Source: Boothiomyces macroporosus (taxonomy: Eukaryota; Chytridiomycota; Chytridiomycetes; Rhizophydiales; Terramycetaceae). Taken from it: a DNA stretch of 64,000 bases. Every line of letters begins with the position of its first letter. Position 1 is the stretch's first letter. Where the stretch lies: NCBI GenBank assembly GCA_027604185.1, contig JADGKB010000046.1:39148-103147 (forward strand), read 5' to 3'. Shown one piece after another: positions 1-64,000 of the stretch. The position numbers were made by a program, and so were the translations under genes. The notes beneath the pieces are model-generated. The model did not search any database, had not been told where the DNA came from, and saw only the letters and a program-made list of their open reading frames with translations.

Positions 1-536
1 TGCTTGAGCGGAAAAGTTCAAATTGTTAAACCATAAAGAATAAAGAATTCATTAGAACCTTTTGCCTTGTTGAATGGTACCCAGACCCCCTTGATGTGGA
101 GCACAGATGGTCTTTTTCCACCATGACGAAAATGGAAAGAAAATCAAAGCGAATGGGAATCTTTTCTAATAATACTTGGATAGAAGCGGGTATGCTAGCG
201 GATTGTAAACAGCCTTTCAATCGAGAGGACAATTTTCACTGTGAATGTTGGTGATTTTCAGTTGACGGATTTGGAAAAGACCGTGCTGTCGCGGCTCAAG
301 TAACCATGCCGCCAAGAAAACGAATTCAACTCTATATCATACAACCATCCCGCCAAGTTTACTGCTAAGGGCAAACTAGACTGTAACTTTTATACCCGCT
401 TTTCAAAGAATTCAAAGCATGAATCCGTCGTTGATTATGCATAACAAATAAAGTCAATGCCGCGCTGCTGATCATACATTACCTAATCGAGCCGTGCGAT
501 CAGTATAAATAGAGCAGCGTTATCCAAGCAATATCA
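1..536. other. Left-edge region, no confident gene
   Basis: No gene can be supported here. On the + strand about 30-254 is open but lacks an initiator ATG and could be the last exon of a gene entering from the left. The opposite strand is also open over 26-232. A TATA-like stretch (cagtataaatag) near 501-512 lies about 30 bp upstream of the NPC2-like start codon and is probably its core promoter. Confidence 0.4.
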
Positions 537-1030
537 ATGAAATTCTTTGCTATTGCCACTGCTGTAACTGCTGCTACTACCCCAATCGTCTACGGTAGCT
601 TTCGAGATGCATCTGCCAATGCTGTCAGTCCGTTAACCTCTTGTGGTTCGTCATCCGATGTATTCACTCCAAAAGACATTGTATTGACTCCATATCCAGT
701 ACATTTCTATTAACCCAGATTAAAATTGGACAGCCATTGCAAGTAACCGCCACTGGTACATTGTCAGCGCCAATAAACAACGGATCGACTATCACTGTAT
801 CCGTCAAAGAGTTTGGAATTACGTTGTTTAGCAAGACTGAAGACTTTTGCTCGCAAGCTAGCCAAGCAAACAAGACGTGCCCTATTGCTCCAGGTCCACA
901 AGCAATTCAAGCGTCCCAACCAGTGCCAACCAATGTTCCTGCTGGCACCTATAACGTTGAAATCAAACTCAATGATCCTAGCAATGCAGAAATTGCTTGT
1001 TTAAGCGGCAGCTTGCAATTCTCCAAATAA
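537..1030 (+). CDS. NPC2/ML-domain lipid-binding secreted protein
   Basis: Predicted 157-residue secreted protein. The N-terminus (MKFFAIATAVTAATTPIVYG) is a signal peptide, followed by the ML (MD-2-related lipid recognition) pattern of NPC2: a TSCGSSSDVF start, the phrase PLQVTATGTL, a central FCSQ...CPI cysteine pair and a terminal CLSGSLQF strand. Family members bind sterols or phospholipids in the vacuole/lysosome or outside the cell. One 20-nt intron at 699-718 (gtacatttctattaacccag) joins PYP to IKIGQPLQV; without it the reading frame stops. The start is the first ATG after a TATA-like box. Assignment is firm at the family level; the lipid ligand is not known. Confidence 0.85.
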
Positions 1031-1200
1031 ACGCTCATTAAACTATAATTTTGATTGTTGTACTCTTTATTGTACACCAAAGGTAATCTAGGGTATGGAG
1101 AATGATTCTAGTAGTGGCTCATATATTTGCAATTTCAACGAGAATGACAACTTTTAACTGGTGTAATATCATATGGGTTGCAGAGTAACTGTCGTGTCAT

Positions 1201-1959
1201 TCAAAGCAAGTTCTCTCTCAACCATTGCATAGTTTCCGGTTTAACTCTATGTGGTTGAATAGAGGAGATATCGCACGGACAATTATTTTCTTTTAACCAT
1301 TGCAAGTTCTCCAAGTTTCCATTTTCTGCTGCTTCTATAAAAGTTCGATCATTCCATGGGCAATTATTCACTTTAAGCCATTTCATACATTTCAATTTCC
1401 CATACCTTGCAGCATGTGCAAATATATCTTGGTCAAATGGACATCCATTATCTCTCAACCATTTCATGTTTTCCAAGTTTCCATTTTCTACTGCACAGCC
1501 GAATGTCCATTTATCCCATGGACATCCATTTTCTTTCAACCATTTCATGTTTTCCAAGTTTCCAGTTGTTGCCGCTTGCCTAAAGATTTCCTCATCCCAA
1601 GGACACTTATTATCTCTCAACCATTTCATGTTTTCCAAGTTTCCATTTTCTGCTGCTCTAATAAATGTCCATCTGTCCCAAGGAGATTTGTTTTTTCTCA
1701 ACCATTTCATGTTTTCTAAATTTCCATTGATTGCTGCAGCTTGAAAATCCACTTCATCCCACCGAAAGTTGTTTCTTTTCAGCCATTTCAAATTCTCTAG
1801 GTTTCCCTTCTTGGCTGCTCCATAAAATGAGAAAGACTCTGTTATCTTCTTTACATAATCACTTTGTAATTCTCTAGTGTATTTTAAAGTTTCCTTATCG
1901 CAAAATAGCCAAATTTTATCCCAGATTTCTGTTGGCAATCTGTGTTTCTCTGAATTCAT
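1201..1959 (-). CDS. Ankyrin-like (giant-virus type) repeat protein
   Basis: 252-residue protein made almost entirely of 27-residue repeats of the form GNLENMKWLRDNGCPWDE..F..AA, at least seven units. The N-terminus (RLPTEIWDKIWLFC) resembles an F-box start. This repeat style, ankyrin-derived with a conserved WL..N.CPWD core, is known from mimiviruses, protists and some algae rather than from the ankyrin proteins of higher fungi. Repeats are still alike at the DNA level (81-bp unit; the string aaccatttcatgttttccaa recurs), so they are recent or homogenised. Start is the ATG at 1959; an upstream in-frame GTG is not needed. No intron. Function: presumably protein binding, possibly as an SCF substrate adaptor if the F-box holds; that is inference. 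Confidence 0.75.
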   Translation of the reverse strand: MNSEKHRLPTEIWDKIWLFCDKETLKYTRELQSDYVKKITESFSFYGAAKKGNLENLKWLKRNNFRWDEVDFQAAAINGNLENMKWLRKNKSPWDRWTFIRAAENGNLENMKWLRDNKCPWDEEIFRQAATTGNLENMKWLKENGCPWDKWTFGCAVENGNLENMKWLRDNGCPFDQDIFAHAARYGKLKCMKWLKVNNCPWNDRTFIEAAENGNLENLQWLKENNCPCDISSIQPHRVKPETMQWLRENLL

Positions 1960-2485
1960 TGTCACGATGTAGTGAAAAATAACAATTCGTGTTTTATGAT
2001 TTCATTTATTGTCTGCAAATTACCAAATGACCTTGCAATTTGTGCTACGGCTAGAATGCATGATAAGATTCCTAATGATGATAGGCGCGTCAAGCATCGT
2101 CTAAATAGTGCCTTGCAAAGGCACCTATTGCAGCGTAAAGGTGCAAATAGTGTCTATTCCACAGTTGTATGTCAAAAAAGACTGCGGAACCAAATGCAAG
2201 GCTATTTGTGGCAATAGAATGCGGTTAGCAACACGTTTATATGCGGTACTTTAAGAAGCACGCAACTCTATTAATTTGACAGGTATTGACATTATACTTT
2301 GTATTTTTTTACGCTTCAAAATGCGGTAAAGTCCCACAGATCACCCTCCTTGCTTAGCCTACTACTCAAAAAGCCAAATAGGTGTCAAGATTTCGATATT
2401 CAATGAAAAAGTGAAAAATTTTCTTGTCTTATCACAGTGTGTCATTTTGGTTCAGCCACAGGAAAATTTTCACTCTGATCTCAAA
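1960..2485. other. Intergenic between ankyrin-like gene and SNF2
   Basis: About 525 bp between divergently transcribed genes. No convincing coding exon on either strand. It contains an imperfect inverted segment around 2110-2150 (tgccttgcaaaggca) and must hold the promoters of both neighbours. Confidence 0.4.
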
Positions 2486-5400
2486 ATGCAATCACCAATG
2501 GGTTTCCGTCCAGCGGGAATTCCCCAGCATATTATGAATCCAACACAGCTAACACCAGAACAAGTCAATGGATTTATTCAAGTAAAATTAGAGTATTAAT
2601 TTAGTCAGCGAAAAAGAAAAAGGATATGGGAGCTACTGAAGAGAGCGATCCTGAATATGCACGTCTGATGCAAGTATTGAGATCTTGGACGCAGGTTCAA
2701 GGTCATCAAGCTACCGGAGACACAAAATTAACACCACAGCAATTAGCCACACTCAAATTTCAAATTCAAAGTTACAAGCACTTGTCAAACAACGAACCAC
2801 TTCCACCTTCATTGCAGCAGTTATTATATGAAAACAATACCGAGGAAACTACTCAAAATGTTGCCCAAAAGGTTGTTGAAACTACTGTAAAGCTAAGTCA
2901 GCAAAATGCTTATGCTGCAGTGAATAAGCCAGTGGCTGCTAGTGAACATGCTCAAAGACTCTTGGTACCGTCATTGCTTCCACCCGCAGTAGATCCTGTC
3001 GCTCTAATGAAAGAAAAGGAACGTTTCATTCGAGCTCGTGTTGATTACCGTATTGAAGAACTTACAAACTTGCCAAGCAACGTAACAAACAATGAAGACG
3101 CAAAACTCAAAGCTTTAATTGAACTCAAATCTTTGCAGTTATTGGACAAGCAGAGAAGTCTACGGGCAGAGCTCCTCACTTCACTTTCAAAATCTACTAC
3201 TTTAACCACAGCTATTGATAGAAGCTCATTTAGAAGAATGAAGAAACAATCTCTTCGTGAAGCAAGACAAACAGAAAAGCAAGAACGGGCTTTGCGAGGT
3301 GAAAAAGAAAAGCGTGAACGCCAAAAGCATTTGGATTACATCAATTCCATTTTGGCGCATGGAAGAGACTTTCTTACTGCACACCGTCATCAAGCTGGAA
3401 GAATGGTCAAACTTGGTGCTGCTGTAATGCGGTTCCACAGTGCTGCCCTCAAGGAAGAAGAACGTAGGTTGCAAAAGCACTCTCAAGAACGTTTGAATGC
3501 TTTGAAAGCGAATGATGAAGAAGCATATATGCGTTTGCTGGATAAAACTAAAGACACTCGTATCACTACTATCTTGGAGCAAACCAACCAGTTCTTGACC
3601 ACACTTACTAATGCCGTAGAAAAACAAAAGTCATCTGTACAAGAGGTTGACGTTTCTGTCTTGCCTCCTGGTGCAGGTATTAGTTTACGTGAAGATGAAG
3701 AAGAGGAAGGTGTAAGGGATTATTACGCAACTGCTCACAGGATTCAAGAAGAAATCCACGAACAATCTTCTTTGTTGGTTGGTGGTACATTGAAAGACTA
3801 TCAAATCAAAGGTCTACAATGGATGGTTTCTCTGTATAATAACAGATTAAACGGAATTCTTGCAGGTACCTAAATATAACTGTAGATGAAATGGGTCTTG
3901 GAAAGACAATTCAAACTCTTGCTTTAATTACCTATTTGATTGAAAAAAAGAAGCAGCCTGGTCCTTTCTTGGTTATTGTCCCGCTTTCTACTATGACCAA
4001 CTGGGTTTTAGAATTTGAAAAATGGGCTCCTTCAGTTGTCAAGATTGTTTACAAAGGATCACCTAACGAGCGCAAGAATCTCAGCAACTTGGTCAGAGTT
4101 GGAAACTTTAATGTTTTGTTGACTACGTATGAATATATCATCAACCCTAAAGATCGTCCAATTTTATCAAAAATCAAGTGGGTTCACATGATCATTGATG
4201 AAGGTCACCGAATGAAGAATGCTAATTCCAAGCTAGCATTAACCTTGATGCAATTCTATTCGTCCAGATATCGTCTAATTCTCACTGGTACCCCGTTACA
4301 AGTATTTAATGTTTAACCTAGAACAATTTACCTGAATTGTGGGCTCTTCTCAATTTCATTTTACCAAAAATCTTCAACTCTGTAAAATCGTTTGATGAAT
4401 GGTTCAACTCTCCTTTCAATGCCAGTAGTATTCAAGAACGTATTGAGCTTAATGAAGAAGAACAGCTTTTGATTATCAGACGTTTGCACAAGGTTTTACG
4501 ACCTTTCTTGCTTCGTAGACTAAAGAAGGATGTGGAAGCTGATTTGCCTGATAAAGTGGAAATTGTCATCAAATGTCCAATGTCTGCTCTCCAACATCGT
4601 CTCACCGAGCAAATCAAGAACAGAAAGTTTGGAAACGAAGGTTTCACAAAGTAAATAATGAATTAACAAAGAAAAAAAGCATTAAACAACCTTGTCATGC
4701 AATTCAGAAAGATCTGCAACCATCCGTATGTGTTTGATGAAGTGGAAGATATCATGAACCCAGGCCACATTACAGACAGAAACCTGTTTAGAGTATCTGG
4801 TAAATTCGAACTGTTGGATCGTATTTTACCAAAGTTCCAAGCCAAAGACCATAGAGTGTTAATGTTCTTCCAAATGACCCAAATTATGGATATTATGGAG
4901 GATTACTTGCGCTGGAAAAACTTTTCATTCTTGCGTTTGGATGGACACACTAAAGCAGATGATAGAACTGAAATGCTTACAAAGTTCAACAAATCTGAAA
5001 ACCCGCCATTCATTTTCTTGCTTAGTACTAGAGCTGGTGGCTTAGGACTCAATCTGCAAACTGCTGATACTGTGATTATTTATGACTCTGACTGGAACCC
5101 TCACCAAGATTTGCAGGCACAAGATCGTGCGCACAGAATTGGACAAAAGAAAGAAGTCCGTATTTTGCGTCTTGTTACTTCAAAATCTGTTGAAGAGACC
5201 ATCCTTGCCCGTGCACAGTACAAGCTAGACATTGATGGCAAAGTTATCCAGGCTGGTAAATTCGACAACAAAACCAGTGATCGCGAAAGAGAAGAATTGC
5301 TGCGATCCCTATTTGGAAATGAAGATGAAGATCCAGATGAAAAGAATGACGAAAAGGAAGGTGAAATTGAAGACGCAGATTTGAACGAAATTATTGCCAG

Positions 5401-6424
5401 AAATGAAGAAGAATTGGAACTCTATAACAAGATGGATGCTGAAAGAAGAGCTGCTGAACAAGCTAGTTGGGAATTCCACGGTGGTGTTGGGCCAGTTCCA
5501 CCAAGATTGATGCAGGATAGTGAATTACCTGAAATCTTCCTCAAAGATCCTAATGACGACAAGCCGGTGGAAATTTTACATACTGGTCGCGGTGCTCGCC
5601 AAAGAAAAGATGTTGCTTATGATGATGGTTTGAATGAAGACCAATGGTTAAATGCGGTGGATGATGGTGATTTGAATGGATTTATTGCCAGAAAGAAAGC
5701 AAGACAAGCTGAAATTAGGGCTCGTAAAGAAAGACAGGCTGCTGATAGAAAAGCTCGTAGGGATGCAGGAGAAATTGTCGACTCTGATGAAGATGAATAT
5801 GAAGATCCTCTAGAGCTACCAGATCCAGATCCAGATGTTGAAATCCCTAAAAAGAGAGCAGTACGTCAAAAAGCAGAAGATGGGCAACAGAAAAAGAAGC
5901 GCGGACGAGCAAAGAAACACTTTGCCGGTGTTGATCCTGAAATGCAAGAAGTACTTGACCCAGACACTCGTGAAAACTATACTAGAATATTCAAAGCCTG
6001 TTATAAAGCAGTGGAAGAGTTGGAAGTAGAGGTTGAAGGGTAAATTTGCAATAACAATAGGTATACAAGGAAAAGATCTGAATTGTTTTTACAGCTTCCA
6101 GATCGTCAAGATTATGCAGATTATTACAAATTCATCCAAAATCCAATTGCTCTTGATATGATTGCTCACAGAATCAACTCTCCATACTATACCACTGTAA
6201 ATCAGTTTGTAAATGATATGAACCTAATGTTCAACAACGCTTTGCAGTATAACCTAGAAGGTTCTGATGTGTATCATGATGCTATCGCAATGAGGGAAGC
6301 ATTCCAGGAAACTTTGAATCGAGAGTTTCAAAGTGTAAATCAAAAAAGACCAAGAGTGATTGAAGATGACGATGAATTTGACGGCGGAAAGCGGATTCGA
6401 CCAATTCCAAATGAAGAATATTAA
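2486..6424 (+). CDS. SNF2/STH1: SWI/SNF or RSC catalytic ATPase (SNF2/STH1/BRG1 type)
   Basis: 1277-residue ATP-dependent chromatin remodeler assembled from six exons. Order of domains: short N-terminus, HSA helix for actin-related proteins (about 245-320), SNF2 ATPase with DEMGLGKT (Walker A) and DEGH box (about 425-600), helicase C with the HRIGQ motif (about 740-880), SnAC-type acidic segment, and a C-terminal bromodomain ([14 protein letters not shown], about 1165-1265) that reads acetyl-lysine. Introns: 2582-2604, 3866-3885, 4302-4321, 4651-4671 and 6040-6060 (23, 20, 20, 21, 21 nt); each removal restores conserved residues such as ILADEMG and GTPLQNNL. Start is the first ATG, at 2486. 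SNF2 versus STH1 orthology cannot be decided here. Confidence 0.95.
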
Positions 6425-6471
6425 TTCTAAATAAAACAAACAGCTTTCAAATTTTATATTTTTTTTTCAAA

Positions 6472-7167
6472 ATGGATAAACTAATTTCAGTTACCAGGAA
6501 ATACTATAACCAATTACTTCTCAAAGTGCATCCCGATTACTTTGCGAATAAACCGCTCATTAAGCGCATGAATGAAAAATCAATTCAGGAACTTAATTTG
6601 ATCATGTCGAATATTTCGTCCTCTGACATTGAAAAACTATCTCCAACAAATATTCAGTTGGCAACACATTCGATTCAAAAGACGGTTAAATTGGATCCAT
6701 TCAAGACTTTTACACCATTGTCGATACGAAATAGTCTCAAAAAGAAGGAAATATTGACGAAAAGTTGGACTGGTGAAATTATAAACTTGTGTGAAGAGTT
6801 TGGAGTCGAAATTGGACAAGACAAGCAACTGTGGAAGAAAGCGGATAACATTGTGGTACAAGAAAAGGAAAGATTTGAGGAAGAAGTAAAAGCCATTATC
6901 TTGGATCAACAATTTGATGCTTACCACTTGCCGATGGTAGTATACGATAAGCGGCTGAATCATCATCAAAAATCAGTTGCAGCCAATAAACTAGTCAAGT
7001 ATTTGAATGGCTTACCGTGGCTGGTTGCTTATGAATTTCAACAATCAACAGGGATATTCGTTGTACCGTGGAATTTTGATGAAGCGCTTTTGAAATCATA
7101 TGTTAAATCGAATTACGATCGAGTTTCAATCGAATTCAACCAAAAACTAAAAGAAATTAAAAAGTAG
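6472..7167 (+). CDS. DUF4460/TCAIM-like mitochondrial protein, J-like N-terminus
   Basis: 231-residue intronless protein. The N-terminus (YYNQLLLKVHPDYFANKP followed by NEKSIQELN) matches the pattern of the DUF4460 domain found in TCAIM-type mitochondrial proteins, which looks like a divergent J-domain (KVHPD in place of HPD context). The rest is mostly helical and charged. It starts 47 bp after the SNF2 stop codon on the same strand, in a poly-T tract, an example of the very short spacers here. Function is not established; family placement rests on one motif region. Confidence 0.6.
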   Translation: MDKLISVTRKYYNQLLLKVHPDYFANKPLIKRMNEKSIQELNLIMSNISSSDIEKLSPTNIQLATHSIQKTVKLDPFKTFTPLSIRNSLKKKEILTKSWTGEIINLCEEFGVEIGQDKQLWKKADNIVVQEKERFEEEVKAIILDQQFDAYHLPMVVYDKRLNHHQKSVAANKLVKYLNGLPWLVAYEFQQSTGIFVVPWNFDEALLKSYVKSNYDRVSIEFNQKLKEIKK

Positions 7168-7461
7168 GAACGAAACTCAAAGAGAATCGTCGTGTAGATA
7201 ATGTCTGATAGTGCCCACTACAAAAATCCGATATTCTAGTAGAGCAATCCTTCTTGAATACCATTGACCCTGACCAGAGCGGATTGCAAACTTTTTGAAA
7301 ATTATCATAGAAAAGCAGCGAGTACCCAATAACGTAAGCGGACATGTATATATGTAATAAACCCATCAAATATCTTACAAAACTGGCTTGGTTGCTAGTC
7401 ACGTGACATGTGGTAGTTTTGCTTTTCGCAGGTTTCTTTGTTTCATAATTCACAGAACAGA

Positions 7462-8270
7462 ATGCTAGCAAATACACTACTTGTATTCTTCTGGATTCTA
7501 TCCCTAGTCTCTGGGAAAATGACCCACGAACAAAAAGTAAAATTGCGAAAGGAATCCGACGAAGTAGACAAGCACCTGGATTTCCTCAAATTCGATGAAA
7601 TCGCAGACAAAATCAAGACCACAAAGACTCTCTTGATTTTCTTTGGGGCCAACTGGTGCCATAACACTCAAAAGTACAAGAGAAATTTACGCTAGATTCA
7701 ATCCAAAGTATTTGCAAGTCCAACAAAAAGTAAAGGAAGCAGGCTACAAGGACCATGGATTCGAAATGTACAAGGTCGAGTGCGCTATTGATAGAGAAAG
7801 TAAGTTTTGATTGACAGGCAGAGTTTTGCATTGAAAATTATGACGTTGATGGCTTCCCTACACTATTGACTTTTGCAAATGGCAAGTTAAAGGAAGAATA
7901 TCCTTCTGAAGATGAAACTGAAACTTTGCTCAACTACATCAAGCTATTGGTCAAAGAAGGTTCTTCTGAAGCCCCAATTGCTGACCATGAAATCAAGCCA
8001 ATTATTAAAGCTGACAAGAACTATGATGACGAATCTCACCATGATGTTCATCCGCCAGTTAAATTAGAAGAAGAAGTTAAAGAAGACAAGGAGGTAGTTG
8101 TATCTTAATCATAGGCTGTTACTCCAAGCGGGTCTATTTTACCATTCCTGTTGGTGGTCGGAGTTGTTGCTGTAGGTGCTGTAGCGTATGTGCAAAGAAG
8201 AAACAAACATACTTATGGCTCCGTATCTGGAAAATCCAATGATGACTATGGAAAATCCTATGATGAATAA
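7462..8270 (+). CDS. Membrane-anchored thioredoxin-like (PDI-type) protein
   Basis: 247-residue protein with an N-terminal signal peptide (MLANTLLVFFWILSLVSG), a thioredoxin fold of PDI type and a single C-terminal transmembrane helix (ILPFLLVVGVVAVGAVAYV) with a short basic tail, so probably an ER lumenal domain facing the secretory lumen. The active-site region reads GANWCHNTQKF, so only the first cysteine of the usual CxxC is present; the cis-proline loop (DVDGFPTL) is intact. Introns at 7674-7695, 7800-7821 and 8094-8114 (22, 22, 21 nt). With one cysteine it could bind thiols or act as a chaperone rather than an oxidoreductase; this is inference. Confidence 0.75.
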
Positions 8271-8319
8271 AATACATTTCTGAATTTAACAATGGATTTA
8301 TTGATGAATTTATACTAGT

Positions 8320-11300
8320 TTAGTTACCTGGCGGAGCTGGATCAAATCTATCTCTTGGATCCATTGGTGGTCTGTAAGCATACCTTGGATCTTGTGGAGG
8401 TCTCATATCTCTAGGGTCTCGTTCAAAAGGGGGTCTTCGAGGATCATATCCAGGACGAGGTGGTGGAGGACTAAACCCACCTCGATTTCCATCAAAGCTA
8501 GGCCCACGGCTATTATCAAAATTAGGTCTTCCATCAAAAGGAGGTCTTTCATATGGTGGTCTTTGTTGATATCTTGGATCCATAGGAGGTCGCTGTTGGA
8601 ACCTTGGATCTCGAGGATCCATTGGAGGCCTAGGTTGGAATCTGGGATCTTGATATCTGGGGTCTCTAGGGTCCATTGGCGGTCTTTGCGGGAATCTTGG
8701 GTCTCTTGGATCCATTGGTGGACGTTGCTGATACCTAGGGTCCATTGGTGGACGGTTATGGAAGCGAGGATCAGGGTGGTCGTAACCATCTGAGCTTACA
8801 CTCATTGATCGATTATCAATAGCATGTGGTCGGTAACGAGGATCAAAGCTTGGAGGAGGAGGACCTTGCATATAACGAGGATCAGGTCTTGGCAGAGGAC
8901 GGGCATTTGGTCCAGGTGGATATGGCCTTGGCATACTTGGAGAGTTTGGTCGGTATCCATGGTATCGCGGGTCGTCAATTGGGGGTCTAAATCCATCATG
9001 GGGTGGTCTGGCAAATCCTTCTTGTGGTGAGCGGATAAATCCTTCCTGTGGTGGGCGAATAAATCCTTCCTGTGGTGGACGAATATACCCTTCAGGAGGC
9101 GGTCGATAATACCCTTCACTAGGTCTGTCCTGTCTTACAAACATACGATCTTCTACAGGCGGTCTTGGGCGATACCTAGGATCATAGCCATCTGGTGAGG
9201 TAACTCGTGGTGGTCCAGCACTTGGAGGGCGATATTGATTAGAAGGTACATTATTGATACTAGAATTTGACGTTTTTCTTTCCAACTCGGCTTTTGCTGC
9301 TGGAGAATCAGGGCGATTAAACTCACCAGGCTTGGGCAAGTTATAAATTTGATTATTTGGCGATACTGCAGGTGAGTCGCGAGGAGGTAGAGGAGTGGAT
9401 AATGAAGAGTTCCCTAAAGAAACTGCTGATGGCTGTTTCATTTGTGGGGCTTTCTGGAATGACTCGCTGGAAGGAGACTTGAGCCTTTCTTCTTGATTTC
9501 TTCCGGTATCATTATCTGGTTCCACGTTTGATTGAATAAAACGAGGTTGATTGTCGAATCCTTCATGTGGACGTTCAGGTAAATCCTTGTCGATTCCAAA
9601 TTGCTGGTCAAAGGTTTCCCCTGGATTAATAGCTAATCTCTTGAGTTTATTGTCAATTTTAGGTTCATTTGTGATTGGAGACTGTGCTTTTAAATCATAG
9701 CCTTGAGGTTGTTGTTCCATAATTACCTTTGCTAGCAGGGCACCAACAACTCTTGGTGGTTCAGATGATTCTCTCATCCAATAGAGTAAAATTCCTTGCT
9801 TCTTCTTTTCTACACCAATCAGAGTTTGGCCGTGTTTGTTTGAGAATACTTTAAATGTACCACTTGAGCCTACAGTCAATCTCTGGCGCAATTCTGCCGA
9901 TTTCCAGTCAACAATTTCAATATTGTTCTTGCCAACCGAGGCTACTGTTTGTAAAGGACGAAGAATTTGCTCTACTGGAGGATCACTCCAAACTACACCC
10001 TTCTGCCATCCACCTACACTTGCGCCGACCATAGGATGTCCGTTTTCATCCACAACCTTTGTCATTCTATGGTAGGTTCCCAAAAAGTAACGCTGTTGCA
10101 TAGTAGGTTGGCGTTTCAAGGTTGGGCCGTTCACTGCAGCAAGTTTTCTGATGGAAGTTCCGCTTGCCCTGGCGTTTTCTCTCAAAACTTCAGATAGCTT
10201 GGCATCGGAATAAGGAATTTGTAGAATAGACTGCCATCTGGTGCTACCAAATCCTTTGGTCTTCATTTCCTTGTGGGTATTGATGGTAGTGACTTTTGAA
10301 GTGGCAACCGATACTCTGTTGAGTTCGCTGGAATAACCAAGGAAGATGTCGGTAATTTCAAGGCCGTCTTGCGCAAATGAAACAAACTTTGGTTGTTCTG
10401 GGACCCAGAATTCCTTGATTTTCATGAATTTCTTGTATGGCTCAGCAGCCCATCTGAACAAAACAATGCCAGCTCCAAATGTAATAAGGAATGCAGTAGA
10501 TTCTGTTTGTTCGATATAGAACTCTTTAGTGTCTTTAGTTCCAATAATCTTGATAAAATCATTAGTCCATCGAGATACAAGTGTCGCTTCATCAACATTG
10601 TCCTCAGTGTGAAGGTAAGAATATTCATTGCTTGGAGTTTCATTTCCTCCCAATACAACGTCAGGTAGAGGAACAATAGTGTCAGTTTTGGCAATCAATG
10701 AAGCTGCATTTCCTTCGTTAAACAAGATTAATCGTCTGATAGAAGATAAGCTATATTGTCTAATTTGGTCGTGTTTACCAGACAAACCAATAAGTGCATT
10801 ATATTCTGGCAAGATTTCAATTTGCTTGAAACGAACATTGTGAATTAATATTACTGGAATCTTCATAGCTGGCTTCATAATATTGAGATAGGCCATTCCT
10901 TTTTCGGTACCAAGCAAAATATATTGTCCATCAAGGAAAGAGGCAGTGTTAACTTCTGTAGTGAGCGAGGTAAGTGCAATAGGGTCGAATACAGGGGCAA
11001 CACCATCCTGAATCTTATTTTCCAAGTTTGGAAAGTCGCTAAATGAAGGAGGAGTTGGAAACTCTTGGTTAACATGACCTTGAAAGCCTTGCTCTTGTTG
11101 GGCAAGACTTTCTTGAGCTTTTTGAGCATTTTTGATGGTTTCTTGAATGGCTTTTGGTGGTATTTGACTTTGGTCCCTCGTGAAATCTTCATCTTCATCA
11201 ACAATTTCAATTCCAAGCTTCTTCTTTTCCCTGATATTCTTGACCTTGTCTACTAATAAGGTCAATATTTGCTCCCTATCAGCGGTTGCTGAAGGAGCCA

Positions 11301-12210
11301 AAAATGGGTGTTTCAAACATTCTGTTGCAGATGGCCGCTTTTCAGGATTCTTTTCCAAACAAAATGCTACAAAATCAACCAATTGCTTTGAGAAATTCTT
11401 TGGTTTGGCCAAACCGATATTTGTTTTTGGGATAAGGTTCAATGCTTGCATAGGGTGAATATCACATAAAGGAGGGTTCTTTTCAGCAACTTCTATCACG
11501 GTAATACCTATGGACCAAATATCAGATCTATCACTATATGAAGCTGAACCACTCTTTGGATTGTCCGGATCACACATGATAACTTCAGGAGCCATCCAAT
11601 ATCTACGTTAGTAATCAGATACGGAGTCCCAATGAATGTATTTGCTCTCCCTCCAACACTTTTCAACATTGCAGAGACTCCAAAATCTGCCAATTTAACC
11701 TGGCCAGATTCGGTCAACAACAAGTTTCCAGACTTGATATCTCTATGAATCAACCCTACTTTGGTATGCAAGTATTCAAGCGCAAGTACAGTTTCATAAA
11801 TAATAGCAGAAATAGCATCCTCAGGCAACGGTTTCTTTAGCGCTACCATTAACAACACCAACCTTTGTAAACAGAATCAACCGCACCAGCACCGCAAAAC
11901 TCCATTGCAATCCACAAGTCCAATCCTTTCAGAAAACATTGGTGAAATCGAGTAATGTTTGGATGCACGCATTTCTCCAGTATTTCCATTTCCAATAACG
12001 TTTCCTTGATTTCATCCTCTTTTAGAAATACAACTTTTATCGCTACAATTTCATTCTCTTTGAGTAATTTTGCCTTTGGTCAACAATTGTTACTTTATAA
12101 ACTGAACCGTAGTTTCCTTTGCCGATGGTCTCTATCAGCTGCACCTGCCCTCTGGGGTTTTGCATGGTCTTGAGAATAGGAAAGTCCCTTGCATACTGTG
12201 CAATTGACAT
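8320..12210 (-). CDS. GCK-type Ste20 kinase with CNH domain and Pro-rich repeats
   Basis: 1276-residue kinase. Residues about 20-290 are a Ste20/germinal-centre kinase domain with [11 protein letters not shown], the VAIKVV lysine, [13 protein letters not shown] and [10 protein letters not shown] citron-homology (CNH) domain spans about 390-800, and the tail (about 815-1276) is proline/arginine-rich with tandem units [11 protein letters not shown] and QEGFIRPP. The kinase-CNH order is that of GCK-I kinases such as MINK/TNIK, which act upstream of MAPK and cytoskeletal pathways downstream of small GTPases. Introns 12074-12093, 11843-11862, 11603-11622, all 20 nt; the last contains a perfect TACTAAC. 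The second has an unusual GTTGG donor. Confidence 0.9.
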
Positions 12211-12519
12211 TTTACTAGATTGTAAAGTTTCTTATTTTTCTCTTGGGGCTTTGATTTTTTTGTGGCTTTTCCATTGAGATTGGATGCTGTGTTAAAAAGG
12301 GTAATTAAACTGCGCTTTGGGAGGTGCTCTTTGTCTAATCATAATCGCCTCTTGGTGGTCTATTAATCACTAGGATTCCATTTACTACCGAACTGCGAGT
12401 TGTTCGGCCGAGATATTGCCAGTATACCCAAATATTCTCCAAGTCAACTACGATTGATTGGTGCTGTTTCATAATGTCTTGAAGGCAGACACATGAGCAA
12501 TAGAAAGCGATGATTAATT
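12211..12519. other. Intergenic between GCK kinase and uL5m
   Basis: About 310 bp. A 45-codon open frame lies on the minus strand (12335-12472, ATG to TAG, ending GDYD) but it matches no family I recognise and may be fortuitous. The upstream edge is T-rich promoter-like sequence for the kinase gene. Confidence 0.3.
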
Positions 12520-13609
12520 TTATTTCTTTTGTTGGCGTTGTTTTTGGATTTCTGCGTAGAGTGCTTTTCTTTCTTCTCTCGTTTTGGCATTCTTGATGGC
12601 TGCCCATGGATCATCAGAAACAATTTTACGCTCTTCAATGATTTTCTTTTCTGCCAAGAATGGTATCTGGAAACCAGAGAGTAAGAGACAGGTTTCATAG
12701 TCGTTTCTACCGCTAGTTATAAATGTGACTTCTGTCTCGAATAATCTTGGGAAAGAGTCGAAATGTGGTTCAATGTCTGGAAATGTACCTAGATTAATAG
12801 AAATATACCAACAGCAGATGCCGGAAGTTTGACAGTTAATGATCCTTTTCCATCTCCAATTGGATTTACACCTTCGTATTCTCTAATACGTGGCAATACA
12901 CACTGCACTAGCTTGTCCAAGAATGAATACATTTGCTCTCCTTTAATTTCAACCGTGGCACCCAATGGCATTCCTTTTCTAATCTTTTTCGAGTGATCGC
13001 CAGTTTCTGCAAACAGAGGGACTGGTCTTTTGCCAGTGATTGACTGTAGTGACATGATGGCAGACAATAAAATAGACCTTTGTTAAATTAACTATACTTG
13101 TTTGCAACCGCTTCTTCTGCCCAGATTTTCAATTGAATTCTTTTTAGTCCTGGAATTCTATTTGGAAATGGGGTGTAGTAAGGTGGGGGTGGTAGTTCTG
13201 CAGGAGCAAGAAACTCTTCCTTTTTTATAGGAGTGAAATCAATTGGATTCTTTAATTTCTTTCTAATCAATTTAGGAAATATTGGCAGTCCAATATGCTC
13301 ATATTTTACAGTCGCCAAATTTGATGTAATATTAGTGGTTGGCTTTGTTGGTAAATCCGCAACTGGTGTAGTAAATGTACTTTCATCCAGTGCGTCTAAA
13401 TTAGACTTCCAGAAAGCTGATTTTTCCAATCGTTCCAAACTAGCTTGAGGTGAGCTGTGGTCATAAGTCAAAATCATTAAATCGTCATACAGAGTCTCGT
13501 AATAGTGCGTTTCCAAGCGAGGAATCAGCGGGATAGGGTTCACTACTGAAACCTTTTCTACTTCGGTGGACATGCATCTGAAATTCCTAATATTCCTGAT
13601 CAACCGCAT
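12520..13609 (-). CDS. MRPL7: Mitochondrial large-subunit ribosomal protein uL5m
   Basis: 349-residue mitochondrial ribosomal protein. An N-terminal presequence-like stretch (MRLIRNIRNFRC) precedes a ~150-residue lineage extension and the uL5 core: KSILLSAIMSLQSITGKRP, then KGMPLGATVEIKG and a C-terminal FPDIEPHFDSFP segment. uL5 contacts 5S-type rRNA/the central protuberance and P-site tRNA in the large subunit. Introns at 13078-13097 and 12789-12808, both 20 nt, split the core in conserved places. Yeast MRPL7 is the presumed orthologue. Confidence 0.9.
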
Positions 13610-13655
13610 TTCAAATTTAAAAAAAAAAGGAAATCAGATTGGCAAAAAAACTCTT

Positions 13656-13880
13656 TCACTTTTTGATAGTAGCGTTCATAGCTCCTCTAAAGAGGTACAG
13701 GGCACCAAATGCTGAAGATGACCAGATATACAACTCGGTAGTGCACTTGGCGACTAAAATGACAAACTGGTTGTATACAGTTTCGTGTACTACAATCACA
13801 CCCAATGAGAACAACTAGAATGCAACAGCACGAATCAATAATCGGAAACTCTGTATGTCTAATTTTCCGTACCCTTTCAT
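13656..13880 (-). pseudogene. Small membrane-protein gene with an in-frame TAG
   Basis: Reading the minus strand from ATG 13880 gives 21 codons, then TAG (13815-13817), then a further 52 hydrophobic, protein-like codons to TGA at 13656 (including LFSLGVIVVHETVYNQF and a WSSSAFGALYLFRGAM stretch). No plausible 19-27 nt intron removes the TAG in frame. TAG is used as a genuine stop elsewhere in this window (for example 7165-7167 and 57741-57743), so recoding of the genome is not the explanation. It may be a recently broken gene, a readthrough case or a base-call error. Family unknown. Confidence 0.4.
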
Positions 13881-14209
13881 TTAAAGATTTGGTAAATCGA
13901 TAATGGATCGATTAGAGCAATTCCAAGTTAGTATCGGTTGAGTTGAGCCGATAGTGCTGTCTGCCTTTACACGATGGTCAGACTTGCGGTTATCTTTGGA
14001 CTGTTTTAACAAGTATTGATAAAAATGGAGAGTAAAGCTTATGGGACGATAGTCAATGATGTCAGTACAAGTATATCGCTAAATGGTCAACCTGTTCAAA
14101 ACAACCTATATATGATCCACAATTTGCGTAGTTATATGAAAGAGAAGTGATGTATTTGACATAATGAATGGGTAAAGTAACCAAAAATAATTGTAAAGCG
14201 TTGGATATA

Positions 14210-14452
14210 TTAGTTTTTGTCATCGTACATTGACATTGAATTTTCTCTATAATACAAGTCCAGCATCGAGTGGTCGATACCGTGGGAATATATACTAAGG
14301 CAATGTACAACATCTGGAAAACTAATCCATCTCTTTTCTTTTGATTTGATGGATTCCGTAGATTTTTTTGTTTTTGGAGAAAAGAGACTGCTAATACTTG
14401 ATTTCTGCAAAGGTGGATCTTGTTTGACTTTGTTTGTAGATTTAAAGAACAT
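14210..14452 (-). CDS. Small unknown protein, paralogue of 17520-17717
   Basis: 80-residue basic protein of unknown function. Its C-terminal half (KRWISFPDVVHCLSIYSHG, then a GIDHSMLDLYYRE stretch) matches the protein at 17520-17717 (KSWVSWDDIVGALSVYSGG, then GIDDSILDISYCRE) over about 30 residues, and both begin MF.K..N. The preserved similarity with diverged codons supports both as real genes. A longer open frame in another phase covers the same DNA but has no paralogue. No signal peptide, membrane helix or intron is seen. Confidence 0.6.
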   Translation of the reverse strand: MFFKSTNKVKQDPPLQKSSISSLFSPKTKKSTESIKSKEKRWISFPDVVHCLSIYSHGIDHSMLDLYYRENSMSMYDDKN

Positions 14453-14665
14453 TTGTGGTTGTTATCAGTTGGGAATTGTCTGCTATTTATAGCTCCAACA
14501 TCCAAATTAGTGGCTACACCATTATGCACTCTCACAGCCTTACTGTGCCACATGTGTCGCGTTTTGTTGAAATAGATTATGCAACAATTTTAAAAAAGAT
14601 ATTGGGATATCTGGAAAGGTATCCAAATAGTTTTAGAATGAAAATGTTTGTTCCAATACTTCCAT

Positions 14666-16292
14666 TTATTCAGGGTCTTTGATAAATTCAAAATAATTGG
14701 GTATGCGTTCATTTACAGGTTCTGTCTGACCAAACAGTGGCTTATTCGACCATTCAAGCATGTTATCATTTAGAAAATTCATTGCCAAATTATGCAAGCG
14801 AGGAAACTTTTTCAAATAACCAAGAGAAGTTGATAAAATAATTAACAAGCCGTTTCCAGTAGAACGCAAAACTTCCTTGAGAAAATTAAGATGCTGGTAT
14901 AGTGCGAGCTGCAATTGCAAGGACAGTGACGCTGGTAATTCGAACGTGGTGTTTAGGTAGATTAAAATCGTCAAATGATATACCGAAAGCTAAATTAAAT
15001 ACAAAATACAATATAGGTGGGAGGCGGAATAGGAAAAGACGGTCCAGAATTGTTTGCGGCGTTTAAGAGCTCTGTGTTGTCCTTTGCTATGCTCACAAAC
15101 TGGACGTATGGTTTCAAGTCTTTACTATTTGCATTATGGTTTAAAATCAACGGTGTTATCACGAAAGCTCTAGCAAAATTGTAGAGTAAGGCTGTTTCCA
15201 TTACTTTTAACCCTTTTCCTCTAAGTGGTTCACCAGAATGTAAGTATTCCTTAAACGCAGCAGGAAGATTATTCCACCATAGTTGAAGAGACCCCTCCAA
15301 CACTGAAATAACATACTTGATATTAACTTTGTTCTCTTGTTCATGATACGCATTGATGAAATGAAGAATTTTCCCCAAAATTCTTACGAGCAGGATTCTG
15401 CACGCCAGAATACTTTCAGTTTCAAATGGCGGTGTAAACAATTCGCTAGAAGACAAGATAAGCATTCCTAGTTGTAATGTTCTATCGACTATTGCTGGTG
15501 GCTCCTTGGATTCGGGTAAGAACAGGCCGTTATCGCAATCTTGCAGAATAGAACAATCCCTGATTTTGAAAAACTGATCTAGAGTATAGATATACCACCA
15601 TAATTTTCTTATTTCTTCTTTACCCGGTTCAGTTGAGCAAATGGTTTCCAATCTTTCTTCGCGGTTGATGCCAATTTCCTTTGCCATCTGAATGGCATAC
15701 TTGTAATATGCAGCTCCTTCATCAAAGCGATTTAAACCTATGTTAGTGATATAGTACGATAATGGAGGAATGCAAAAGAAAGTATACCTTGGACAGCTGT
15801 TATTGAATGGCAAGAGATTACTTGTGTTAGATATTGAGAGGCAAACTTCAAGCTTTTAGAGGCATTCTGGTGTTGGCCCAAGAGATCATATCCAAGACCC
15901 CTAGCAGAATACTTTAATATTGGACAACTTTGTGATGCAGATTGCCAACCCTGAACTGCCATGGATGAAGAATCAGCAATATATTCCAGGAATAATTTCT
16001 CTGCAAATTCTCCATTCAAGTCAAATGTCAGTGGTTGATCTACTAGTGGACTTTGTCTAATTCCAGTAAAGCAACCTGGAGCTTTGATTTTAGCATTTTT
16101 GACAGGATAAACATCTTTTTCCAGCACTTGCTTTGCAGATTGATTATTCCCGGTGGGGTCTTCATTGTGTTGATAGTTACTGTACACGCAAAAGGATTTC
16201 GATGCAATACACGCAGAACATTTTGGCCTTTCTCTACTGCACTTTATTTTCTTTCTTTTGCAATTCAAGCAAGTGTTTACCCTTTTCCCCAT
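14666..16292 (-). CDS. Zn2Cys6 transcription factor, paralogue 1
   Basis: 528-residue regulator. Residues 8-38 form a Zn2Cys6 binuclear cluster (CLNCKRKKIKCSRERPKCSAC), followed by a fungal-specific transcription factor region with signature RKLWWYIYTLDQFFKIR. Introns 15738-15757 and 14990-15009 (20 nt each); the second lies at the same place as the single intron of the paralogues at 35678 and 37616, the first is unique to this copy. Related throughout to those two genes, including GxGYDLLGQ, E.GAAYYKYAIQMAKEIGIN and a C-terminal LP..L..QL.LAL segment. Targets unknown. DNA-binding role follows from the family. Confidence 0.9.
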
Positions 16293-16794
16293 AGACTTTA
16301 AGGAAACGTTAGTCTTGAAATGACATTCTATTTTTCAGTGTGGCAAAGCGGATTAAAATGTTATCCGATTTCGTGATTTTAATATTGATCCTAACAGAAT
16401 ATGCCATTGTATTTTCGTATCAAAAGGATACATATAGATACCTGACCGAATAAAGGCGACTATCAAAATAATACACGTATAGTACTCGTGGATAGCAACT
16501 ATAGCGTCTCCAATTCTAGCACACCACCTTCAATGACATTAGAATGTTCAGCGATATAATTATAACAAACGGTAATTGGACACTCAGAGCTCCAAAAAAC
16601 GCATTCAACCCTAAAATCTGAATTTGGTATACAAATCCATTACTAAATAATCGAAAATAAGAAATAATTTTCCTGGTCGTCAGACATAAGAAAAGGTACT
16701 TTAAACAATTCAAGTCACTTTGGCTCAAATGTAAAAATTGCTGTCATAAAAATCTTTCTGAGGACACAAGTTCTGATGAATAACATTGTTTTAT
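16293..16794. other. Intergenic, no supported gene
   Basis: About 500 AT-rich bases. An open frame at 16516-16728 (-) encodes hydrophobic residues but lacks an early ATG and is not called. Short stretches (GGAAAATTA...TTTTCGATTATT on the minus strand) weakly resemble the broken small membrane gene at 13656-13880, so this could be another remnant. Confidence 0.3.
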
Positions 16795-17301
16795 TCATGA
16801 AAAAGTTTGTGTGTACAGTTTCTGCCCAAACCCAATATCTGCTGTTGGAAAGATGTTTCTTGAAGATTCAAAGCATTTGCTGTTGAATTGTTGAAGAAGG
16901 TAGGCACAATCTAGCTTTACTTTTAAAGTTTGTGATTCTGAGGCATGTGTGATTACAGTTCTTGATAAGGGACTTACATCGGCAGCACGAGCACAGATCA
17001 TATCAATGCCGGTAGAATCAGGGCCAGTAGGATAGATGGCGAGGATATTATCGGGATTGATGGCCATGCCTCCCGCTTTTACAAATTTTGGCAAGAAGAG
17101 ATCCAAATATGCGTCAAGTGTAATGTCAGGTGGAAGTTGATAATAGACAACTTTTCTTTGCGAAATTCTATCCAACTGTACAGATCCATCTTGTTTGATG
17201 TAAGAGATATTTTTTGAAGAAACAAAGTAGAATTGCTTTTCTTTTGCAAGCCCAGCATAAAGAGGAACCATTTCGTCATTGGATCGGATATTACCAGTCA
17301 T
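16795..17301 (-). CDS. Unrecognised tandem family, member A
   Basis: 168-residue protein of a four-member local family (with 18790-19320, 19342-19836 and 20013-20527). Shared layout: a PFYAP/PLYAG lead, then FYFVSSKNISYIKQDG, a SQRK(V/I) basic spot, PP.I....Y...FLPKFVKAG, a conserved (A)INP.NIL.IYP, and a terminal D.GFGQ motif. No signal peptide, membrane helix or intron here. The strand-like I.YI...G... plus F(V/I)R.G...A.NP..I pattern loosely recalls a LytTR DNA-binding domain, which is only a hypothesis. Function unknown. Confidence 0.75.
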   Translation of the reverse strand: MTGNIRSNDEMVPLYAGLAKEKQFYFVSSKNISYIKQDGSVQLDRISQRKVVYYQLPPDITLDAYLDLFLPKFVKAGGMAINPDNILAIYPTGPDSTGIDMICARAADVSPLSRTVITHASESQTLKVKLDCAYLLQQFNSKCFESSRNIFPTADIGFGQKLYTQTFS

Positions 17302-17519
17302 TTCAGTATTCGTATTACGTTACTGGTGTTTTAAATACTGGTTGTACTTCAAAGCCACTGCATTCACATAGCCAACACATTGACAGGACAGCCATTGAAA
17401 ATACAAAGACAAAAATATTCGGGGTTTATGACTCAATTATCTCTAATCTCTTCAAATTAGCAGGTAATTGGATCAAGTAATCGTCTATCATTGTAAGGAT
17501 GAATAGTTATATTGTCTAA

Positions 17520-17717
17520 TTATTCCTTCTTTTCGTGGTACTTTTCTCTACAGTAAGAAATATCCAAGATAGAGTCGTCAATGCCACCAGAATATACACT
17601 GAGCGCTCCTACGATATCATCCCATGAAACCCAGCTCTTCCTTTTAAGAGTTGTTTCATCTTTAGACTCTAATGAATGAGTAGATTTATCAACTGGATTT
17701 ACCTTTTTCGCAAACAT
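17520..17717 (-). CDS. Small unknown protein, paralogue of 14210-14452
   Basis: 65-residue charged protein. The C-terminal region KSWVSWDDIVGALSVYSGG and following GIDDSILDISYCRE is shared with the gene at 14210-14452; the N-terminal 25 residues are Ser/Thr/Lys-rich and not conserved. It sits just upstream of family member A on the same strand. No family recognised. The paralogy is the main support that it is a gene. Confidence 0.6.
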   Translation of the reverse strand: MFAKKVNPVDKSTHSLESKDETTLKRKSWVSWDDIVGALSVYSGGIDDSILDISYCREKYHEKKE

Positions 17718-17810
17718 GACTATGATGCTTACGTCGTTATTTTATGCAAAACCACCTGATTATCATCATTCTAAATACGGTATATGAAAATGTTACGTCT
17801 GTGATTGCTG

Positions 17811-17898
17811 TTGCTTCTTTAGCTCAAATGGTAGAGCAGCCCTCACTTGAAATTGAAATATCACTCGGGAAGGATGTTGGTTCAAATCCAGCAAGAAG
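17811..17898 (+). tRNA. tRNA-like sequence, isotype unresolved
   Basis: An 88-nt tRNA-shaped segment: 7-bp acceptor stem gcttctt/aagaagc, D-arm gctc-aaatggta-gagc that also fits the Pol III A box, and T-arm gttgg-ttcaaat-ccagc fitting the B box, followed by a T-run (terminator-like) at about 17900. The length suggests a ~15-nt intron or a long variable arm. The anticodon stem does not pair convincingly (only CCC/GGG), so the anticodon cannot be read and the gene may be atypical or degenerate. Confidence 0.5.
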
Positions 17899-17909
17899 CA
17901 TTTTTTTCT

Positions 17910-18401
17910 TTATTGCAACTTTGATAATCTGTCTTTGGCAATCAAAATCATATCTCTTAAACCAGTTTTCAACTCTTCATCTTTCGTATTGTGCATTCGC
18001 TGTTCGATTACTCCAACAATTTCTTGTCTACTTCTTCCATTCACAAACACTACGAATTTGAATCCAAACTTGTCTTCGTATTGCTTGTTTAATATTGCTA
18101 GTCTTTCCAATACTTCTTTTGATACCTGGCTTCCTTGTTCTTTTTTCGATTGCTCTGATAGGGTTTGAGCAGGCGCTCCTATTCTAGGATGCGCATTAAC
18201 GACGGCTATTTGGTCCTGCAAATTCATTTGTTTAATGAATTCATCAGATTTTTCAATTAATTGAATGTAAGATGAATACGGCTTGTGTTCGATCAGTTTC
18301 TTTTGAAGCGGAGGTGCGGTTTCAAAGAGCGTGTTGATTACATGGATGAAATCTGCTTCTGGTAGGCTCTTTAATTGATCGATTGTTGGCAGTTTTTGCA
18401 T
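17910..18401 (-). CDS. URAD: OHCU decarboxylase (uric acid degradation)
   Basis: 163-residue enzyme decarboxylating 2-oxo-4-hydroxy-4-carboxy-5-ureidoimidazoline to S-allantoin, the last step of urate oxidation after urate oxidase and HIU hydrolase. Visible signatures: the catalytic-histidine loop VNAHPRIGA, LNKQYEDKFGFKFVVFVNGR and the closing EL..GL.DMI.IAKDRL. Length is normal for the family. The C-terminus ends SKLQ, one residue away from a peroxisomal SKL signal, so peroxisomal import by PTS1 is not supported. No intron. Urate oxidase is not in this window. Confidence 0.9.
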   Translation of the reverse strand: MQKLPTIDQLKSLPEADFIHVINTLFETAPPLQKKLIEHKPYSSYIQLIEKSDEFIKQMNLQDQIAVVNAHPRIGAPAQTLSEQSKKEQGSQVSKEVLERLAILNKQYEDKFGFKFVVFVNGRSRQEIVGVIEQRMHNTKDEELKTGLRDMILIAKDRLSKLQ

Positions 18402-18557
18402 TTGAAAATTTCAAAATTAAAATCAGAGTTGACACAAGATACCAAAACATTTGATTTGTAACAAGCTATCCCTGAATACCAAAATATTTGTAAATACAAT
18501 TACCAGCCACTTATGGTCAACATACTCGCATTCGAGCTGCTCTAAGTTGGATTTTTC

Positions 18558-18782
18558 ATGACCAACAAATACGAATCTCAAGCAGTCACCGATTACCCAT
18601 GCAAGAAATACGCTTGTGCAATTCAAGCTTGTATATACAGAAACAGTTACAATCAAGATAAATGTCAAGAGTACGTTTTAAAATTTGAAGAATGCTGCAT
18701 GCAAATAGATAGGGAATTGCCTAATGCCAGTTATGGGTGTCTGGGAGTGTGGAAGAAACTAGATAAAAAATCAGAGAAATAA
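18558..18782 (+). CDS. CMC4: CMC4-like twin Cx9C mitochondrial protein
   Basis: 74-residue protein with two Cx9C motifs (CKKYACAIQAC and CQEYVLKFEEC) separated by the helix turn of the CHCH fold, the hallmark of proteins oxidised and trapped in the mitochondrial intermembrane space by the MIA40 relay. The ACAIQ.C and CC arrangement resembles CMC4/p8-MTCP1. Divergent from the OHCU decarboxylase gene with about 156 bp between start codons, and convergent with family member B, whose stop is only 7 bp away. Confidence 0.8.
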   Translation: MTNKYESQAVTDYPCKKYACAIQACIYRNSYNQDKCQEYVLKFEECCMQIDRELPNASYGCLGVWKKLDKKSEK

Positions 18783-18789
18783 ACTATAT

Positions 18790-19320
18790 TTATCCAAGGG
18801 TTTGTCCAAAGCCAATGTCTATTGATGGAAAGTAAGTACGAGAAACCAAGCTGTCTTGTGCTGATATTGATTCAAGAATCTCTCCACAAGTGCCACGGAA
18901 TTCCAGAGTCTCTGTCAGATTCAAGTTGCGATGCTTTGCATCTTCATAGAGCACATCTACCAAAGTAGTGGTAGAAGAGCCAGGATAGACTTCCATGATA
19001 CACGATGGATTAATTGCATATGTCCCCAACCTAACAAAATGCGGGACAAATTGCCGAATGTAATCAACGTACTTTATCGTTGGGGGTAATTCAAGTTCTA
19101 TTTCTTTCCGTTGACTGCTTCTAGCCAGTAGTACTTTGGTTTTATTTGTATCCATGTTTATCTTGATATAGGTTACATTCGCAATATTGACAAAGTAAAA
19201 TCTTTTGTTGATTGCTTTTGGAGAGTAAAACGGAATCATTGTTACTGGAGAATAAGCGGGTGGAGATACAGCCAATTCTTGCATTTGAAGCAAAAAAAGA
19301 CTGGGTAGATGTAAAACCAT
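18790..19320 (-). CDS. Unrecognised tandem family, member B
   Basis: 176-residue member of the family at 16.8-20.5 kb. Reads PPAYSPVTMIPFYSP, then RFYFVNIANVTYIK, SQRKEIELELPP, the core FVPHFVRLGTYAINP.CIMEVYPGS and terminal DIGFGQTLG. Closest to member C, which lies 21 bp upstream on the same strand. An internal ATG (MQELAV) would give a start that matches the paralogues better; the longer start is kept because it opens the frame. No intron. Function unknown. Confidence 0.75.
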   Translation of the reverse strand: MVLHLPSLFLLQMQELAVSPPAYSPVTMIPFYSPKAINKRFYFVNIANVTYIKINMDTNKTKVLLARSSQRKEIELELPPTIKYVDYIRQFVPHFVRLGTYAINPSCIMEVYPGSSTTTLVDVLYEDAKHRNLNLTETLEFRGTCGEILESISAQDSLVSRTYFPSIDIGFGQTLG

Positions 19321-19341
19321 AGCGAATCATTCAGCAATATT

Positions 19342-19836
19342 TTATTGGTTTAATCTTTGTCCAAACCCAATATCAACATTACCAAACTGAGATGAAGTAA
19401 CTGCATGAGAATGAAAACATATTTGAGCAAGTAGCTTTGAACAGCTCTCTTGAAATTCCAAAGTCACACTTTCAGAAGAATACTCTCCCCTTCCTGAAAT
19501 TTCACAAACCATATCAACTTTGGTAGAAGTAGCAGTACCAGGATAAACTTCAAGTATATTAGCGGGATTCAGTGCTACATTTCCCACCCGAATAAAATGA
19601 GGCAAGAACTTTGAAGTGTATTCGTCAAAGGTAATTCCAGGTGGAATAGAGAGCGAAATTATTTTTCTTTGACTGTGTTTAGCCAATTGCACCATAATAG
19701 TTGAGCGAATGAATCGGATGTAAGAAATGTTGGAGATGTTTACAAAGTAGAACCGCTTTGAGTTTGAGGATGGAGCGTAGAATGGAGCAAAAGTGACCGG
19801 AGTGTAAGATGGAGGTAAGAGTTCTTGATTAACCAT
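19342..19836 (-). CDS. Unrecognised tandem family, member C
   Basis: 164-residue member. Start chosen at ATG 19836 (MVNQELLPPSYTPVTFAPF); the open frame continues upstream but without ATG. Core motifs: RFYFVNISNISYIRFI, SQRKIISLSIPPGITF, FLPHFIRVGNVALNPANIL, EVYPGTATSTKVDM, then a cysteine before LL.QI and the terminal NVDIGFGQRLNQ. The most complete representative of the family and the best query for a profile search. No intron. Confidence 0.75.
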   Translation of the reverse strand: MVNQELLPPSYTPVTFAPFYAPSSNSKRFYFVNISNISYIRFIRSTIMVQLAKHSQRKIISLSIPPGITFDEYTSKFLPHFIRVGNVALNPANILEVYPGTATSTKVDMVCEISGRGEYSSESVTLEFQESCSKLLAQICFHSHAVTSSQFGNVDIGFGQRLNQ

Positions 19837-20012
19837 TTGGCAAGTTTTTTGATGCACAGTTTCATCAAGTGGAGGCGTCTGATTTTGACACCAAACGCAA
19901 AATGCCAATTACAAAAGACATCAGTCTATCATTAAATTGATAAACTGACCATTAATCAGTGATATTGTGCAAATTGAGTTGGAAAGTATATTGAGAGATT
20001 AGTTGGTTTTTA

Positions 20013-20527
20013 TTATTGGTTGATTTTCTGTCCATACCCAATGTCTACATTAGCCAATTCCATCGCTGCAACATCTTTGCTTCTTTTATCAATTCTTTCC
20101 AATAAGGTAGCGCAGGTAACATTAAACCATAATGAGGTAGTATTCCCCGAGTTTTCATTTAGATGTTCTTGGAGTAGATCAATAGTGCATCCCGTACTCC
20201 CTGATGGATATATTGTCAATATATTCGTTGGGTTGATTGCGTAGTCATCAATCAGTATAAAATGAGGAAGGTATTTAAAAACATATTCTTCCAAGGTCAA
20301 TTCAGGCAGGATTCCTACTTTTACTCTTGACCAATATGCCATCGCATTGCAGAAATTAACTGTGGGTATTTTACACCATGAGAATTTATCTAGTTTGATA
20401 AAAGAGATTGCAGATATTTTTACAAATTCTAGGTCAAAAGGAAATTACGGATTTTTTTGGATTTGATTTCTTGTACTGGTACATACTTGGCTGGAAAGTA
20501 ACTTGGAGGCTCGATATCTGTGGTCAT
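20013..20527 (-). CDS. Unrecognised tandem family, member D (spliced)
   Basis: 164-residue member and the only one with an intron, at 20429-20448 (gtaatttccttttgacctag, 20 nt). Removal joins KSKKI to QFVKISAISFIK and reproduces the family layout (PPSYFPAKYVPV lead, EEYVFKYLPHFILIDDYAINP, NILTIYPSGS, DIGYGQKINQ). The central SQRK spot is replaced by AYWSRVKV. The intron falls inside the conserved FYFV segment, so it was gained in D or lost in A-C. Confidence 0.75.
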
Positions 20528-20772
20528 TAGGCTATTTTCATTTTGCTCCCATTTTATAGAATAGTGATCAAGCCACACCGTGCTAAACACTGCCATCAAT
20601 AATTATGCTTAGTATTGGCTGTGAGTTGACGATTGACAGTGTATTGGTTGCTTTTTAATATTCCGTTTTCATACGGTAGCAATACCTTTATTATAATAGC
20701 ACGTCCGAATTACTATATCCTCACAATTCAACGCACTTCAAGAGTTTGTTTTGCCAATTTTTAACTTTCGCG

Positions 20773-21543
20773 ATGCAATCAGCAGACAACTCGAATCTGT
20801 ACGATCAACCAATTGATCAGAGACCGGCGAAATTAATAAACATCCTGACGCATTTCGCAGAATCCGCATTTGTATCAACGATAAAACTCTCCAATCAACC
20901 AAAGGAATTTATAGCTTATCAACAGAACCACGATTTCCAGTCATTTCTGGCAATATTATTACATGATATATCCCAAGTGAAAACAAAGTACAAATTCAAG
21001 CGAGAATCTATGGTGGATTATTTATTGTCGTTTCTGGTTGTCAACAACAGTACATCTGAAATTGTACAGAGAAAGGAAAAAGAGCTGAGAGAAAAGATAT
21101 TGCAGACACTGGATTCGCTAGAAGGACATATCAATGAATACATGTCTCTGAGATCGACATTTGGCCTGGAAGAAGATCCAGCTGTAGTTGAAAACTGTAA
21201 ACCTGCAACACCAGATTATGTCGCTCAAAGGTCTGTAGTTCCACCTTTAAATCTAACGACGACTGTTGATGCAAAACCGCCAATTCCTCCTCCTCCACCA
21301 CCTCCTACAAGTACAAAAACCAACCAGCCAGTCAAATCAAAGCCAAGATTGCCTAAAAAGATTATCAACAATAACTTTGCCAATGAAATCTGCAATCAAC
21401 GCCAGCATCTTAAACGTGTAGATCGAACTGTTTCTGGAGGGCCAATGGAAAAACATACACTTCCCCAAATAGTTACCTTTACAGACTATGCTTACCTAGA
21501 ACTGCAAAAGAAATTCAGACACAACCGCGATAACGAAGAATAA
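20773..21543 (+). CDS. Poly-proline protein with WH2-like motif
   Basis: 256-residue intronless protein. The N-terminal two thirds is helical and ends in a basic coiled-coil-like stretch (RKEKELREKILQTLDSLEGH). It is followed by a proline run (PPIPPPPPPPTSTK), typical of profilin or SH3 binding, and then FANEICNQRQHLKRVDR, which fits a WH2 actin-monomer motif (L/F..I....LK.V). This order resembles WASP-interacting and verprolin-type actin regulators. The start at 20773 is preferred over an open but ATG-less extension. No close family recognised; the actin role is inference. Confidence 0.6.
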   Translation: MQSADNSNLYDQPIDQRPAKLINILTHFAESAFVSTIKLSNQPKEFIAYQQNHDFQSFLAILLHDISQVKTKYKFKRESMVDYLLSFLVVNNSTSEIVQRKEKELREKILQTLDSLEGHINEYMSLRSTFGLEEDPAVVENCKPATPDYVAQRSVVPPLNLTTTVDAKPPIPPPPPPPTSTKTNQPVKSKPRLPKKIINNNFANEICNQRQHLKRVDRTVSGGPMEKHTLPQIVTFTDYAYLELQKKFRHNRDNEE

Positions 21544-21621
21544 TTCCTTAATATATCCCTATTTTATTAAGTACGTTAAAGATGATGAATAGCAAGCCAG
21601 TAGCTAAACTGGATAGCAGAT

Positions 21622-22381
21622 TCACCTACAATTAATCATTTGTACCATTTCGTTGCTAAAGAGTGGGTATCCAGATATTAGCGTTCCTCCTTTCTTTACA
21701 ATCTTCCTCAGCTTTGAATCATAATACGTTGCTTGCACGGTAGCACCCATCAAACTGTCAATTAAGCTGCCTCCAAAGCCACCAATTGAGCCCAACAAGA
21801 TACATTCGATAATGGTAAATTTGTAGACTGTAAAGAAATGTTGCACTACAAAATAAGCTATTCCTATCAGGAACCCGCCCAACACACTAGCGACTAATCC
21901 GCCAACACTCACACCTCCATTAGTACCTGGTGGCACTACTTTCCCTGTAGTAATTAACCTTGGAGTAGAAGATAAAACAGAACCTAGCTCACTAGCCCAA
22001 GTATCCCCGCAACAACATGCTAGCACTCCTATGCAAAACAAACTGCATTGATGCTGATATCCAAAAAAGAATGAAACGAACGAACAAACAACAATCCAAA
22101 CCGAGTTGCACAGCACTTGAACGTGATCCCTAGACGCAGTAAACTCTTCTTGCTTCAATTTCAATTGCTTATTATAATGCGTGAGTTTGGAAGACGACAA
22201 GTAAAACACAATCAACAAGATTCCATAAGCAGGTTCAAGCGAGAAAATACTAAACCCAACAGCAAAGGCAGCAGCCGCTCCTGACTGAGTCAAACTACAT
22301 TAGCGGCGAATACTTTTTCTTTAATCCATGTACAGCGAGCAAGGTTGACAATAAAAACGCTACTGTTATCCGGCCAAGCAT
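21622..22381 (-). CDS. TMEM19/DUF92 integral membrane protein
   Basis: 246-residue polytopic membrane protein of the TMEM19 (DUF92) family. Recognised from LTQSGAAAAFAVGF, the GDTWASELG block, GTNGGVS.GG and LGSIGGFGGSLIDSLMGATVQ, which are family hallmarks. Plant and bacterial relatives include phytyl-phosphate kinase (VTE6); the fungal and animal role is unclear. One 19-nt intron at 22295-22313 joins the signal-anchor exon (MLGRITVAFLLSTLLAVHGL) to the core. The start codon is 26 bp from that of the divergent PMT gene. Confidence 0.85.
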
Positions 22382-22407
22382 TTTTCTGAAAAGCAAACAA
22401 TCGCGAA
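22382..22407. promoter_or_regulatory. 26-bp divergent intergenic spacer (TMEM19 / PMT)
   Basis: Only 26 bp separate the ATG of TMEM19 (22381, minus) from the ATG of PMT (22408, plus). Core promoters and 5' leaders of both genes must therefore lie within each other's coding sequence or be extremely short. Both start assignments rest on proteins that need the adjacent introns to be read correctly. Confidence 0.6.
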
Positions 22408-24736
22408 ATGGAACTAAAGAAAAAAGAACGATCAAATTCAGTGTCGTTTTTGCCTACTTCGCAAGAGGAAGAACTGTCGCCCTTTACAGAGAAGCAGGTA
22501 TTTTTATATTTACCAGACATTTTACGCTTATACAGTTCATGGGCCACAACAAGTGAATATGCTTGTTGCCCTTGGATTATTGATTGTGGCACTTGTAGTT
22601 CGTTGTTTTATGCTTTCAAACCCACCGGAAATTGTGTTTGACGAGGTTCACTTTGGAGGGTTTGCTTCTAGATATATCAAAGGGGAATTCTTTTTTGATG
22701 TTCACCCACCAGTAATATAGATTAATATTAGCTGGGAAAATTGTTGGTTGCATTTAGCGGTGTTTTTGTTGGATACAATGGTTCATTTTCATTCAAGGAA
22801 ATCGGGATGGATTATACAGAGCATCATGTTCCCTATGTTGCTATGCGGATGTTACCTGCTATCATGGGTGCTCTATTGGCGCCGATTGCTTATGCCACAA
22901 TGAGAAACTTTGGGTATTCTTCACCTGCCGCGATTTTGACTGGTCTTGTTGTTACGTTTGAAAACGCACTTGCGTGTCAGTCAAGGCTAATATTGCTCGA
23001 TTCATACTTGATATTCTTTACCGGATTAACAGCGCTTATGTGGTCAGAATTCTTGCGTTTCAAATACGAGTAGATTCAAGTTAATCTAGGCCATTTTCTG
23101 TAAATTGGTGGAGGACACTTACTTTTGTAGGAATAAGTTTAGGGCTGACGGCAAGTGTAAAGTGGGTAGGGCTATTTACGATTACATTGATTGGCATTGC
23201 TACTATTCATCAACTGTGGACAATTATCACAGATAGCTCCATTCCATTGAAAACATTTTACCGTCACTTTTATGCAAGAGCCATTTCATTGATTATTGTA
23301 CCAATATTGGTGTACATGTTCTTTTTCCAAGTTCATTTCGCTTTGTTAACCAATACTGGACCTGGCAATTCATTCATGGGTCCAGATTTCCAAAGCACAC
23401 TCGTTGGCAGTACTGTAACAAAAGAGTCTTTTAAAGATATTGCCTATGGATCCAAGATTGTTATTCGCCATGAAGACTCCAAAGGGGGCTATTTGCACTC
23501 TCATACTGCAGCTTATCCAGGAGGATCCAAGCAACAGCAAATCACTTGCTATCCACACAGAGACCCAAACAGTTACTTTTTAGTTGAATATCCTGTTGTC
23601 TATGAAAACAACACCTCAGTTCGTCAACCAATTGAAGGATTCAAAAAGATAAAGAACCATGACAGAATCAGACTTCGACATATCGAAACCCAAAGAAATC
23701 TTCATTCGCACAACGTCAGGTACACTTGTATTAATCTAAAGACCTGTTTTCAACGATGACAAAGATGTCAACGAAGTTTCTTGCTATGGATCAGATGCGG
23801 TTATTGGAGATGCAAATGATACTTGGGAAATCATCACCGATGATGATAGCGAAGAAATTGAAGCAATGAATTCCAAGATTAAATTGAGACATGTAAACAC
23901 AGGTTGCTTTTTATCCTCCAGGACAAAAAAACTCCCTGAATGGGGTAAACATATTTTAACCAAGCTTTCGGCCAACAAGAAGTGACTTGCTCTTCAAAAA
24001 CTATTCATGATTTAACTATTTGGAGAATTGAGTATTCTGAACATCCAGAGCAACCAGAAGGTTCAGCAAAGACAAGATACAAGCCACCAAGCTTCCTTCG
24101 CAACTTTATTGAATTGCACAAAGCCATGTGGAACTCTAATAAGGGCTTGACAAGCTCTCATCCATACGAATCTCGTCCATGTAACCTAGCACTTAACAAT
24201 AGTGGATTGGCCATTCATGAATAGAGGTATTAGTTTCTGGAGAGCCAAGCCGGATGAATATGGCATTTACCTCATTGGAAACCCAGTTTCTTGGTGGTCT
24301 GGTACTGTTGCTGTATTCCTGTATGGGTTATATGAACTAGTCAAGCTTTTACTTGAAAAACGCCAAAACATGATTCAAACAAGCAGCTATTTCAAAGATA
24401 TGATGTCTGGATTGTGGTTCTTTGCAGTTGGTTGGTTCATCCACTTGTTCCCATTCATTTTGATGAAAAGACAGGTAAGTTTAGTTAATGTAGTTATTTT
24501 TACATCATTATTTGCCGTCGCTCTATTTTTCATTGTTGGCACTGGGAGCGATGTTTGACATTGCTACCTTTAAATTAAAGAAAGGCCAGTGGGCTGTAGC
24601 AGCAGTGTTTTTGCTCATTGTCGTTCGAACTTATATCCAATTCGCCCCACTCACATATGGGTACAAACAAAGTCATGCTGCATGCAAAAGTCTAAAGTGG
24701 AGAAGTAAATGGGATTTCTGGTGTGGATCGGAATAA
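22408..24736 (+). CDS. PMT: Protein O-mannosyltransferase (PMT family, GT39)
   Basis: 728-residue ER enzyme moving mannose from dolichyl-phosphate-mannose to Ser/Thr of secretory proteins. Eight exons. Order: short cytosolic N-terminus, first membrane helix, catalytic loop IVFDEVHFGGF with the acidic DE pair, HPPLGKL, several helices, a MIR domain (YGSKIVIRHEDSKGGYLHSH and two related blocks), then C-terminal helices including WWSGT and HHYLPSLYFS. Introns: 22498-22516, 22712-22731, 23070-23089, 23720-23741, 23945-23964, 24181-24202, 24475-24493 (19-22 nt). The subfamily (PMT1, 2 or 4) is not assigned. It is the most intron-rich gene here. Confidence 0.95.
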
Positions 24737-24827
24737 AGTAATTTAAAAATTATAAAGACAGCAAGGTTTATTGTTTAAGATATAGAAGAGGTTAGAAGAT
24801 ATAAGATAGAAGAAGGACTGCTGAGAA

Positions 24828-26558
24828 TTATTGTTGGCCAAAGCTAAATCCACCTTGTGGGACATTCATTTGTGTTGGGAAACTGAAGTTGCCGGAAGCG
24901 TCAACTTCTGGTGCAATACCAGTGTCATCAGCGTCCTCATCATTAAAGTACTTGTCAATGATGTTGTAGGCTTTTTGGTAAATGGCGCTGTTTGCATGAA
25001 GTTGCAAGTTGTGAATCTTTTCCATACCTCCACATTCTTCAATCAAATCAGCCATCATATTTTCATTGTTTGTGATTTGTCTGTCTAGTTCACCAACTTT
25101 CAAGATATTTTCCAAGGCATCAAGGGCAACCTGGGTAATTTTGTTGTCTCCCATAATCAAAAGATCACAGAATGGCTTGATGCATCCTTCATTGACAAGA
25201 TATCTAATTTGCTCAGGTCTAGAGAGTGCGCCAGATGTTGCGTTAGAAAGAGCCCAGCATGCTTCTTTTTTGGTCTTGAAGTCACCGCTAGTCAAAGCAC
25301 CAATCAAAAGAGGAACCAAGTTGGCGTCAATGACTGCTTGGATTTGAGCAGCATTTCCGGCTGTGATGTTAGATACAGTCCAGCAAGCTTCTTTGCGAAT
25401 AGTATCTTTTGGACTTGTTAAGAGGGAGGATAAAGCACCTAGAACATTGCACCCAATTACAACTTGGGTTTGTTGATCGTCACCAGTTACAATGTTACCG
25501 ACTGAACGCAAAGCAGGAGTTTGGACAGCAAATGAAGGGTGCCTTTGGTTAATTATTATTTACATTAAAAGTTCTACCAAACGGCGACAGACGCCAGACT
25601 CGATTACGGCTTGGATTTTTTCGTTTGGACCATCAGAGAGGTATGAAATTGCCCAGCAGGCATCGGTCAAAATTTCTTCATCACTATCCCTAAGTAGCTT
25701 GGCAAGGATAGGAAGACATTGAGAAACAATGTTCCAGTCAGGTTGAGGAGTCTTTCCTCTGCAAAAGTTTGATAGAGTCCAAGTAGCATTGCGGAGCATA
25801 GAAGTTTTGTTGCTTCTATCGTTCAAAATATCCAAGAGTGGACGCATTGCACCTTCTTGAAGAACAACATCTCTGCATACTGGGCTATCACCAGCAATGT
25901 TACCCAAAGCCCAAACAGCCTGAATTAAAAGGAAAGTACCTGTTCTTTTACATCTGCGGTTGGAGATCTTAGCAATTGTACAAAGTATGGGACAGCGCCG
26001 GCTTGAATGACAACTTGGGTTTGATCAGAGTTTCCAGAGGCAATGTTGGTTAATGCCCAGGCAGCTTCAAACTGATTGTTAGCATTTTTTTACTTGAAGC
26101 ATGGAATGGCTTGAAGATAAAAATTCAACGAATTTTGGAATAACACCACAATTGATTACTTGGGCAATAGGTGGGCTTCGTTCTACAGTTAGCAAACTAT
26201 TACCTTTTGACAAGATTTTTCTAAATTTAGAAGTAGCTTGAAGTTGCATTTCAGGATCATTGCTCATTACACCGGCAATCATTTCTGGAAGCTGCTCCAT
26301 AAACAACCCCTAAGTTTAAGATCGGTATCGCCTTACATTATTTGCACCTGAAGGAAGCTGAATATCTTCGTCGTCGTCTTCAGAGTCGTCGTTCATTACT
26401 GGAATCATATTTCTTCTCTTGGCCAGTGATTCTTCCTTTTTCTGCTTTCTGATTTCCACAGTGACTTCTTCTCTTCTTCTGCGGATTTCATCAGTCTTCA
26501 TGGCTCCTCTGTTTTTAAAGCCTTGCATTCTAGCTTCGAATTGACCACCGTTTTGCAT
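24828..26558 (-). CDS. SRP1: Importin alpha (karyopherin alpha)
   Basis: 546-residue nuclear import adaptor. N-terminal importin-beta-binding domain ([18 protein letters not shown]), acidic linker, then about ten armadillo repeats with the NLS-binding pattern W...N (for example [47 protein letters not shown]), ending in a glycine-rich tail. Introns 26310-26336 (27 nt, the longest found), 26072-26093, 25920-25939 and 25543-25563. Normal length for the family. Convergent with PMT, 91 bp between stops. Confidence 0.95.
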
Positions 26559-27021
26559 TTTGTGATTGTTGAAAAAAAATAGAGCGAATGTCCAGAAGTG
26601 AAAGATTATGATTGGTCACAAAAATCGACGATACGAAAACAGAAATCTTATTGGATATGCAATGCGAGGGCAGCGACGTTTATCCGAGTGCGATCGAAAA
26701 GGATACGGAGTGAAACAAACTTACTGGTGATTCATCTGTGCTAGCAGATTCGTCTCTCTTTACATTTGCAAGAAACTGATCCCTGTGAATGCATTTCGTA
26801 TATATAGTGGGTTACCTCATTACAGCAATCAAGTTCTTGTAGTCATACCTTGCTGTCAGTGCTCATATTTTTGTTTCACAGCTTGTTGGAAATACCTACT
26901 TTATAAACCGCTTTTATATTCCTCCGAATCGCTCTTATTAGAAAAGCTTTCCACATGGTACAAATAGTTATTAAACAAGAGATTATTGCATAAATCAAAC
27001 AAACGACACGTAAAAAGTTAA
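26559..27021. other. Intergenic/divergent promoter region
   Basis: About 460 bp between the divergent importin alpha gene and the gene at 27022. No coding exon is supported on either strand; small open frames lack paralogues or motifs. Confidence 0.4.
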
Positions 27022-28711
27022 ATGTCTTTCGAGCAAGCCGTGACTCCAGTCGCAACATTGGAAAAAAATAACCCACAGATATATGACTCTTCTGTAACCC
27101 TTCGTCAGTCGGTAGCGCAAAGTACTGCAGAGATTCATACTACACCAGAATTCACTCCCGAACAAAAAACCGATTTGATGAATTCTTTGATGACTATGAA
27201 TTTTGAAAACGTTGACATATTACTATCTAGTAGTGAGCCAATCGAACACTGCTCAAGTTTCACTGACCATGAAGCTACAGTTACAGAGTTATATGCGAAA
27301 ATACTGAATAGTTTAATGGACGCGTACAACGAATCAGATCATATTGCAAGGCATCATCTTAGAACGATAGTCTATGGATGCTTTATGTTTGCAGTCAATA
27401 GAGGAATTAAATTTTTACCTCATCAGCACACAGACTTGGTAAAATTCATGGCTGCTGTATCAGAAGAAAAGGCACTAGCAATTTTGAAGGCGTATCCTGA
27501 AGAATCATGGTCCCAACAATGCCATGCTATTGCTTATCATTTGGAATGGAAAATGGGTAAATCCATGTTAATTTAGCATCTTTAGAAACCTTTGATGCTG
27601 AAAGGGCAATCAACCAAGCTCTAAAAGAAATCCCTGAAGCTGATGTTGCTATTGAACAAGCATTAGAAAATACTGAAAGGCCACCTGCGTTGAATAGAAG
27701 AAAGAGCTTGTTGGATGTGATTGATTCTGAAGAGCAATCACAAGTGCAACAAAAAATAAGAGAAAAGCATTGGCTCACTTTAAGAGTAAAGTTTGAATTC
27801 GCCTGGCAAGAATTGATTGAAGTCCCTGCTGGAGGGTACTCGAGAGGCCCGGAACTAAACTACACTTTACAGAGGAAAGCAGTTTCTTTGATCAAATCCA
27901 TCGTCATTCTTGCAAATCATTTCAAGCAGTATGAATATGCTTGGTACTGGCCAGAAAGAGCGAATTTGGTCTTTGACTGGTCATTGATTTACAACCTGAT
28001 TAAGACTTGCAGATTGGCATTCAAGGAAGAGGCCAGTCCTGTTTGGATTGCTAGGGGATGGGTATTGTACAAGCAAGTTCTAGAAAACATGAAGTTGAGC
28101 AAAAAAGGAATGCAAACTTATGTCTCTTTCATGGAGGAAGTAATCATTTGAATAACCATAGTTCTTGACTTTTGTTAGAGAAACCGAAAACAATGGTGAC
28201 GCGCTAGTAACATATGTTCGGTTATTTAAAGATATGCTGTCTAATTGCTCTCCTCAGCATTTCCCAATCCCAGACTCTATCTTATCACATTTGGTCGAGT
28301 TGTGTTGGGACTGCAGGGATGAAAGCAAAGAAAAGTGGAATGAGGCTTTCGACAAGGTAACCTCACCTAAGTTAGGCAATGGGAGTATTTTTACTATTCA
28401 AATATTACCAGACTCGTCCAAACTGTGCATTCAAGGATGTTGAATACTTTACTCCAGAGACATTTATCCTACTGTTGAAATTCTGCACCTACACCGGGAA
28501 TATAGAAGAGTTCAATATGCTCAATCAAGACGTGCTCTCAAAGAACAGCGACGTTGACTTTGTTAATAAGGTCAAGATTGGCTACGCAACTTTTGTCAGT
28601 GACAGAAAGAACCGGGGATCAATAGCCACATCAAAAGCTGCGCGTCCTCAGCCAAAGCTTGATTTGGAATCAATCAACAGACTGCGAAATACGTTAATCC
28701 AATACTTTTAA
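27022..28711 (+). CDS. Unknown helical protein, four exons
   Basis: 542-residue protein, all-helical in appearance, with no signal peptide or membrane segment. Exons joined over introns 27557-27576, 28140-28161 and 28357-28375 (20, 22, 19 nt), each restoring an open, compositionally uniform protein. Stretches such as YEYAWYWPERANLVFDWSLI and FTPETFILLLKFCTYTGNIE, with repeated ~35-residue helical pairs near the C-terminus, suggest a TPR/PPR-like solenoid, but no repeat register could be proven by eye. I do not recognise the family. Confidence 0.75.
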
Positions 28712-28787
28712 AATAAATGGTTTTGTCCACTTTAAATTCAACGCCACACATGACCATATGTTGAACGAGTACTGAAAAAGTTTACTC

Positions 28788-30996
<2,209 letters not shown>

Positions 30997-31340
30997 AAAT
31001 GGCTATTTGTACAACCAAAATAAATACAGTAAATACGCTTGTTCCATTGTTTGTGAAAAAGCAATTTTGAGATATTTCAAAGAGAAACAAGAAAATCAAT
31101 GACTTGCGGCTAGTACTATTCTGTATCCATGCCGCTGTGTGACGGAAAGCTTATTTCTGTCCGCTCGTCAATTTTGAGCATGAGAATCGCCGCCTTTGCA
31201 GACAAATAGATCACCAATGAGCGCAAACCGTACATTTGAATTCAGGCACTGTTATGGTATACCATATTAGAATTGTCAATGTCAAGTTGCATTTTAGCTT
31301 TTTTTCTCGACATAGTTTTCCGAATCACAAATAACAGGCA
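30997..31340. other. Spacer between tandem PAK genes
   Basis: About 340 bp containing the end of PAK1 transcription and the PAK2 promoter. No open frame or structured element stands out. Confidence 0.4.
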
Positions 31341-33185
31341 ATGTCGGAGAAGTCAGTCCAGTCTCAGCAGACGATAATAGAGAAGAAACCGTCGCTCAAT
31401 AGGCCAAATAGCCAAAAGCACAAAAAGGGGATTATTAATACATTGGTATCTGGAGTACATGGTAGCTACTGCTAACGAAAGGAATGTTTGTCGCCGAAGA
31501 GCAGTCCCCTCCAAAGGTCAACAGAGCTGCAATATCTACACCGTATAATCCTGTTCACGTTACACATGTCGGCTATGATGTAAATGCGGGAGAGTTTACG
31601 GTACATACAATTTGAACATAGGGATTACCAGATCACTGGACCAAAATGATCAACGAATCAGGAATTTCAAAGCAGGATCAAGCGAAAAATCCGCAGGCGC
31701 TGATAGATGTAATTGGCTTTATTTCTGAAAACAACATTGCTAGCGAAGAAGAAAAGGCTTTTGCAAAGTTTAGTTCTGCAGTGGAGAATCCAACCCCAGC
31801 TTCTTCAATAATGGGAGCGCCAGAATTGGAAAAGGATAGCCCTGTAAGCCCTCTCCCGAAACTACCAAAAGATCTAGTCGTTGAAAAGGCAGTAGAGATT
31901 GTCAAAGTCCAATCTAAGCCAACTGAAATTAAGAGCCCTACTATAAACACAGCCACTCCTATTCTATCTCCTTTGATCATCCCACCAGCTTCGCAAAGCC
32001 CGCTCCCTCCAAAACCAAAACCACCGATAGTACCTGCACGACCAGCACACACGTTGGGAATTGCATCCACAGATGTCAGGCCACCTGCAGTCGGACCCAA
32101 ACCGTCCACTCCAGTTTCTCCAAGTCCTCTTGCAGCACAAAGGAGCGAAGCTGAGCAACCAACAACTCCTAAACCACCTCCAAAACCAGTGATTAAAAAA
32201 ACACCTTCGGGCTCTGAAATTGCTAGTCAAGTTAAGCGTAGACCAAAAGCTGGTGGAGACTCTGCAGAAGATGTAATGTCTAGATTGAAAGCTCTTTGTA
32301 ACCCGCAAGACCCAAAGAGGTTGTATTCCAATTTAAAGAAAATTGGGCAAGGGTATATTACTACTAATTTAGTGCATCTGGTGGAGTCTTTATTGCAAAA
32401 CAGAACGACACGGGCAATTCAGTTGCTATCAAACAAATGAATCTCAATGAGCAGCCAAAGAAGGAATTGATTGTGAATGAAATATTGGTGATGAATTCGG
32501 CCAAAAACAAAAACATTGTGAATTTTATAGACAGTTTTCTTGTTCAAGGTGATTTGTGGGTTGTGATGGAATACATGGAAGGCGGTTCGCTAACAGATAC
32601 TATTCAGATCAACTACATGACAGAAGAACAAATTGCAGTTGTATGTCGTGAAGTTTTGGAAGGCTTGGCGCATTTGCATTCAAAAGGGATTATACATAGA
32701 GATATAAAATCAGATAATATACTTTTAGGAATGGATGGGCAAATCAAGATCAGTAAATGTACCTAATATTAGCGGACTTTGGCTTTTGCGCAACCATAGC
32801 CGACGGGCAAGCAAAGCGAAATACAATGGTGGGGACTCCGTATTGGATGGCTCCTGAAGTAGTTACCAGAAAAGAATACGGGCCAAAAATTGACGTGTGG
32901 TCTTTGGGCATTATGTCAATCGAAATGCTTGAAGGAGAGCCGCCTTATCTGAATGAAAATCCAATTCGTGCATTATACCTCATAGCTACTAACGGCACCC
33001 CTTCACTTCAAGATCCAGACAGTGCCAGTGAGAATTTTAAAGACTTTTTACAGTGCGCACTAAAAGTCCAGGTTTCGGAAAGATACTCTACAGAAGAATT
33101 ACTCGTTCATCCATTCATTTTGAATTCGAAACCAATCAAAACGCTCATTCCATTAATACAGTCAACTAAATCCGCAAAACAGTAA
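31341..33185 (+). CDS. p21-activated kinase (PAK/Ste20), copy 2
   Basis: 587-residue PAK. It lacks the long Pro-rich N-terminus of copy 1; the CRIB ([20 protein letters not shown]) begins near residue 60, followed by a Pro-rich linker and a kinase domain with [27 protein letters not shown] and PYWMAPE. Introns 31462-31481, 31601-31621, 32353-32372, 32753-32772 (20, 21, 20, 20 nt), all at positions shared with copy 1. The two proteins agree closely in CRIB and kinase regions, so this is a tandem duplication. Stop is 16 bp from the convergent SDR stop. Confidence 0.92.
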
Positions 33186-33201
33186 TCGTAATATATTTTT
33201 A

Positions 33202-34104
33202 CTATAATTCTGTTTCTAAATTGTCTGCATAGTCAAATATTTTAGATCCCAACTCCTTTCCTCCTTCTACAATAAACTTGTTTGGTTTCATTAATGAACC
33301 GGATGGTGAGACTAGCCCACCATTATTTTCACTCTTTCCAAATTCATCGCTCGTTAGGATATATGTGATCAGTTCTCCCACATTCTTTGGATCTTGGGCG
33401 ACAATCCAGCCAAACATGCCTTGAAGATAAGTCAGCACTTGTGGAAACCCTTGATTAGCCAATCCATTTGTATTAACAATACCAGGAAACAGGTGGTAGT
33501 TAAGCACCTTTGGATATCTACTTGCAAATTCCCTGGTGGTGATATCTGTCATAGTAGCGTGTTGCGACGCTGCACGTATAAAGAATGGAACATAGCTCTC
33601 TTTTTCCAACTGCAAATCATCTGCATCGATCGCAGTACCATTCCCAGCTCCCAAGCAGTTAACAACCCGACCATTTCCTTTTTCAAGGATATCAATGAGG
33701 TTTTTGATTAATGAGAAGCGGGATAAATAATTCATTGCAAAGGTGAGTTCAAGGCTTTCGCTAGTTACCCTCCGAGGGCCAAAGTTTAGCCCGCCAGCGC
33801 ATAGGACCATTCCATCCAATTTTGCGTTTCTATTTTTGAAATCTTGACAGAATTGTTTGACTTTGGAAATACTGGTTACATCCAAGCTGTAAAATTGAAA
33901 GGATTGGGTAGATGCGCTTTTGGATTGTAGTTCACTTACCACTTGGTTTCCACGATCTTTGTTTCTTCCTACCACACTTACGGATGCACCCAAAGATCCA
34001 AGCGAAATCGCAGTCGCTTTGCCGATTCCTTGCGTTCCACCAACTACGAGGTAATGCTTGCCATTTAGAGATAATTTGTGATTCAAAGCTGCGAATTTGC
34101 TCAT
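33202..34104 (-). CDS. SDR-family protein lacking the catalytic YxxxK
   Basis: 300-residue short-chain dehydrogenase-fold protein. The cofactor-binding GGTQGIGKA motif, DVTS and an NAG-like LCAGG strand are present. Where the YxxSK catalytic pair is expected the sequence reads RAASQ, so Tyr and Lys are replaced and the usual acid/base chemistry should be absent. It may be a pseudoenzyme or use a different mechanism. No intron; the stop lies 16 bp from the PAK2 stop. Confidence 0.8.
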   Translation of the reverse strand: MSKFAALNHKLSLNGKHYLVVGGTQGIGKATAISLGSLGASVSVVGRNKDRGNQVVSELQSKSASTQSFQFYSLDVTSISKVKQFCQDFKNRNAKLDGMVLCAGGLNFGPRRVTSESLELTFAMNYLSRFSLIKNLIDILEKGNGRVVNCLGAGNGTAIDADDLQLEKESYVPFFIRAASQHATMTDITTREFASRYPKVLNYHLFPGIVNTNGLANQGFPQVLTYLQGMFGWIVAQDPKNVGELITYILTSDEFGKSENNGGLVSPSGSLMKPNKFIVEGGKELGSKIFDYADNLETEL

Positions 34105-34167
34105 AAGAAATGGTTAAAGTTGTATTCTTCCGCATTTCAATGCAAAAGGTCTCAGCTCGGAAAATAA

Positions 34168-35108
34168 TTATATTACCACCCATACAACACTATCATTATC
34201 AATTCCTTGATCTTTCAAGCTATCGGCGGCACTGAATGCTACGAAGCAGCGATCATTCCCCTCCAAAGCGACTGTACCCAGTTGAATTGGCTGGCCGCGG
34301 TTCAAGCCTAATTGACGAACAACTGCCTTATCGTTGAAAATGAGTCTCTTGAGCATATCTGAAGACACTTCGGTGGTAGGAATAGTGATACCAGCTTCCA
34401 AAGTATCTGCTTCACCACTCTGGTATATTCTCAAGAAAATTCGTACCCTCTTTCCAAGCAACTGATGTTAGCAACGCTTACTTTGTCCAAAGGGTCGTTT
34501 TGATTCATGATATAGTCTCGCACGGTCAACTTGGGGTCAAGCGCTTCTTTATAGATGGCTTCCAATTGCGCATCCCCATAGACGCGTGTGCCACTCTCTT
34601 CATCCAGCTCTTCAAAAACTTCTTCAAAACTTTCATTCACTGCTGTTAATAAAAAATACTGATGTTTTCCATAGCTTCTTGAATGTTCTTTTCATACTTG
34701 TATTTCTTGTCGCGTTTTGTAACGGTATCGAATGTTTCTCTCTTGTTTGCAAATCGCAGACCTTTCAGAGACTCTATTGTCGCTTGATTAATTTTATGAT
34801 TTGAGAACCGGATTTGCGCTTGGGTTTGAATGTAAATTGACCTCTCAAAGTTCTTGTCAGAGATATTTCTAAAGCACTGTAATTGCTTGGCAATCATTTG
34901 GGCTTTAGGCAAGTCACCAACTTTCAATTGATGGCGCAGGTTTAGCATCTAGATTAATTGGTATTACGAGTTGCTTTTCCTTTCGTTCAAGCTCTGTTCT
35001 ATCTCGTTTCAATTCTCTTACGCAGCGCTCGGAATCTCTTCTGGCGACTTTTAATCTACCTTCTCTATCTTTCATGCTTAGCGATTGAAATTGCTGCATG
35101 AGCGACAT
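34168..35108 (-). CDS. ESCRT-III CHMP2/VPS2-like protein with extra C-terminal domain
   Basis: 293 residues from four exons; introns 34949-34967, 34640-34659 and 34462-34481 (19, 20, 20 nt). Residues 1-195 have the Snf7 fold of CHMP2/Vps2: a basic ERKEKQL helix, LRHQLKVGDLPKAQMIAKQL and an acidic ESFEEVFEELDEES segment. Such proteins form membrane-remodelling filaments with Vps24 and Vps4. Instead of a terminal MIM helix the frame continues about 95 residues into a compact segment (GKRVRIFLRIYQSGEADTLE ... NDSVVWVVI) that I do not recognise. The last intron restores continuity, so this is a fusion or a lineage extension. Confidence 0.75.
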
Positions 35109-35677
35109 TTTCGCAAAGTCTAATTCTATCTTACCATGACATCATTTTTCAATTTGAGTGGTGATTGAGCACAGACTTTTTCTTATAGGCTGCTGCCAAG
35201 TTATGCAGGAAATATCGATATGGAACAGAACGATCAGGTGCAAGTACTGGAAAGTGAACCATGTAGATTTGAGAAACAGCCGATCACAAACATACAGAGG
35301 AATCAGTCACAGCTCACACTTGGAATAGTTGCTGCCACGCTTTTGAATTTCAGGCAGGCAATATTGGAAAGCAAGCATGAACCCTGTAGGAAAAACCAAG
35401 TATAATATATACACTGTAATTATAAATATCGTTTTCAGTGCATCCTTTTTCTTATGGTAAGATGTTTTTACCTTCAAGATGTTTGCATTCAAATAATCCT
35501 AGGCTATGGATATCTGAGCAACTAATTGATATGCTGACCGGTATCCCTCGACAGTGAATGCATTACGGATCCATGAATATTAAATGCGAGATGTTGGTGG
35601 AATGAATGAAGGTTACGTGAAAGGTACCCATCTTGTCCTGAAACAAGCTTGTTTGAACTTTACAAAAAACAAGCTTG
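35109..35677. other. Intergenic upstream of Zn2Cys6 gene 2
   Basis: About 570 bp. A 61-codon frame (35220-35405, +) starting ATGGAACAGAAC has no recognisable feature and is not called. The inverted pair acaagctt...aagctt (about 35643-35675) lies directly before the next start codon. Confidence 0.3.
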
Positions 35678-37282
35678 ATGGTCAAAATTGCTGGAAACTG
35701 TTTTGGTTGCAAGAAAAAGAAACAGAAATGTAACAGAGTGCGACCGCAATGCCATGGATGTCAGATTTCTCAGATACCTTGCATTTACCCAGAAGCAGGA
35801 CAACCCAGCGAGAGGGAAAAGTACCTGGAAGAAAGACTGCGGCAGTTGGAGAATGCATTTCGACTTGCCAATCAACAAGTTGCTGTAATGGATGAATATA
35901 CAAAGCCGAGCATGGATATACTTAATCTACACATTGATTCTTTGATTGATGAAGGAGGTGATGCAGCAGAAGCTTACGCATTAGAAATATCATCCAAAAT
36001 ATCTCTTATTTCACCAACTGCTTTGATGCTTGCAAAAGAATCGTCCATGATGTTGAAATACTGTATTAGAGGCTTTGGATTTGACTTTATGAAAAAGACT
36101 GATTTAGCTGAACTATGTTTGAAAAAGGCTTTGCAATACTTTAATGAAACCATTGAAAACCCTTCAGTGGTGAGTGTTCGAGCGTTGCTGGCCTTGGGAA
36201 TGCTGCACAACAGTAATATCTTGCTGATGTTAGGAATGAATAGAATGAAGGAAGGTATGGCGTATTATAGATATGGAGTAATAATGGCTAAAGATATCGG
36301 ACTCAACAAAGAAGAGCGTCTAGCTAAACTATGTAGTGGGGAATTTGAAAAGGAAGAGTGTAGGAAACTGTGGTGGCGAATTTACTATGTGGATCAGATA
36401 CTACGGTTCAAGAACAGATCAATCTTAAAAGATGAAGATAATCATGTATTCCTACCAGGTAGCGCACAATCAATTTCCATTCATGACGATAATCCATATC
36501 TGGGAGTGTCAATACTTTCTTCCAGTGACTGGTTTACACCTCCAATTCCAAACCAAAATATTCATGGATGTAAAATCTTGCTGGCCAGAATATTCGGCAA
36601 AGTATTGCACTTTAACCATCTATACCACCACGAAGGCAACAAGATCAACGTTGTTTACATCCATTCCGTTTTAGAAAACTCTTTACAGCTTTGGTGGGAT
36701 AATTTACCCTCAATGTTTATGGAGCATGTAGAAATTTTACATAGCGGTGTCAAAATAGATGCCACTGACAGCTGGCATGTTTTTGATATATATCTGCAAT
36801 ACACATACTTGAAAGCGGAAGTTCTATTACCAATCATATTTGCAGATATAATGGAAAATAGTAGAAAGATATCTATCAAGCATTTAACTCAACTAACAGC
36901 GGTGGCTAGAGATAGTATGTTCTTACTACAAACGCTTCTACCTTTGAACTCTTCCAGAATATACAAAAATCCTCTCTTTGGAGTAACTCTGTGACTAACC
37001 TAGATTCCAATTTTCCATTTAGCGATTGCTATCTATTGCACAACTTTAACAGAGCTCCCACAGGAGTTTAGGAATGAACTGGAATTGGCGCTGGAAATAC
37101 ATTTGGCGTGCGTTCGTGAATTTCTACGACTTTCAGCCATTAAACCAGTTATTTTGGATACATTTGATTATTTGATTGACCTCACTGATATAAGAAGATT
37201 AATTAGGGATTTTACAAGATTCAAAGTGTTGGATTACAATCCAAACGGCTACTCTGTCCAGTCCAACTTTGCTGTATTTTAA
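35678..37282 (+). CDS. Zn2Cys6 transcription factor, paralogue 2
   Basis: 527 residues. Zn2Cys6 cluster near the very N-terminus (CFGCKKKKQKCNRVRPQCHGC), a short coiled coil (REKYLEERLRQLENAFRLA), then the fungal transcription factor region (RKLWWRIYYVDQILRFK). One intron at 36983-37003 (21 nt) in the same place as in paralogues 1 and 3. Start at ATG 35678. Tandem with paralogue 3; more distant copy at 14.7-16.3 kb. Target genes unknown; the neighbouring LtaS-like and SDR genes are candidates only by proximity. Confidence 0.9.
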
Positions 37283-37330
37283 TAAAAGGCAAGCATTTCT
37301 ATACTAAGCGCTTTGTTAGTTTATTAGATG

Positions 37331-37396
37331 GGCGTTGATATGCTTTGTAACAGGCGTTGATATGCTTTGTAACAGGCGTTGATATGCTTTGTAACA
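37331..37396 (+). repeat. 22-bp direct repeat, three copies
   Basis: Three perfect tandem copies of a 22-bp unit beginning ggcgttgatatgctttgtaa, plus three bases of a fourth. Located about 220 bp upstream of Zn2Cys6 gene 3, where it could act as a repeated binding site or simply be a young minisatellite. Confidence 0.95.
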
Positions 37397-37615
37397 GGCT
37401 TTTGGATAGATTGCCGCTGTGCCACTTTCCACATGTTTGAAGAGAATCAAATATAAACTAATGACAACAATAGTTCAATAAAAAAAGTGCGAATTTCTTT
37501 TCATATGTCCAAGTAACTGTACAAGCAACGTGGGATATTATCTTTAACCATAGGCAAGCGAGTCTAAATCAAACGGCCGATGTGAAATCAAACCCGATTA
37601 AACTTTCCAAAAACG

Positions 37616-39357
37616 ATGGCAAGAGTAAACAACACCTGCCAGGAATGCGCAAGAAAGAAACAAAAATGCACCAGAGAGAAGCCTACCTGTCGCGGATGCA
37701 TAATATCAAAAGTGGCCTGCGTATATCCAGAGAATTCCACTCCAAAGCCTTACAAAAAAAAGACTCTCTCTGCAAGAGAAAGGGAACTTGAGGAACGGTT
37801 GAATCAATTAGAGGCGGCGTTCAAAGCAGCAAATTCAAATTCCTCTTGGCTTTTACCATTTCACTATCAACCCAGTGAGTCAACTCGCCAAGTAGCTGTG
37901 TTGGAAGATAGTCTTTCGTTTGATGCCGAAGGTGAACTTGCTGAAAATGATGCCCTAGAACTTTTAGGAAGGGTTTCAACCATGTCAGTAGCTGTATGGA
38001 TCAGGGCAAAGGAAAATTCAACCATGCTCAAATATGCTGTGAGAGGATTGGGGTTCGACTTGCAGGGGAATCAGCATCTGCCTCCAATATGCGCACAAAA
38101 GGCAATACAGCACTTTTCAGATGCCATCGGAAATCCAACTGTTACTAACGTTCGTGCCATACTAACGAGTGCGATTCTACATATCAGTATTATTCTATTA
38201 ATCTTAGAATTGAACAGAGTAAAGGAAGGATTTGCGTACTATACGTGTGCTGTGAGTATGGCCAAGGAAGTTGGGATCAACAAGGAGGAAACATTGGCAT
38301 TCTTGTACCATGATGAAATAGAAAGGGAAGAATGCCGAAAACTTTGGTGGTGGATTTATGGAATAGATCAATTTTTGCGATTCAAGAACAAGTCGGTATT
38401 GGATGATTCAGATAACGGATTATTTCTTCCTGGAAATTACAATATCCCAGAACAAGACAAAACATCATACCTTGGGATCTCAATTATGGCTTCAAAAGAT
38501 TGGTTCACGCCTCCATTAGTTGATCAAAATATTCAGAGCTGCAGACTTTTACTTACAAGAATTTTTGGCAAAGTTCTGCATTTCAATCACTTGTATCATC
38601 ATGAAGGCAGTAAAATTAATGTAATCTACATCCTATCCACGCTGGCTTGTTCACTTGAATTATGGTGGGCGAATTTACCTGGAGAGCTTAAAAACCACCT
38701 CAATCTTTTGTATTCTGGTATGCAAATCTCTAGTCAAGATACGTGGCGTGTATTTGAAATGTGCACAATGTACAATTTTACTAGGGCTGAAGTTCTATTA
38801 CCTATCCTTTTCAATTATATTCTTGAAAACAAGCCAGCAATGGCTACTACGCGATCCTTTATGCAACTGACTGTTGTTGCAAAGGAAAGCGCGACGTTAT
38901 TGAAAATGGTTTTGCACGCCAATCCGTCAATGATACTAAGGATCCCATTGCTTGTGGTAATTGAGCAATAATTTAGGTTTTCCTGTTCCACCTTACCATA
39001 CCAATTTATTGTGCGACGCTCATTGACTTGCCAGGAAATATGAAAGTAGAATTACAAGAATCACTTGATATTCATGTTCAGATAGTCAAACATTTCTTGA
39101 AAACATCCAAAGTGAAACCGCTAATTCTGGACACGTTTGATTACTTGATATCCTTGAAGGATGTAAAGAAGCTCATTGTTGATTTCACTAGATTTAAAAT
39201 ACTAGATCAAAACCCAATGGCATTTCAAGATCGACCTTCCAAAGCAGATATCGAGCCTCTCTTTCCAAACCAGTTGGAACTTGTTCAAACTCCTTGGACT
39301 TGTGAATCAGAGAGTACTGCTATACCAGACTTTGAATTATTGTTTACACCCAATTAA
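37616..39357 (+). CDS. Zn2Cys6 transcription factor, paralogue 3
   Basis: 573 residues. Zn2Cys6 cluster (CQECARKKQKCTREKPTCRGC), coiled coil (ERELEERLNQLEAAFKAA), fungal transcription factor region with RKLWWWIYGIDQFLRFKNKS, and a C-terminal extension past the point where paralogue 2 stops. One intron at 38957-38976 (20 nt). Very similar to paralogue 2, including FGKVLHFNHLYHHEG.KINV, so the pair is a tandem duplication. A triple 22-bp repeat sits in its promoter region. Confidence 0.9.
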
Positions 39358-39385
39358 AATCGTTTTAAATTGTTATTATTATATT

Positions 39386-41389
39386 CTATTCATAAGCTTT
39401 CTTGAGAAAGGTGATTTTTTCATTGATCAGCATTTGTGCTCTCTTGAACCATCCTGCGAATTTGCCCTTTTGGTATGTGCGAAGATCAAGTTCATGTACT
39501 TCTTCAGGGTCGTTTTTCAAGTCATACACTTTTGTAGCACCAGATGGTTCGGTGGCATACTTGAATCCATTTTCACGAACTTGGATAGAGCTTGCTCCTG
39601 GGTTGGAAAACCCGAACCTTGGTTTTGGGACAAATGGGTGTAGTAAACTATCACCTTCGTAGTCGTAGTTGAACCTAGTTTCTGGGGAATAATCCTCGTT
39701 CAGCATATCCAGGATTGTTGGTACAATATCAAGTGTAATTCTATCGCCATCTATGGTTCTATTTCTTAGTATTGGATTCCATTTTTCATTTTCAGTCCAT
39801 AGGAACATGGGAACTCTATAACTTACTGCTAAAGCATTGGTCGCACCAAACACCCCTTGGTCACCTAGTGCCATTCCGTGATCTCCATTAAGGACCAACA
39901 AAGTGCTTTTAGAGAGTCCACTTTGTTTCAAGAATTCAACTACTTCTCGAATCATTGAATCGGTATAAGAAACAGAGTTGAAATAATCATTGGTTTGATG
40001 GCTATCAGGATGTGCAAATTCTTTCTTTTCCCATTCTTTTGGAGTCGTCCATGGATGATGGTTTGTATTTGTTAATGAAGTCAAGTAGAACGGTGTATTG
40101 TTGGCAGCTCTCTTGTCCATCCAAGAAAACATGCGATCCAACATCACCTGGTCCGTATATCCAAAGTAGTTGATTTTCTCGTATGGAACCTCTCCTTCGA
40201 ACTCCTTGTCAATTTCTTCCTTGGCATAGACCGAAAGACCTGTTTTTCTTAGTACTTTGTCAAATCTTTCCCAACCAGTTTCCGAAGGTTCCATAAACAT
40301 TACATCAAAGCCATTGTTCTTTAGCCTTTCTGGCAAGCAAGTTTTGTAGTAATTGCGTTCATCCTCAGATACAAAGTCTGACGGATATGGATACATGGAA
40401 CACTGCATAGCCATTATCGACTTGATTGTGTAGGTAGAAGCAGTTGAGGCTTCAGTGACTACAGCACACTCTTCAACAAAGTTGTCCATAAAGGGAGTAA
40501 TGTTCTTTGCTTGCCTCGCTTGGTCGGTTAAACGTTGTGCAAAAGCAGAATCGTAGTCGAACGGATAGATATCAGCTCTAGCTGATTCAAAGTTGAACCA
40601 CAATACATTTCTGATTTCTGAATGCTCTGTTCTATTCAGGAATCCAAAATCGGTTACATCAACTTTGTTTAAAGAATCTGCATTAGCACCAAATGAAAAG
40701 GTTGAAAGAACAGGATTTGATCCGCCCATATTCGCTAATGGATCATTCCATGGAGCCATAACAAATTTGAACAGCACGTTCTTTGACATGCTGTTGTATG
40801 GCCAGTCAGGACGTAAGGCAATGGCAATTACAAGATAAACGGTATAGGCGATAATCCACGCAATAGTCTTCTTTTTCATTCCAGTTTTCTTTGTAGTTAG
40901 GGGTAGATAGTAGAATTTTCCTCTTTCTCGAAGATAATTGACCCCTAAAGCAATCCCCAACATCAAAAAGAAGAGCGCAAATGTGACACCCATGACTATG
41001 AGTTCATTCTTTGAAGAAGCCATTTTAGAAAAGTCGTTCCAGTTTGCAACCACTTTGTATATAATTCCAACATCGAATTCACCTCCGATTATAAACACCG
41101 CGGTGATACAGGTAACCAGCAGAAATACATAGAATAGTTTGACAATGAAGCTGATGGAGTAGCCAAAGAGTGCTACTCTTCCAAGGTTAGCAATCAATAG
41201 GCTGTCAAAGTTGTATATCCCAAACAGTAACAGAAAATCTTGGTACAAAATTGACGGGAATAGTAGAATCATTTCGAGTAAAGAATAGCGACCATATTCC
41301 ATAATGGCTAGTATCACTTTGTAATACAACGTAAAGTTTATCGCTGACTGCAAATAAGACTTGCTGAATATTTCAAGTACCAATTGCAT
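39386..41389 (-). CDS. LtaS/sulfatase-like membrane phosphatase-fold enzyme, copy 1
   Basis: 667-residue intronless protein. About five N-terminal membrane helices are followed by an extracytoplasmic alkaline-phosphatase/sulfatase fold: NVLWFNFESARADIYPF opening strand, ITPFMDNF, CSMYPYP, TNHHPW, and the metal-binding NGDHGMALGD motif. Layout matches bacterial lipoteichoic-acid synthase-type phosphoglycerol transferases and their eukaryotic relatives. The substrate is unknown; transfer or removal of a phospho-head group at the cell surface is the family-level guess. Tandem with copy 2. Confidence 0.8.
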   Translation of the reverse strand: MQLVLEIFSKSYLQSAINFTLYYKVILAIMEYGRYSLLEMILLFPSILYQDFLLLFGIYNFDSLLIANLGRVALFGYSISFIVKLFYVFLLVTCITAVFIIGGEFDVGIIYKVVANWNDFSKMASSKNELIVMGVTFALFFLMLGIALGVNYLRERGKFYYLPLTTKKTGMKKKTIAWIIAYTVYLVIAIALRPDWPYNSMSKNVLFKFVMAPWNDPLANMGGSNPVLSTFSFGANADSLNKVDVTDFGFLNRTEHSEIRNVLWFNFESARADIYPFDYDSAFAQRLTDQARQAKNITPFMDNFVEECAVVTEASTASTYTIKSIMAMQCSMYPYPSDFVSEDERNYYKTCLPERLKNNGFDVMFMEPSETGWERFDKVLRKTGLSVYAKEEIDKEFEGEVPYEKINYFGYTDQVMLDRMFSWMDKRAANNTPFYLTSLTNTNHHPWTTPKEWEKKEFAHPDSHQTNDYFNSVSYTDSMIREVVEFLKQSGLSKSTLLVLNGDHGMALGDQGVFGATNALAVSYRVPMFLWTENEKWNPILRNRTIDGDRITLDIVPTILDMLNEDYSPETRFNYDYEGDSLLHPFVPKPRFGFSNPGASSIQVRENGFKYATEPSGATKVYDLKNDPEEVHELDLRTYQKGKFAGWFKRAQMLINEKITFLKKAYE

Positions 41390-41905
41390 TTCAGATTTTT
41401 TGGAACCCTGAACTATTTAAGAAAGATGCCGTTGTGACTTCTGGGGCACCGACATATGGAGTACATAACAGAATTCCAACGCTTGTTTCAAAGACGGGAG
41501 CCTCGTGTATGGGTGCGAGAATTAAATCAAGCGGCTCCGAATGTATTTTCAAGCTGCTTACATTAATAATCGCTCGATTGACTCTATTCCATGATGGGTT
41601 TCCTGTGGCACTTTGTAATTCCATGTGATTTTTTTTTCGCGGGTCATTGGCTATGCCAACTATTCATTGAATCATAGGAGTGAATTGCCGTTAAATCAGC
41701 TTAGTGAGTAGTTAACACTTTCTTTTGCATGCGTCTTTTCGCAATCAACCTGAGCGGTTGTAATGATATTTAAAGTTGTTTTTTGTCAAATGAAAAGGCT
41801 AAATTATGTATCTGTTTCAGAATGTTTTACCATTGCGGTAGCGCTGGATCCTATTTCTGTAGGCTACAATTTCTCCAAAGCACCGTGTAAATATAATATT
41901 TATCT
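41390..41905. other. Spacer between the two LtaS-like genes
   Basis: About 515 bp. Overlapping open frames exist on both strands at about 41391-41628 (77 and 64 codons) with no means to choose between them; neither is called. The remainder is AT-rich. Confidence 0.3.
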
Positions 41906-43927
41906 TTATTGTTCATCTGGGATACTATATGCATTTTCAAGGTATTTGATTTGTTTGTAGATTAGTTCTCGAGCCCTATCGTACCATCCAGCAAATTTTC
42001 CGCCTTCAAATGTGCTCAGATCCAATTCTGTAGTTTCAGCGGGGTCATTTGATAAATCATATACAGATATTGACCCTGATAGATCCACTGCCATCTTGAG
42101 TCCATTTTCACGCACTTGAATTGCAGACAGTCCTGGATTGGCGAATCCAAATCGAGGCTTGATCACTTCTGGGTGCAATAAGCTGTTTCCTTCATAACCA
42201 TAGTCCAACGCGGTATCATTACTAAACTTGTCATTCAAAATATCCATGATTGTCGGAACTATGTCCAGACTGGTTCTATCACCACGAATGATCATATCTT
42301 TTAACAGCGGTTTCCATTTCTTATTCTCGGTCCATAGCATTAGAGGTACTTTAAAGGTAACATCCAACACATTGCCAGCAGCAAATATTCCCTTTTCACC
42401 AAAGGCAAACCCATGATCCCCGTTTATGATAAGCAGGGTTTCTTTAGCGATATCTTTTTTCTTCAAATATTCTACTAAAGTTTGTATTATGGCATCTGTA
42501 TGAGAGACTGTGTTTAGATAATGGTTTGCTTGAATGTATTCTGGCGTAGTATACTCTCTCATTTTCCAGTTGTCTGGTAGATTCCAAGGATGGTGATTCG
42601 TGTTAGTCATTGAAGCCATATAGAATGGTTGCTTGGATTCCACTTGCTTATCAATCCAGGAAAGCATTCTCGGTAAAATGACTTCATCATCATAGCCAAA
42701 GTAGTTGACTTGTTTAAAAGGCGAGCGCCCACCATTTTCTTTGTCAATTTCTTCTTTTCCATACAGAGGAAGCCCCATCTTTGCTGTGATTATATCCAGG
42801 TTATCAAACACCGAGCAAGGCTCCATAAAAACAGTCTTGAATCCGTTTTGTTTTAGCCTTGTGGGCAGACAAGTTTTGTAATAGTTGCGCTTGTGTTCTG
42901 AAATGAAATCTGATGGATAGGGATACATTGAGCACTGCATAGAAAGGATAGACTTGATTGTATACGACACGGCAGTGGAGAATTCAGGAGCATAGGCGCA
43001 CTCTTTTACAAAAGAGTCCAGGAATGGTGTAATCTTTTTTTCTTTCATGGTTTTATCATTGAGCATCTTTTTCGCCAATGGGGAATTGTAGTTGAACGGA
43101 TAGACGTCTCCCCGACCAGATTCAATAGAAAACAGTATAACATTCTTTATGGACGAGTCGCCATTTCTCTTTAGAAAAGAAAAATCATCGACCTTCTTTC
43201 CTTGATCTATTTTGATGTTAAAACTAAAGTTGGATTTGACAGTTTCTGAGATTCCCAACTTTGTCAAGGGATCATTCCATGGTGCAAAAATGAATTTGAA
43301 AAAGACATTGCTGGACATTCTAGGGTACGGCCAAGAAGGGCGCATATATAGGGCAACCATCAGGTAGAACAAGTACCATCCAATCCAAATTATTGTACGT
43401 CTTTTAACCTGAGGCTTGGTATGCAACGGTATATAGTCCACTGATCGCTTCGCTTTGATATAATTGACGCAAAATATAACAGCATACAAGCTAAAGAAGC
43501 AAAGGTAGACTGTCCCCATCACAAACATTTCTTCCTTTGAAGAGGCCATCTTTGAAAAGTCTTTCCAGTTTTCTACAACTTTGTAGATGATGGAAACATC
43601 AAATTCTACTCCAGAAATGACTATCCCCGTGGTGCAAGTTGCCAGTAGGAAGATGTAGACCAGTTTGCAGATAGCACTGAGAATGTATCCGGTACTGTAA
43701 AATATCCCAGATCGCTTCAATGCGTACATGTCAAAGTAATACATTCCGAATACAAATATGAAATCTTGATATAATACTGAAAGAAATAGCAGGAACATGT
43801 CGATAAATGCGTAACGGCCGCCTTCTACAAATGCTAGCAACAGCTTATAGTATATGGTAATAACGATAGAAGTGTGAAAATATGACTTGCTGACCAATCC
43901 CAACCAATTCATCATAAGATAATTCAT
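41906..43927 (-). CDS. LtaS/sulfatase-like membrane enzyme, copy 2
   Basis: 673 residues, intronless, collinear with copy 1 from the first residue (both have SKSY(F/L) near the start, YYK(L/V)(L/I)LA, WPY, NVFFKFIFAPWNDPL). Same fold markers: IESGRGDVYPFNY, CSMYPYPSDF, TNHHPW, NGDHGFAFGE and KPRFGFANPGLSAIQVRENG. Copies differ throughout, so the duplication is not recent. Five N-terminal membrane helices. Substrate unknown. Confidence 0.8.
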   Translation of the reverse strand: MNYLMMNWLGLVSKSYFHTSIVITIYYKLLLAFVEGGRYAFIDMFLLFLSVLYQDFIFVFGMYYFDMYALKRSGIFYSTGYILSAICKLVYIFLLATCTTGIVISGVEFDVSIIYKVVENWKDFSKMASSKEEMFVMGTVYLCFFSLYAVIFCVNYIKAKRSVDYIPLHTKPQVKRRTIIWIGWYLFYLMVALYMRPSWPYPRMSSNVFFKFIFAPWNDPLTKLGISETVKSNFSFNIKIDQGKKVDDFSFLKRNGDSSIKNVILFSIESGRGDVYPFNYNSPLAKKMLNDKTMKEKKITPFLDSFVKECAYAPEFSTAVSYTIKSILSMQCSMYPYPSDFISEHKRNYYKTCLPTRLKQNGFKTVFMEPCSVFDNLDIITAKMGLPLYGKEEIDKENGGRSPFKQVNYFGYDDEVILPRMLSWIDKQVESKQPFYMASMTNTNHHPWNLPDNWKMREYTTPEYIQANHYLNTVSHTDAIIQTLVEYLKKKDIAKETLLIINGDHGFAFGEKGIFAAGNVLDVTFKVPLMLWTENKKWKPLLKDMIIRGDRTSLDIVPTIMDILNDKFSNDTALDYGYEGNSLLHPEVIKPRFGFANPGLSAIQVRENGLKMAVDLSGSISVYDLSNDPAETTELDLSTFEGGKFAGWYDRARELIYKQIKYLENAYSIPDEQ

Positions 43928-45002
43928 GCGTTTTTTTGTTATTTAAATCAACCAGTCACGTCTGATGAATGTGACCAAAAAGGCTTTGGTGAAACTTAAT
44001 TGGAGCGCCAAGATGAAATGCATGTTGAAGGTGGTTGGTGCATTCGCTCGGATGTGTGAATTAGATCATTTATCTGTATGCAGGATATTTTGGTCACCAT
44101 TTCCAAATTTTAGGATTGAGAATAAACGATTCGGGCCAGATTTTTTTCCGACGGTCAGTGTTGAACTTGACGGCTGAAACCGGCCGTCATAACTAAATGA
44201 GGCAGCGCAAAAACATTACTTGCGCAACCAGACTACTAAACAATAACATTGGGCAAGCCCTCGGATATAATTAACAAGTTAAAACACGCCATTAACAAGT
44301 TAAAACACACCTGTGTCCACATTGGACTTTGGAGCCCTAGTTATTTTGACCGAATTCAAAATGAATCATGATTTCAAATCAAGAGCTATAGTGCGGCTTT
44401 TGGAGAAATACGCGGTTAATGAAACTAATTTGGTTGGATAATCCAAATCGCCCTCATACCGATGATATTTGAATTTAAATTATTACAATAGCTTTCCGAG
44501 TATCCGCGTCCAGGAGTTGATCAAGAAAGAAAATATTCAAGTTCGATTGTACGCTAGCAAGAATTGCGGTAAAATTTGGTACAAACTTTTAGCCCTGCCA
44601 ATACAATTTGCAGAATAAAAACGTGTCGATTGACTTTTATCTGAGAAACCAGAATGAATAACTATCAAGGATGGCAAGATGGCAGTAATAGCGTGCATTA
44701 TCTTATTTCTGCTTTTGATTGTCGACATCATTAATGACGTATCATGTAACTAGAGACTTTAAACTCTATATTATGAACAAAAAGAGTAACTGTACCCTAT
44801 TGTACAACGATTGCCTTGGATTGGGAAAAAAGTTTGTACTTACATTGTTATCTCGCACTCCAATAAAGTGAATAAACACGCTCTTCCTGGGAAATAAAAT
44901 GGTGAATGGCAATATTTGCTTTATTGATACAAGTGCTCTTAAAATCTCACAGGCGTATAATCGGCGTTTTTTTGAACGTGAAAGTTTTTACGCGATATTT
45001 CA
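43928..45002. other. 1.07-kb gene-free region
   Basis: One of the longest stretches without a supported gene. Small open frames (43965-44177 +, 44537-44731 -) lack motifs or paralogues. An 18-bp direct repeat (attaacaagttaaaacac) occurs twice with 3 bp between, at 44270-44287 and 44291-44308. It holds the promoters of the two divergent neighbours. Confidence 0.4.
44270..44308 (+). repeat. 18-bp direct repeat, two copies
   Basis: Two perfect copies of attaacaagttaaaacac separated by gcc, inside the gene-free region between the LtaS-like gene and the RhoGAP gene. Role unknown. Confidence 0.9.
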
Positions 45003-47379
45003 ATGAAGGAAGAGACAGAGGTAAAAAATACTAAACAAAAGGCACACATAGACATTTACGAATCAGTGAAACAGTTTTTCAATGTAGACGAAGGCCGTTA
45101 CAATAGAATTTGCAATTACCTCTCTGACAGACTCTCGATCGAATACAATTATTCAAAGGAAATGGAGAAGCTGTCGAAAAAGTATATGAATAGTGTAAAA
45201 ATTACTAATAAAAGGACTCTGCATACGAAAAGACAGTGGACAAAGTGATTACAAAGTTTGCCGAGTACGATTCCATAGTCTGCTCAGAACACGACAAGTT
45301 CCGCTCATATTTGAATATATCATTGGAAGAATTATCAATATTGAAAAAGAATCAGGATATTGTTTTCAAACAGCTAAAAGATAATATCAAACCTGTCGCG
45401 CGGTATCATTTGGAATTGGCCTCGACAGGAATCCCCAAAGTACAATCAGCTAACAATAGAGCAAGTCAAATTATCTGAAAAAAGTTGAGCAAGAAAAGGA
45501 AAATACTGAAACAAAGAATAGCTCAAAGGTATGCTAGCTTTTAATCCAGATTTACAAACTCTCTAAAGATGTAGCAGCAGCAGGTCTTTTGTACTAATGT
45601 AGAACATGCATATAGGGTTGGTATTACACATCTTGAAGAGGCGAGGCTACAGCTGTATTCTACCAGAGATGCTACAAGACAACAATATGAAGCATTGGAA
45701 AAAGAACGCAACACATTACTTCAAAAAATTATAAAGCAGTATTCAAGGCTGCAGCAAAGAATGATTGCTCGATTTGACGAAGAGTACAAACCAGTGTTTG
45801 ATATAGCACAGAGTATCAACCCAATAGAAGACACTTATATTGGCGTAAAATCTTTTATGCAAACCTGGAAGATTGCCGACAAAGTGTACTTTGAACATTA
45901 TAAAAATAAACTTCCAGCAAAAGACATGGTGTTTGGGGTTCCATTGTCAATTGCTGCCAGAGGTAGTCCAGATTATCTGCCAAAGCTTTTGCCAAAATGC
46001 TTTGAAGCTATTGAAAAGAGAGGTTTAGACCGAATTAACCAAGGAATTGATTCCGAAGGAATATATCGTATAGCTGCCAGAGTCTCGGATGTGACTGAAT
46101 TGAAAATCGCTTGTGAAACTAGCCTGGATGAAGTAAATTTGTTGGATGATTCAATTGATATAAACGCTATAGCGGGTCTAGTCAAAATGTACTTGAGGGA
46201 GCTCCCAGACCCCCTATTAATATTTCCAGCAAAGGAAAGATTTGAATATTCACTAAACATGGCAGTCAGTCCACCAGCAACGGTTCCACTAGAAGAAAGA
46301 CTTGCCAAATTGAAATTCAGAATCAAGACAATACCGAAAGAAAAGGAAGCCGTTCTGAGAGCCTTATTACAGCATCTCAACATGTAACTAAAATTAACTT
46401 AGCATTATTTCACACTCTGCAGTAAACAAAATGCCAGCGGCAAATATAGCAATGATTTTTAGTGCAGTTATATTCCACAGTCAACAAGATATTCCGCAAG
46501 AAAAGGAAAACAAATCTTGGTTTGGAAAGCATTCGAGTGACCATCAAGACATAGCTTATGGAATGATTAAAGCAGACTCTGTATGTAAAACTAACTCAGG
46601 TTTTTGAAGATTTGTTGACAAACTATGACGAGTTATTCTCTATCCCGCTAGATAAAAAGGCATTCAGCAACACAGACATTTCCAGCAAGAAAAGCTCCAT
46701 GAAAATCATTTATGATTTACCACCAGAGCTACCAAAACGATTTTATCAATCAAACGACGATTTATCCAAGCTTGGGAAGGAAGAAATGGCAGTTTCCGTC
46801 GAGGATTCTATTAATGCACCTTCGAGGCAACAATCGAGGGAAGATGTTCCTATTAGAAAGCACTCGAGAGATGACTTGCAGTCGAAAGGAAATCTCTTTG
46901 AGGACGATGAAATGGATGCTCCTGCTGTGCCTGAAAAAGATTTTGGACAAATTGCCCAGTCTCCGTTAGAAAAAGAGGACGACGCTCCATATTCTCCATC
47001 AAATCTAGATCTGCCATCTCCTGCAAGAGTTTTAGCACCAGTAGAAGCTTCGAGCCCGCTCCATATCCCTGATTTGAACCCAAACTATGTGGTAAAGAAA
47101 TCTGGATCTGTCCATTCGACATTGCCACAAATACCACGAGTATCAGGTTACAAGTTAAAAAGAGATACGGGGGACAGCAATCCGCTTCTAACAGATATTA
47201 TGCAAACTATCGCGCCAGAAGAATGCAAAGATGCACAAAAGGGCGCCTTAAGCGGACAGCAATCCGAGGATTGCTTGGCATTCACAGCTTCGGAATATCC
47301 AGACGTGGATAAGCTACATCTGGTGTCCGTGGATTCAAACGACGGGCTAAACGACCCAAACATTATCAGACTAGAATAA
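45003..47379 (+). CDS. F-BAR / RhoGAP protein (Rgd1-like)
   Basis: 752 residues from seven exons. The N-terminus carries an F-BAR/FCH membrane-curvature module (SVKQFFNVDEGRYNRICNYL, SIEYNYSKEMEKLSKKY, and a long basic coiled coil), the middle a RhoGAP domain (GIDSEGIYRIAARVSDV with the arginine finger, VKMYLRELPDPL, and a MPAANIAMIFSAVI helix), and the tail is acidic and disordered. Expected to switch off Rho or Cdc42 at curved membrane, opposing the PAK pathway. Introns 45195-45214, 45440-45459, 45529-45549, 45584-45602, 46384-46402, 46581-46599 (19-21 nt); exon 4 is only 34 nt. The 45584 intron has a GTCTT donor. Confidence 0.9.
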
Positions 47380-47447
47380 AAACTGTTTTGTAAAAATGAA
47401 ATAGATGTGTTTGATCTTTTATATCACATTAAAAAAGATTTCGTTAT

Positions 47448-48100
47448 TTAAAATCCAGATGCGGCGAGGGTAGCATTAACTGCCTTTAATTCTCCGGCAG
47501 CCTTCTTTTCGGCAGCAGCACGGAGACGTAAAAGAGCCTTCTTCTTTTCGTAGAATGCCTTGGATTTAACCTTTCTCTTTTCTTCAAGAGTGGCAACAAC
47601 ATCGTTGTATTTCCATCCGAATTCAGTGGATAAACGCTTCAAGGTGGTGTATTTACGTCCTGGAGCAAGACGGAGGACACGAAGAGCTTGTGGGATAACA
47701 AGACGCTTTTGTTTGTCGTATGGTGGTGGAACACCTTCAAATACCTTGAGACGTTCCAAAGCAGCAGCACCACGAGCAGTCTTGTGTGGGATCATACCAC
47801 GAATGCAACGGTAAAAGATGCGAGAAGGAGCTCTGAAGTGGAATGCACCTCTCTTTGGGTTAACGATACAACGTTTGCGCATGAAAGCCATGAACTTGAC
47901 TATTTGTTAATATTTCTCTTACGTTTGTTACGGAAAAATGGTCCTGACATGTTGATTTCTTCACAGCGAACCAAGGTAACTTTTTGTCCGTTCAATAATT
48001 GTTTTGCAACAGTTGCAGCAAGACGTCCCATAAGATGACCTTTGGCGTCAACGACAATTTCCTGATATTAATTCCAATGTTGTACCTTTTCAAATGCCAT
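47448..48100 (-). CDS. RPL16: 60S ribosomal protein uL13 (L13a/L16)
   Basis: 201-residue cytosolic ribosomal protein, normal length. Reads [73 protein letters not shown] and [11 protein letters not shown], all family blocks. Introns at 48062-48085 (24 nt, after only five codons) and 47900-47922 (23 nt), both above the usual 19-21 nt here. A five-codon first exon is the classic layout of fungal ribosomal protein genes. Confidence 0.97.
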
Positions 48101-48401
48101 TTGTTTAAAGTGTAAAAATTATCTTCCTCCCTCTTCTTGACTAGTTTTTTTTAGGTTAACGCCACCTGTGATGATTGGCTAAAAAAAATATTCCGTAAGT
48201 GAAACTGCCAACAGAAGTAAAACTAGGTTTAAAAAAGCTGGGTATGTGATGGTGAATCAGTGGATGGTGTTCATTTTAAACGAAAATTGTAGAATTAGAA
48301 TTACGATAAAATCGACTATAGTTGAACAGTTCTGTAACCCAAACCAATTTATTACAGTGCGTCAGAATCAACAAGAGCGATCAGGATTAAATGACATTGA
48401 T
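48101..48401. other. Intergenic between uL13 and DUF1769 genes
   Basis: About 300 bp, AT-rich, promoter of uL13 and 3' end of the DUF1769 gene. An open frame on the plus strand (48246-48458) overlaps the DUF1769 gene and is a shadow. Confidence 0.4.
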
Positions 48402-49139
48402 TTATTCTATGGAAAATTGAAAGACAAAATACACTTGGTTAGTGCGTCTGTTCTTTAGCGCCATTCGAAATGGCTGACCGTTGAATACCTGATCTAGATC
48501 AATGGTAAATCCCCCTGGTATTTTCGCCTGCCAGTTGTTTACATCAAAATAAGGATTATACAGATCAAAGGCAACTGTCTGTCCAGCTTTCACAATAGTT
48601 TCAGTCCTAGTTTCCCAAGACATAAAGAGCTTTCTCCTGAATTCAACCGTGTTTTCGTACTGCATCCCGCCTTTGAGTATCTGGCTAATATCTTCCTTTA
48701 TGTTCACTTGGAATTTATGCAATCGCTCCACAAATGTTTGAAAAACGTTCGCGCTAGATATTGCATAAGATTCAACATATGGTGTCTTTTCGTTTAATCG
48801 CACAGTTGATAAGGGGGCAATGAAGCCCCAGAATGCAGAGAGCAAGTAAGGGACATTGATTGGCCTTTCCCATTCTGTCCTCCAAACCAAGTCCTCGAGT
48901 GAAATATCTGCGCTAAAGTGACACTGAACTTGGCAACTTAACAGCCGATTTTTGCCGTTGAAGTAGTCAATGATAGGTATTCGTTGAGATTTTTGAGGCA
49001 ACTGTCCATTGAAATCCTTGATACGCAAGAGGATATACCCAGAGAAAATATCCGTCTCCAAGTAGAATGGGTTCTGTTCGTCGTTTGGATTAATAACAGT
49101 CATAGATTCGTAATTTTTTCCTATCTGAACGGTGAGCAT
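48402..49139 (-). CDS. DUF1769 (UPF0590) family protein
   Basis: 245-residue intronless protein matching the fungal DUF1769 layout: an early strand TDIFSGYILLRIKDFNG, then QVQCHFSADISLEDLVWRTE, ERPINVP, SAFWGFIAPLS, TPYVESYAISSANVFQ and a terminal beta-rich half. The molecular function of the family is not established; no membrane or signal segment. Recognised by pattern only. Confidence 0.75.
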   Translation of the reverse strand: MLTVQIGKNYESMTVINPNDEQNPFYLETDIFSGYILLRIKDFNGQLPQKSQRIPIIDYFNGKNRLLSCQVQCHFSADISLEDLVWRTEWERPINVPYLLSAFWGFIAPLSTVRLNEKTPYVESYAISSANVFQTFVERLHKFQVNIKEDISQILKGGMQYENTVEFRRKLFMSWETRTETIVKAGQTVAFDLYNPYFDVNNWQAKIPGGFTIDLDQVFNGQPFRMALKNRRTNQVYFVFQFSIE

Positions 49140-49413
49140 AATTAAAGGTAGATTTTTTGATTTTCAAACGAAAAAATTGTCCCGAGGTTGGTACTGTTAA
49201 ATTTGAAGGCACGGTTTCCCACCACGAACAGAAAAAATAATTGTGTAGAACTAATCATCAAAGAGAATATCATCGGTAATGGTATTCTAGAAATGTGTTT
49301 TTCTGTGCTGTCAATGCGTGACACGCCATTAAAACGCAGTTACATCTCAACTTGCACATAAGGTAAAAATCTTTATTCAGAATAGTATCAGGATGCGAAT
49401 CTCCAAGTTAAAG

Positions 49414-50780
49414 TTAATAAATTATGGTTCCGTTGCAGGTAAACCGTAATTTTCCGGCGTACAACAGTCTATCCCCAATATCATAGAGATCTTTGACAAA
49501 CCTGTCTTTTACCGTAGAGTTGAATGTTATGCGATAATCCCTAATAATGTTGACTGGTCCATATTGGTCCCAGTCATACGAATTTTCCTCCTTCATTTCC
49601 TCAAACCATACAGCAGCTTTAAGTTTGGGCAACTTTTTCTTGTCCTTGTCCAGTATCGAGATCCAGAATATCGCCCTACCGTTAACGCTTTATACCTCCA
49701 CCAACTCTCTTTAATCTGTACTTCTTGGTCTATTAGGGGAAGAGACAAATCGTTTTTGATAAGGGGTCTTGAATCAGGTGCGTTATAGGCAAATGCGGAA
49801 CCAGTTTCAGAAAGGATGAACGGTTTGCCAGTCTTTACTACAAACCTGTCATAGAAATTCAGGTGGTTCTTGTCCGACCTTAAAGTAGCTACTGCGTTAG
49901 GGTCATAAAAGACAAAGTCTGGAACCGCTGCTGTCTGATGGGTGGTATGAGAATGTCTGTAATAATTATAGATTGAAATTCCTACCCAGTCCACCCATTC
50001 ATCACCAGGATAGAACGGCATGTAAGGATCATCTAAAACAGTAATCTGTCCATCATTGTTGGTATCCAGCATTTTAAACCCTTCCGACCCTTTTGGTGGA
50101 AACCCTGACACACCGAATGGGTATCCAAAGCCAGAATTTGGACTCCATACCATTGCTGTCATATTGGTTTGCTCTCTAATCAACTTTGTCAAAGTAATCC
50201 ACGTCTTTTTCTGCTCTACTGGTTGAAACCCGTATGCCATCCAATTACCTGTATTAACAAGTATTACCATTCATTTCATGCATGAATCTTAATAGTACAG
50301 CAACACCGTATTTAGAATTAATCTTTCGCATAAATTTGGCGTATTTTTGCAATATATCAAATTCAAGCTCATCAGCTCTAACTGTAGGCTGCAGAGTGAT
50401 TTCCAACATCCCGCCTTGTTCTTGCATTAGCTGTGCCTGCCACTCGATAATGTTCTCTTCGTATCCAGAATTGTTTATCTTGACAAAGGTGCTGTGTTAA
50501 TGCCTAGTTACTTGATTAGAGGAACGGCAGGCCCGCCAAGCCTATCTCGAAGGGCCTGAGGATGATCAATCGCCCAATCTAAGCTGAATCCAAATATGAA
50601 TTTATCTGCTGGTGGTTCCAGTCTTGCTCTTCCAGCTGTGGTATCATGAAAGCACATTTGACTATCTTTGGAATTAATTGGTGGCATATATACAGGGTCT
50701 AGAGGTCTGATGGCTATGTTAGTGTAAATTACGTGGAATGAAACGAATGTGAACCATATAGACTTGATAGGCCATTGCAT
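49414..50780 (-). CDS. Secreted GH26-type glycoside hydrolase with EF-hand-like loop
   Basis: 435 residues, four exons; introns 50492-50511, 50249-50267, 49676-49695 (20, 19, 20 nt). Start set at ATG 50780, giving a signal-peptide-like N-terminus (MQWPIKSIWFTFVSFHV). An upstream TTG is not used. GH26 features: VAVLLRFMHEMNGNW (acid/base Glu), WVDWVGISIYNY, and GKPFILSETGSAF (nucleophile Glu). Likely a beta-mannan or related glucan hydrolase acting on cell walls. Between strands it carries DTNNDGQITVLDD, a calcium-binding EF-hand/dockerin-type loop, not a normal part of GH26. An alternative 5' splice using a 19-nt intron near the start cannot be excluded. Confidence 0.8.
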
Positions 50781-50937
50781 AAATACTGATAAAGAATGCA
50801 AACGTAGCTTTAAAGTAGAATACTATGTTACAACACCTTCTGTAAGCCTTTCCCATTTTTAAAAAGTAAAATATTTTGGGCTCAGGATGGATGGTGGATT
50901 GGACCCAATCAACTGAAAATATCGTGTGAATGTTTAT

Positions 50938-51450
50938 TTATAAGATATTTGCGAGGACAGCCAGGCAGATAATTTCGCCAAATACCATAGCACTGCTCAA
51001 AATTGAAGCGCGGCCTGCATTGTTGAATTGGGCGCCAGTGGTAGTGGTGGAGCTATGGGCAGCTTGGGTAGGGACAGCACCTCCCGGTGCGACAGTCAAT
51101 ACAGGAAGACCAGTAGCTTGAGCATTAGTTGGTCCGGCCGATGCAGGGTTTAAGATTGCAGATGCAGCTCCGCAGTACTGGTTTTGTGCTTGCTGATATA
51201 CCACTGCTTGACTGCTGGAAGAACAGAATTGTTGGAAGCATCCAGATACACCCTGTGACTTTTGGCACAGGCAAGTATAATATTGAGCATTTTGGTCTTT
51301 CAAATTTTGGCAAGCTGATTGTGGGTCGTTTCCATTTTGCATATAGTTTGAAATACATAAATTAAATGTGTTTGCAACGTTGCCGGTAGCTCCGGTGCAG
51401 GTGATTTGAGCAGAGGCGAGGGAAGCGAATTGCAATGCGAGTATGAACAT
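50938..51450 (-). CDS. Cysteine-rich GPI-anchored surface protein, member 1
   Basis: 170 residues. Signal peptide (MFILALQFASLASA), a cysteine-rich domain of about 80 residues (ITCTG...NLCIS...SACQNL...YYTCLCQ...GCFQQFCS...QYCGAA), a Thr/Ser/Ala linker (SSTTTTG) and a hydrophobic C-terminus after an N-A-G site, typical of GPI anchoring. Shares the CLC...CF..(F/Y)C...(Y)C pattern with the genes at 51804 and 52309. Spacing differs from the classical CFEM domain but the plan is similar. Intronless. Confidence 0.75.
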   Translation of the reverse strand: MFILALQFASLASAQITCTGATGNVANTFNLCISNYMQNGNDPQSACQNLKDQNAQYYTCLCQKSQGVSGCFQQFCSSSSQAVVYQQAQNQYCGAASAILNPASAGPTNAQATGLPVLTVAPGGAVPTQAAHSSTTTTGAQFNNAGRASILSSAMVFGEIICLAVLANIL

Positions 51451-51803
51451 TCTCTAATTTTTCTTTTCAGTCGACTTTTAAATATTGGGTCCGCATTCTG
51501 TGGCTGATTTACCGTTTCGTTTGATACAGAATCAGTGCCTCGGAAATATTAAAAATGATATTAAACTACTAGTATGGCTAATACAGAGTAATTTTAATCA
51601 ATTTCGGAGATTAAATTTGGGTTTAATCGGCCACCTATTTGGATATTATCAGGGTATTTAGTTTCAACAGAGGCGATCGAGATTTCAGCTATTTGGATGC
51701 TACTACTTTTGGAACTATGGTAATAATTAGTCGTTGTAATGATCAAATTTCAGGGCTGGACGCTCAAAATTTTACCAAAAGGACTTGCAACCCAAAATTT
51801 TAA
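51451..51803. other. Intergenic upstream of Cys-rich member 2
   Basis: About 350 AT-rich bases. No open frame encoding a signal peptide that could be spliced to the following gene was found, which matters because that gene lacks one. Confidence 0.35.
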
Positions 51804-52288
51804 ATGTCCCAAATAAGCTGCAATATTGGCTTTATTAGTAAGTTCAATAATTGTATTGCCGCAATAATGGTAACTGGATCTGGAGTCCCTTTAGCAGTGG
51901 ATCAGCAAAGTGCAGAGAATGTGTGCAAGAGCCAGAATCTAAACCAAAACCAATACTGGAGCTGCCTCTGTTCGACCAGGACTGCTATTGTGCAATGGTA
52001 ACTATTTTTAACCAAAGCTTTGTTCAATATTGTTCAAACTTGGATTCACCAGTCAACACCTTTATTAGTGCACAGAATTCCGCTTGCGGGGTAATGACTA
52101 CAGCTTCTGCTAGCCCAAACTCTACTGCTACTAGCCTGCCTCCTTTGACTGTTATTCAAGACATGCCGCTTCCGACCACCAAACCAAGTGGAGTTATTCG
52201 GGGTAATGGCACTACGTTTGTCCCAAGTAACTCTGCTATTTCCAAAGTTGCTTATTTATATATTTTGATGTTAATTGCTTTGATATAA
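51804..52288 (+). CDS. Cysteine-rich surface protein, member 2, no signal peptide
   Basis: 154 residues after removal of a 20-nt intron at 51998-52017, which recreates SCLCSTRTAIVQCFVQYCSN to match member 1 (TCLC...GCFQQFC). Ser/Thr/Pro-rich stalk and hydrophobic C-terminus are present, but the frame starts MSQISCNIGF with no signal peptide, unlike its two neighbours. Either an upstream exon was missed, or the 5' end was lost and the gene is decaying. Confidence 0.6.
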
Positions 52289-52308
52289 TAAATACTTTAG
52301 TCATATAT

Positions 52309-52833
52309 TTAAAACAAAACTGCAAAGAATGCCAATCCCAAAGAAGTCCATTTTGAGACAGATTCAGCATCAGAACTGAGATGTGCTTTTGCGGTAGTCG
52401 TTGCTTGAGCAGTGGTAGTGGTGGTGGTTGTAACGACAGGTGGAAGTGTAAGAGGTGGCAGCGTGACAGCAGCATTGGAGGTAGCTTGTCCTGGTGGAGG
52501 AGCGAACTGAGCAGCGGCTGTACAGTATTGATTGGTCAATTGTTGGTTAGTTCCAATGATAGGATCGTTTGGACAGAATGTATAACTATATTAATTATGC
52601 GAATACCAGTTCATTCCATTTGTCATCAGATTGCACAGACATTTAAAGTATAGTGCTTGGCTTTGTAATTGGAATCCTGCGCAGGCACTTGTGACATCAG
52701 CGTTCCCTCCTAAATTGGTGATTGGGTTGACAAGAACATTGCTGACACATTGATTGAAGGTCGGCATCTGTACAGATTGGATACATGAGAATTGGGCAGA
52801 AGCTCCAATAACGAGTAGGGCAGTTGCAATCAT
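52309..52833 (-). CDS. Cysteine-rich GPI-anchored surface protein, member 3
   Basis: 167 residues. Signal peptide (MIATALLVIGASAQ), the family cysteine domain (FSCIQ...NQCVS...SACAGF...YFKCLCN...NCYTFCP...NQYCTAA), a Pro/Thr stalk with a TTTTTTT run and a hydrophobic C-terminus. Intron 52586-52606 (21 nt) at the same relative place as in member 2 (both split the C before the (F)xxxC). Convergent with member 2, 20 bp between stops. Confidence 0.75.
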
Positions 52834-53805
52834 TACTGTTTGTGAGGGAAGAAAGCTTATTTATATGCTTGTTGTTTATTTGTTTTCCACTGAGTGCTGT
52901 AAACAAAAATATCGTGGAGTGCTCATATCAGGAGTGCTCATATCAGGAGTGCTCATATCAGGAGTGCTCATATCTGAAATGTAATCGATGGATAGATTAA
53001 TTCGAAATCCTGGAGAGTCTACTTGGCCAACAATGGGAAAGAATACGATGCAAGTTGGATCACAACGTATTACAGTTACATTTAGTTCTGTGAATCCTCT
53101 ATTCTTAATGTGAAGGCCCTCAATAGTGTGCCAAAGAAAGCGTAACATGCAAAGTGTGGGAGTTGTGAATCATACAGATACCCACTCAGAACAGTAGTGG
53201 ACAGAACCAAAATTTCTATATACGAAAATTCCATGTTTTTTGATCTAATTTCCTCTTTGAGTATACGGTGGAACCTTGCGAAAGATATTAGCCGCATTGG
53301 TTCTCGAGTAGGTTCCTTTGAGTTTTCCAATTAGGGGCTAACTGCTTTAGGGAATATCAAAGAAAGAACAGATGGAATCCAAATCAAGTTGGACTAAATT
53401 CATTTTTAATATAGATAATGGCTTGCTCTTTTCTATTAGCTCATGCTCTGAAACCATCGAGTAGTTTCACTTCAGGAGGAGATATCAGCCACACCGTCTT
53501 TTTCACAGACCTAATTGGGCAGACAGAGTCGGAGCCCACACAGCCGAGAATTGGAACCAGTAGCTCAGTGAAAAACAAGAGCGAAATGTTGCTGAAAATA
53601 TCCGTAGACTGGACAGCGAATGGCAGTTTGTTTATAGAATTCGGAAATAAAGTCGAACTAGTTCCGCATTAGCTAAACAAAGGCCTGTCACACTCCCTTG
53701 TTTTTTAGGGGGTTCTTGTCATACACTACCGTTTCAAATTTGAAAATTATATAAATGGAAAGACTGGTGTCTATCCCAAAAAGTCAGTGACTACAAATCT
53801 TTAAT
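52834..53805. other. ~1-kb region with a possible decayed gene
   Basis: The minus strand has two overlapping protein-like frames, 53082-53267 (MEFSYIEILVLSTTVLSGYL, membrane-like) and 52876-53120 (NRGFTELNVTVIRCDPTCIV and on), that look like two halves of one protein put out of frame. No short intron reconciles them. The second frame runs into a tandem repeat (DMST P units). A plus-strand frame (53418-53672, 84 codons) is not recognised and not called. Confidence 0.3.
52916..52975 (+). repeat. 15-bp tandem repeat, four copies
   Basis: Four head-to-tail copies of ggagtgctcatatca (last one diverged at its end). A multiple of three, it encodes a repeated five-residue unit on the minus strand at the end of a possible broken gene. 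Confidence 0.95.
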
Positions 53806-54709
53806 ATGAATCAAGCGATGAACTTAGCTGGCTACGGAGAGCAATACGGAGGTAATCCAACAACTAATCATAGTGCGTGACGATTTACTAAAAGCCGAAG
53901 AGTTCAATAGAACCGGCACACCTGGTTTAGACATTGAAAATTACGGAGGTGAAGAAGAAGACGATGATGATGAAAAGCCAGCCAAGAAAGCCGGTCGTAG
54001 AAAGATTAAAATTGAATACATTGAGGACAAGTCTCGTCGTCACATTACGTTTTCCAAGAGAAAAGCTGGTATTATGAAGAAAGCGTACGAATTATCTACC
54101 CTCACTGGAACTCAAGTATTGTTGCTCGTTGCATCAGAAACTGGCCATGTTTACACTTTTGCTACTCCAAAGTTACAGCCATTGATTACCAAGCCAGAAG
54201 GAAAGAACATGATTCAAACCTGCTTGAATGCCACCGATGCTCAAGCATCTACCGCACTTCCAAACCCTGTCCCAGGATATGGTGCTACTTATCAGCCAAC
54301 TCCAATCCACTCACCTGCTCCTCGCCCAATGTCGGCAATGTCGATGCCTTACTCTGAAAATATGGGATCACCAAACCAAAGACAGAACCTGCCAGACAAT
54401 GAAGATTCCTTGTTGTTACCAAGTTACAACCAAATGCCAACAAGCAACAACTATTCTAACACCTACAACTCTGCCGGTTTACCACTATCCCCTCCAACTG
54501 GATACATGTACCCAAACAATTACAATATTTCCCAAAACCCTCAATATAACCATCTAGTTCAAAACAATGGGCGTCAGTCTCCACAGTTACCACAAAATGT
54601 AATGCAGAACGATGTTATGAGAACGGCTTCCCCTGCTCAAATGATGATGCGAACCTCCACTCCAATGAACGACGATATGTATGAATTGAAGACGGAAAAT
54701 AGACAGTAA
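53806..54709 (+). CDS. MCM1: MADS-box transcription factor (MCM1/SRF type)
   Basis: 293 residues. A short acidic N-terminus (EEEDDDDEK) precedes a complete SRF-type MADS box with SAM extension (GRRKIKIEYIEDKSRRHITF, then SKRKAGIMKKAYELSTLTGT and LVASETGHVYTFATPKLQP), which binds CArG/P-box DNA as a dimer. The rest is Asn/Gln/Pro-rich and likely an activation region. One 22-nt intron at 53852-53873 separates a 15-codon first exon. Type I (SRF-like) rather than MEF2-like by the KIK.EYI and TYIFATPKL signatures. Confidence 0.93.
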
Positions 54710-55052
54710 TTTCACGATTTTAATTTAAGCAGTAATAAAATCCTTATTTAAAGCATTTATCTTTTATTTGATTGGTTTTTTGTCGTGGAAGCATACTAGT
54801 ACGACTGATACTGCAGTTCACCTGCCAAATGTTTACGATATTGGTGGGGGGTTTCAAAGATGGGCTCTTTCCTGAATGAACAGATGGACGTTTCATACGC
54901 ATTCATAAGAATGGGCTCTCATCTTAAAGGATGAAACATACGAGTAAGGAAGTGACGGTTCCATTCTATCGATTTAGCCACAACCACGGTAGCTATATCT
55001 GTATATGGTACAATGAATGGCGCCAAATTCAAAGTAGGTTTATTGGTTTCTA
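54710..55052. other. Intergenic between MADS gene and small secreted protein
   Basis: About 340 bp between convergent genes; contains a direct short duplication of the string gatgggctct/aatgggctct. No gene seen. Confidence 0.35.
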
Positions 55053-55304
55053 TTAATAATATTTTGTTCCATTAAACGGAAGGCACACTTCTCGGCATAG
55101 TGCAATAGGATCTTGAGATTGAAAGGTATAACTATCCATTTGGCCCCTGTTTATTGCCATTGCGTTGAATGCATACTGATTCAAACAACTGACAGTGCAA
55201 CCCTTTTGGAAGTCCCAATCACCAATACCGTAAGACTGGCCGTTATTGGTTACAACAACTTGACTTTGGACAGCAGCTAGAGCAGAAACAAGGATCAGTT
55301 TCAT
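55053..55304 (-). CDS. Small secreted protein with four cysteines
   Basis: 83 residues. Start at ATG 55304 gives a signal peptide (MKLILVSALAAVQSQ) and a mature ~68-residue domain with cysteines in a C.xxC pair twice (GCTVSCLNQY and LCREVCLPF), likely two disulfides. An upstream in-frame ATG at 55367 would bury the signal peptide and is rejected. Function unknown; a broken copy lies at about 55625-55741. Confidence 0.65.
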   Translation of the reverse strand: MKLILVSALAAVQSQVVVTNNGQSYGIGDWDFQKGCTVSCLNQYAFNAMAINRGQMDSYTFQSQDPIALCREVCLPFNGTKYY

Positions 55305-55624
55305 TTTTGATTTCTGTTCAAAATATTGCTTTATATAGTTGAATGGCTGTACCGTCTTTGTGACCATTCTCCAAAGTCAAGTCCAAAAAAGGATACTCAG
55401 AAGTAGATTTTCACAAAAGCTTGAGTCAGAAATCGCGCCGAGATATCTATGCAAGAAAGCGGTCTAATATGAAGATGGTCTTCATTACATTTAAGCGATA
55501 TTCAACAAAATTCACTGAAAAACTTTTACTAGTTGAAATGGAGTGCCTTTGAAGGCAAGGCATTCATCTTCGCATTATTGCCTTAGTGCCGTTAAAGCTG
55601 TTCCCAGTCATAAGCTAATTACCC

Positions 55625-55741
55625 TTTGCCATTGCGTTGACAGCATATTGATTCAAACAGCTGACAACCTTTTTGGAAATCCCAGACTCCAAAAAACTGT
55701 TATTGGACAGCAGCTAGAGCAGAAACAAAGATAAATTTCAT
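55625..55741 (-). pseudogene. Decayed copy of the small secreted protein gene
   Basis: The minus strand from ATG 55741 repeats the signal peptide of the gene at 55053-55304 almost exactly (MKFIFVSALAAVQ), then meets a TAA stop, then resumes as GVWDFQKGC before shifting frame. Blocks such as gacagcagctagagcagaaa and tttgccattgcgttga are shared with the intact copy, with deletions of about 25 bp between them. A clear tandem duplicate that has lost function. Confidence 0.75.
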
Positions 55742-55943
55742 TTTGATTTCAAAGTTATTTATATACTTTTGAGACCGCATGGCCATAAAATAGTACTTAA
55801 TATTAAATTTGGGCTTCAAGGCGATCTATCAGAGATAAAGGGAAATTGACCAAAGTATATAGTAGGGCCAACTTTCTAGGCTCTGAACCAACGCGGTCAC
55901 GCAGCGAAACATCAACTGGAATAATATTTCAGTTTATTTGGGA

Positions 55944-56570
55944 TTAACGTTTCTTTCCTTCCTTTTTCTTGATGGTTTCATCTCCCACAAAGATACCTTT
56001 TTGATTATAAGGCTCAGGTTTTCTCCATTTCCTGATGTTCGCAGCAAATTGAGTGACTGTATAGCGATCTGGTCCCTGTAGCAATATTCTCTGTGGATTT
56101 GGAATCAGCACTTTGACACCTTCAGGTATATCCATTAAAATAGGATGACTGACACCTACTTTGAGCGACAGCTTTCCTTCTTCGATCAATGCCCTGTACC
56201 CAACACCAACCATCTTTATAGGAACAGTGAAGCCTTCGGTAACACCTTGAACCATATTTTCAATCAATGCTCTAGTTGTTCCCCACATTGCTTTTTGTTT
56301 CTTGTTTTCTGCATCTTGTACTTTGACAGTCAATGAATTCTTTCCTTCCGCCTCCAACTTTTCAAGCGAAATTTCAATGAAATCTTTAATTGGCATCGAC
56401 AATGTTCCGTTTTCACCACTGACTACAATTTGACTGGTGGTTTTCTGGGAAGGGCTGGTTGAAGCGTAGTCCTTGATTTCTATTTTCACATCCAGCGGAT
56501 ATTTGAGTACTTTTCTTCCTATCATTGAGCGACATTGTATGGAGCTGCTGAACAGTCTTTTTAGGATCAT
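55944..56570 (-). CDS. MRPL6: Mitochondrial large-subunit ribosomal protein uL6m
   Basis: 208 residues, intronless. Mitochondrial presequence (MILKRLFSSSIQCRSMIGR) followed by a uL6 fold: WGTTRALIENMVQGVTEGFT, KMVGVGYRA, SHPILMDIPEGVKV and a C-terminal basic block ending GIFVGDETIKKKEGKK, which corresponds to the GKGI.Y..E...KEGKK signature of L6. Normal length. Confidence 0.93.
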   Translation of the reverse strand: MILKRLFSSSIQCRSMIGRKVLKYPLDVKIEIKDYASTSPSQKTTSQIVVSGENGTLSMPIKDFIEISLEKLEAEGKNSLTVKVQDAENKKQKAMWGTTRALIENMVQGVTEGFTVPIKMVGVGYRALIEEGKLSLKVGVSHPILMDIPEGVKVLIPNPQRILLQGPDRYTVTQFAANIRKWRKPEPYNQKGIFVGDETIKKKEGKKR

Positions 56571-56833
56571 ATTTTTTTTTGTGGTGAAAAAAATAATTTT
56601 GCAATCAGATAGAATATATGGAATATATTATGATGGATCATACCTTGCGATCAGCAGTGATATATTCTTTTATTGGGGGCGGGATGAATCTCGGTCTTGG
56701 TAGAAGTGAGTCTCATTCATTATTATTAGCTCCCCTCATACTAAAGAGCGCTGAGCAATACGTAAATAGGTTACTCGCTCTGTTTAATTTTCTTGAATTT
56801 GATTAAAGGCTCCATCACCATGTTTTGATTTTC

Positions 56834-57743
56834 ATGTCTGAAAAGAAAAAAACAGTGCCTGCAGGAATATCACTAGCAGCAGGTATAACTGCCGGAGCAG
56901 TTGAAGGCACAATAACATATCCAACTGAATATATTAAAACACAGCTACAAATTCAAAAAGATGTATTTATTACTAATGTAGAACAGATTCAAAGGGCCGA
57001 TCGACTGCCTGGTAAAAACAATTCGAGAAAAGGGAGTCTTGGGGCTTTACCGTGGATTGTCAGCGCTAGTAATTGGAAATGCAGCCAAAGCAGGTGTCAG
57101 ATTTCTTGCTTTTGATCAAATTAAAGCCTTGTTTGCAGATAAGCATGGAAAGGTGTCTGCGACTGGAATGGTGCTGTCTGGATTATCTGCGGGTATTGCG
57201 GAAGCAGTAGTAGTTGTTACTCCGTCAGAGACGATCAAAACCAAGCTAATTCATGACCAGAACAGCGCAACGCCACGGTTTAGAGGTTTAATTCACGGTG
57301 TTAGAACTATTGTTGCAGAAGAAGGGATATCTGGTATATATAAAGGTGTATCGGCGGTTGTAGCTCGTCAAGGTGCTAATTCAGCCGTGAGAATGTCTTC
57401 TTATGGATTGATCAAAGAAAAATTGGCAACTCACTATCCAATTGACTCCAAAGGAAAGCCGATTGTGCCTTGGTATACTACCTTCTTTACAGGTGCAATT
57501 GCTGGTGTGATTACAGTGTACGCGACAATGCCATTCGATGTTGTAAAGACTAGACTTCAGTCGCTGAACGCCAGTCAGTACAATTCTTTTGTCGATTGTT
57601 TTGTTAAAGTGCTAAAGAACGAAGGTGTTGGTGCGTTATGGAAAGGTGCAACACCTCGTCTAGGTCGGTTGATATTCTCTGGCGGTATAGTATTCACTGT
57701 ATACGAAGGCTTCATCAAAGTATATGAAGGTTTGAAGAAGTAG
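56834..57743 (+). CDS. CTP1: Mitochondrial citrate/tricarboxylate carrier
   Basis: 296-residue SLC25 carrier with three repeats, signatures PTEYIKTQLQIQ, PSETIKTKLI and PFDVVKTRLQS, each followed by the G..GLYRG type glycine motif (GLYRGLSALV, GIYKGVSAVV, ALWKGATPRL). The GNAAKAGVRFLAFD and ARQGANSAVRMSSY phrases are those of the citrate transport protein, which exchanges citrate for malate across the inner membrane. One 19-nt intron, 56963-56981. Start ATG 56834. Confidence 0.93.
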
Positions 57744-59021
57744 CCTAAACATTATAAAACGTTACATTAATCTAATATTTTGAAATCTTTTGGAGCTTAT
57801 TCTATCGCAAAATAACCTGTTCTTGACAGCATTGAGGCTGATAGTTTGTTGGGCTGTTTTGCTTTGGCTTAAATTTTTTCAGAGCCTGTCAAATTGGCAA
57901 AATGAAAATGTAAATTGCCCACTACAGCTCTTTGGATTCAGCTCATAAAAGATCCCGGTATCTTGTCTTTTTGTCGATTGGCTGTTTACTATGGAACTGT
58001 CAAGCCAACCAACCCCCAAGAAGTGGAGCCAAAGATAAGAATAAAATTAATATTGACTTGACATATTATGTATTTATTAGTTTGATTATAAGCCTGGTAT
58101 ATTGTAACTTATTGTCCTCTATTTTGAAGTGTTCTTCTGAGCAATGAAGATCTGGAGTTATATACAGGTGCTTGGCTAATCTCTTGAGCATATACTTGGT
58201 TGAAATGTGATTTCCATTGTTGCTTGATTGAATCAGTTTGAAAAGACATTTCTTGCTTTGATACCCATGGGCAAAGCGGTTGGCTTTTATAAGAAAAATT
58301 TGGGGTTGACATCATAATTCGCGGGACCTTTACCAATACAAAAGAGGCGTTTTGCAGCCCCTGTGGGCATTCCCTAAGAATTAAAAACAATGACGTTCGG
58401 TTTTAGTTTTCATTCGTTAAAAAATCACTGTACCCTGGGCTTCAGTACCTCCAAAGTAAATCGAATGAATACTATTTATTATCTTGAATTAGGGGATCCA
58501 ATCCTGGTTCTATTCGTGAATAACAAACTACGGAATTGAAATATTTCAATAGCGGCGCTCAAGACAGTCTACGTAGAAATAACGCAATCCATGATGAAAT
58601 TTCCTTTTTTAGTGATGACCTCATTACACCAACAATTAAACTGCTAACATTTGCTCATTGCTTTTCGAATTTTTGTACGTCACCAATCATATGTGTATCA
58701 GTCCCTTGTTCATTGCTTTTTGAAAGAATTAACCAAATATTCAAACACAGTCCGTCTTTGGTTGTAATATTCCATTGCAGGCAAGCACAGTTATATTCTG
58801 ATTCAAATAAGTATTATCAAGGAGTATTGTACAGAGATACTTGTCATGAGCAAAATGCTGTTTCCAAAGACATATACAGTACTTGACATTGTATCAACTA
58901 GGCAATATATACTGATTTCAGCTGTATTAACTTGGTGGGTCCAATTATCAGGCAGAAGCTGCTAAACACGCAATGCATTAAGTTGAGATATATAACACGC
59001 TAAAGGCTGTTTGATTTCGAA
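57744..59021. other. 1.28-kb region without a confident gene
   Basis: The longest gap in the window. Weak open frames: 58109-58390 (-; region MSFQTDSIKQQWKSHFNQVY looks protein-like) and 58536-58886 (+, 116 codons). Neither has a family, paralogue or clear promoter, so neither is called. A non-coding RNA or rapidly evolving short gene could sit here. Confidence 0.35.
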
Positions 59022-59603
59022 ATGGTTGCTGTAATTGAGTTATTTACGTCTGAAGGCTGCAGTTCATGCCCTAGGGCTGACGAGTTGTTGTTTGAACTCG
59101 ATGGAGTGATTCCTCTATCTTATCATGTTGATTACTGGGATTACCTAGGATGGAAAGATCCGTTTTCATCTAAACAATGGACAAACAGGCAACTGCAATA
59201 TCAAGAATCGCTAAAATCAAGATCGCTATATACTCCTCAAGCAATTATTAATGGAAATGTTGGAGTGGTTGGGTCAAAGAAAAACGAAATCCTTGGTATA
59301 CTCACACACTCAAACTTGAATATGGATATAGTAGTCAAAGATGGTTGTGCATACGCTGAACAGAATAATGACAATCTATTAATCCTGCAAGTGGTTTTTG
59401 AAAAGTATGTCCAAGTAAAAGTTGGAGCTGGAGAGAACAGAGGCAGGACATTGCACCATCGAAATGTTGTTAAATCCATCACTAATTTGGGAAGGGGAAA
59501 TGTGCTTAAACTGAAGCCCGTCACTAATCAAGAGGGATTTTGCGTTATCGCTCAACACTATAAAACGAATGCTATTGTCGGGGCAGCAGTTGTGTATCAA
59601 TAA
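59022..59603 (+). CDS. DUF1223 thioredoxin-like protein, bacterial type
   Basis: 193-residue intronless protein. VIELFTSEGCSSCPRADELL, PLSYHVDYWDYLGWKDPF, QWTNRQLQYQ and SLYTPQAIING are the characteristic DUF1223 blocks, a thioredoxin-fold family common in proteobacteria, where it is usually exported. The CSSCP motif gives a CxxC pair. Here it has no signal peptide. Bacterial origin is likely; it lies next to a DUF2817 gene. Function unknown, perhaps redox. Confidence 0.88.
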   Translation: MVAVIELFTSEGCSSCPRADELLFELDGVIPLSYHVDYWDYLGWKDPFSSKQWTNRQLQYQESLKSRSLYTPQAIINGNVGVVGSKKNEILGILTHSNLNMDIVVKDGCAYAEQNNDNLLILQVVFEKYVQVKVGAGENRGRTLHHRNVVKSITNLGRGNVLKLKPVTNQEGFCVIAQHYKTNAIVGAAVVYQ

Positions 59604-59688
59604 ACCTTTTGATTTGCCAATGGCGAATGGCCAGCTACCATTTTTCGCTGACTTTGGTGGTGAAAGAGTTTAACCACAATCTCATACA

Positions 59689-60891
59689 ATGGCTCTCCAA
59701 CACTCTAGGGTCGTTCAGCTGTCGGTAGTTGGTCTCGCATTGCTTGCCGCTTCGCTGTTCTTCAAAAAAAAGAAACCATCCCCTCATGAAAAGTACTATT
59801 CAGATGACTACTACACTGCAAGAGATAAATTCAGAGCCGCCTCTGACGGAAAGGGCAAAACCTATCAACTACAAATCACTGAAAAGTATACGACTGATAT
59901 TCTAGTATATCCAGGATCCAAGTCCAAATTGCTTGTTGTCATTTCAGGAGTAGCTTGTAATTAATCACAGGTTCATGGAGTTGAAGGATATGCTGGATCT
60001 GCAATTCAATTAGCTCTACTTGAAAAGTTCAAACCAACAGGAAAAGATCATCCAACTGTTGTGTTTGTACATGCTTTGAATCCGTATGGTATGGCTGAAT
60101 TCCGTCGATGGAACGAAAATGGAGTAGATTTGAATAGGAATTACTTGTCAAAGGAAGAATTTGCCGAGTTGAGACAAAGCGATCCAAATGTAAATGGGTA
60201 TGTCAACATGTTTGACATGCTTAACCCTAAATACGTCCCAAACCCTTGGACTGATTTTTTCTATGCTAAATCAATCTATTACATTCTGAAATATGGATAC
60301 TTGTCTGTAAAGAGAGCTATAGTCTGTGGAAACTACCATTTTGAAAATTCAGTCTTTTTTGGTGGGTATGAACTTCAAAAGAGTCATGTTTTACTTACGG
60401 AATTCTTGAAAACTCATATTGACGTTGATGCGGTAAAGAGAGTGGCATTTATAGACATTCACACTGGATTAGGACCTGCAGGATTTGATACTTTGATGGT
60501 AGAACACACTGGCAGGGATATCATGAAAACAAAATCGATAGATGATGAGTTTAGAGCTCATGCAGCACTACTAGGTGATCCAAACGACAGCGCCTCTTCT
60601 GGCTACGACGCAGTAAACGGAACTGCCATTTCTGGGCTTTGTAAACTATTCAAAAACTCTGAATACAATGCATTAATTACTCAAGAATTTGGAACGGTAT
60701 CAAGTTTGAAGGTCTTTAGAGCTCTTCGTGCAGAAGCAGCGGCTTACAGAATTGCAAAAGAAGACAGAAAAGGCTATGACAAGGCCGTCCGGGATGTCTT
60801 TTATTCCTGGAAAGACCCAGAATGGAAAACTAGTATTGTTGAAAGAGGGATTCGGGTATTTGAGCAAATGTACGACAGTTTGAATGAATAG
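59689..60891 (+). CDS. DUF2817 (M14-like) peptidase/deacylase-fold protein
   Basis: 393 residues. An N-terminal membrane anchor (VVQLSVVGLALLAASLFF) precedes the DUF2817 domain with ISGVHGVEGYAGSA, HALNPYGMAEFRRWNENGVD, LNRNY, and IDIHTGLGP followed by a late QEFGT; the His and Glu residues are the zinc ligands and catalytic Glu of carboxypeptidase-M14-like folds. One 21-nt intron (59950-59970) restores SGVHGVEG. The family is common in bacteria and patchy in fungi. Substrate unknown. Confidence 0.85.
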
Positions 60892-61348
60892 AATTGACAT
60901 TGAAATAAACTTATCTTTTCTTTCGACTCTTGCAGGCGACTACAAGAGTTTGATATATTCTGAAATTCAGGTTCAAATCCCGTAGTTTACATTTGCGGGC
61001 CCTGCCAAACAACCTTTGAACGCGCAGCTCTCAATAAATCTGGAGGAACGAAGGGATCTAAAGTCAGTAATAATAAGAATAAACCGTCTATTTAGCTGAT
61101 TGCACTTTACAAGATGAAATCAATCAAAAATCTGATTGTGCCGGCAATCAAAATTGCAAACTCTCACAAATGCGATCACCAACCACTTCACTGCTAGAAA
61201 TTAGACGTTTTAATATATTTCCATACATATAACCAATTCATCACCTTGTTTACAGCACGGGGACACGCTGTATGACGTTTAAACAGTTTGGCCCGCGACC
61301 TGTTTATCTTTCAATATAAATAAATAACAACAGATTCTCCAAACACTG
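60892..61348. other. Intergenic; contains a B-box-like sequence
   Basis: About 460 bp. At 60971-60983 ggttcaaatcccg fits a Pol III B box, next to a 7-bp hairpin (actcttg...caagagt, 60925-60948) and a near-complementary 6-7 bp end pair, but no A box or full cloverleaf can be built. No coding frame supported. Confidence 0.35.
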
Positions 61349-62041
61349 ATGATAGATTTACACATAAATTGCTCAAACAGAATAAAGTCGGATATCAGAG
61401 AAATTGAATACCTGGGGGAGTTGGTGACTCAACTGAATTTGCCGCTAGACGTCAACACAATGGAAATATTTCAGAGGTTAGTGGAAGTCGCAGGAACAAA
61501 AGAGTTTATACCATTATTATCTAGCATTCAGCATTATGTATTAAAACTAAAATGGGCGAGGGAGGGTACTTGGAACACTGGATATATTGTACCTTGGATG
61601 TCGCTGTATTCATGCCTGGGTGGTGCTAGCCAACTAGTATCTATAGCAACGCATTACACAGAATCAATCACACTTTCCAACGTTGGCTTCCAAGACGCTG
61701 ACCTATGTTCAACAATGGGCTTTAAAAGCCCTCTTATAAAAGCACCTATGAACGTATACGGCGGCGGGGCAAGACCAGTCGAAATCAATAAAGAGGAGTG
61801 GAATGAACTATTAATCAATGGTTTGAACTCTACAAAGAAAGATATCGTCTTTCCAATCAAAAAGCGGTTCAAGACTTCTATACCTCCACCTGAAAAGAAA
61901 GTTGAAAAGAAACGAGACAGGAAACGAGCTACTCCTTACTCCAAATCCAAGATTATTAATGCAATGATGGATTTGGAAAAGATTGAACGAGTTGTCAACC
62001 CGATTAGTTCACCACATTTTGCAGCTTCGGCTGGGCCTTGA
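61349..62041 (+). CDS. Unknown conserved-looking 230-residue protein
   Basis: Intronless. N-terminal helical part (SDIREIEYLGELVTQLNLPL), a middle with Trp/Gly/Cys content (WNTGYIVPWMSLYSCLGG), and a strongly basic C-terminal region (PPPEKKVEKKRDRKRATPYS) that could be a nuclear localisation signal. I do not recognise it. The stop is 22 bp from the convergent RING gene stop. Confidence 0.65.
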   Translation: MIDLHINCSNRIKSDIREIEYLGELVTQLNLPLDVNTMEIFQRLVEVAGTKEFIPLLSSIQHYVLKLKWAREGTWNTGYIVPWMSLYSCLGGASQLVSIATHYTESITLSNVGFQDADLCSTMGFKSPLIKAPMNVYGGGARPVEINKEEWNELLINGLNSTKKDIVFPIKKRFKTSIPPPEKKVEKKRDRKRATPYSKSKIINAMMDLEKIERVVNPISSPHFAASAGP

Positions 62042-62063
62042 AATAAATAGATTAGAGTATTTA

Positions 62064-63031
62064 TTATAGAAAGGGGTTCTCCAAGGTTTTTACATTGGTT
62101 TCAAAAGAGTTTTTCAGGTGGTAATTGTCGTATCTTGACATTTGGTTTCTAGAAGAGAGTCTGGAATGTGCTCTGTCTCTTGATGGTAACAGTCTTGTTT
62201 GTGGTCTATCCCTTGATTGAAGTGTTAGTCTTGAATTGTATGATTTGGCTGGTGATGGGGCAAACCTGCTTGTTGAATGTGGTGATTGAACGTAATAATC
62301 TAACCTAGATTTTAATCCGACATTTGAAATCGAGTTGCTAGATTCATAGTTGTTTGAATAGTGCCGAACATTTTCTGACAGGTTGTTCCGTCGATCAAAG
62401 TGTCTGCTATTGCCAGTTGATGTATTCAGTCTTTTAGACTGTTTTGGAGTTTCTAATCGATGTTGTTTTGGGTAGAGATTGGGCTCAGCTGGTGCATTCG
62501 TTCCAGTTGATCTATGTCAATATTACTTACACGCGGAAATGCTTGCTAACGTATTCAGGCTCTCTCTTGTCATGATACAGATTCTCGCCATCAAACCTCT
62601 TCCTCAACTCCTTTTTCAACTCTTCATTTTCTCTTTTCAACTTTTGGTTCTCTTCGTAAGCCTGCTTCAATAGCAATTTTGAATGAGTATAATTACTCTC
62701 ATTCTTTTTCGACTGCAGGCAGTAATTTAAGCAGGATTTTTTCAAGTAGCTAATCATGTCATTTGACTGGTTGGTTTGGTAAGTGAGCAATGCAGTCAAA
62801 TCTTCAAGGTGGACATTTGCAGGAGTCAGGACTTGATTCAACTTTTCAGAATGGTAGGGAACAAAGACTGACTTTGAATTACACACTGGGCATTCATCAG
62901 ATTTCAAGCAATTCCTGCATACACTGAATTAATCGGGATTACCAATGAGAACAGTCACCCACAAACAAAGTATTTTGTGAATGCTTGTAGTAGTAACAAA
63001 CGTTGCAATGCAGCCATTCTGGAATTTCCAT
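62064..63031 (-). CDS. ZIP3/RNF212/HEI10-like RING protein
   Basis: 309 residues, three exons; introns 62924-62942 and 62512-62530 (19 nt each). The N-terminus is a C3HC4-type RING split by the first intron: WLHCNVCYYYKH...CSHC|VCRNCLKSDECPVCNSK. A coiled coil (LLLKQAYEENQKLKRENEEL) and a Ser/Arg-rich tail follow. This order is that of the meiotic SUMO/ubiquitin ligases Zip3, HEI10 and RNF212, which act at crossover sites. Implies a meiotic programme. Divergent from the LRR gene with 40 bp between starts. Confidence 0.8.
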
Positions 63032-63071
63032 CTAAAAAGTAAACTTTAAGCTTTTTAAATTCGCGTCAAAA

Positions 63072-63867
63072 ATGAAAATCACAAAGGAAATAATCTTGTC
63101 TGGATCTACAAACAAGAAGCATGTAACGACTGCTGAATTGGGAGGCTTGAAAATTGAAGAGTTGAATGACTTTGACCAGTTTCCACATCTGCAACACCTG
63201 TATCTGTACGAGAACAATATCAAGCGAATGGACGGTCTTCAGTCACTCTACAATCTAAAGACATTGTATCTGCAGTCAAATCAAATCCAACAAATATCTG
63301 GGTTAGAAAGGCTGCTGAATTTGACTTTTCTCAACCTCCGTTTGAACAATATTTCAAAATTGGAAAACTTGCCAGCGAATTTGGAAACGTTGCTGTTGGA
63401 TAAGCAACGGTCCCCAATTGAAATTGTAGAAATTAATGACAGCTTGAAAACGCTGTCTTTGAACCAAAACGAAATATTGAATTTGCAGGATTTAAAGGGA
63501 AACTTGGAACGGCTGTTCATCTCAGACTGTCAGATAAAAGATTCAACAGTAATAATAGTTTATATAGGTGATTACTAGGGTTAGCAAGAACCTTGTTGAA
63601 ATTAATTTCAGTAATAATCCAATCAAAGATCGACGTATTCGCCAACGCCTTGTGGTACTAGGGCTCCAAGTAATCAATGACAAACCAGTTAGTGAAAAAG
63701 AACGTGAATTTGCTATTGGAATGTCAAAGTACAAAAGAGTGGAAAAAATCGTCCTGAAGACTGAATTTGTAAGGCAGAATGTAATTCCGCACTTGCCGCC
63801 TTATGCTACCCAGTACAGGGACTTGATTTTGCAAAAGATGCAGGGAGTGGCCGCTAATCCGAAATAA
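63072..63867 (+). CDS. PPP1R42-like leucine-rich repeat protein
   Basis: 258 residues. SDS22-type LRRs (FPHLQHLYLYENNIKRMDGL, LYNLKTLYLQSNQIQQISGL, LTFLNLRLNNISKLENL) and the LLLDKQRSPIEIVEI segment recall PPP1R42 (LRRC67/TLLR), a centrosome/flagellum-linked protein phosphatase 1 regulator with a matching ENQRLP segment. One 19-nt intron, 63549-63567, before NLVEINFSNNPIKD. If correct it favours a flagellated ancestor or lifestyle. Confidence 0.7.
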
Positions 63868-64000
63868 ACAGGCATTATTGATGTTGCCTCAAACTTTTTT
63901 GCTCCCTCCACCGCGCCACAAACTGGCAATGAAACTAACAATGAGAAACACATCCTGAATGGGTTTTATTTATTGAAATTTCATGGATGAATTTTTGGTT

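Follow-up and report, generated by a model that had tools for sequence, protein, structure and literature searches.

Introns of about 20 nt are already known from ciliates, a nucleomorph and mikrocytids. The Bigelowiella nucleomorph is described as having more than 800 introns of 18–21 nt in about 300 genes (PMC10245619), and the same source gives the mikrocytids Mikrocytos and Paramikrocytos uniform introns of 16–17 nt with conserved sequence, 224 of them in Mikrocytos, in parasites for which it lists 17–19 spliceosomal proteins. Stentor coeruleus has introns of 15–16 nt in 18% of its genes, with snRNAs and U2AF present; its branch position is fixed, the branch A lying at nt 10 of the intron and being followed by a 5-nt tail, its branch motif is weak, and the account reports loss of the glycine plug of Cwc25 and a non-conserved N-terminus of Isy1 (PMC9505925). 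Paramecium bursaria is credited with 39,715 introns, 2.7 per gene, of a median length of about 24 nt (PMC12862383). Yarrowia, Trichomonas and Giardia are presented as intron-poor genomes with the branch fixed near the AG and without a polypyrimidine tract (PMC2483917). One pan-eukaryotic survey states that introns below 30 bp were excluded (PMC10639083), so that introns of about 20 nt would be invisible to it. Our literature searches found no report of introns of about 20 nt in a chytrid.

Structural biology has yet to settle how small an intron a spliceosome can take out, and a true fungus can serve as a test case. The spliceosomes of yeast and human have been solved structurally, and the printed extremes that we found (ciliates, a relict nucleus, parasites) are far from both. 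Here we describe in the chytrid Boothiomyces a dense class of segments of about 20 nt, close in size to the smallest introns known; they are very probably ordinary U2-type (major) spliceosomal introns shrunk towards their physical minimum.

Results

The gene finder, which accepts GT-AG ends only, placed 71 introns in 21 of the 32 gene models of the window (the whole stretch of 64,000 nt analysed). Two calls of 169 and 200 nt, whose model is probably a fusion of adjacent paralogues, were left out, leaving 69 introns of 19–27 nt. Their lengths are 19 nt (14 introns), 20 nt (29), 21 nt (14), 22 nt (7), 23 nt (2), 24 nt (2) and 27 nt (1), so 57 of the 69 measure 19–21 nt. The first-pass annotation of this DNA had come close, counting 66 introns (30 that measure exactly 20 nt, 55 that measure 19–21 nt) spread over 25 genes.

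For twenty of the 69, the position comes from spliced alignment against proteins from other organisms. In the PMT gene (plus strand) seven introns are found at 22498..22516 (19 nt), 22712..22731 (20 nt), 23070..23089 (20 nt), 23720..23741 (22 nt), 23945..23964 (20 nt), 24181..24202 (22 nt) and 24475..24493 (19 nt), all placed by four of four homologues except the third, which three of four place and which in P0121 is spanned by a 95-nt gap. The five of the importin alpha gene (minus strand), at 26310..26336 (27 nt), 26183..26203 (21 nt), 26072..26093 (22 nt), 25920..25939 (20 nt) and 25543..25563 (21 nt), are each placed by all four homologues. Alignment to Sth1 gives three in the SNF2/STH1-type remodeller gene (plus strand), at 3866..3885 (20 nt, also called by the gene finder), 4302..4321 (20 nt) and 4651..4671 (21 nt), and alignment to PAK1 gives five in the kinase regions of two PAK genes (plus strand), at 30130..30149 (20 nt), 30427..30447 (21 nt) and 30548..30568 (21 nt) in the first and 32353..32372 and 32753..32772 (20 nt each) in the second.

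The other 49 come from the gene finder, whose training set was its own output and whose later version favours 19–23 nt. On the plus strand they lie in a small secreted-like protein gene (699..718, 20 nt; named by eye), at the 5' end of the SNF2/STH1-type gene (2582..2604, 23 nt), further along it (2674..2694, 21 nt) and in its 3' part (6040..6060, 21 nt), in an unnamed gene (7674..7695 and 7800..7821, 22 nt each; 8094..8114, 21 nt), in another unnamed gene (27557..27576, 20 nt; 28140..28161, 22 nt; 28357..28375, 19 nt), in PAK gene 1 (29398..29417, 20 nt; 29525..29543, 19 nt; 29947..29966, 20 nt) and in PAK gene 2 (31462..31481, 20 nt; 31601..31621, 21 nt). Further along the same strand they occur in fungal transcription-factor paralogues (36213..36233, 21 nt, in a model that probably fuses paralogues; 36983..37003, 21 nt; 37712..37730, 19 nt; 38187..38207, 21 nt; 38957..38976, 20 nt), in a RhoGAP gene (45195..45214 and 45440..45459, 20 nt each; 45529..45549, 21 nt; 45584..45602, 46384..46402 and 46581..46599, 19 nt each), in a MADS-box-like gene (53852..53873, 22 nt; 54706..54729, 24 nt), a mitochondrial-carrier-like gene (56963..56981, 19 nt) and an LRR protein gene (63549..63567, 19 nt), these last three named by eye, and in an unnamed gene (59950..59970, 21 nt). 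On the minus strand they are found in a kinase-CNH gene (12074..12093, 11843..11862 and 11603..11622, 20 nt each), a ribosomal L5-family gene (13078..13097 and 12789..12808, 20 nt each), a zinc-cluster-like transcription factor gene named by eye (15738..15757 and 14990..15009, 20 nt each), an unnamed gene with a weak model (22295..22313, 19 nt; 21626..21645, 20 nt), an unnamed gene (34949..34967, 19 nt; 34640..34659 and 34462..34481, 20 nt each), the ribosomal uL13 gene (48062..48085, 24 nt; 47900..47922, 23 nt) and a further unnamed gene (50714..50732, 19 nt; 50492..50511, 20 nt; 50249..50267, 19 nt; 49676..49695, 20 nt). The perfect TACTAAC noted earlier is indeed present at 11603..11622.

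In all, 33 introns were placed by spliced alignment with lengths of 10–300 nt allowed, against proteins of Globomyces, Gorgonomyces, Bd, Bsal, Spizellomyces and others as well as Sth1, PAK1 and S. pombe U2AF23; 30 of the 33 measure 19–22 nt and the longest 27 nt. When the splice-site requirement was dropped, four runs still excised 27 pieces at the same places, identical in length in 24 cases and off by 3 nt in three, with shifts of at most 4 bases and one exception of 13. Seven of these pieces end exactly on GT-AG, and the remaining 20 overlap the interval between those sites. In the genes tested, taking out the introns gives back conserved proteins. Aligned introns of 23, 24 and 27 nt are few, but they exist, and the "uniform 20-nt class" first proposed is better called a narrow one.

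The length class stands out when length is left unsupervised. A scan of 264 kb for GTA..YTAAY..AG gave a sharp peak at 19–21 nt, the observed and expected counts being 84 and 20 at 19 nt, 107 and 19 at 20 nt, 60 and 23 at 21 nt, and 35 and 24 at 22 nt. Other lengths from 12 to 119 nt stay close to expectation, with the largest deviations at 16 nt (25 against 13) and 29 nt (37 against 23), and none of the 62 motif matches of these two lengths is a called intron. With a flat length prior, the gene finder put 87 of 189 GT-AG introns at 19–22 nt, a pile-up that supports the GT-AG ends and is absent with four decoy dinucleotide pairs (TG-GA 8 of 164, GA-TG 9 of 167, CT-AC 4 of 143, AG-GT 7 of 165). 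Motif-trained, length-aware models of the 264 kb contain 402 introns in 140 gene models, 110 of which carry introns; 381 of the 402 measure 18–24 nt, and introns of this size occur on all 21 stretches examined. In the whole genome of 15.2 Mb, a strict pattern had 5,181 matches and its reversed control 270. The class is genome-wide, as had been claimed, and a narrow size range below about 25 nt dominates the genome in the manner of ultra-short intron systems; the "hundreds of introns" then envisaged are probably tens of thousands, and we estimate a total of 18,000–23,000.

A sizeable set of ordinary introns of 50–200 nt, missed beside the dominant class, is improbable. Of the 402 calls, 21 do fall outside 18–24 nt, 15 of them at 48–200 nt, but some of the long calls resemble fused neighbouring genes, the motif scan shows no further broad peak in its range to 119 nt (some individual lengths, 29 nt among them, being somewhat high), and the homology-placed introns reach no further than the 27 nt given above, longer single-homologue gaps at ends and in weak stretches having been set aside.

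The signals of the 381 introns are those of U2-type splicing. Most begin with GTA and end with YAG, and expectation maximisation with the motif position left free recovered a yTAAy branch motif, whose commonest five bases (TTAAT) account for 93 of the 381. Strict YTAAY adjoining the AG is absent from 161 and even YTNAY from 88. Among the 68 window introns of 18–24 nt, YTAAY lies just 5' of the AG in 52 and YTNAY near it in 58, in agreement with the TTAAY/CTAAY first seen in most of them. The earlier remark that donor, branch and acceptor almost meet can be put in numbers: introns with a clear branch motif have the branch A mostly at nt 14 or 15, and it is followed by 5 or 6 nt in 304 of the 381 introns, two nearly fixed spacings from which lengths of 19–21 nt result. 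Shorter tails are rare (4 nt in 12, 3 nt in one). On the donor side, the unsupervised count with tails of 5–6 nt is at background at index 12 from the G (4 seen, 4.5 expected), jumps to 111 against 3.8 expected at index 13 and falls to 68, 20 and 6 at later indices; with a clear motif, at least 12 nt always separate the first G from the branch A. The best-scoring branch position is nearer than nt 14 in 46 of the 381, which are probably wrong assignments.

The machinery judged from the genome looks ordinary in the parts checked. Both U2 genes carry GUAGUA, to which the yTAAy motif is complementary at its set distance, the U6 gene carries ACAGAGA, and the U1 gene carries ACUUACCU and scores 68.8, just under its own cut-off of 69.5. 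Five 3'-site proteins were found (U2AF65, U2AF35, SF1, Slu7 and Prp18), the U2AF65 match, read exon by exon, scoring 230.7, below the curated cut-off of 310.3. U2AF, SF1 and U2, which the first-pass annotation had suggested inspecting, are thus all present and give an ordinary answer. For RED, the Smu1 partner, there was no match in a search whose control also gave none. Judged on U1, U2, U6 and the five proteins, the host appears to encode a major spliceosome; a reduced one of mikrocytid or microsporidian type does not fit, the five 3'-site proteins being present among the few parts searched.

Removal of real insertions without a spliceosome, by ribosome bypass, protein splicing or an unknown RNA step, is very unlikely: programmed 20-nt elements of other kinds exist, but the GT-AG ends, the U2-complementary branch motif, the spliceosomal parts and the occurrence of the introns in all three phases (176, 108 and 97 of 381) all speak against it. 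In-frame stops inside 240 of the 381 argue against translation through the segments, and retention would break the reading frame for 360, although the gene finder favours such introns by design. Short frame-breaking indels of assembly or sequencing do occur in poor assemblies and can mimic introns, yet we give them hardly any weight, since they would produce neither GTAA, YTAAY and YAG at set spacing 5,181 times against 270 for the reversed control nor a floor sharp to one base, and the 21 sampled stretches contain no N. Judged by donor and branch motif, removal by a minor (U12-type) or other specialised spliceosome is just as unlikely: in U12-type introns, too, the branch motif sits near the 3' site, but the donors here are GTAATT-like, unlike the U12 donor consensus, and the branch motif is of U2 type.

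Discussion

The GT-AG ends, branch motif, spliceosome genes, decoys and protein alignments agree in supporting the first reading of these segments as spliceosomal introns, and we infer from sequence that they are excised from the mRNA by the major spliceosome. In the proposed course U1 and then U6 would pair with the 5' end of the intron and U2 with yTAAy, branching would form a loop some 14 nt long, and the YAG directly past the branch would be used. No space would be left for a polypyrimidine tract, so that the large subunit of U2AF would find hardly any binding site, or none, between branch and AG. Deletion pressure may have driven the introns onto two floors set by spliceosome geometry, one from the 5' site to the branch and one from the branch to the 3' site; a sharp lower and a soft upper edge of the length distribution would be expected from such a push.

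The organism, first called fungus-like, is more exactly a true fungus, a chytrid that its protein matches put within or next to Boothiomyces (Terramycetaceae, Chytridiomycota), its FIG4 matching that of Boothiomyces sp. JEL0838 with 98% identity across 72% of the query (JEL numbers, borne by its relatives, are given as those of a culture collection in PMC7537106). An estimated 18,000–23,000 near-limit introns in a fungus bring the question of minimum size close to the yeast and human models. They are also a warning for annotators: in the genes checked here, gene models published for two close relatives put introns in the wrong place or leave out an exon.

Compared with known systems, as far as the cited accounts describe them, the Bigelowiella nucleomorph resembles the chytrid in its nearly equal narrow size range and many introns per genome; it is what remains of an algal nucleus, its genome extremely reduced, whereas the chytrid has a 15.2-Mb nuclear genome with introns in the estimated tens of thousands (18,000–23,000). 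The mikrocytids, a close parallel not named in the first-pass annotation, share very short, uniform introns with conserved sequence, but the 224 introns of Mikrocytos stand against many thousands in the chytrid, whose tested spliceosome parts are present. Paramecium is likewise intron-rich with very short introns, but is a ciliate and its introns are somewhat longer. Stentor and the chytrid have in common snRNAs, U2AF, a fixed branch position and a 5-nt tail; they differ in the branch A (nt 10 against mostly 14–15), the motif (weak against a clear yTAAy) and the genes with introns (18% against 110 of 140 models). Since Stentor combines the same tail with a shorter loop, only the branch-to-3'-site floor may be universal. 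We put forward tentatively, as the less favoured side of the question, that the introns of the chytrid are pressed right against the geometric limits of an opisthokont spliceosome that is otherwise complete, the floor from the 5' site to the branch depending on adaptable proteins of the branching step. With the genomes of PMC2483917 the chytrid shares a short, constrained branch-to-AG distance (5–6 nt in 304 of 381), its branch motif being looser (TTAAT in only 93 of 381). Those genomes are intron-poor and the chytrid, with 402 introns in 140 models, is intron-rich, which goes against the association, reported there, of a tightly spaced branch and AG with a scarcity of introns.

Introns placed by protein homology

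A protein-to-DNA aligner that allowed GT-AG gaps of 10–300 nt at a single flat penalty, and made no assumption about length, placed a total of 33 introns, 30 of them of 19–22 nt. Those of the importin alpha gene (27, 21, 22, 20 and 21 nt) fell on the same bases with all four proteins aligned, namely a near-identical record and the homologues from Globomyces, Gorgonomyces and Bd. The PMT gene yielded introns of 19, 20, 20, 22, 20, 22 and 19 nt with the proteins of Globomyces, Entophlyctis and Bsal, the alignments with the last two carrying additional long gaps at the end; with the Boothiomyces JEL0866 record (P0121) six of these introns agreed and the third was replaced by a 95-nt gap. FIG4, on another contig, contains introns of 21, 20, 19, 20, 24, 21, 21, 23, 20 and 20 nt, each backed by three to six of six homologues (the JEL0838 record, P0241, being excluded), and at the last of them two homologues favour 29 nt over 20. 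The remaining introns were placed with a single reference protein each: 20, 20 and 21 nt in the SNF2/STH1 gene against Sth1, 20, 21 and 21 nt and 20 and 20 nt in two PAK genes against PAK1, and 19, 19 and 20 nt in U2AF35 by spliced alignment. Excluded from the 33 were an SNF2 gap of 18 nt where conservation is poor (3677–3694), gaps of 41–288 nt with single PMT homologues (P0121, P0123, P0124), a 19-nt gap upstream in FIG4 with P0242, and FIG4 gaps of 10–268 nt with P0241, P0242, P0245, P0251, P0253 and P0266, which lay at ends or in weak stretches or replaced several introns.

In four further runs (two on importin alpha, one each on PMT and FIG4) cuts were allowed anywhere, without a splice-site rule. 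The cuts fell at the same places, with identical length in 24 of 27 gaps and a 3-nt difference in the other three; seven had exact GT-AG ends, and the other 20 overlapped the GT-AG interval with a shift of up to 4 bases, once of 13. Since the cuts recur without a splice-site rule, the inserts are, by sequence comparison, real relative to other fungi and independent of the GT-AG view.

The PAK genes form a tandem pair (28788–33185, forward strand). The kinase region holds three introns in one gene and two in the other, and their positions therefore agree only partly; the pair would be useful for dating intron gain and loss.

A genome-wide size class

The survey covered 264 kb, comprising the window and twenty 10-kb stretches, each from a different other contig of the same genome. 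A gene finder trained on its own predicted introns gave 140 gene models with 402 predicted introns, most of which, outside the aligned genes, depend on this self-trained model. They are present on all 21 stretches (6 to 68 per stretch), and 381 are of 18–24 nt (18 nt, 2; 19 nt, 77; 20 nt, 168; 21 nt, 92; 22 nt, 26; 23 nt, 12; 24 nt, 4). In the window, where the first-pass annotation had resolved 66 GT-AG introns of 19–27 nt in 25 genes, the recount came close, with 69 introns of 19–27 nt in 21 of 32 models.

Longer introns were proposed in early gene-finder rounds that lacked a length term, when many of 30–200 nt appeared; most were gone once the term was added, and some fuse neighbouring genes, so these calls were left uncounted. 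An 88-nt importin alpha intron of the early models proved on alignment to be a 22-nt intron adjoining a 66-nt stretch of exon.

The size class was also seen without the trained model. The combination GTA, YTAAY and AG was counted in the 264 kb for each total length between 12 and 119 nt, with expectations from a first-order Markov model. The excess was greatest at 19–22 nt, with observed and expected counts of 84 and 20 (19 nt), 107 and 19 (20 nt), 60 and 23 (21 nt) and 35 and 24 (22 nt); of these matches 58, 91, 35 and 12, respectively, are called introns. The flanking lengths gave 23 against 18 (18 nt) and 22 against 26 (23 nt). The largest departures outside the peak, at 16 nt (25 against 13) and 29 nt (37 against 23), contain no match that equals a gene-finder call in the 264 kb. 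One of the 25 strings of 16 nt has its AG in common with a called intron and the other 24 are without a common layout; a branch index of 10 (counted as the offset from the first G) with a 5-nt tail after the branch A occurs in 7, against 2.5 expected.

A gene finder was also given codon statistics, GT-AG ends and a flat length prior of 10–150 nt, and nothing else. Among its introns 87 of 189 were of 19–22 nt, against 8 of 164, 9 of 167, 4 of 143 and 7 of 165 when the ends were replaced by the decoy pairs TG-GA, GA-TG, CT-AC and AG-GT, respectively. On both strands of the 15.2-Mb assembly, a strict intron pattern had 5,181 matches and its reversed control 270. As this pattern recovers 102 of the 381 predicted introns, the 4,911 net matches scale to roughly 18,300 introns genome-wide, while plain density scaling gives about 23,150; both totals are rough.

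Two other features of the window were recorded. Rfam places an 88-nt tRNA at 17813–17900 (forward strand), with what appears by eye to be a small anticodon-loop intron; ARAGORN, which misses it, reports no tRNA in the window. On the reverse strand, 39386–43927 holds two adjoining, similar, intron-free membrane-protein models that look by eye like members of the LTA-synthase/sulfatase family.

Spacing of the branch and splice sites

A branch motif was learned by expectation maximization, with its position left free, on the 381 predicted introns of 18–24 nt. The putative branch A lies at index 13 or 14 (intron nucleotide 14 or 15) in 284 of them, nearer in 46 and farther in 51, and is followed by a tail of 5 or 6 nt in 304. 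Because the 3′ profile of the gene finder was fixed, the geometry was repeated without a gene model, by counting all combinations of GTA, YTAAY and AG in the 264 kb against a second-order simulation. With tails of 5–6 nt, index 12 gave 4 combinations (4.5 expected) and index 13 gave 111 (3.8 expected), followed by 68, 20 and 6 at indices 14, 15 and 16. On its lower side the loop has an edge sharp to one base; on its upper side the counts fall off over three. Shorter tails at index 13–14 showed smaller excesses than those of 5–6 nt (tail 3, 10 against 2.3 expected, none of the 10 a called intron; tail 4, 18 against 4.0, 8 of the 18 called), and no called intron in the 264 kb has GTA-YTAAY at index 9–12 with a tail of 3–6 nt. 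The lengths of 19, 20 and 21 nt would follow from these spacings, as 14 + 5, as 14 + 6 or 15 + 5, and as 15 + 6.

Splicing machinery

The U2AF, SF1 and U2 genes, which the first-pass annotation had proposed for inspection, were all found in this genome, in a search that covered a few spliceosomal parts: the U1, U2 and U6 RNAs, both U2AF subunits, SF1, Slu7, Prp18 and RED. There are two U2 copies with GUAGUA kept, and the two loci (L021 and L022) have diverged; U1 and U6 gave one match each. U6 keeps ACAGAGA, and the 5′ end of U1, which scored slightly below the gathering cut-off (68.8 against 69.5), reads AUACUUACCUG. The donors of the 381 introns (window and L001–L020, the further stretches) are without the usual preference for G at +5 (T 175, A 87, G 62, C 57), and the commonest is GTAATT (52), despite the canonical U1 5′ end.

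U2AF65 was found with 230.7 bits exon by exon, below the family cut-off of 310.3, and its spliced model contains three RRMs. The large U2AF subunit is retained though the predicted gap between branch and AG is a few bases at most. SF1 (with SF1-HH, KH and zinc knuckles), Slu7, Prp18 and U2AF35 were also found. A title in the reference list of PMC12862383 names RED together with Smu1 as required for short introns in human cells; RED_N (PF07808) had no match in the whole genome, and the control genomes were equally silent.

Relatives and their annotation

Boothiomyces is a free-living genus. NCBI places it in the Terramycetaceae (Rhizophydiales, Chytridiomycota). FIG4 is 98% identical to that of Boothiomyces sp. 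JEL0838 (72% of the query covered), 81% to that of Boothiomyces sp. JEL0866 and 81% to that of Terramyces sp. JEL0728 (44% covered); PMT is 91% identical to that of JEL0866, and for importin alpha Globomyces (75%) comes next behind the near-identical record.

In public proteins of close relatives many of these introns have already been removed by annotation, so short introns are implicit in the databases. FIG4 contains a 12-nt micro-exon (L017:7683–7694) between introns of 20 and 24 nt; against the JEL0838 record (P0241) these three segments are fused into one 56-nt gap, and an exon is skipped inside a 268-nt gap. The automatic annotation of Boothiomyces may be partly wrong, since, aligned to this genome, P0241 appears to skip an exon and P0121 to swap a 20-nt intron for a 95-nt gap.

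Comparison with other short introns

Introns of about 20 nt as such are already known. Published lengths are 18–21 nt for chlorarachniophyte nucleomorphs, 15–16 nt for heterotrich ciliates and 16–17 nt for mikrocytids (PMC10245619), about 24 nt for Paramecium bursaria (PMC12862383), and microsporidia, relatives of fungi, have few and relatively short introns (PMC10245619). For chytrids, no report of introns this short was among the matches listed, and an earlier remark in the Boothiomyces genome literature is possible; the parts available of two chytrid genome papers give no intron lengths (PMC13391722, PMC5364385), and a broad survey left out introns below 30 bp (PMC10639083).

The ordinary steps of splicing most likely apply here, with the distances differing: branching would close a loop of about 14 nt, followed by a tail of 5–6 nt. 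For mikrocytids, it has been proposed that deletion pressure shortened introns until a functional limit was reached (PMC10245619), an idea that would fit the abrupt lower and gradual upper edge of the chytrid loop. Stentor introns have a tail of 5 nt, like the 5–6 nt of the chytrid, and a branch A at nucleotide 10 (PMC9505925), whereas in the chytrid it is mostly predicted at 14–15. This like tail and unlike loop suggest by analogy that the limit on the tail may be common across systems and that on the loop shiftable, perhaps by proteins of the branching step such as Cwc25 and Isy1, both of which are described as altered in Stentor (PMC9505925).
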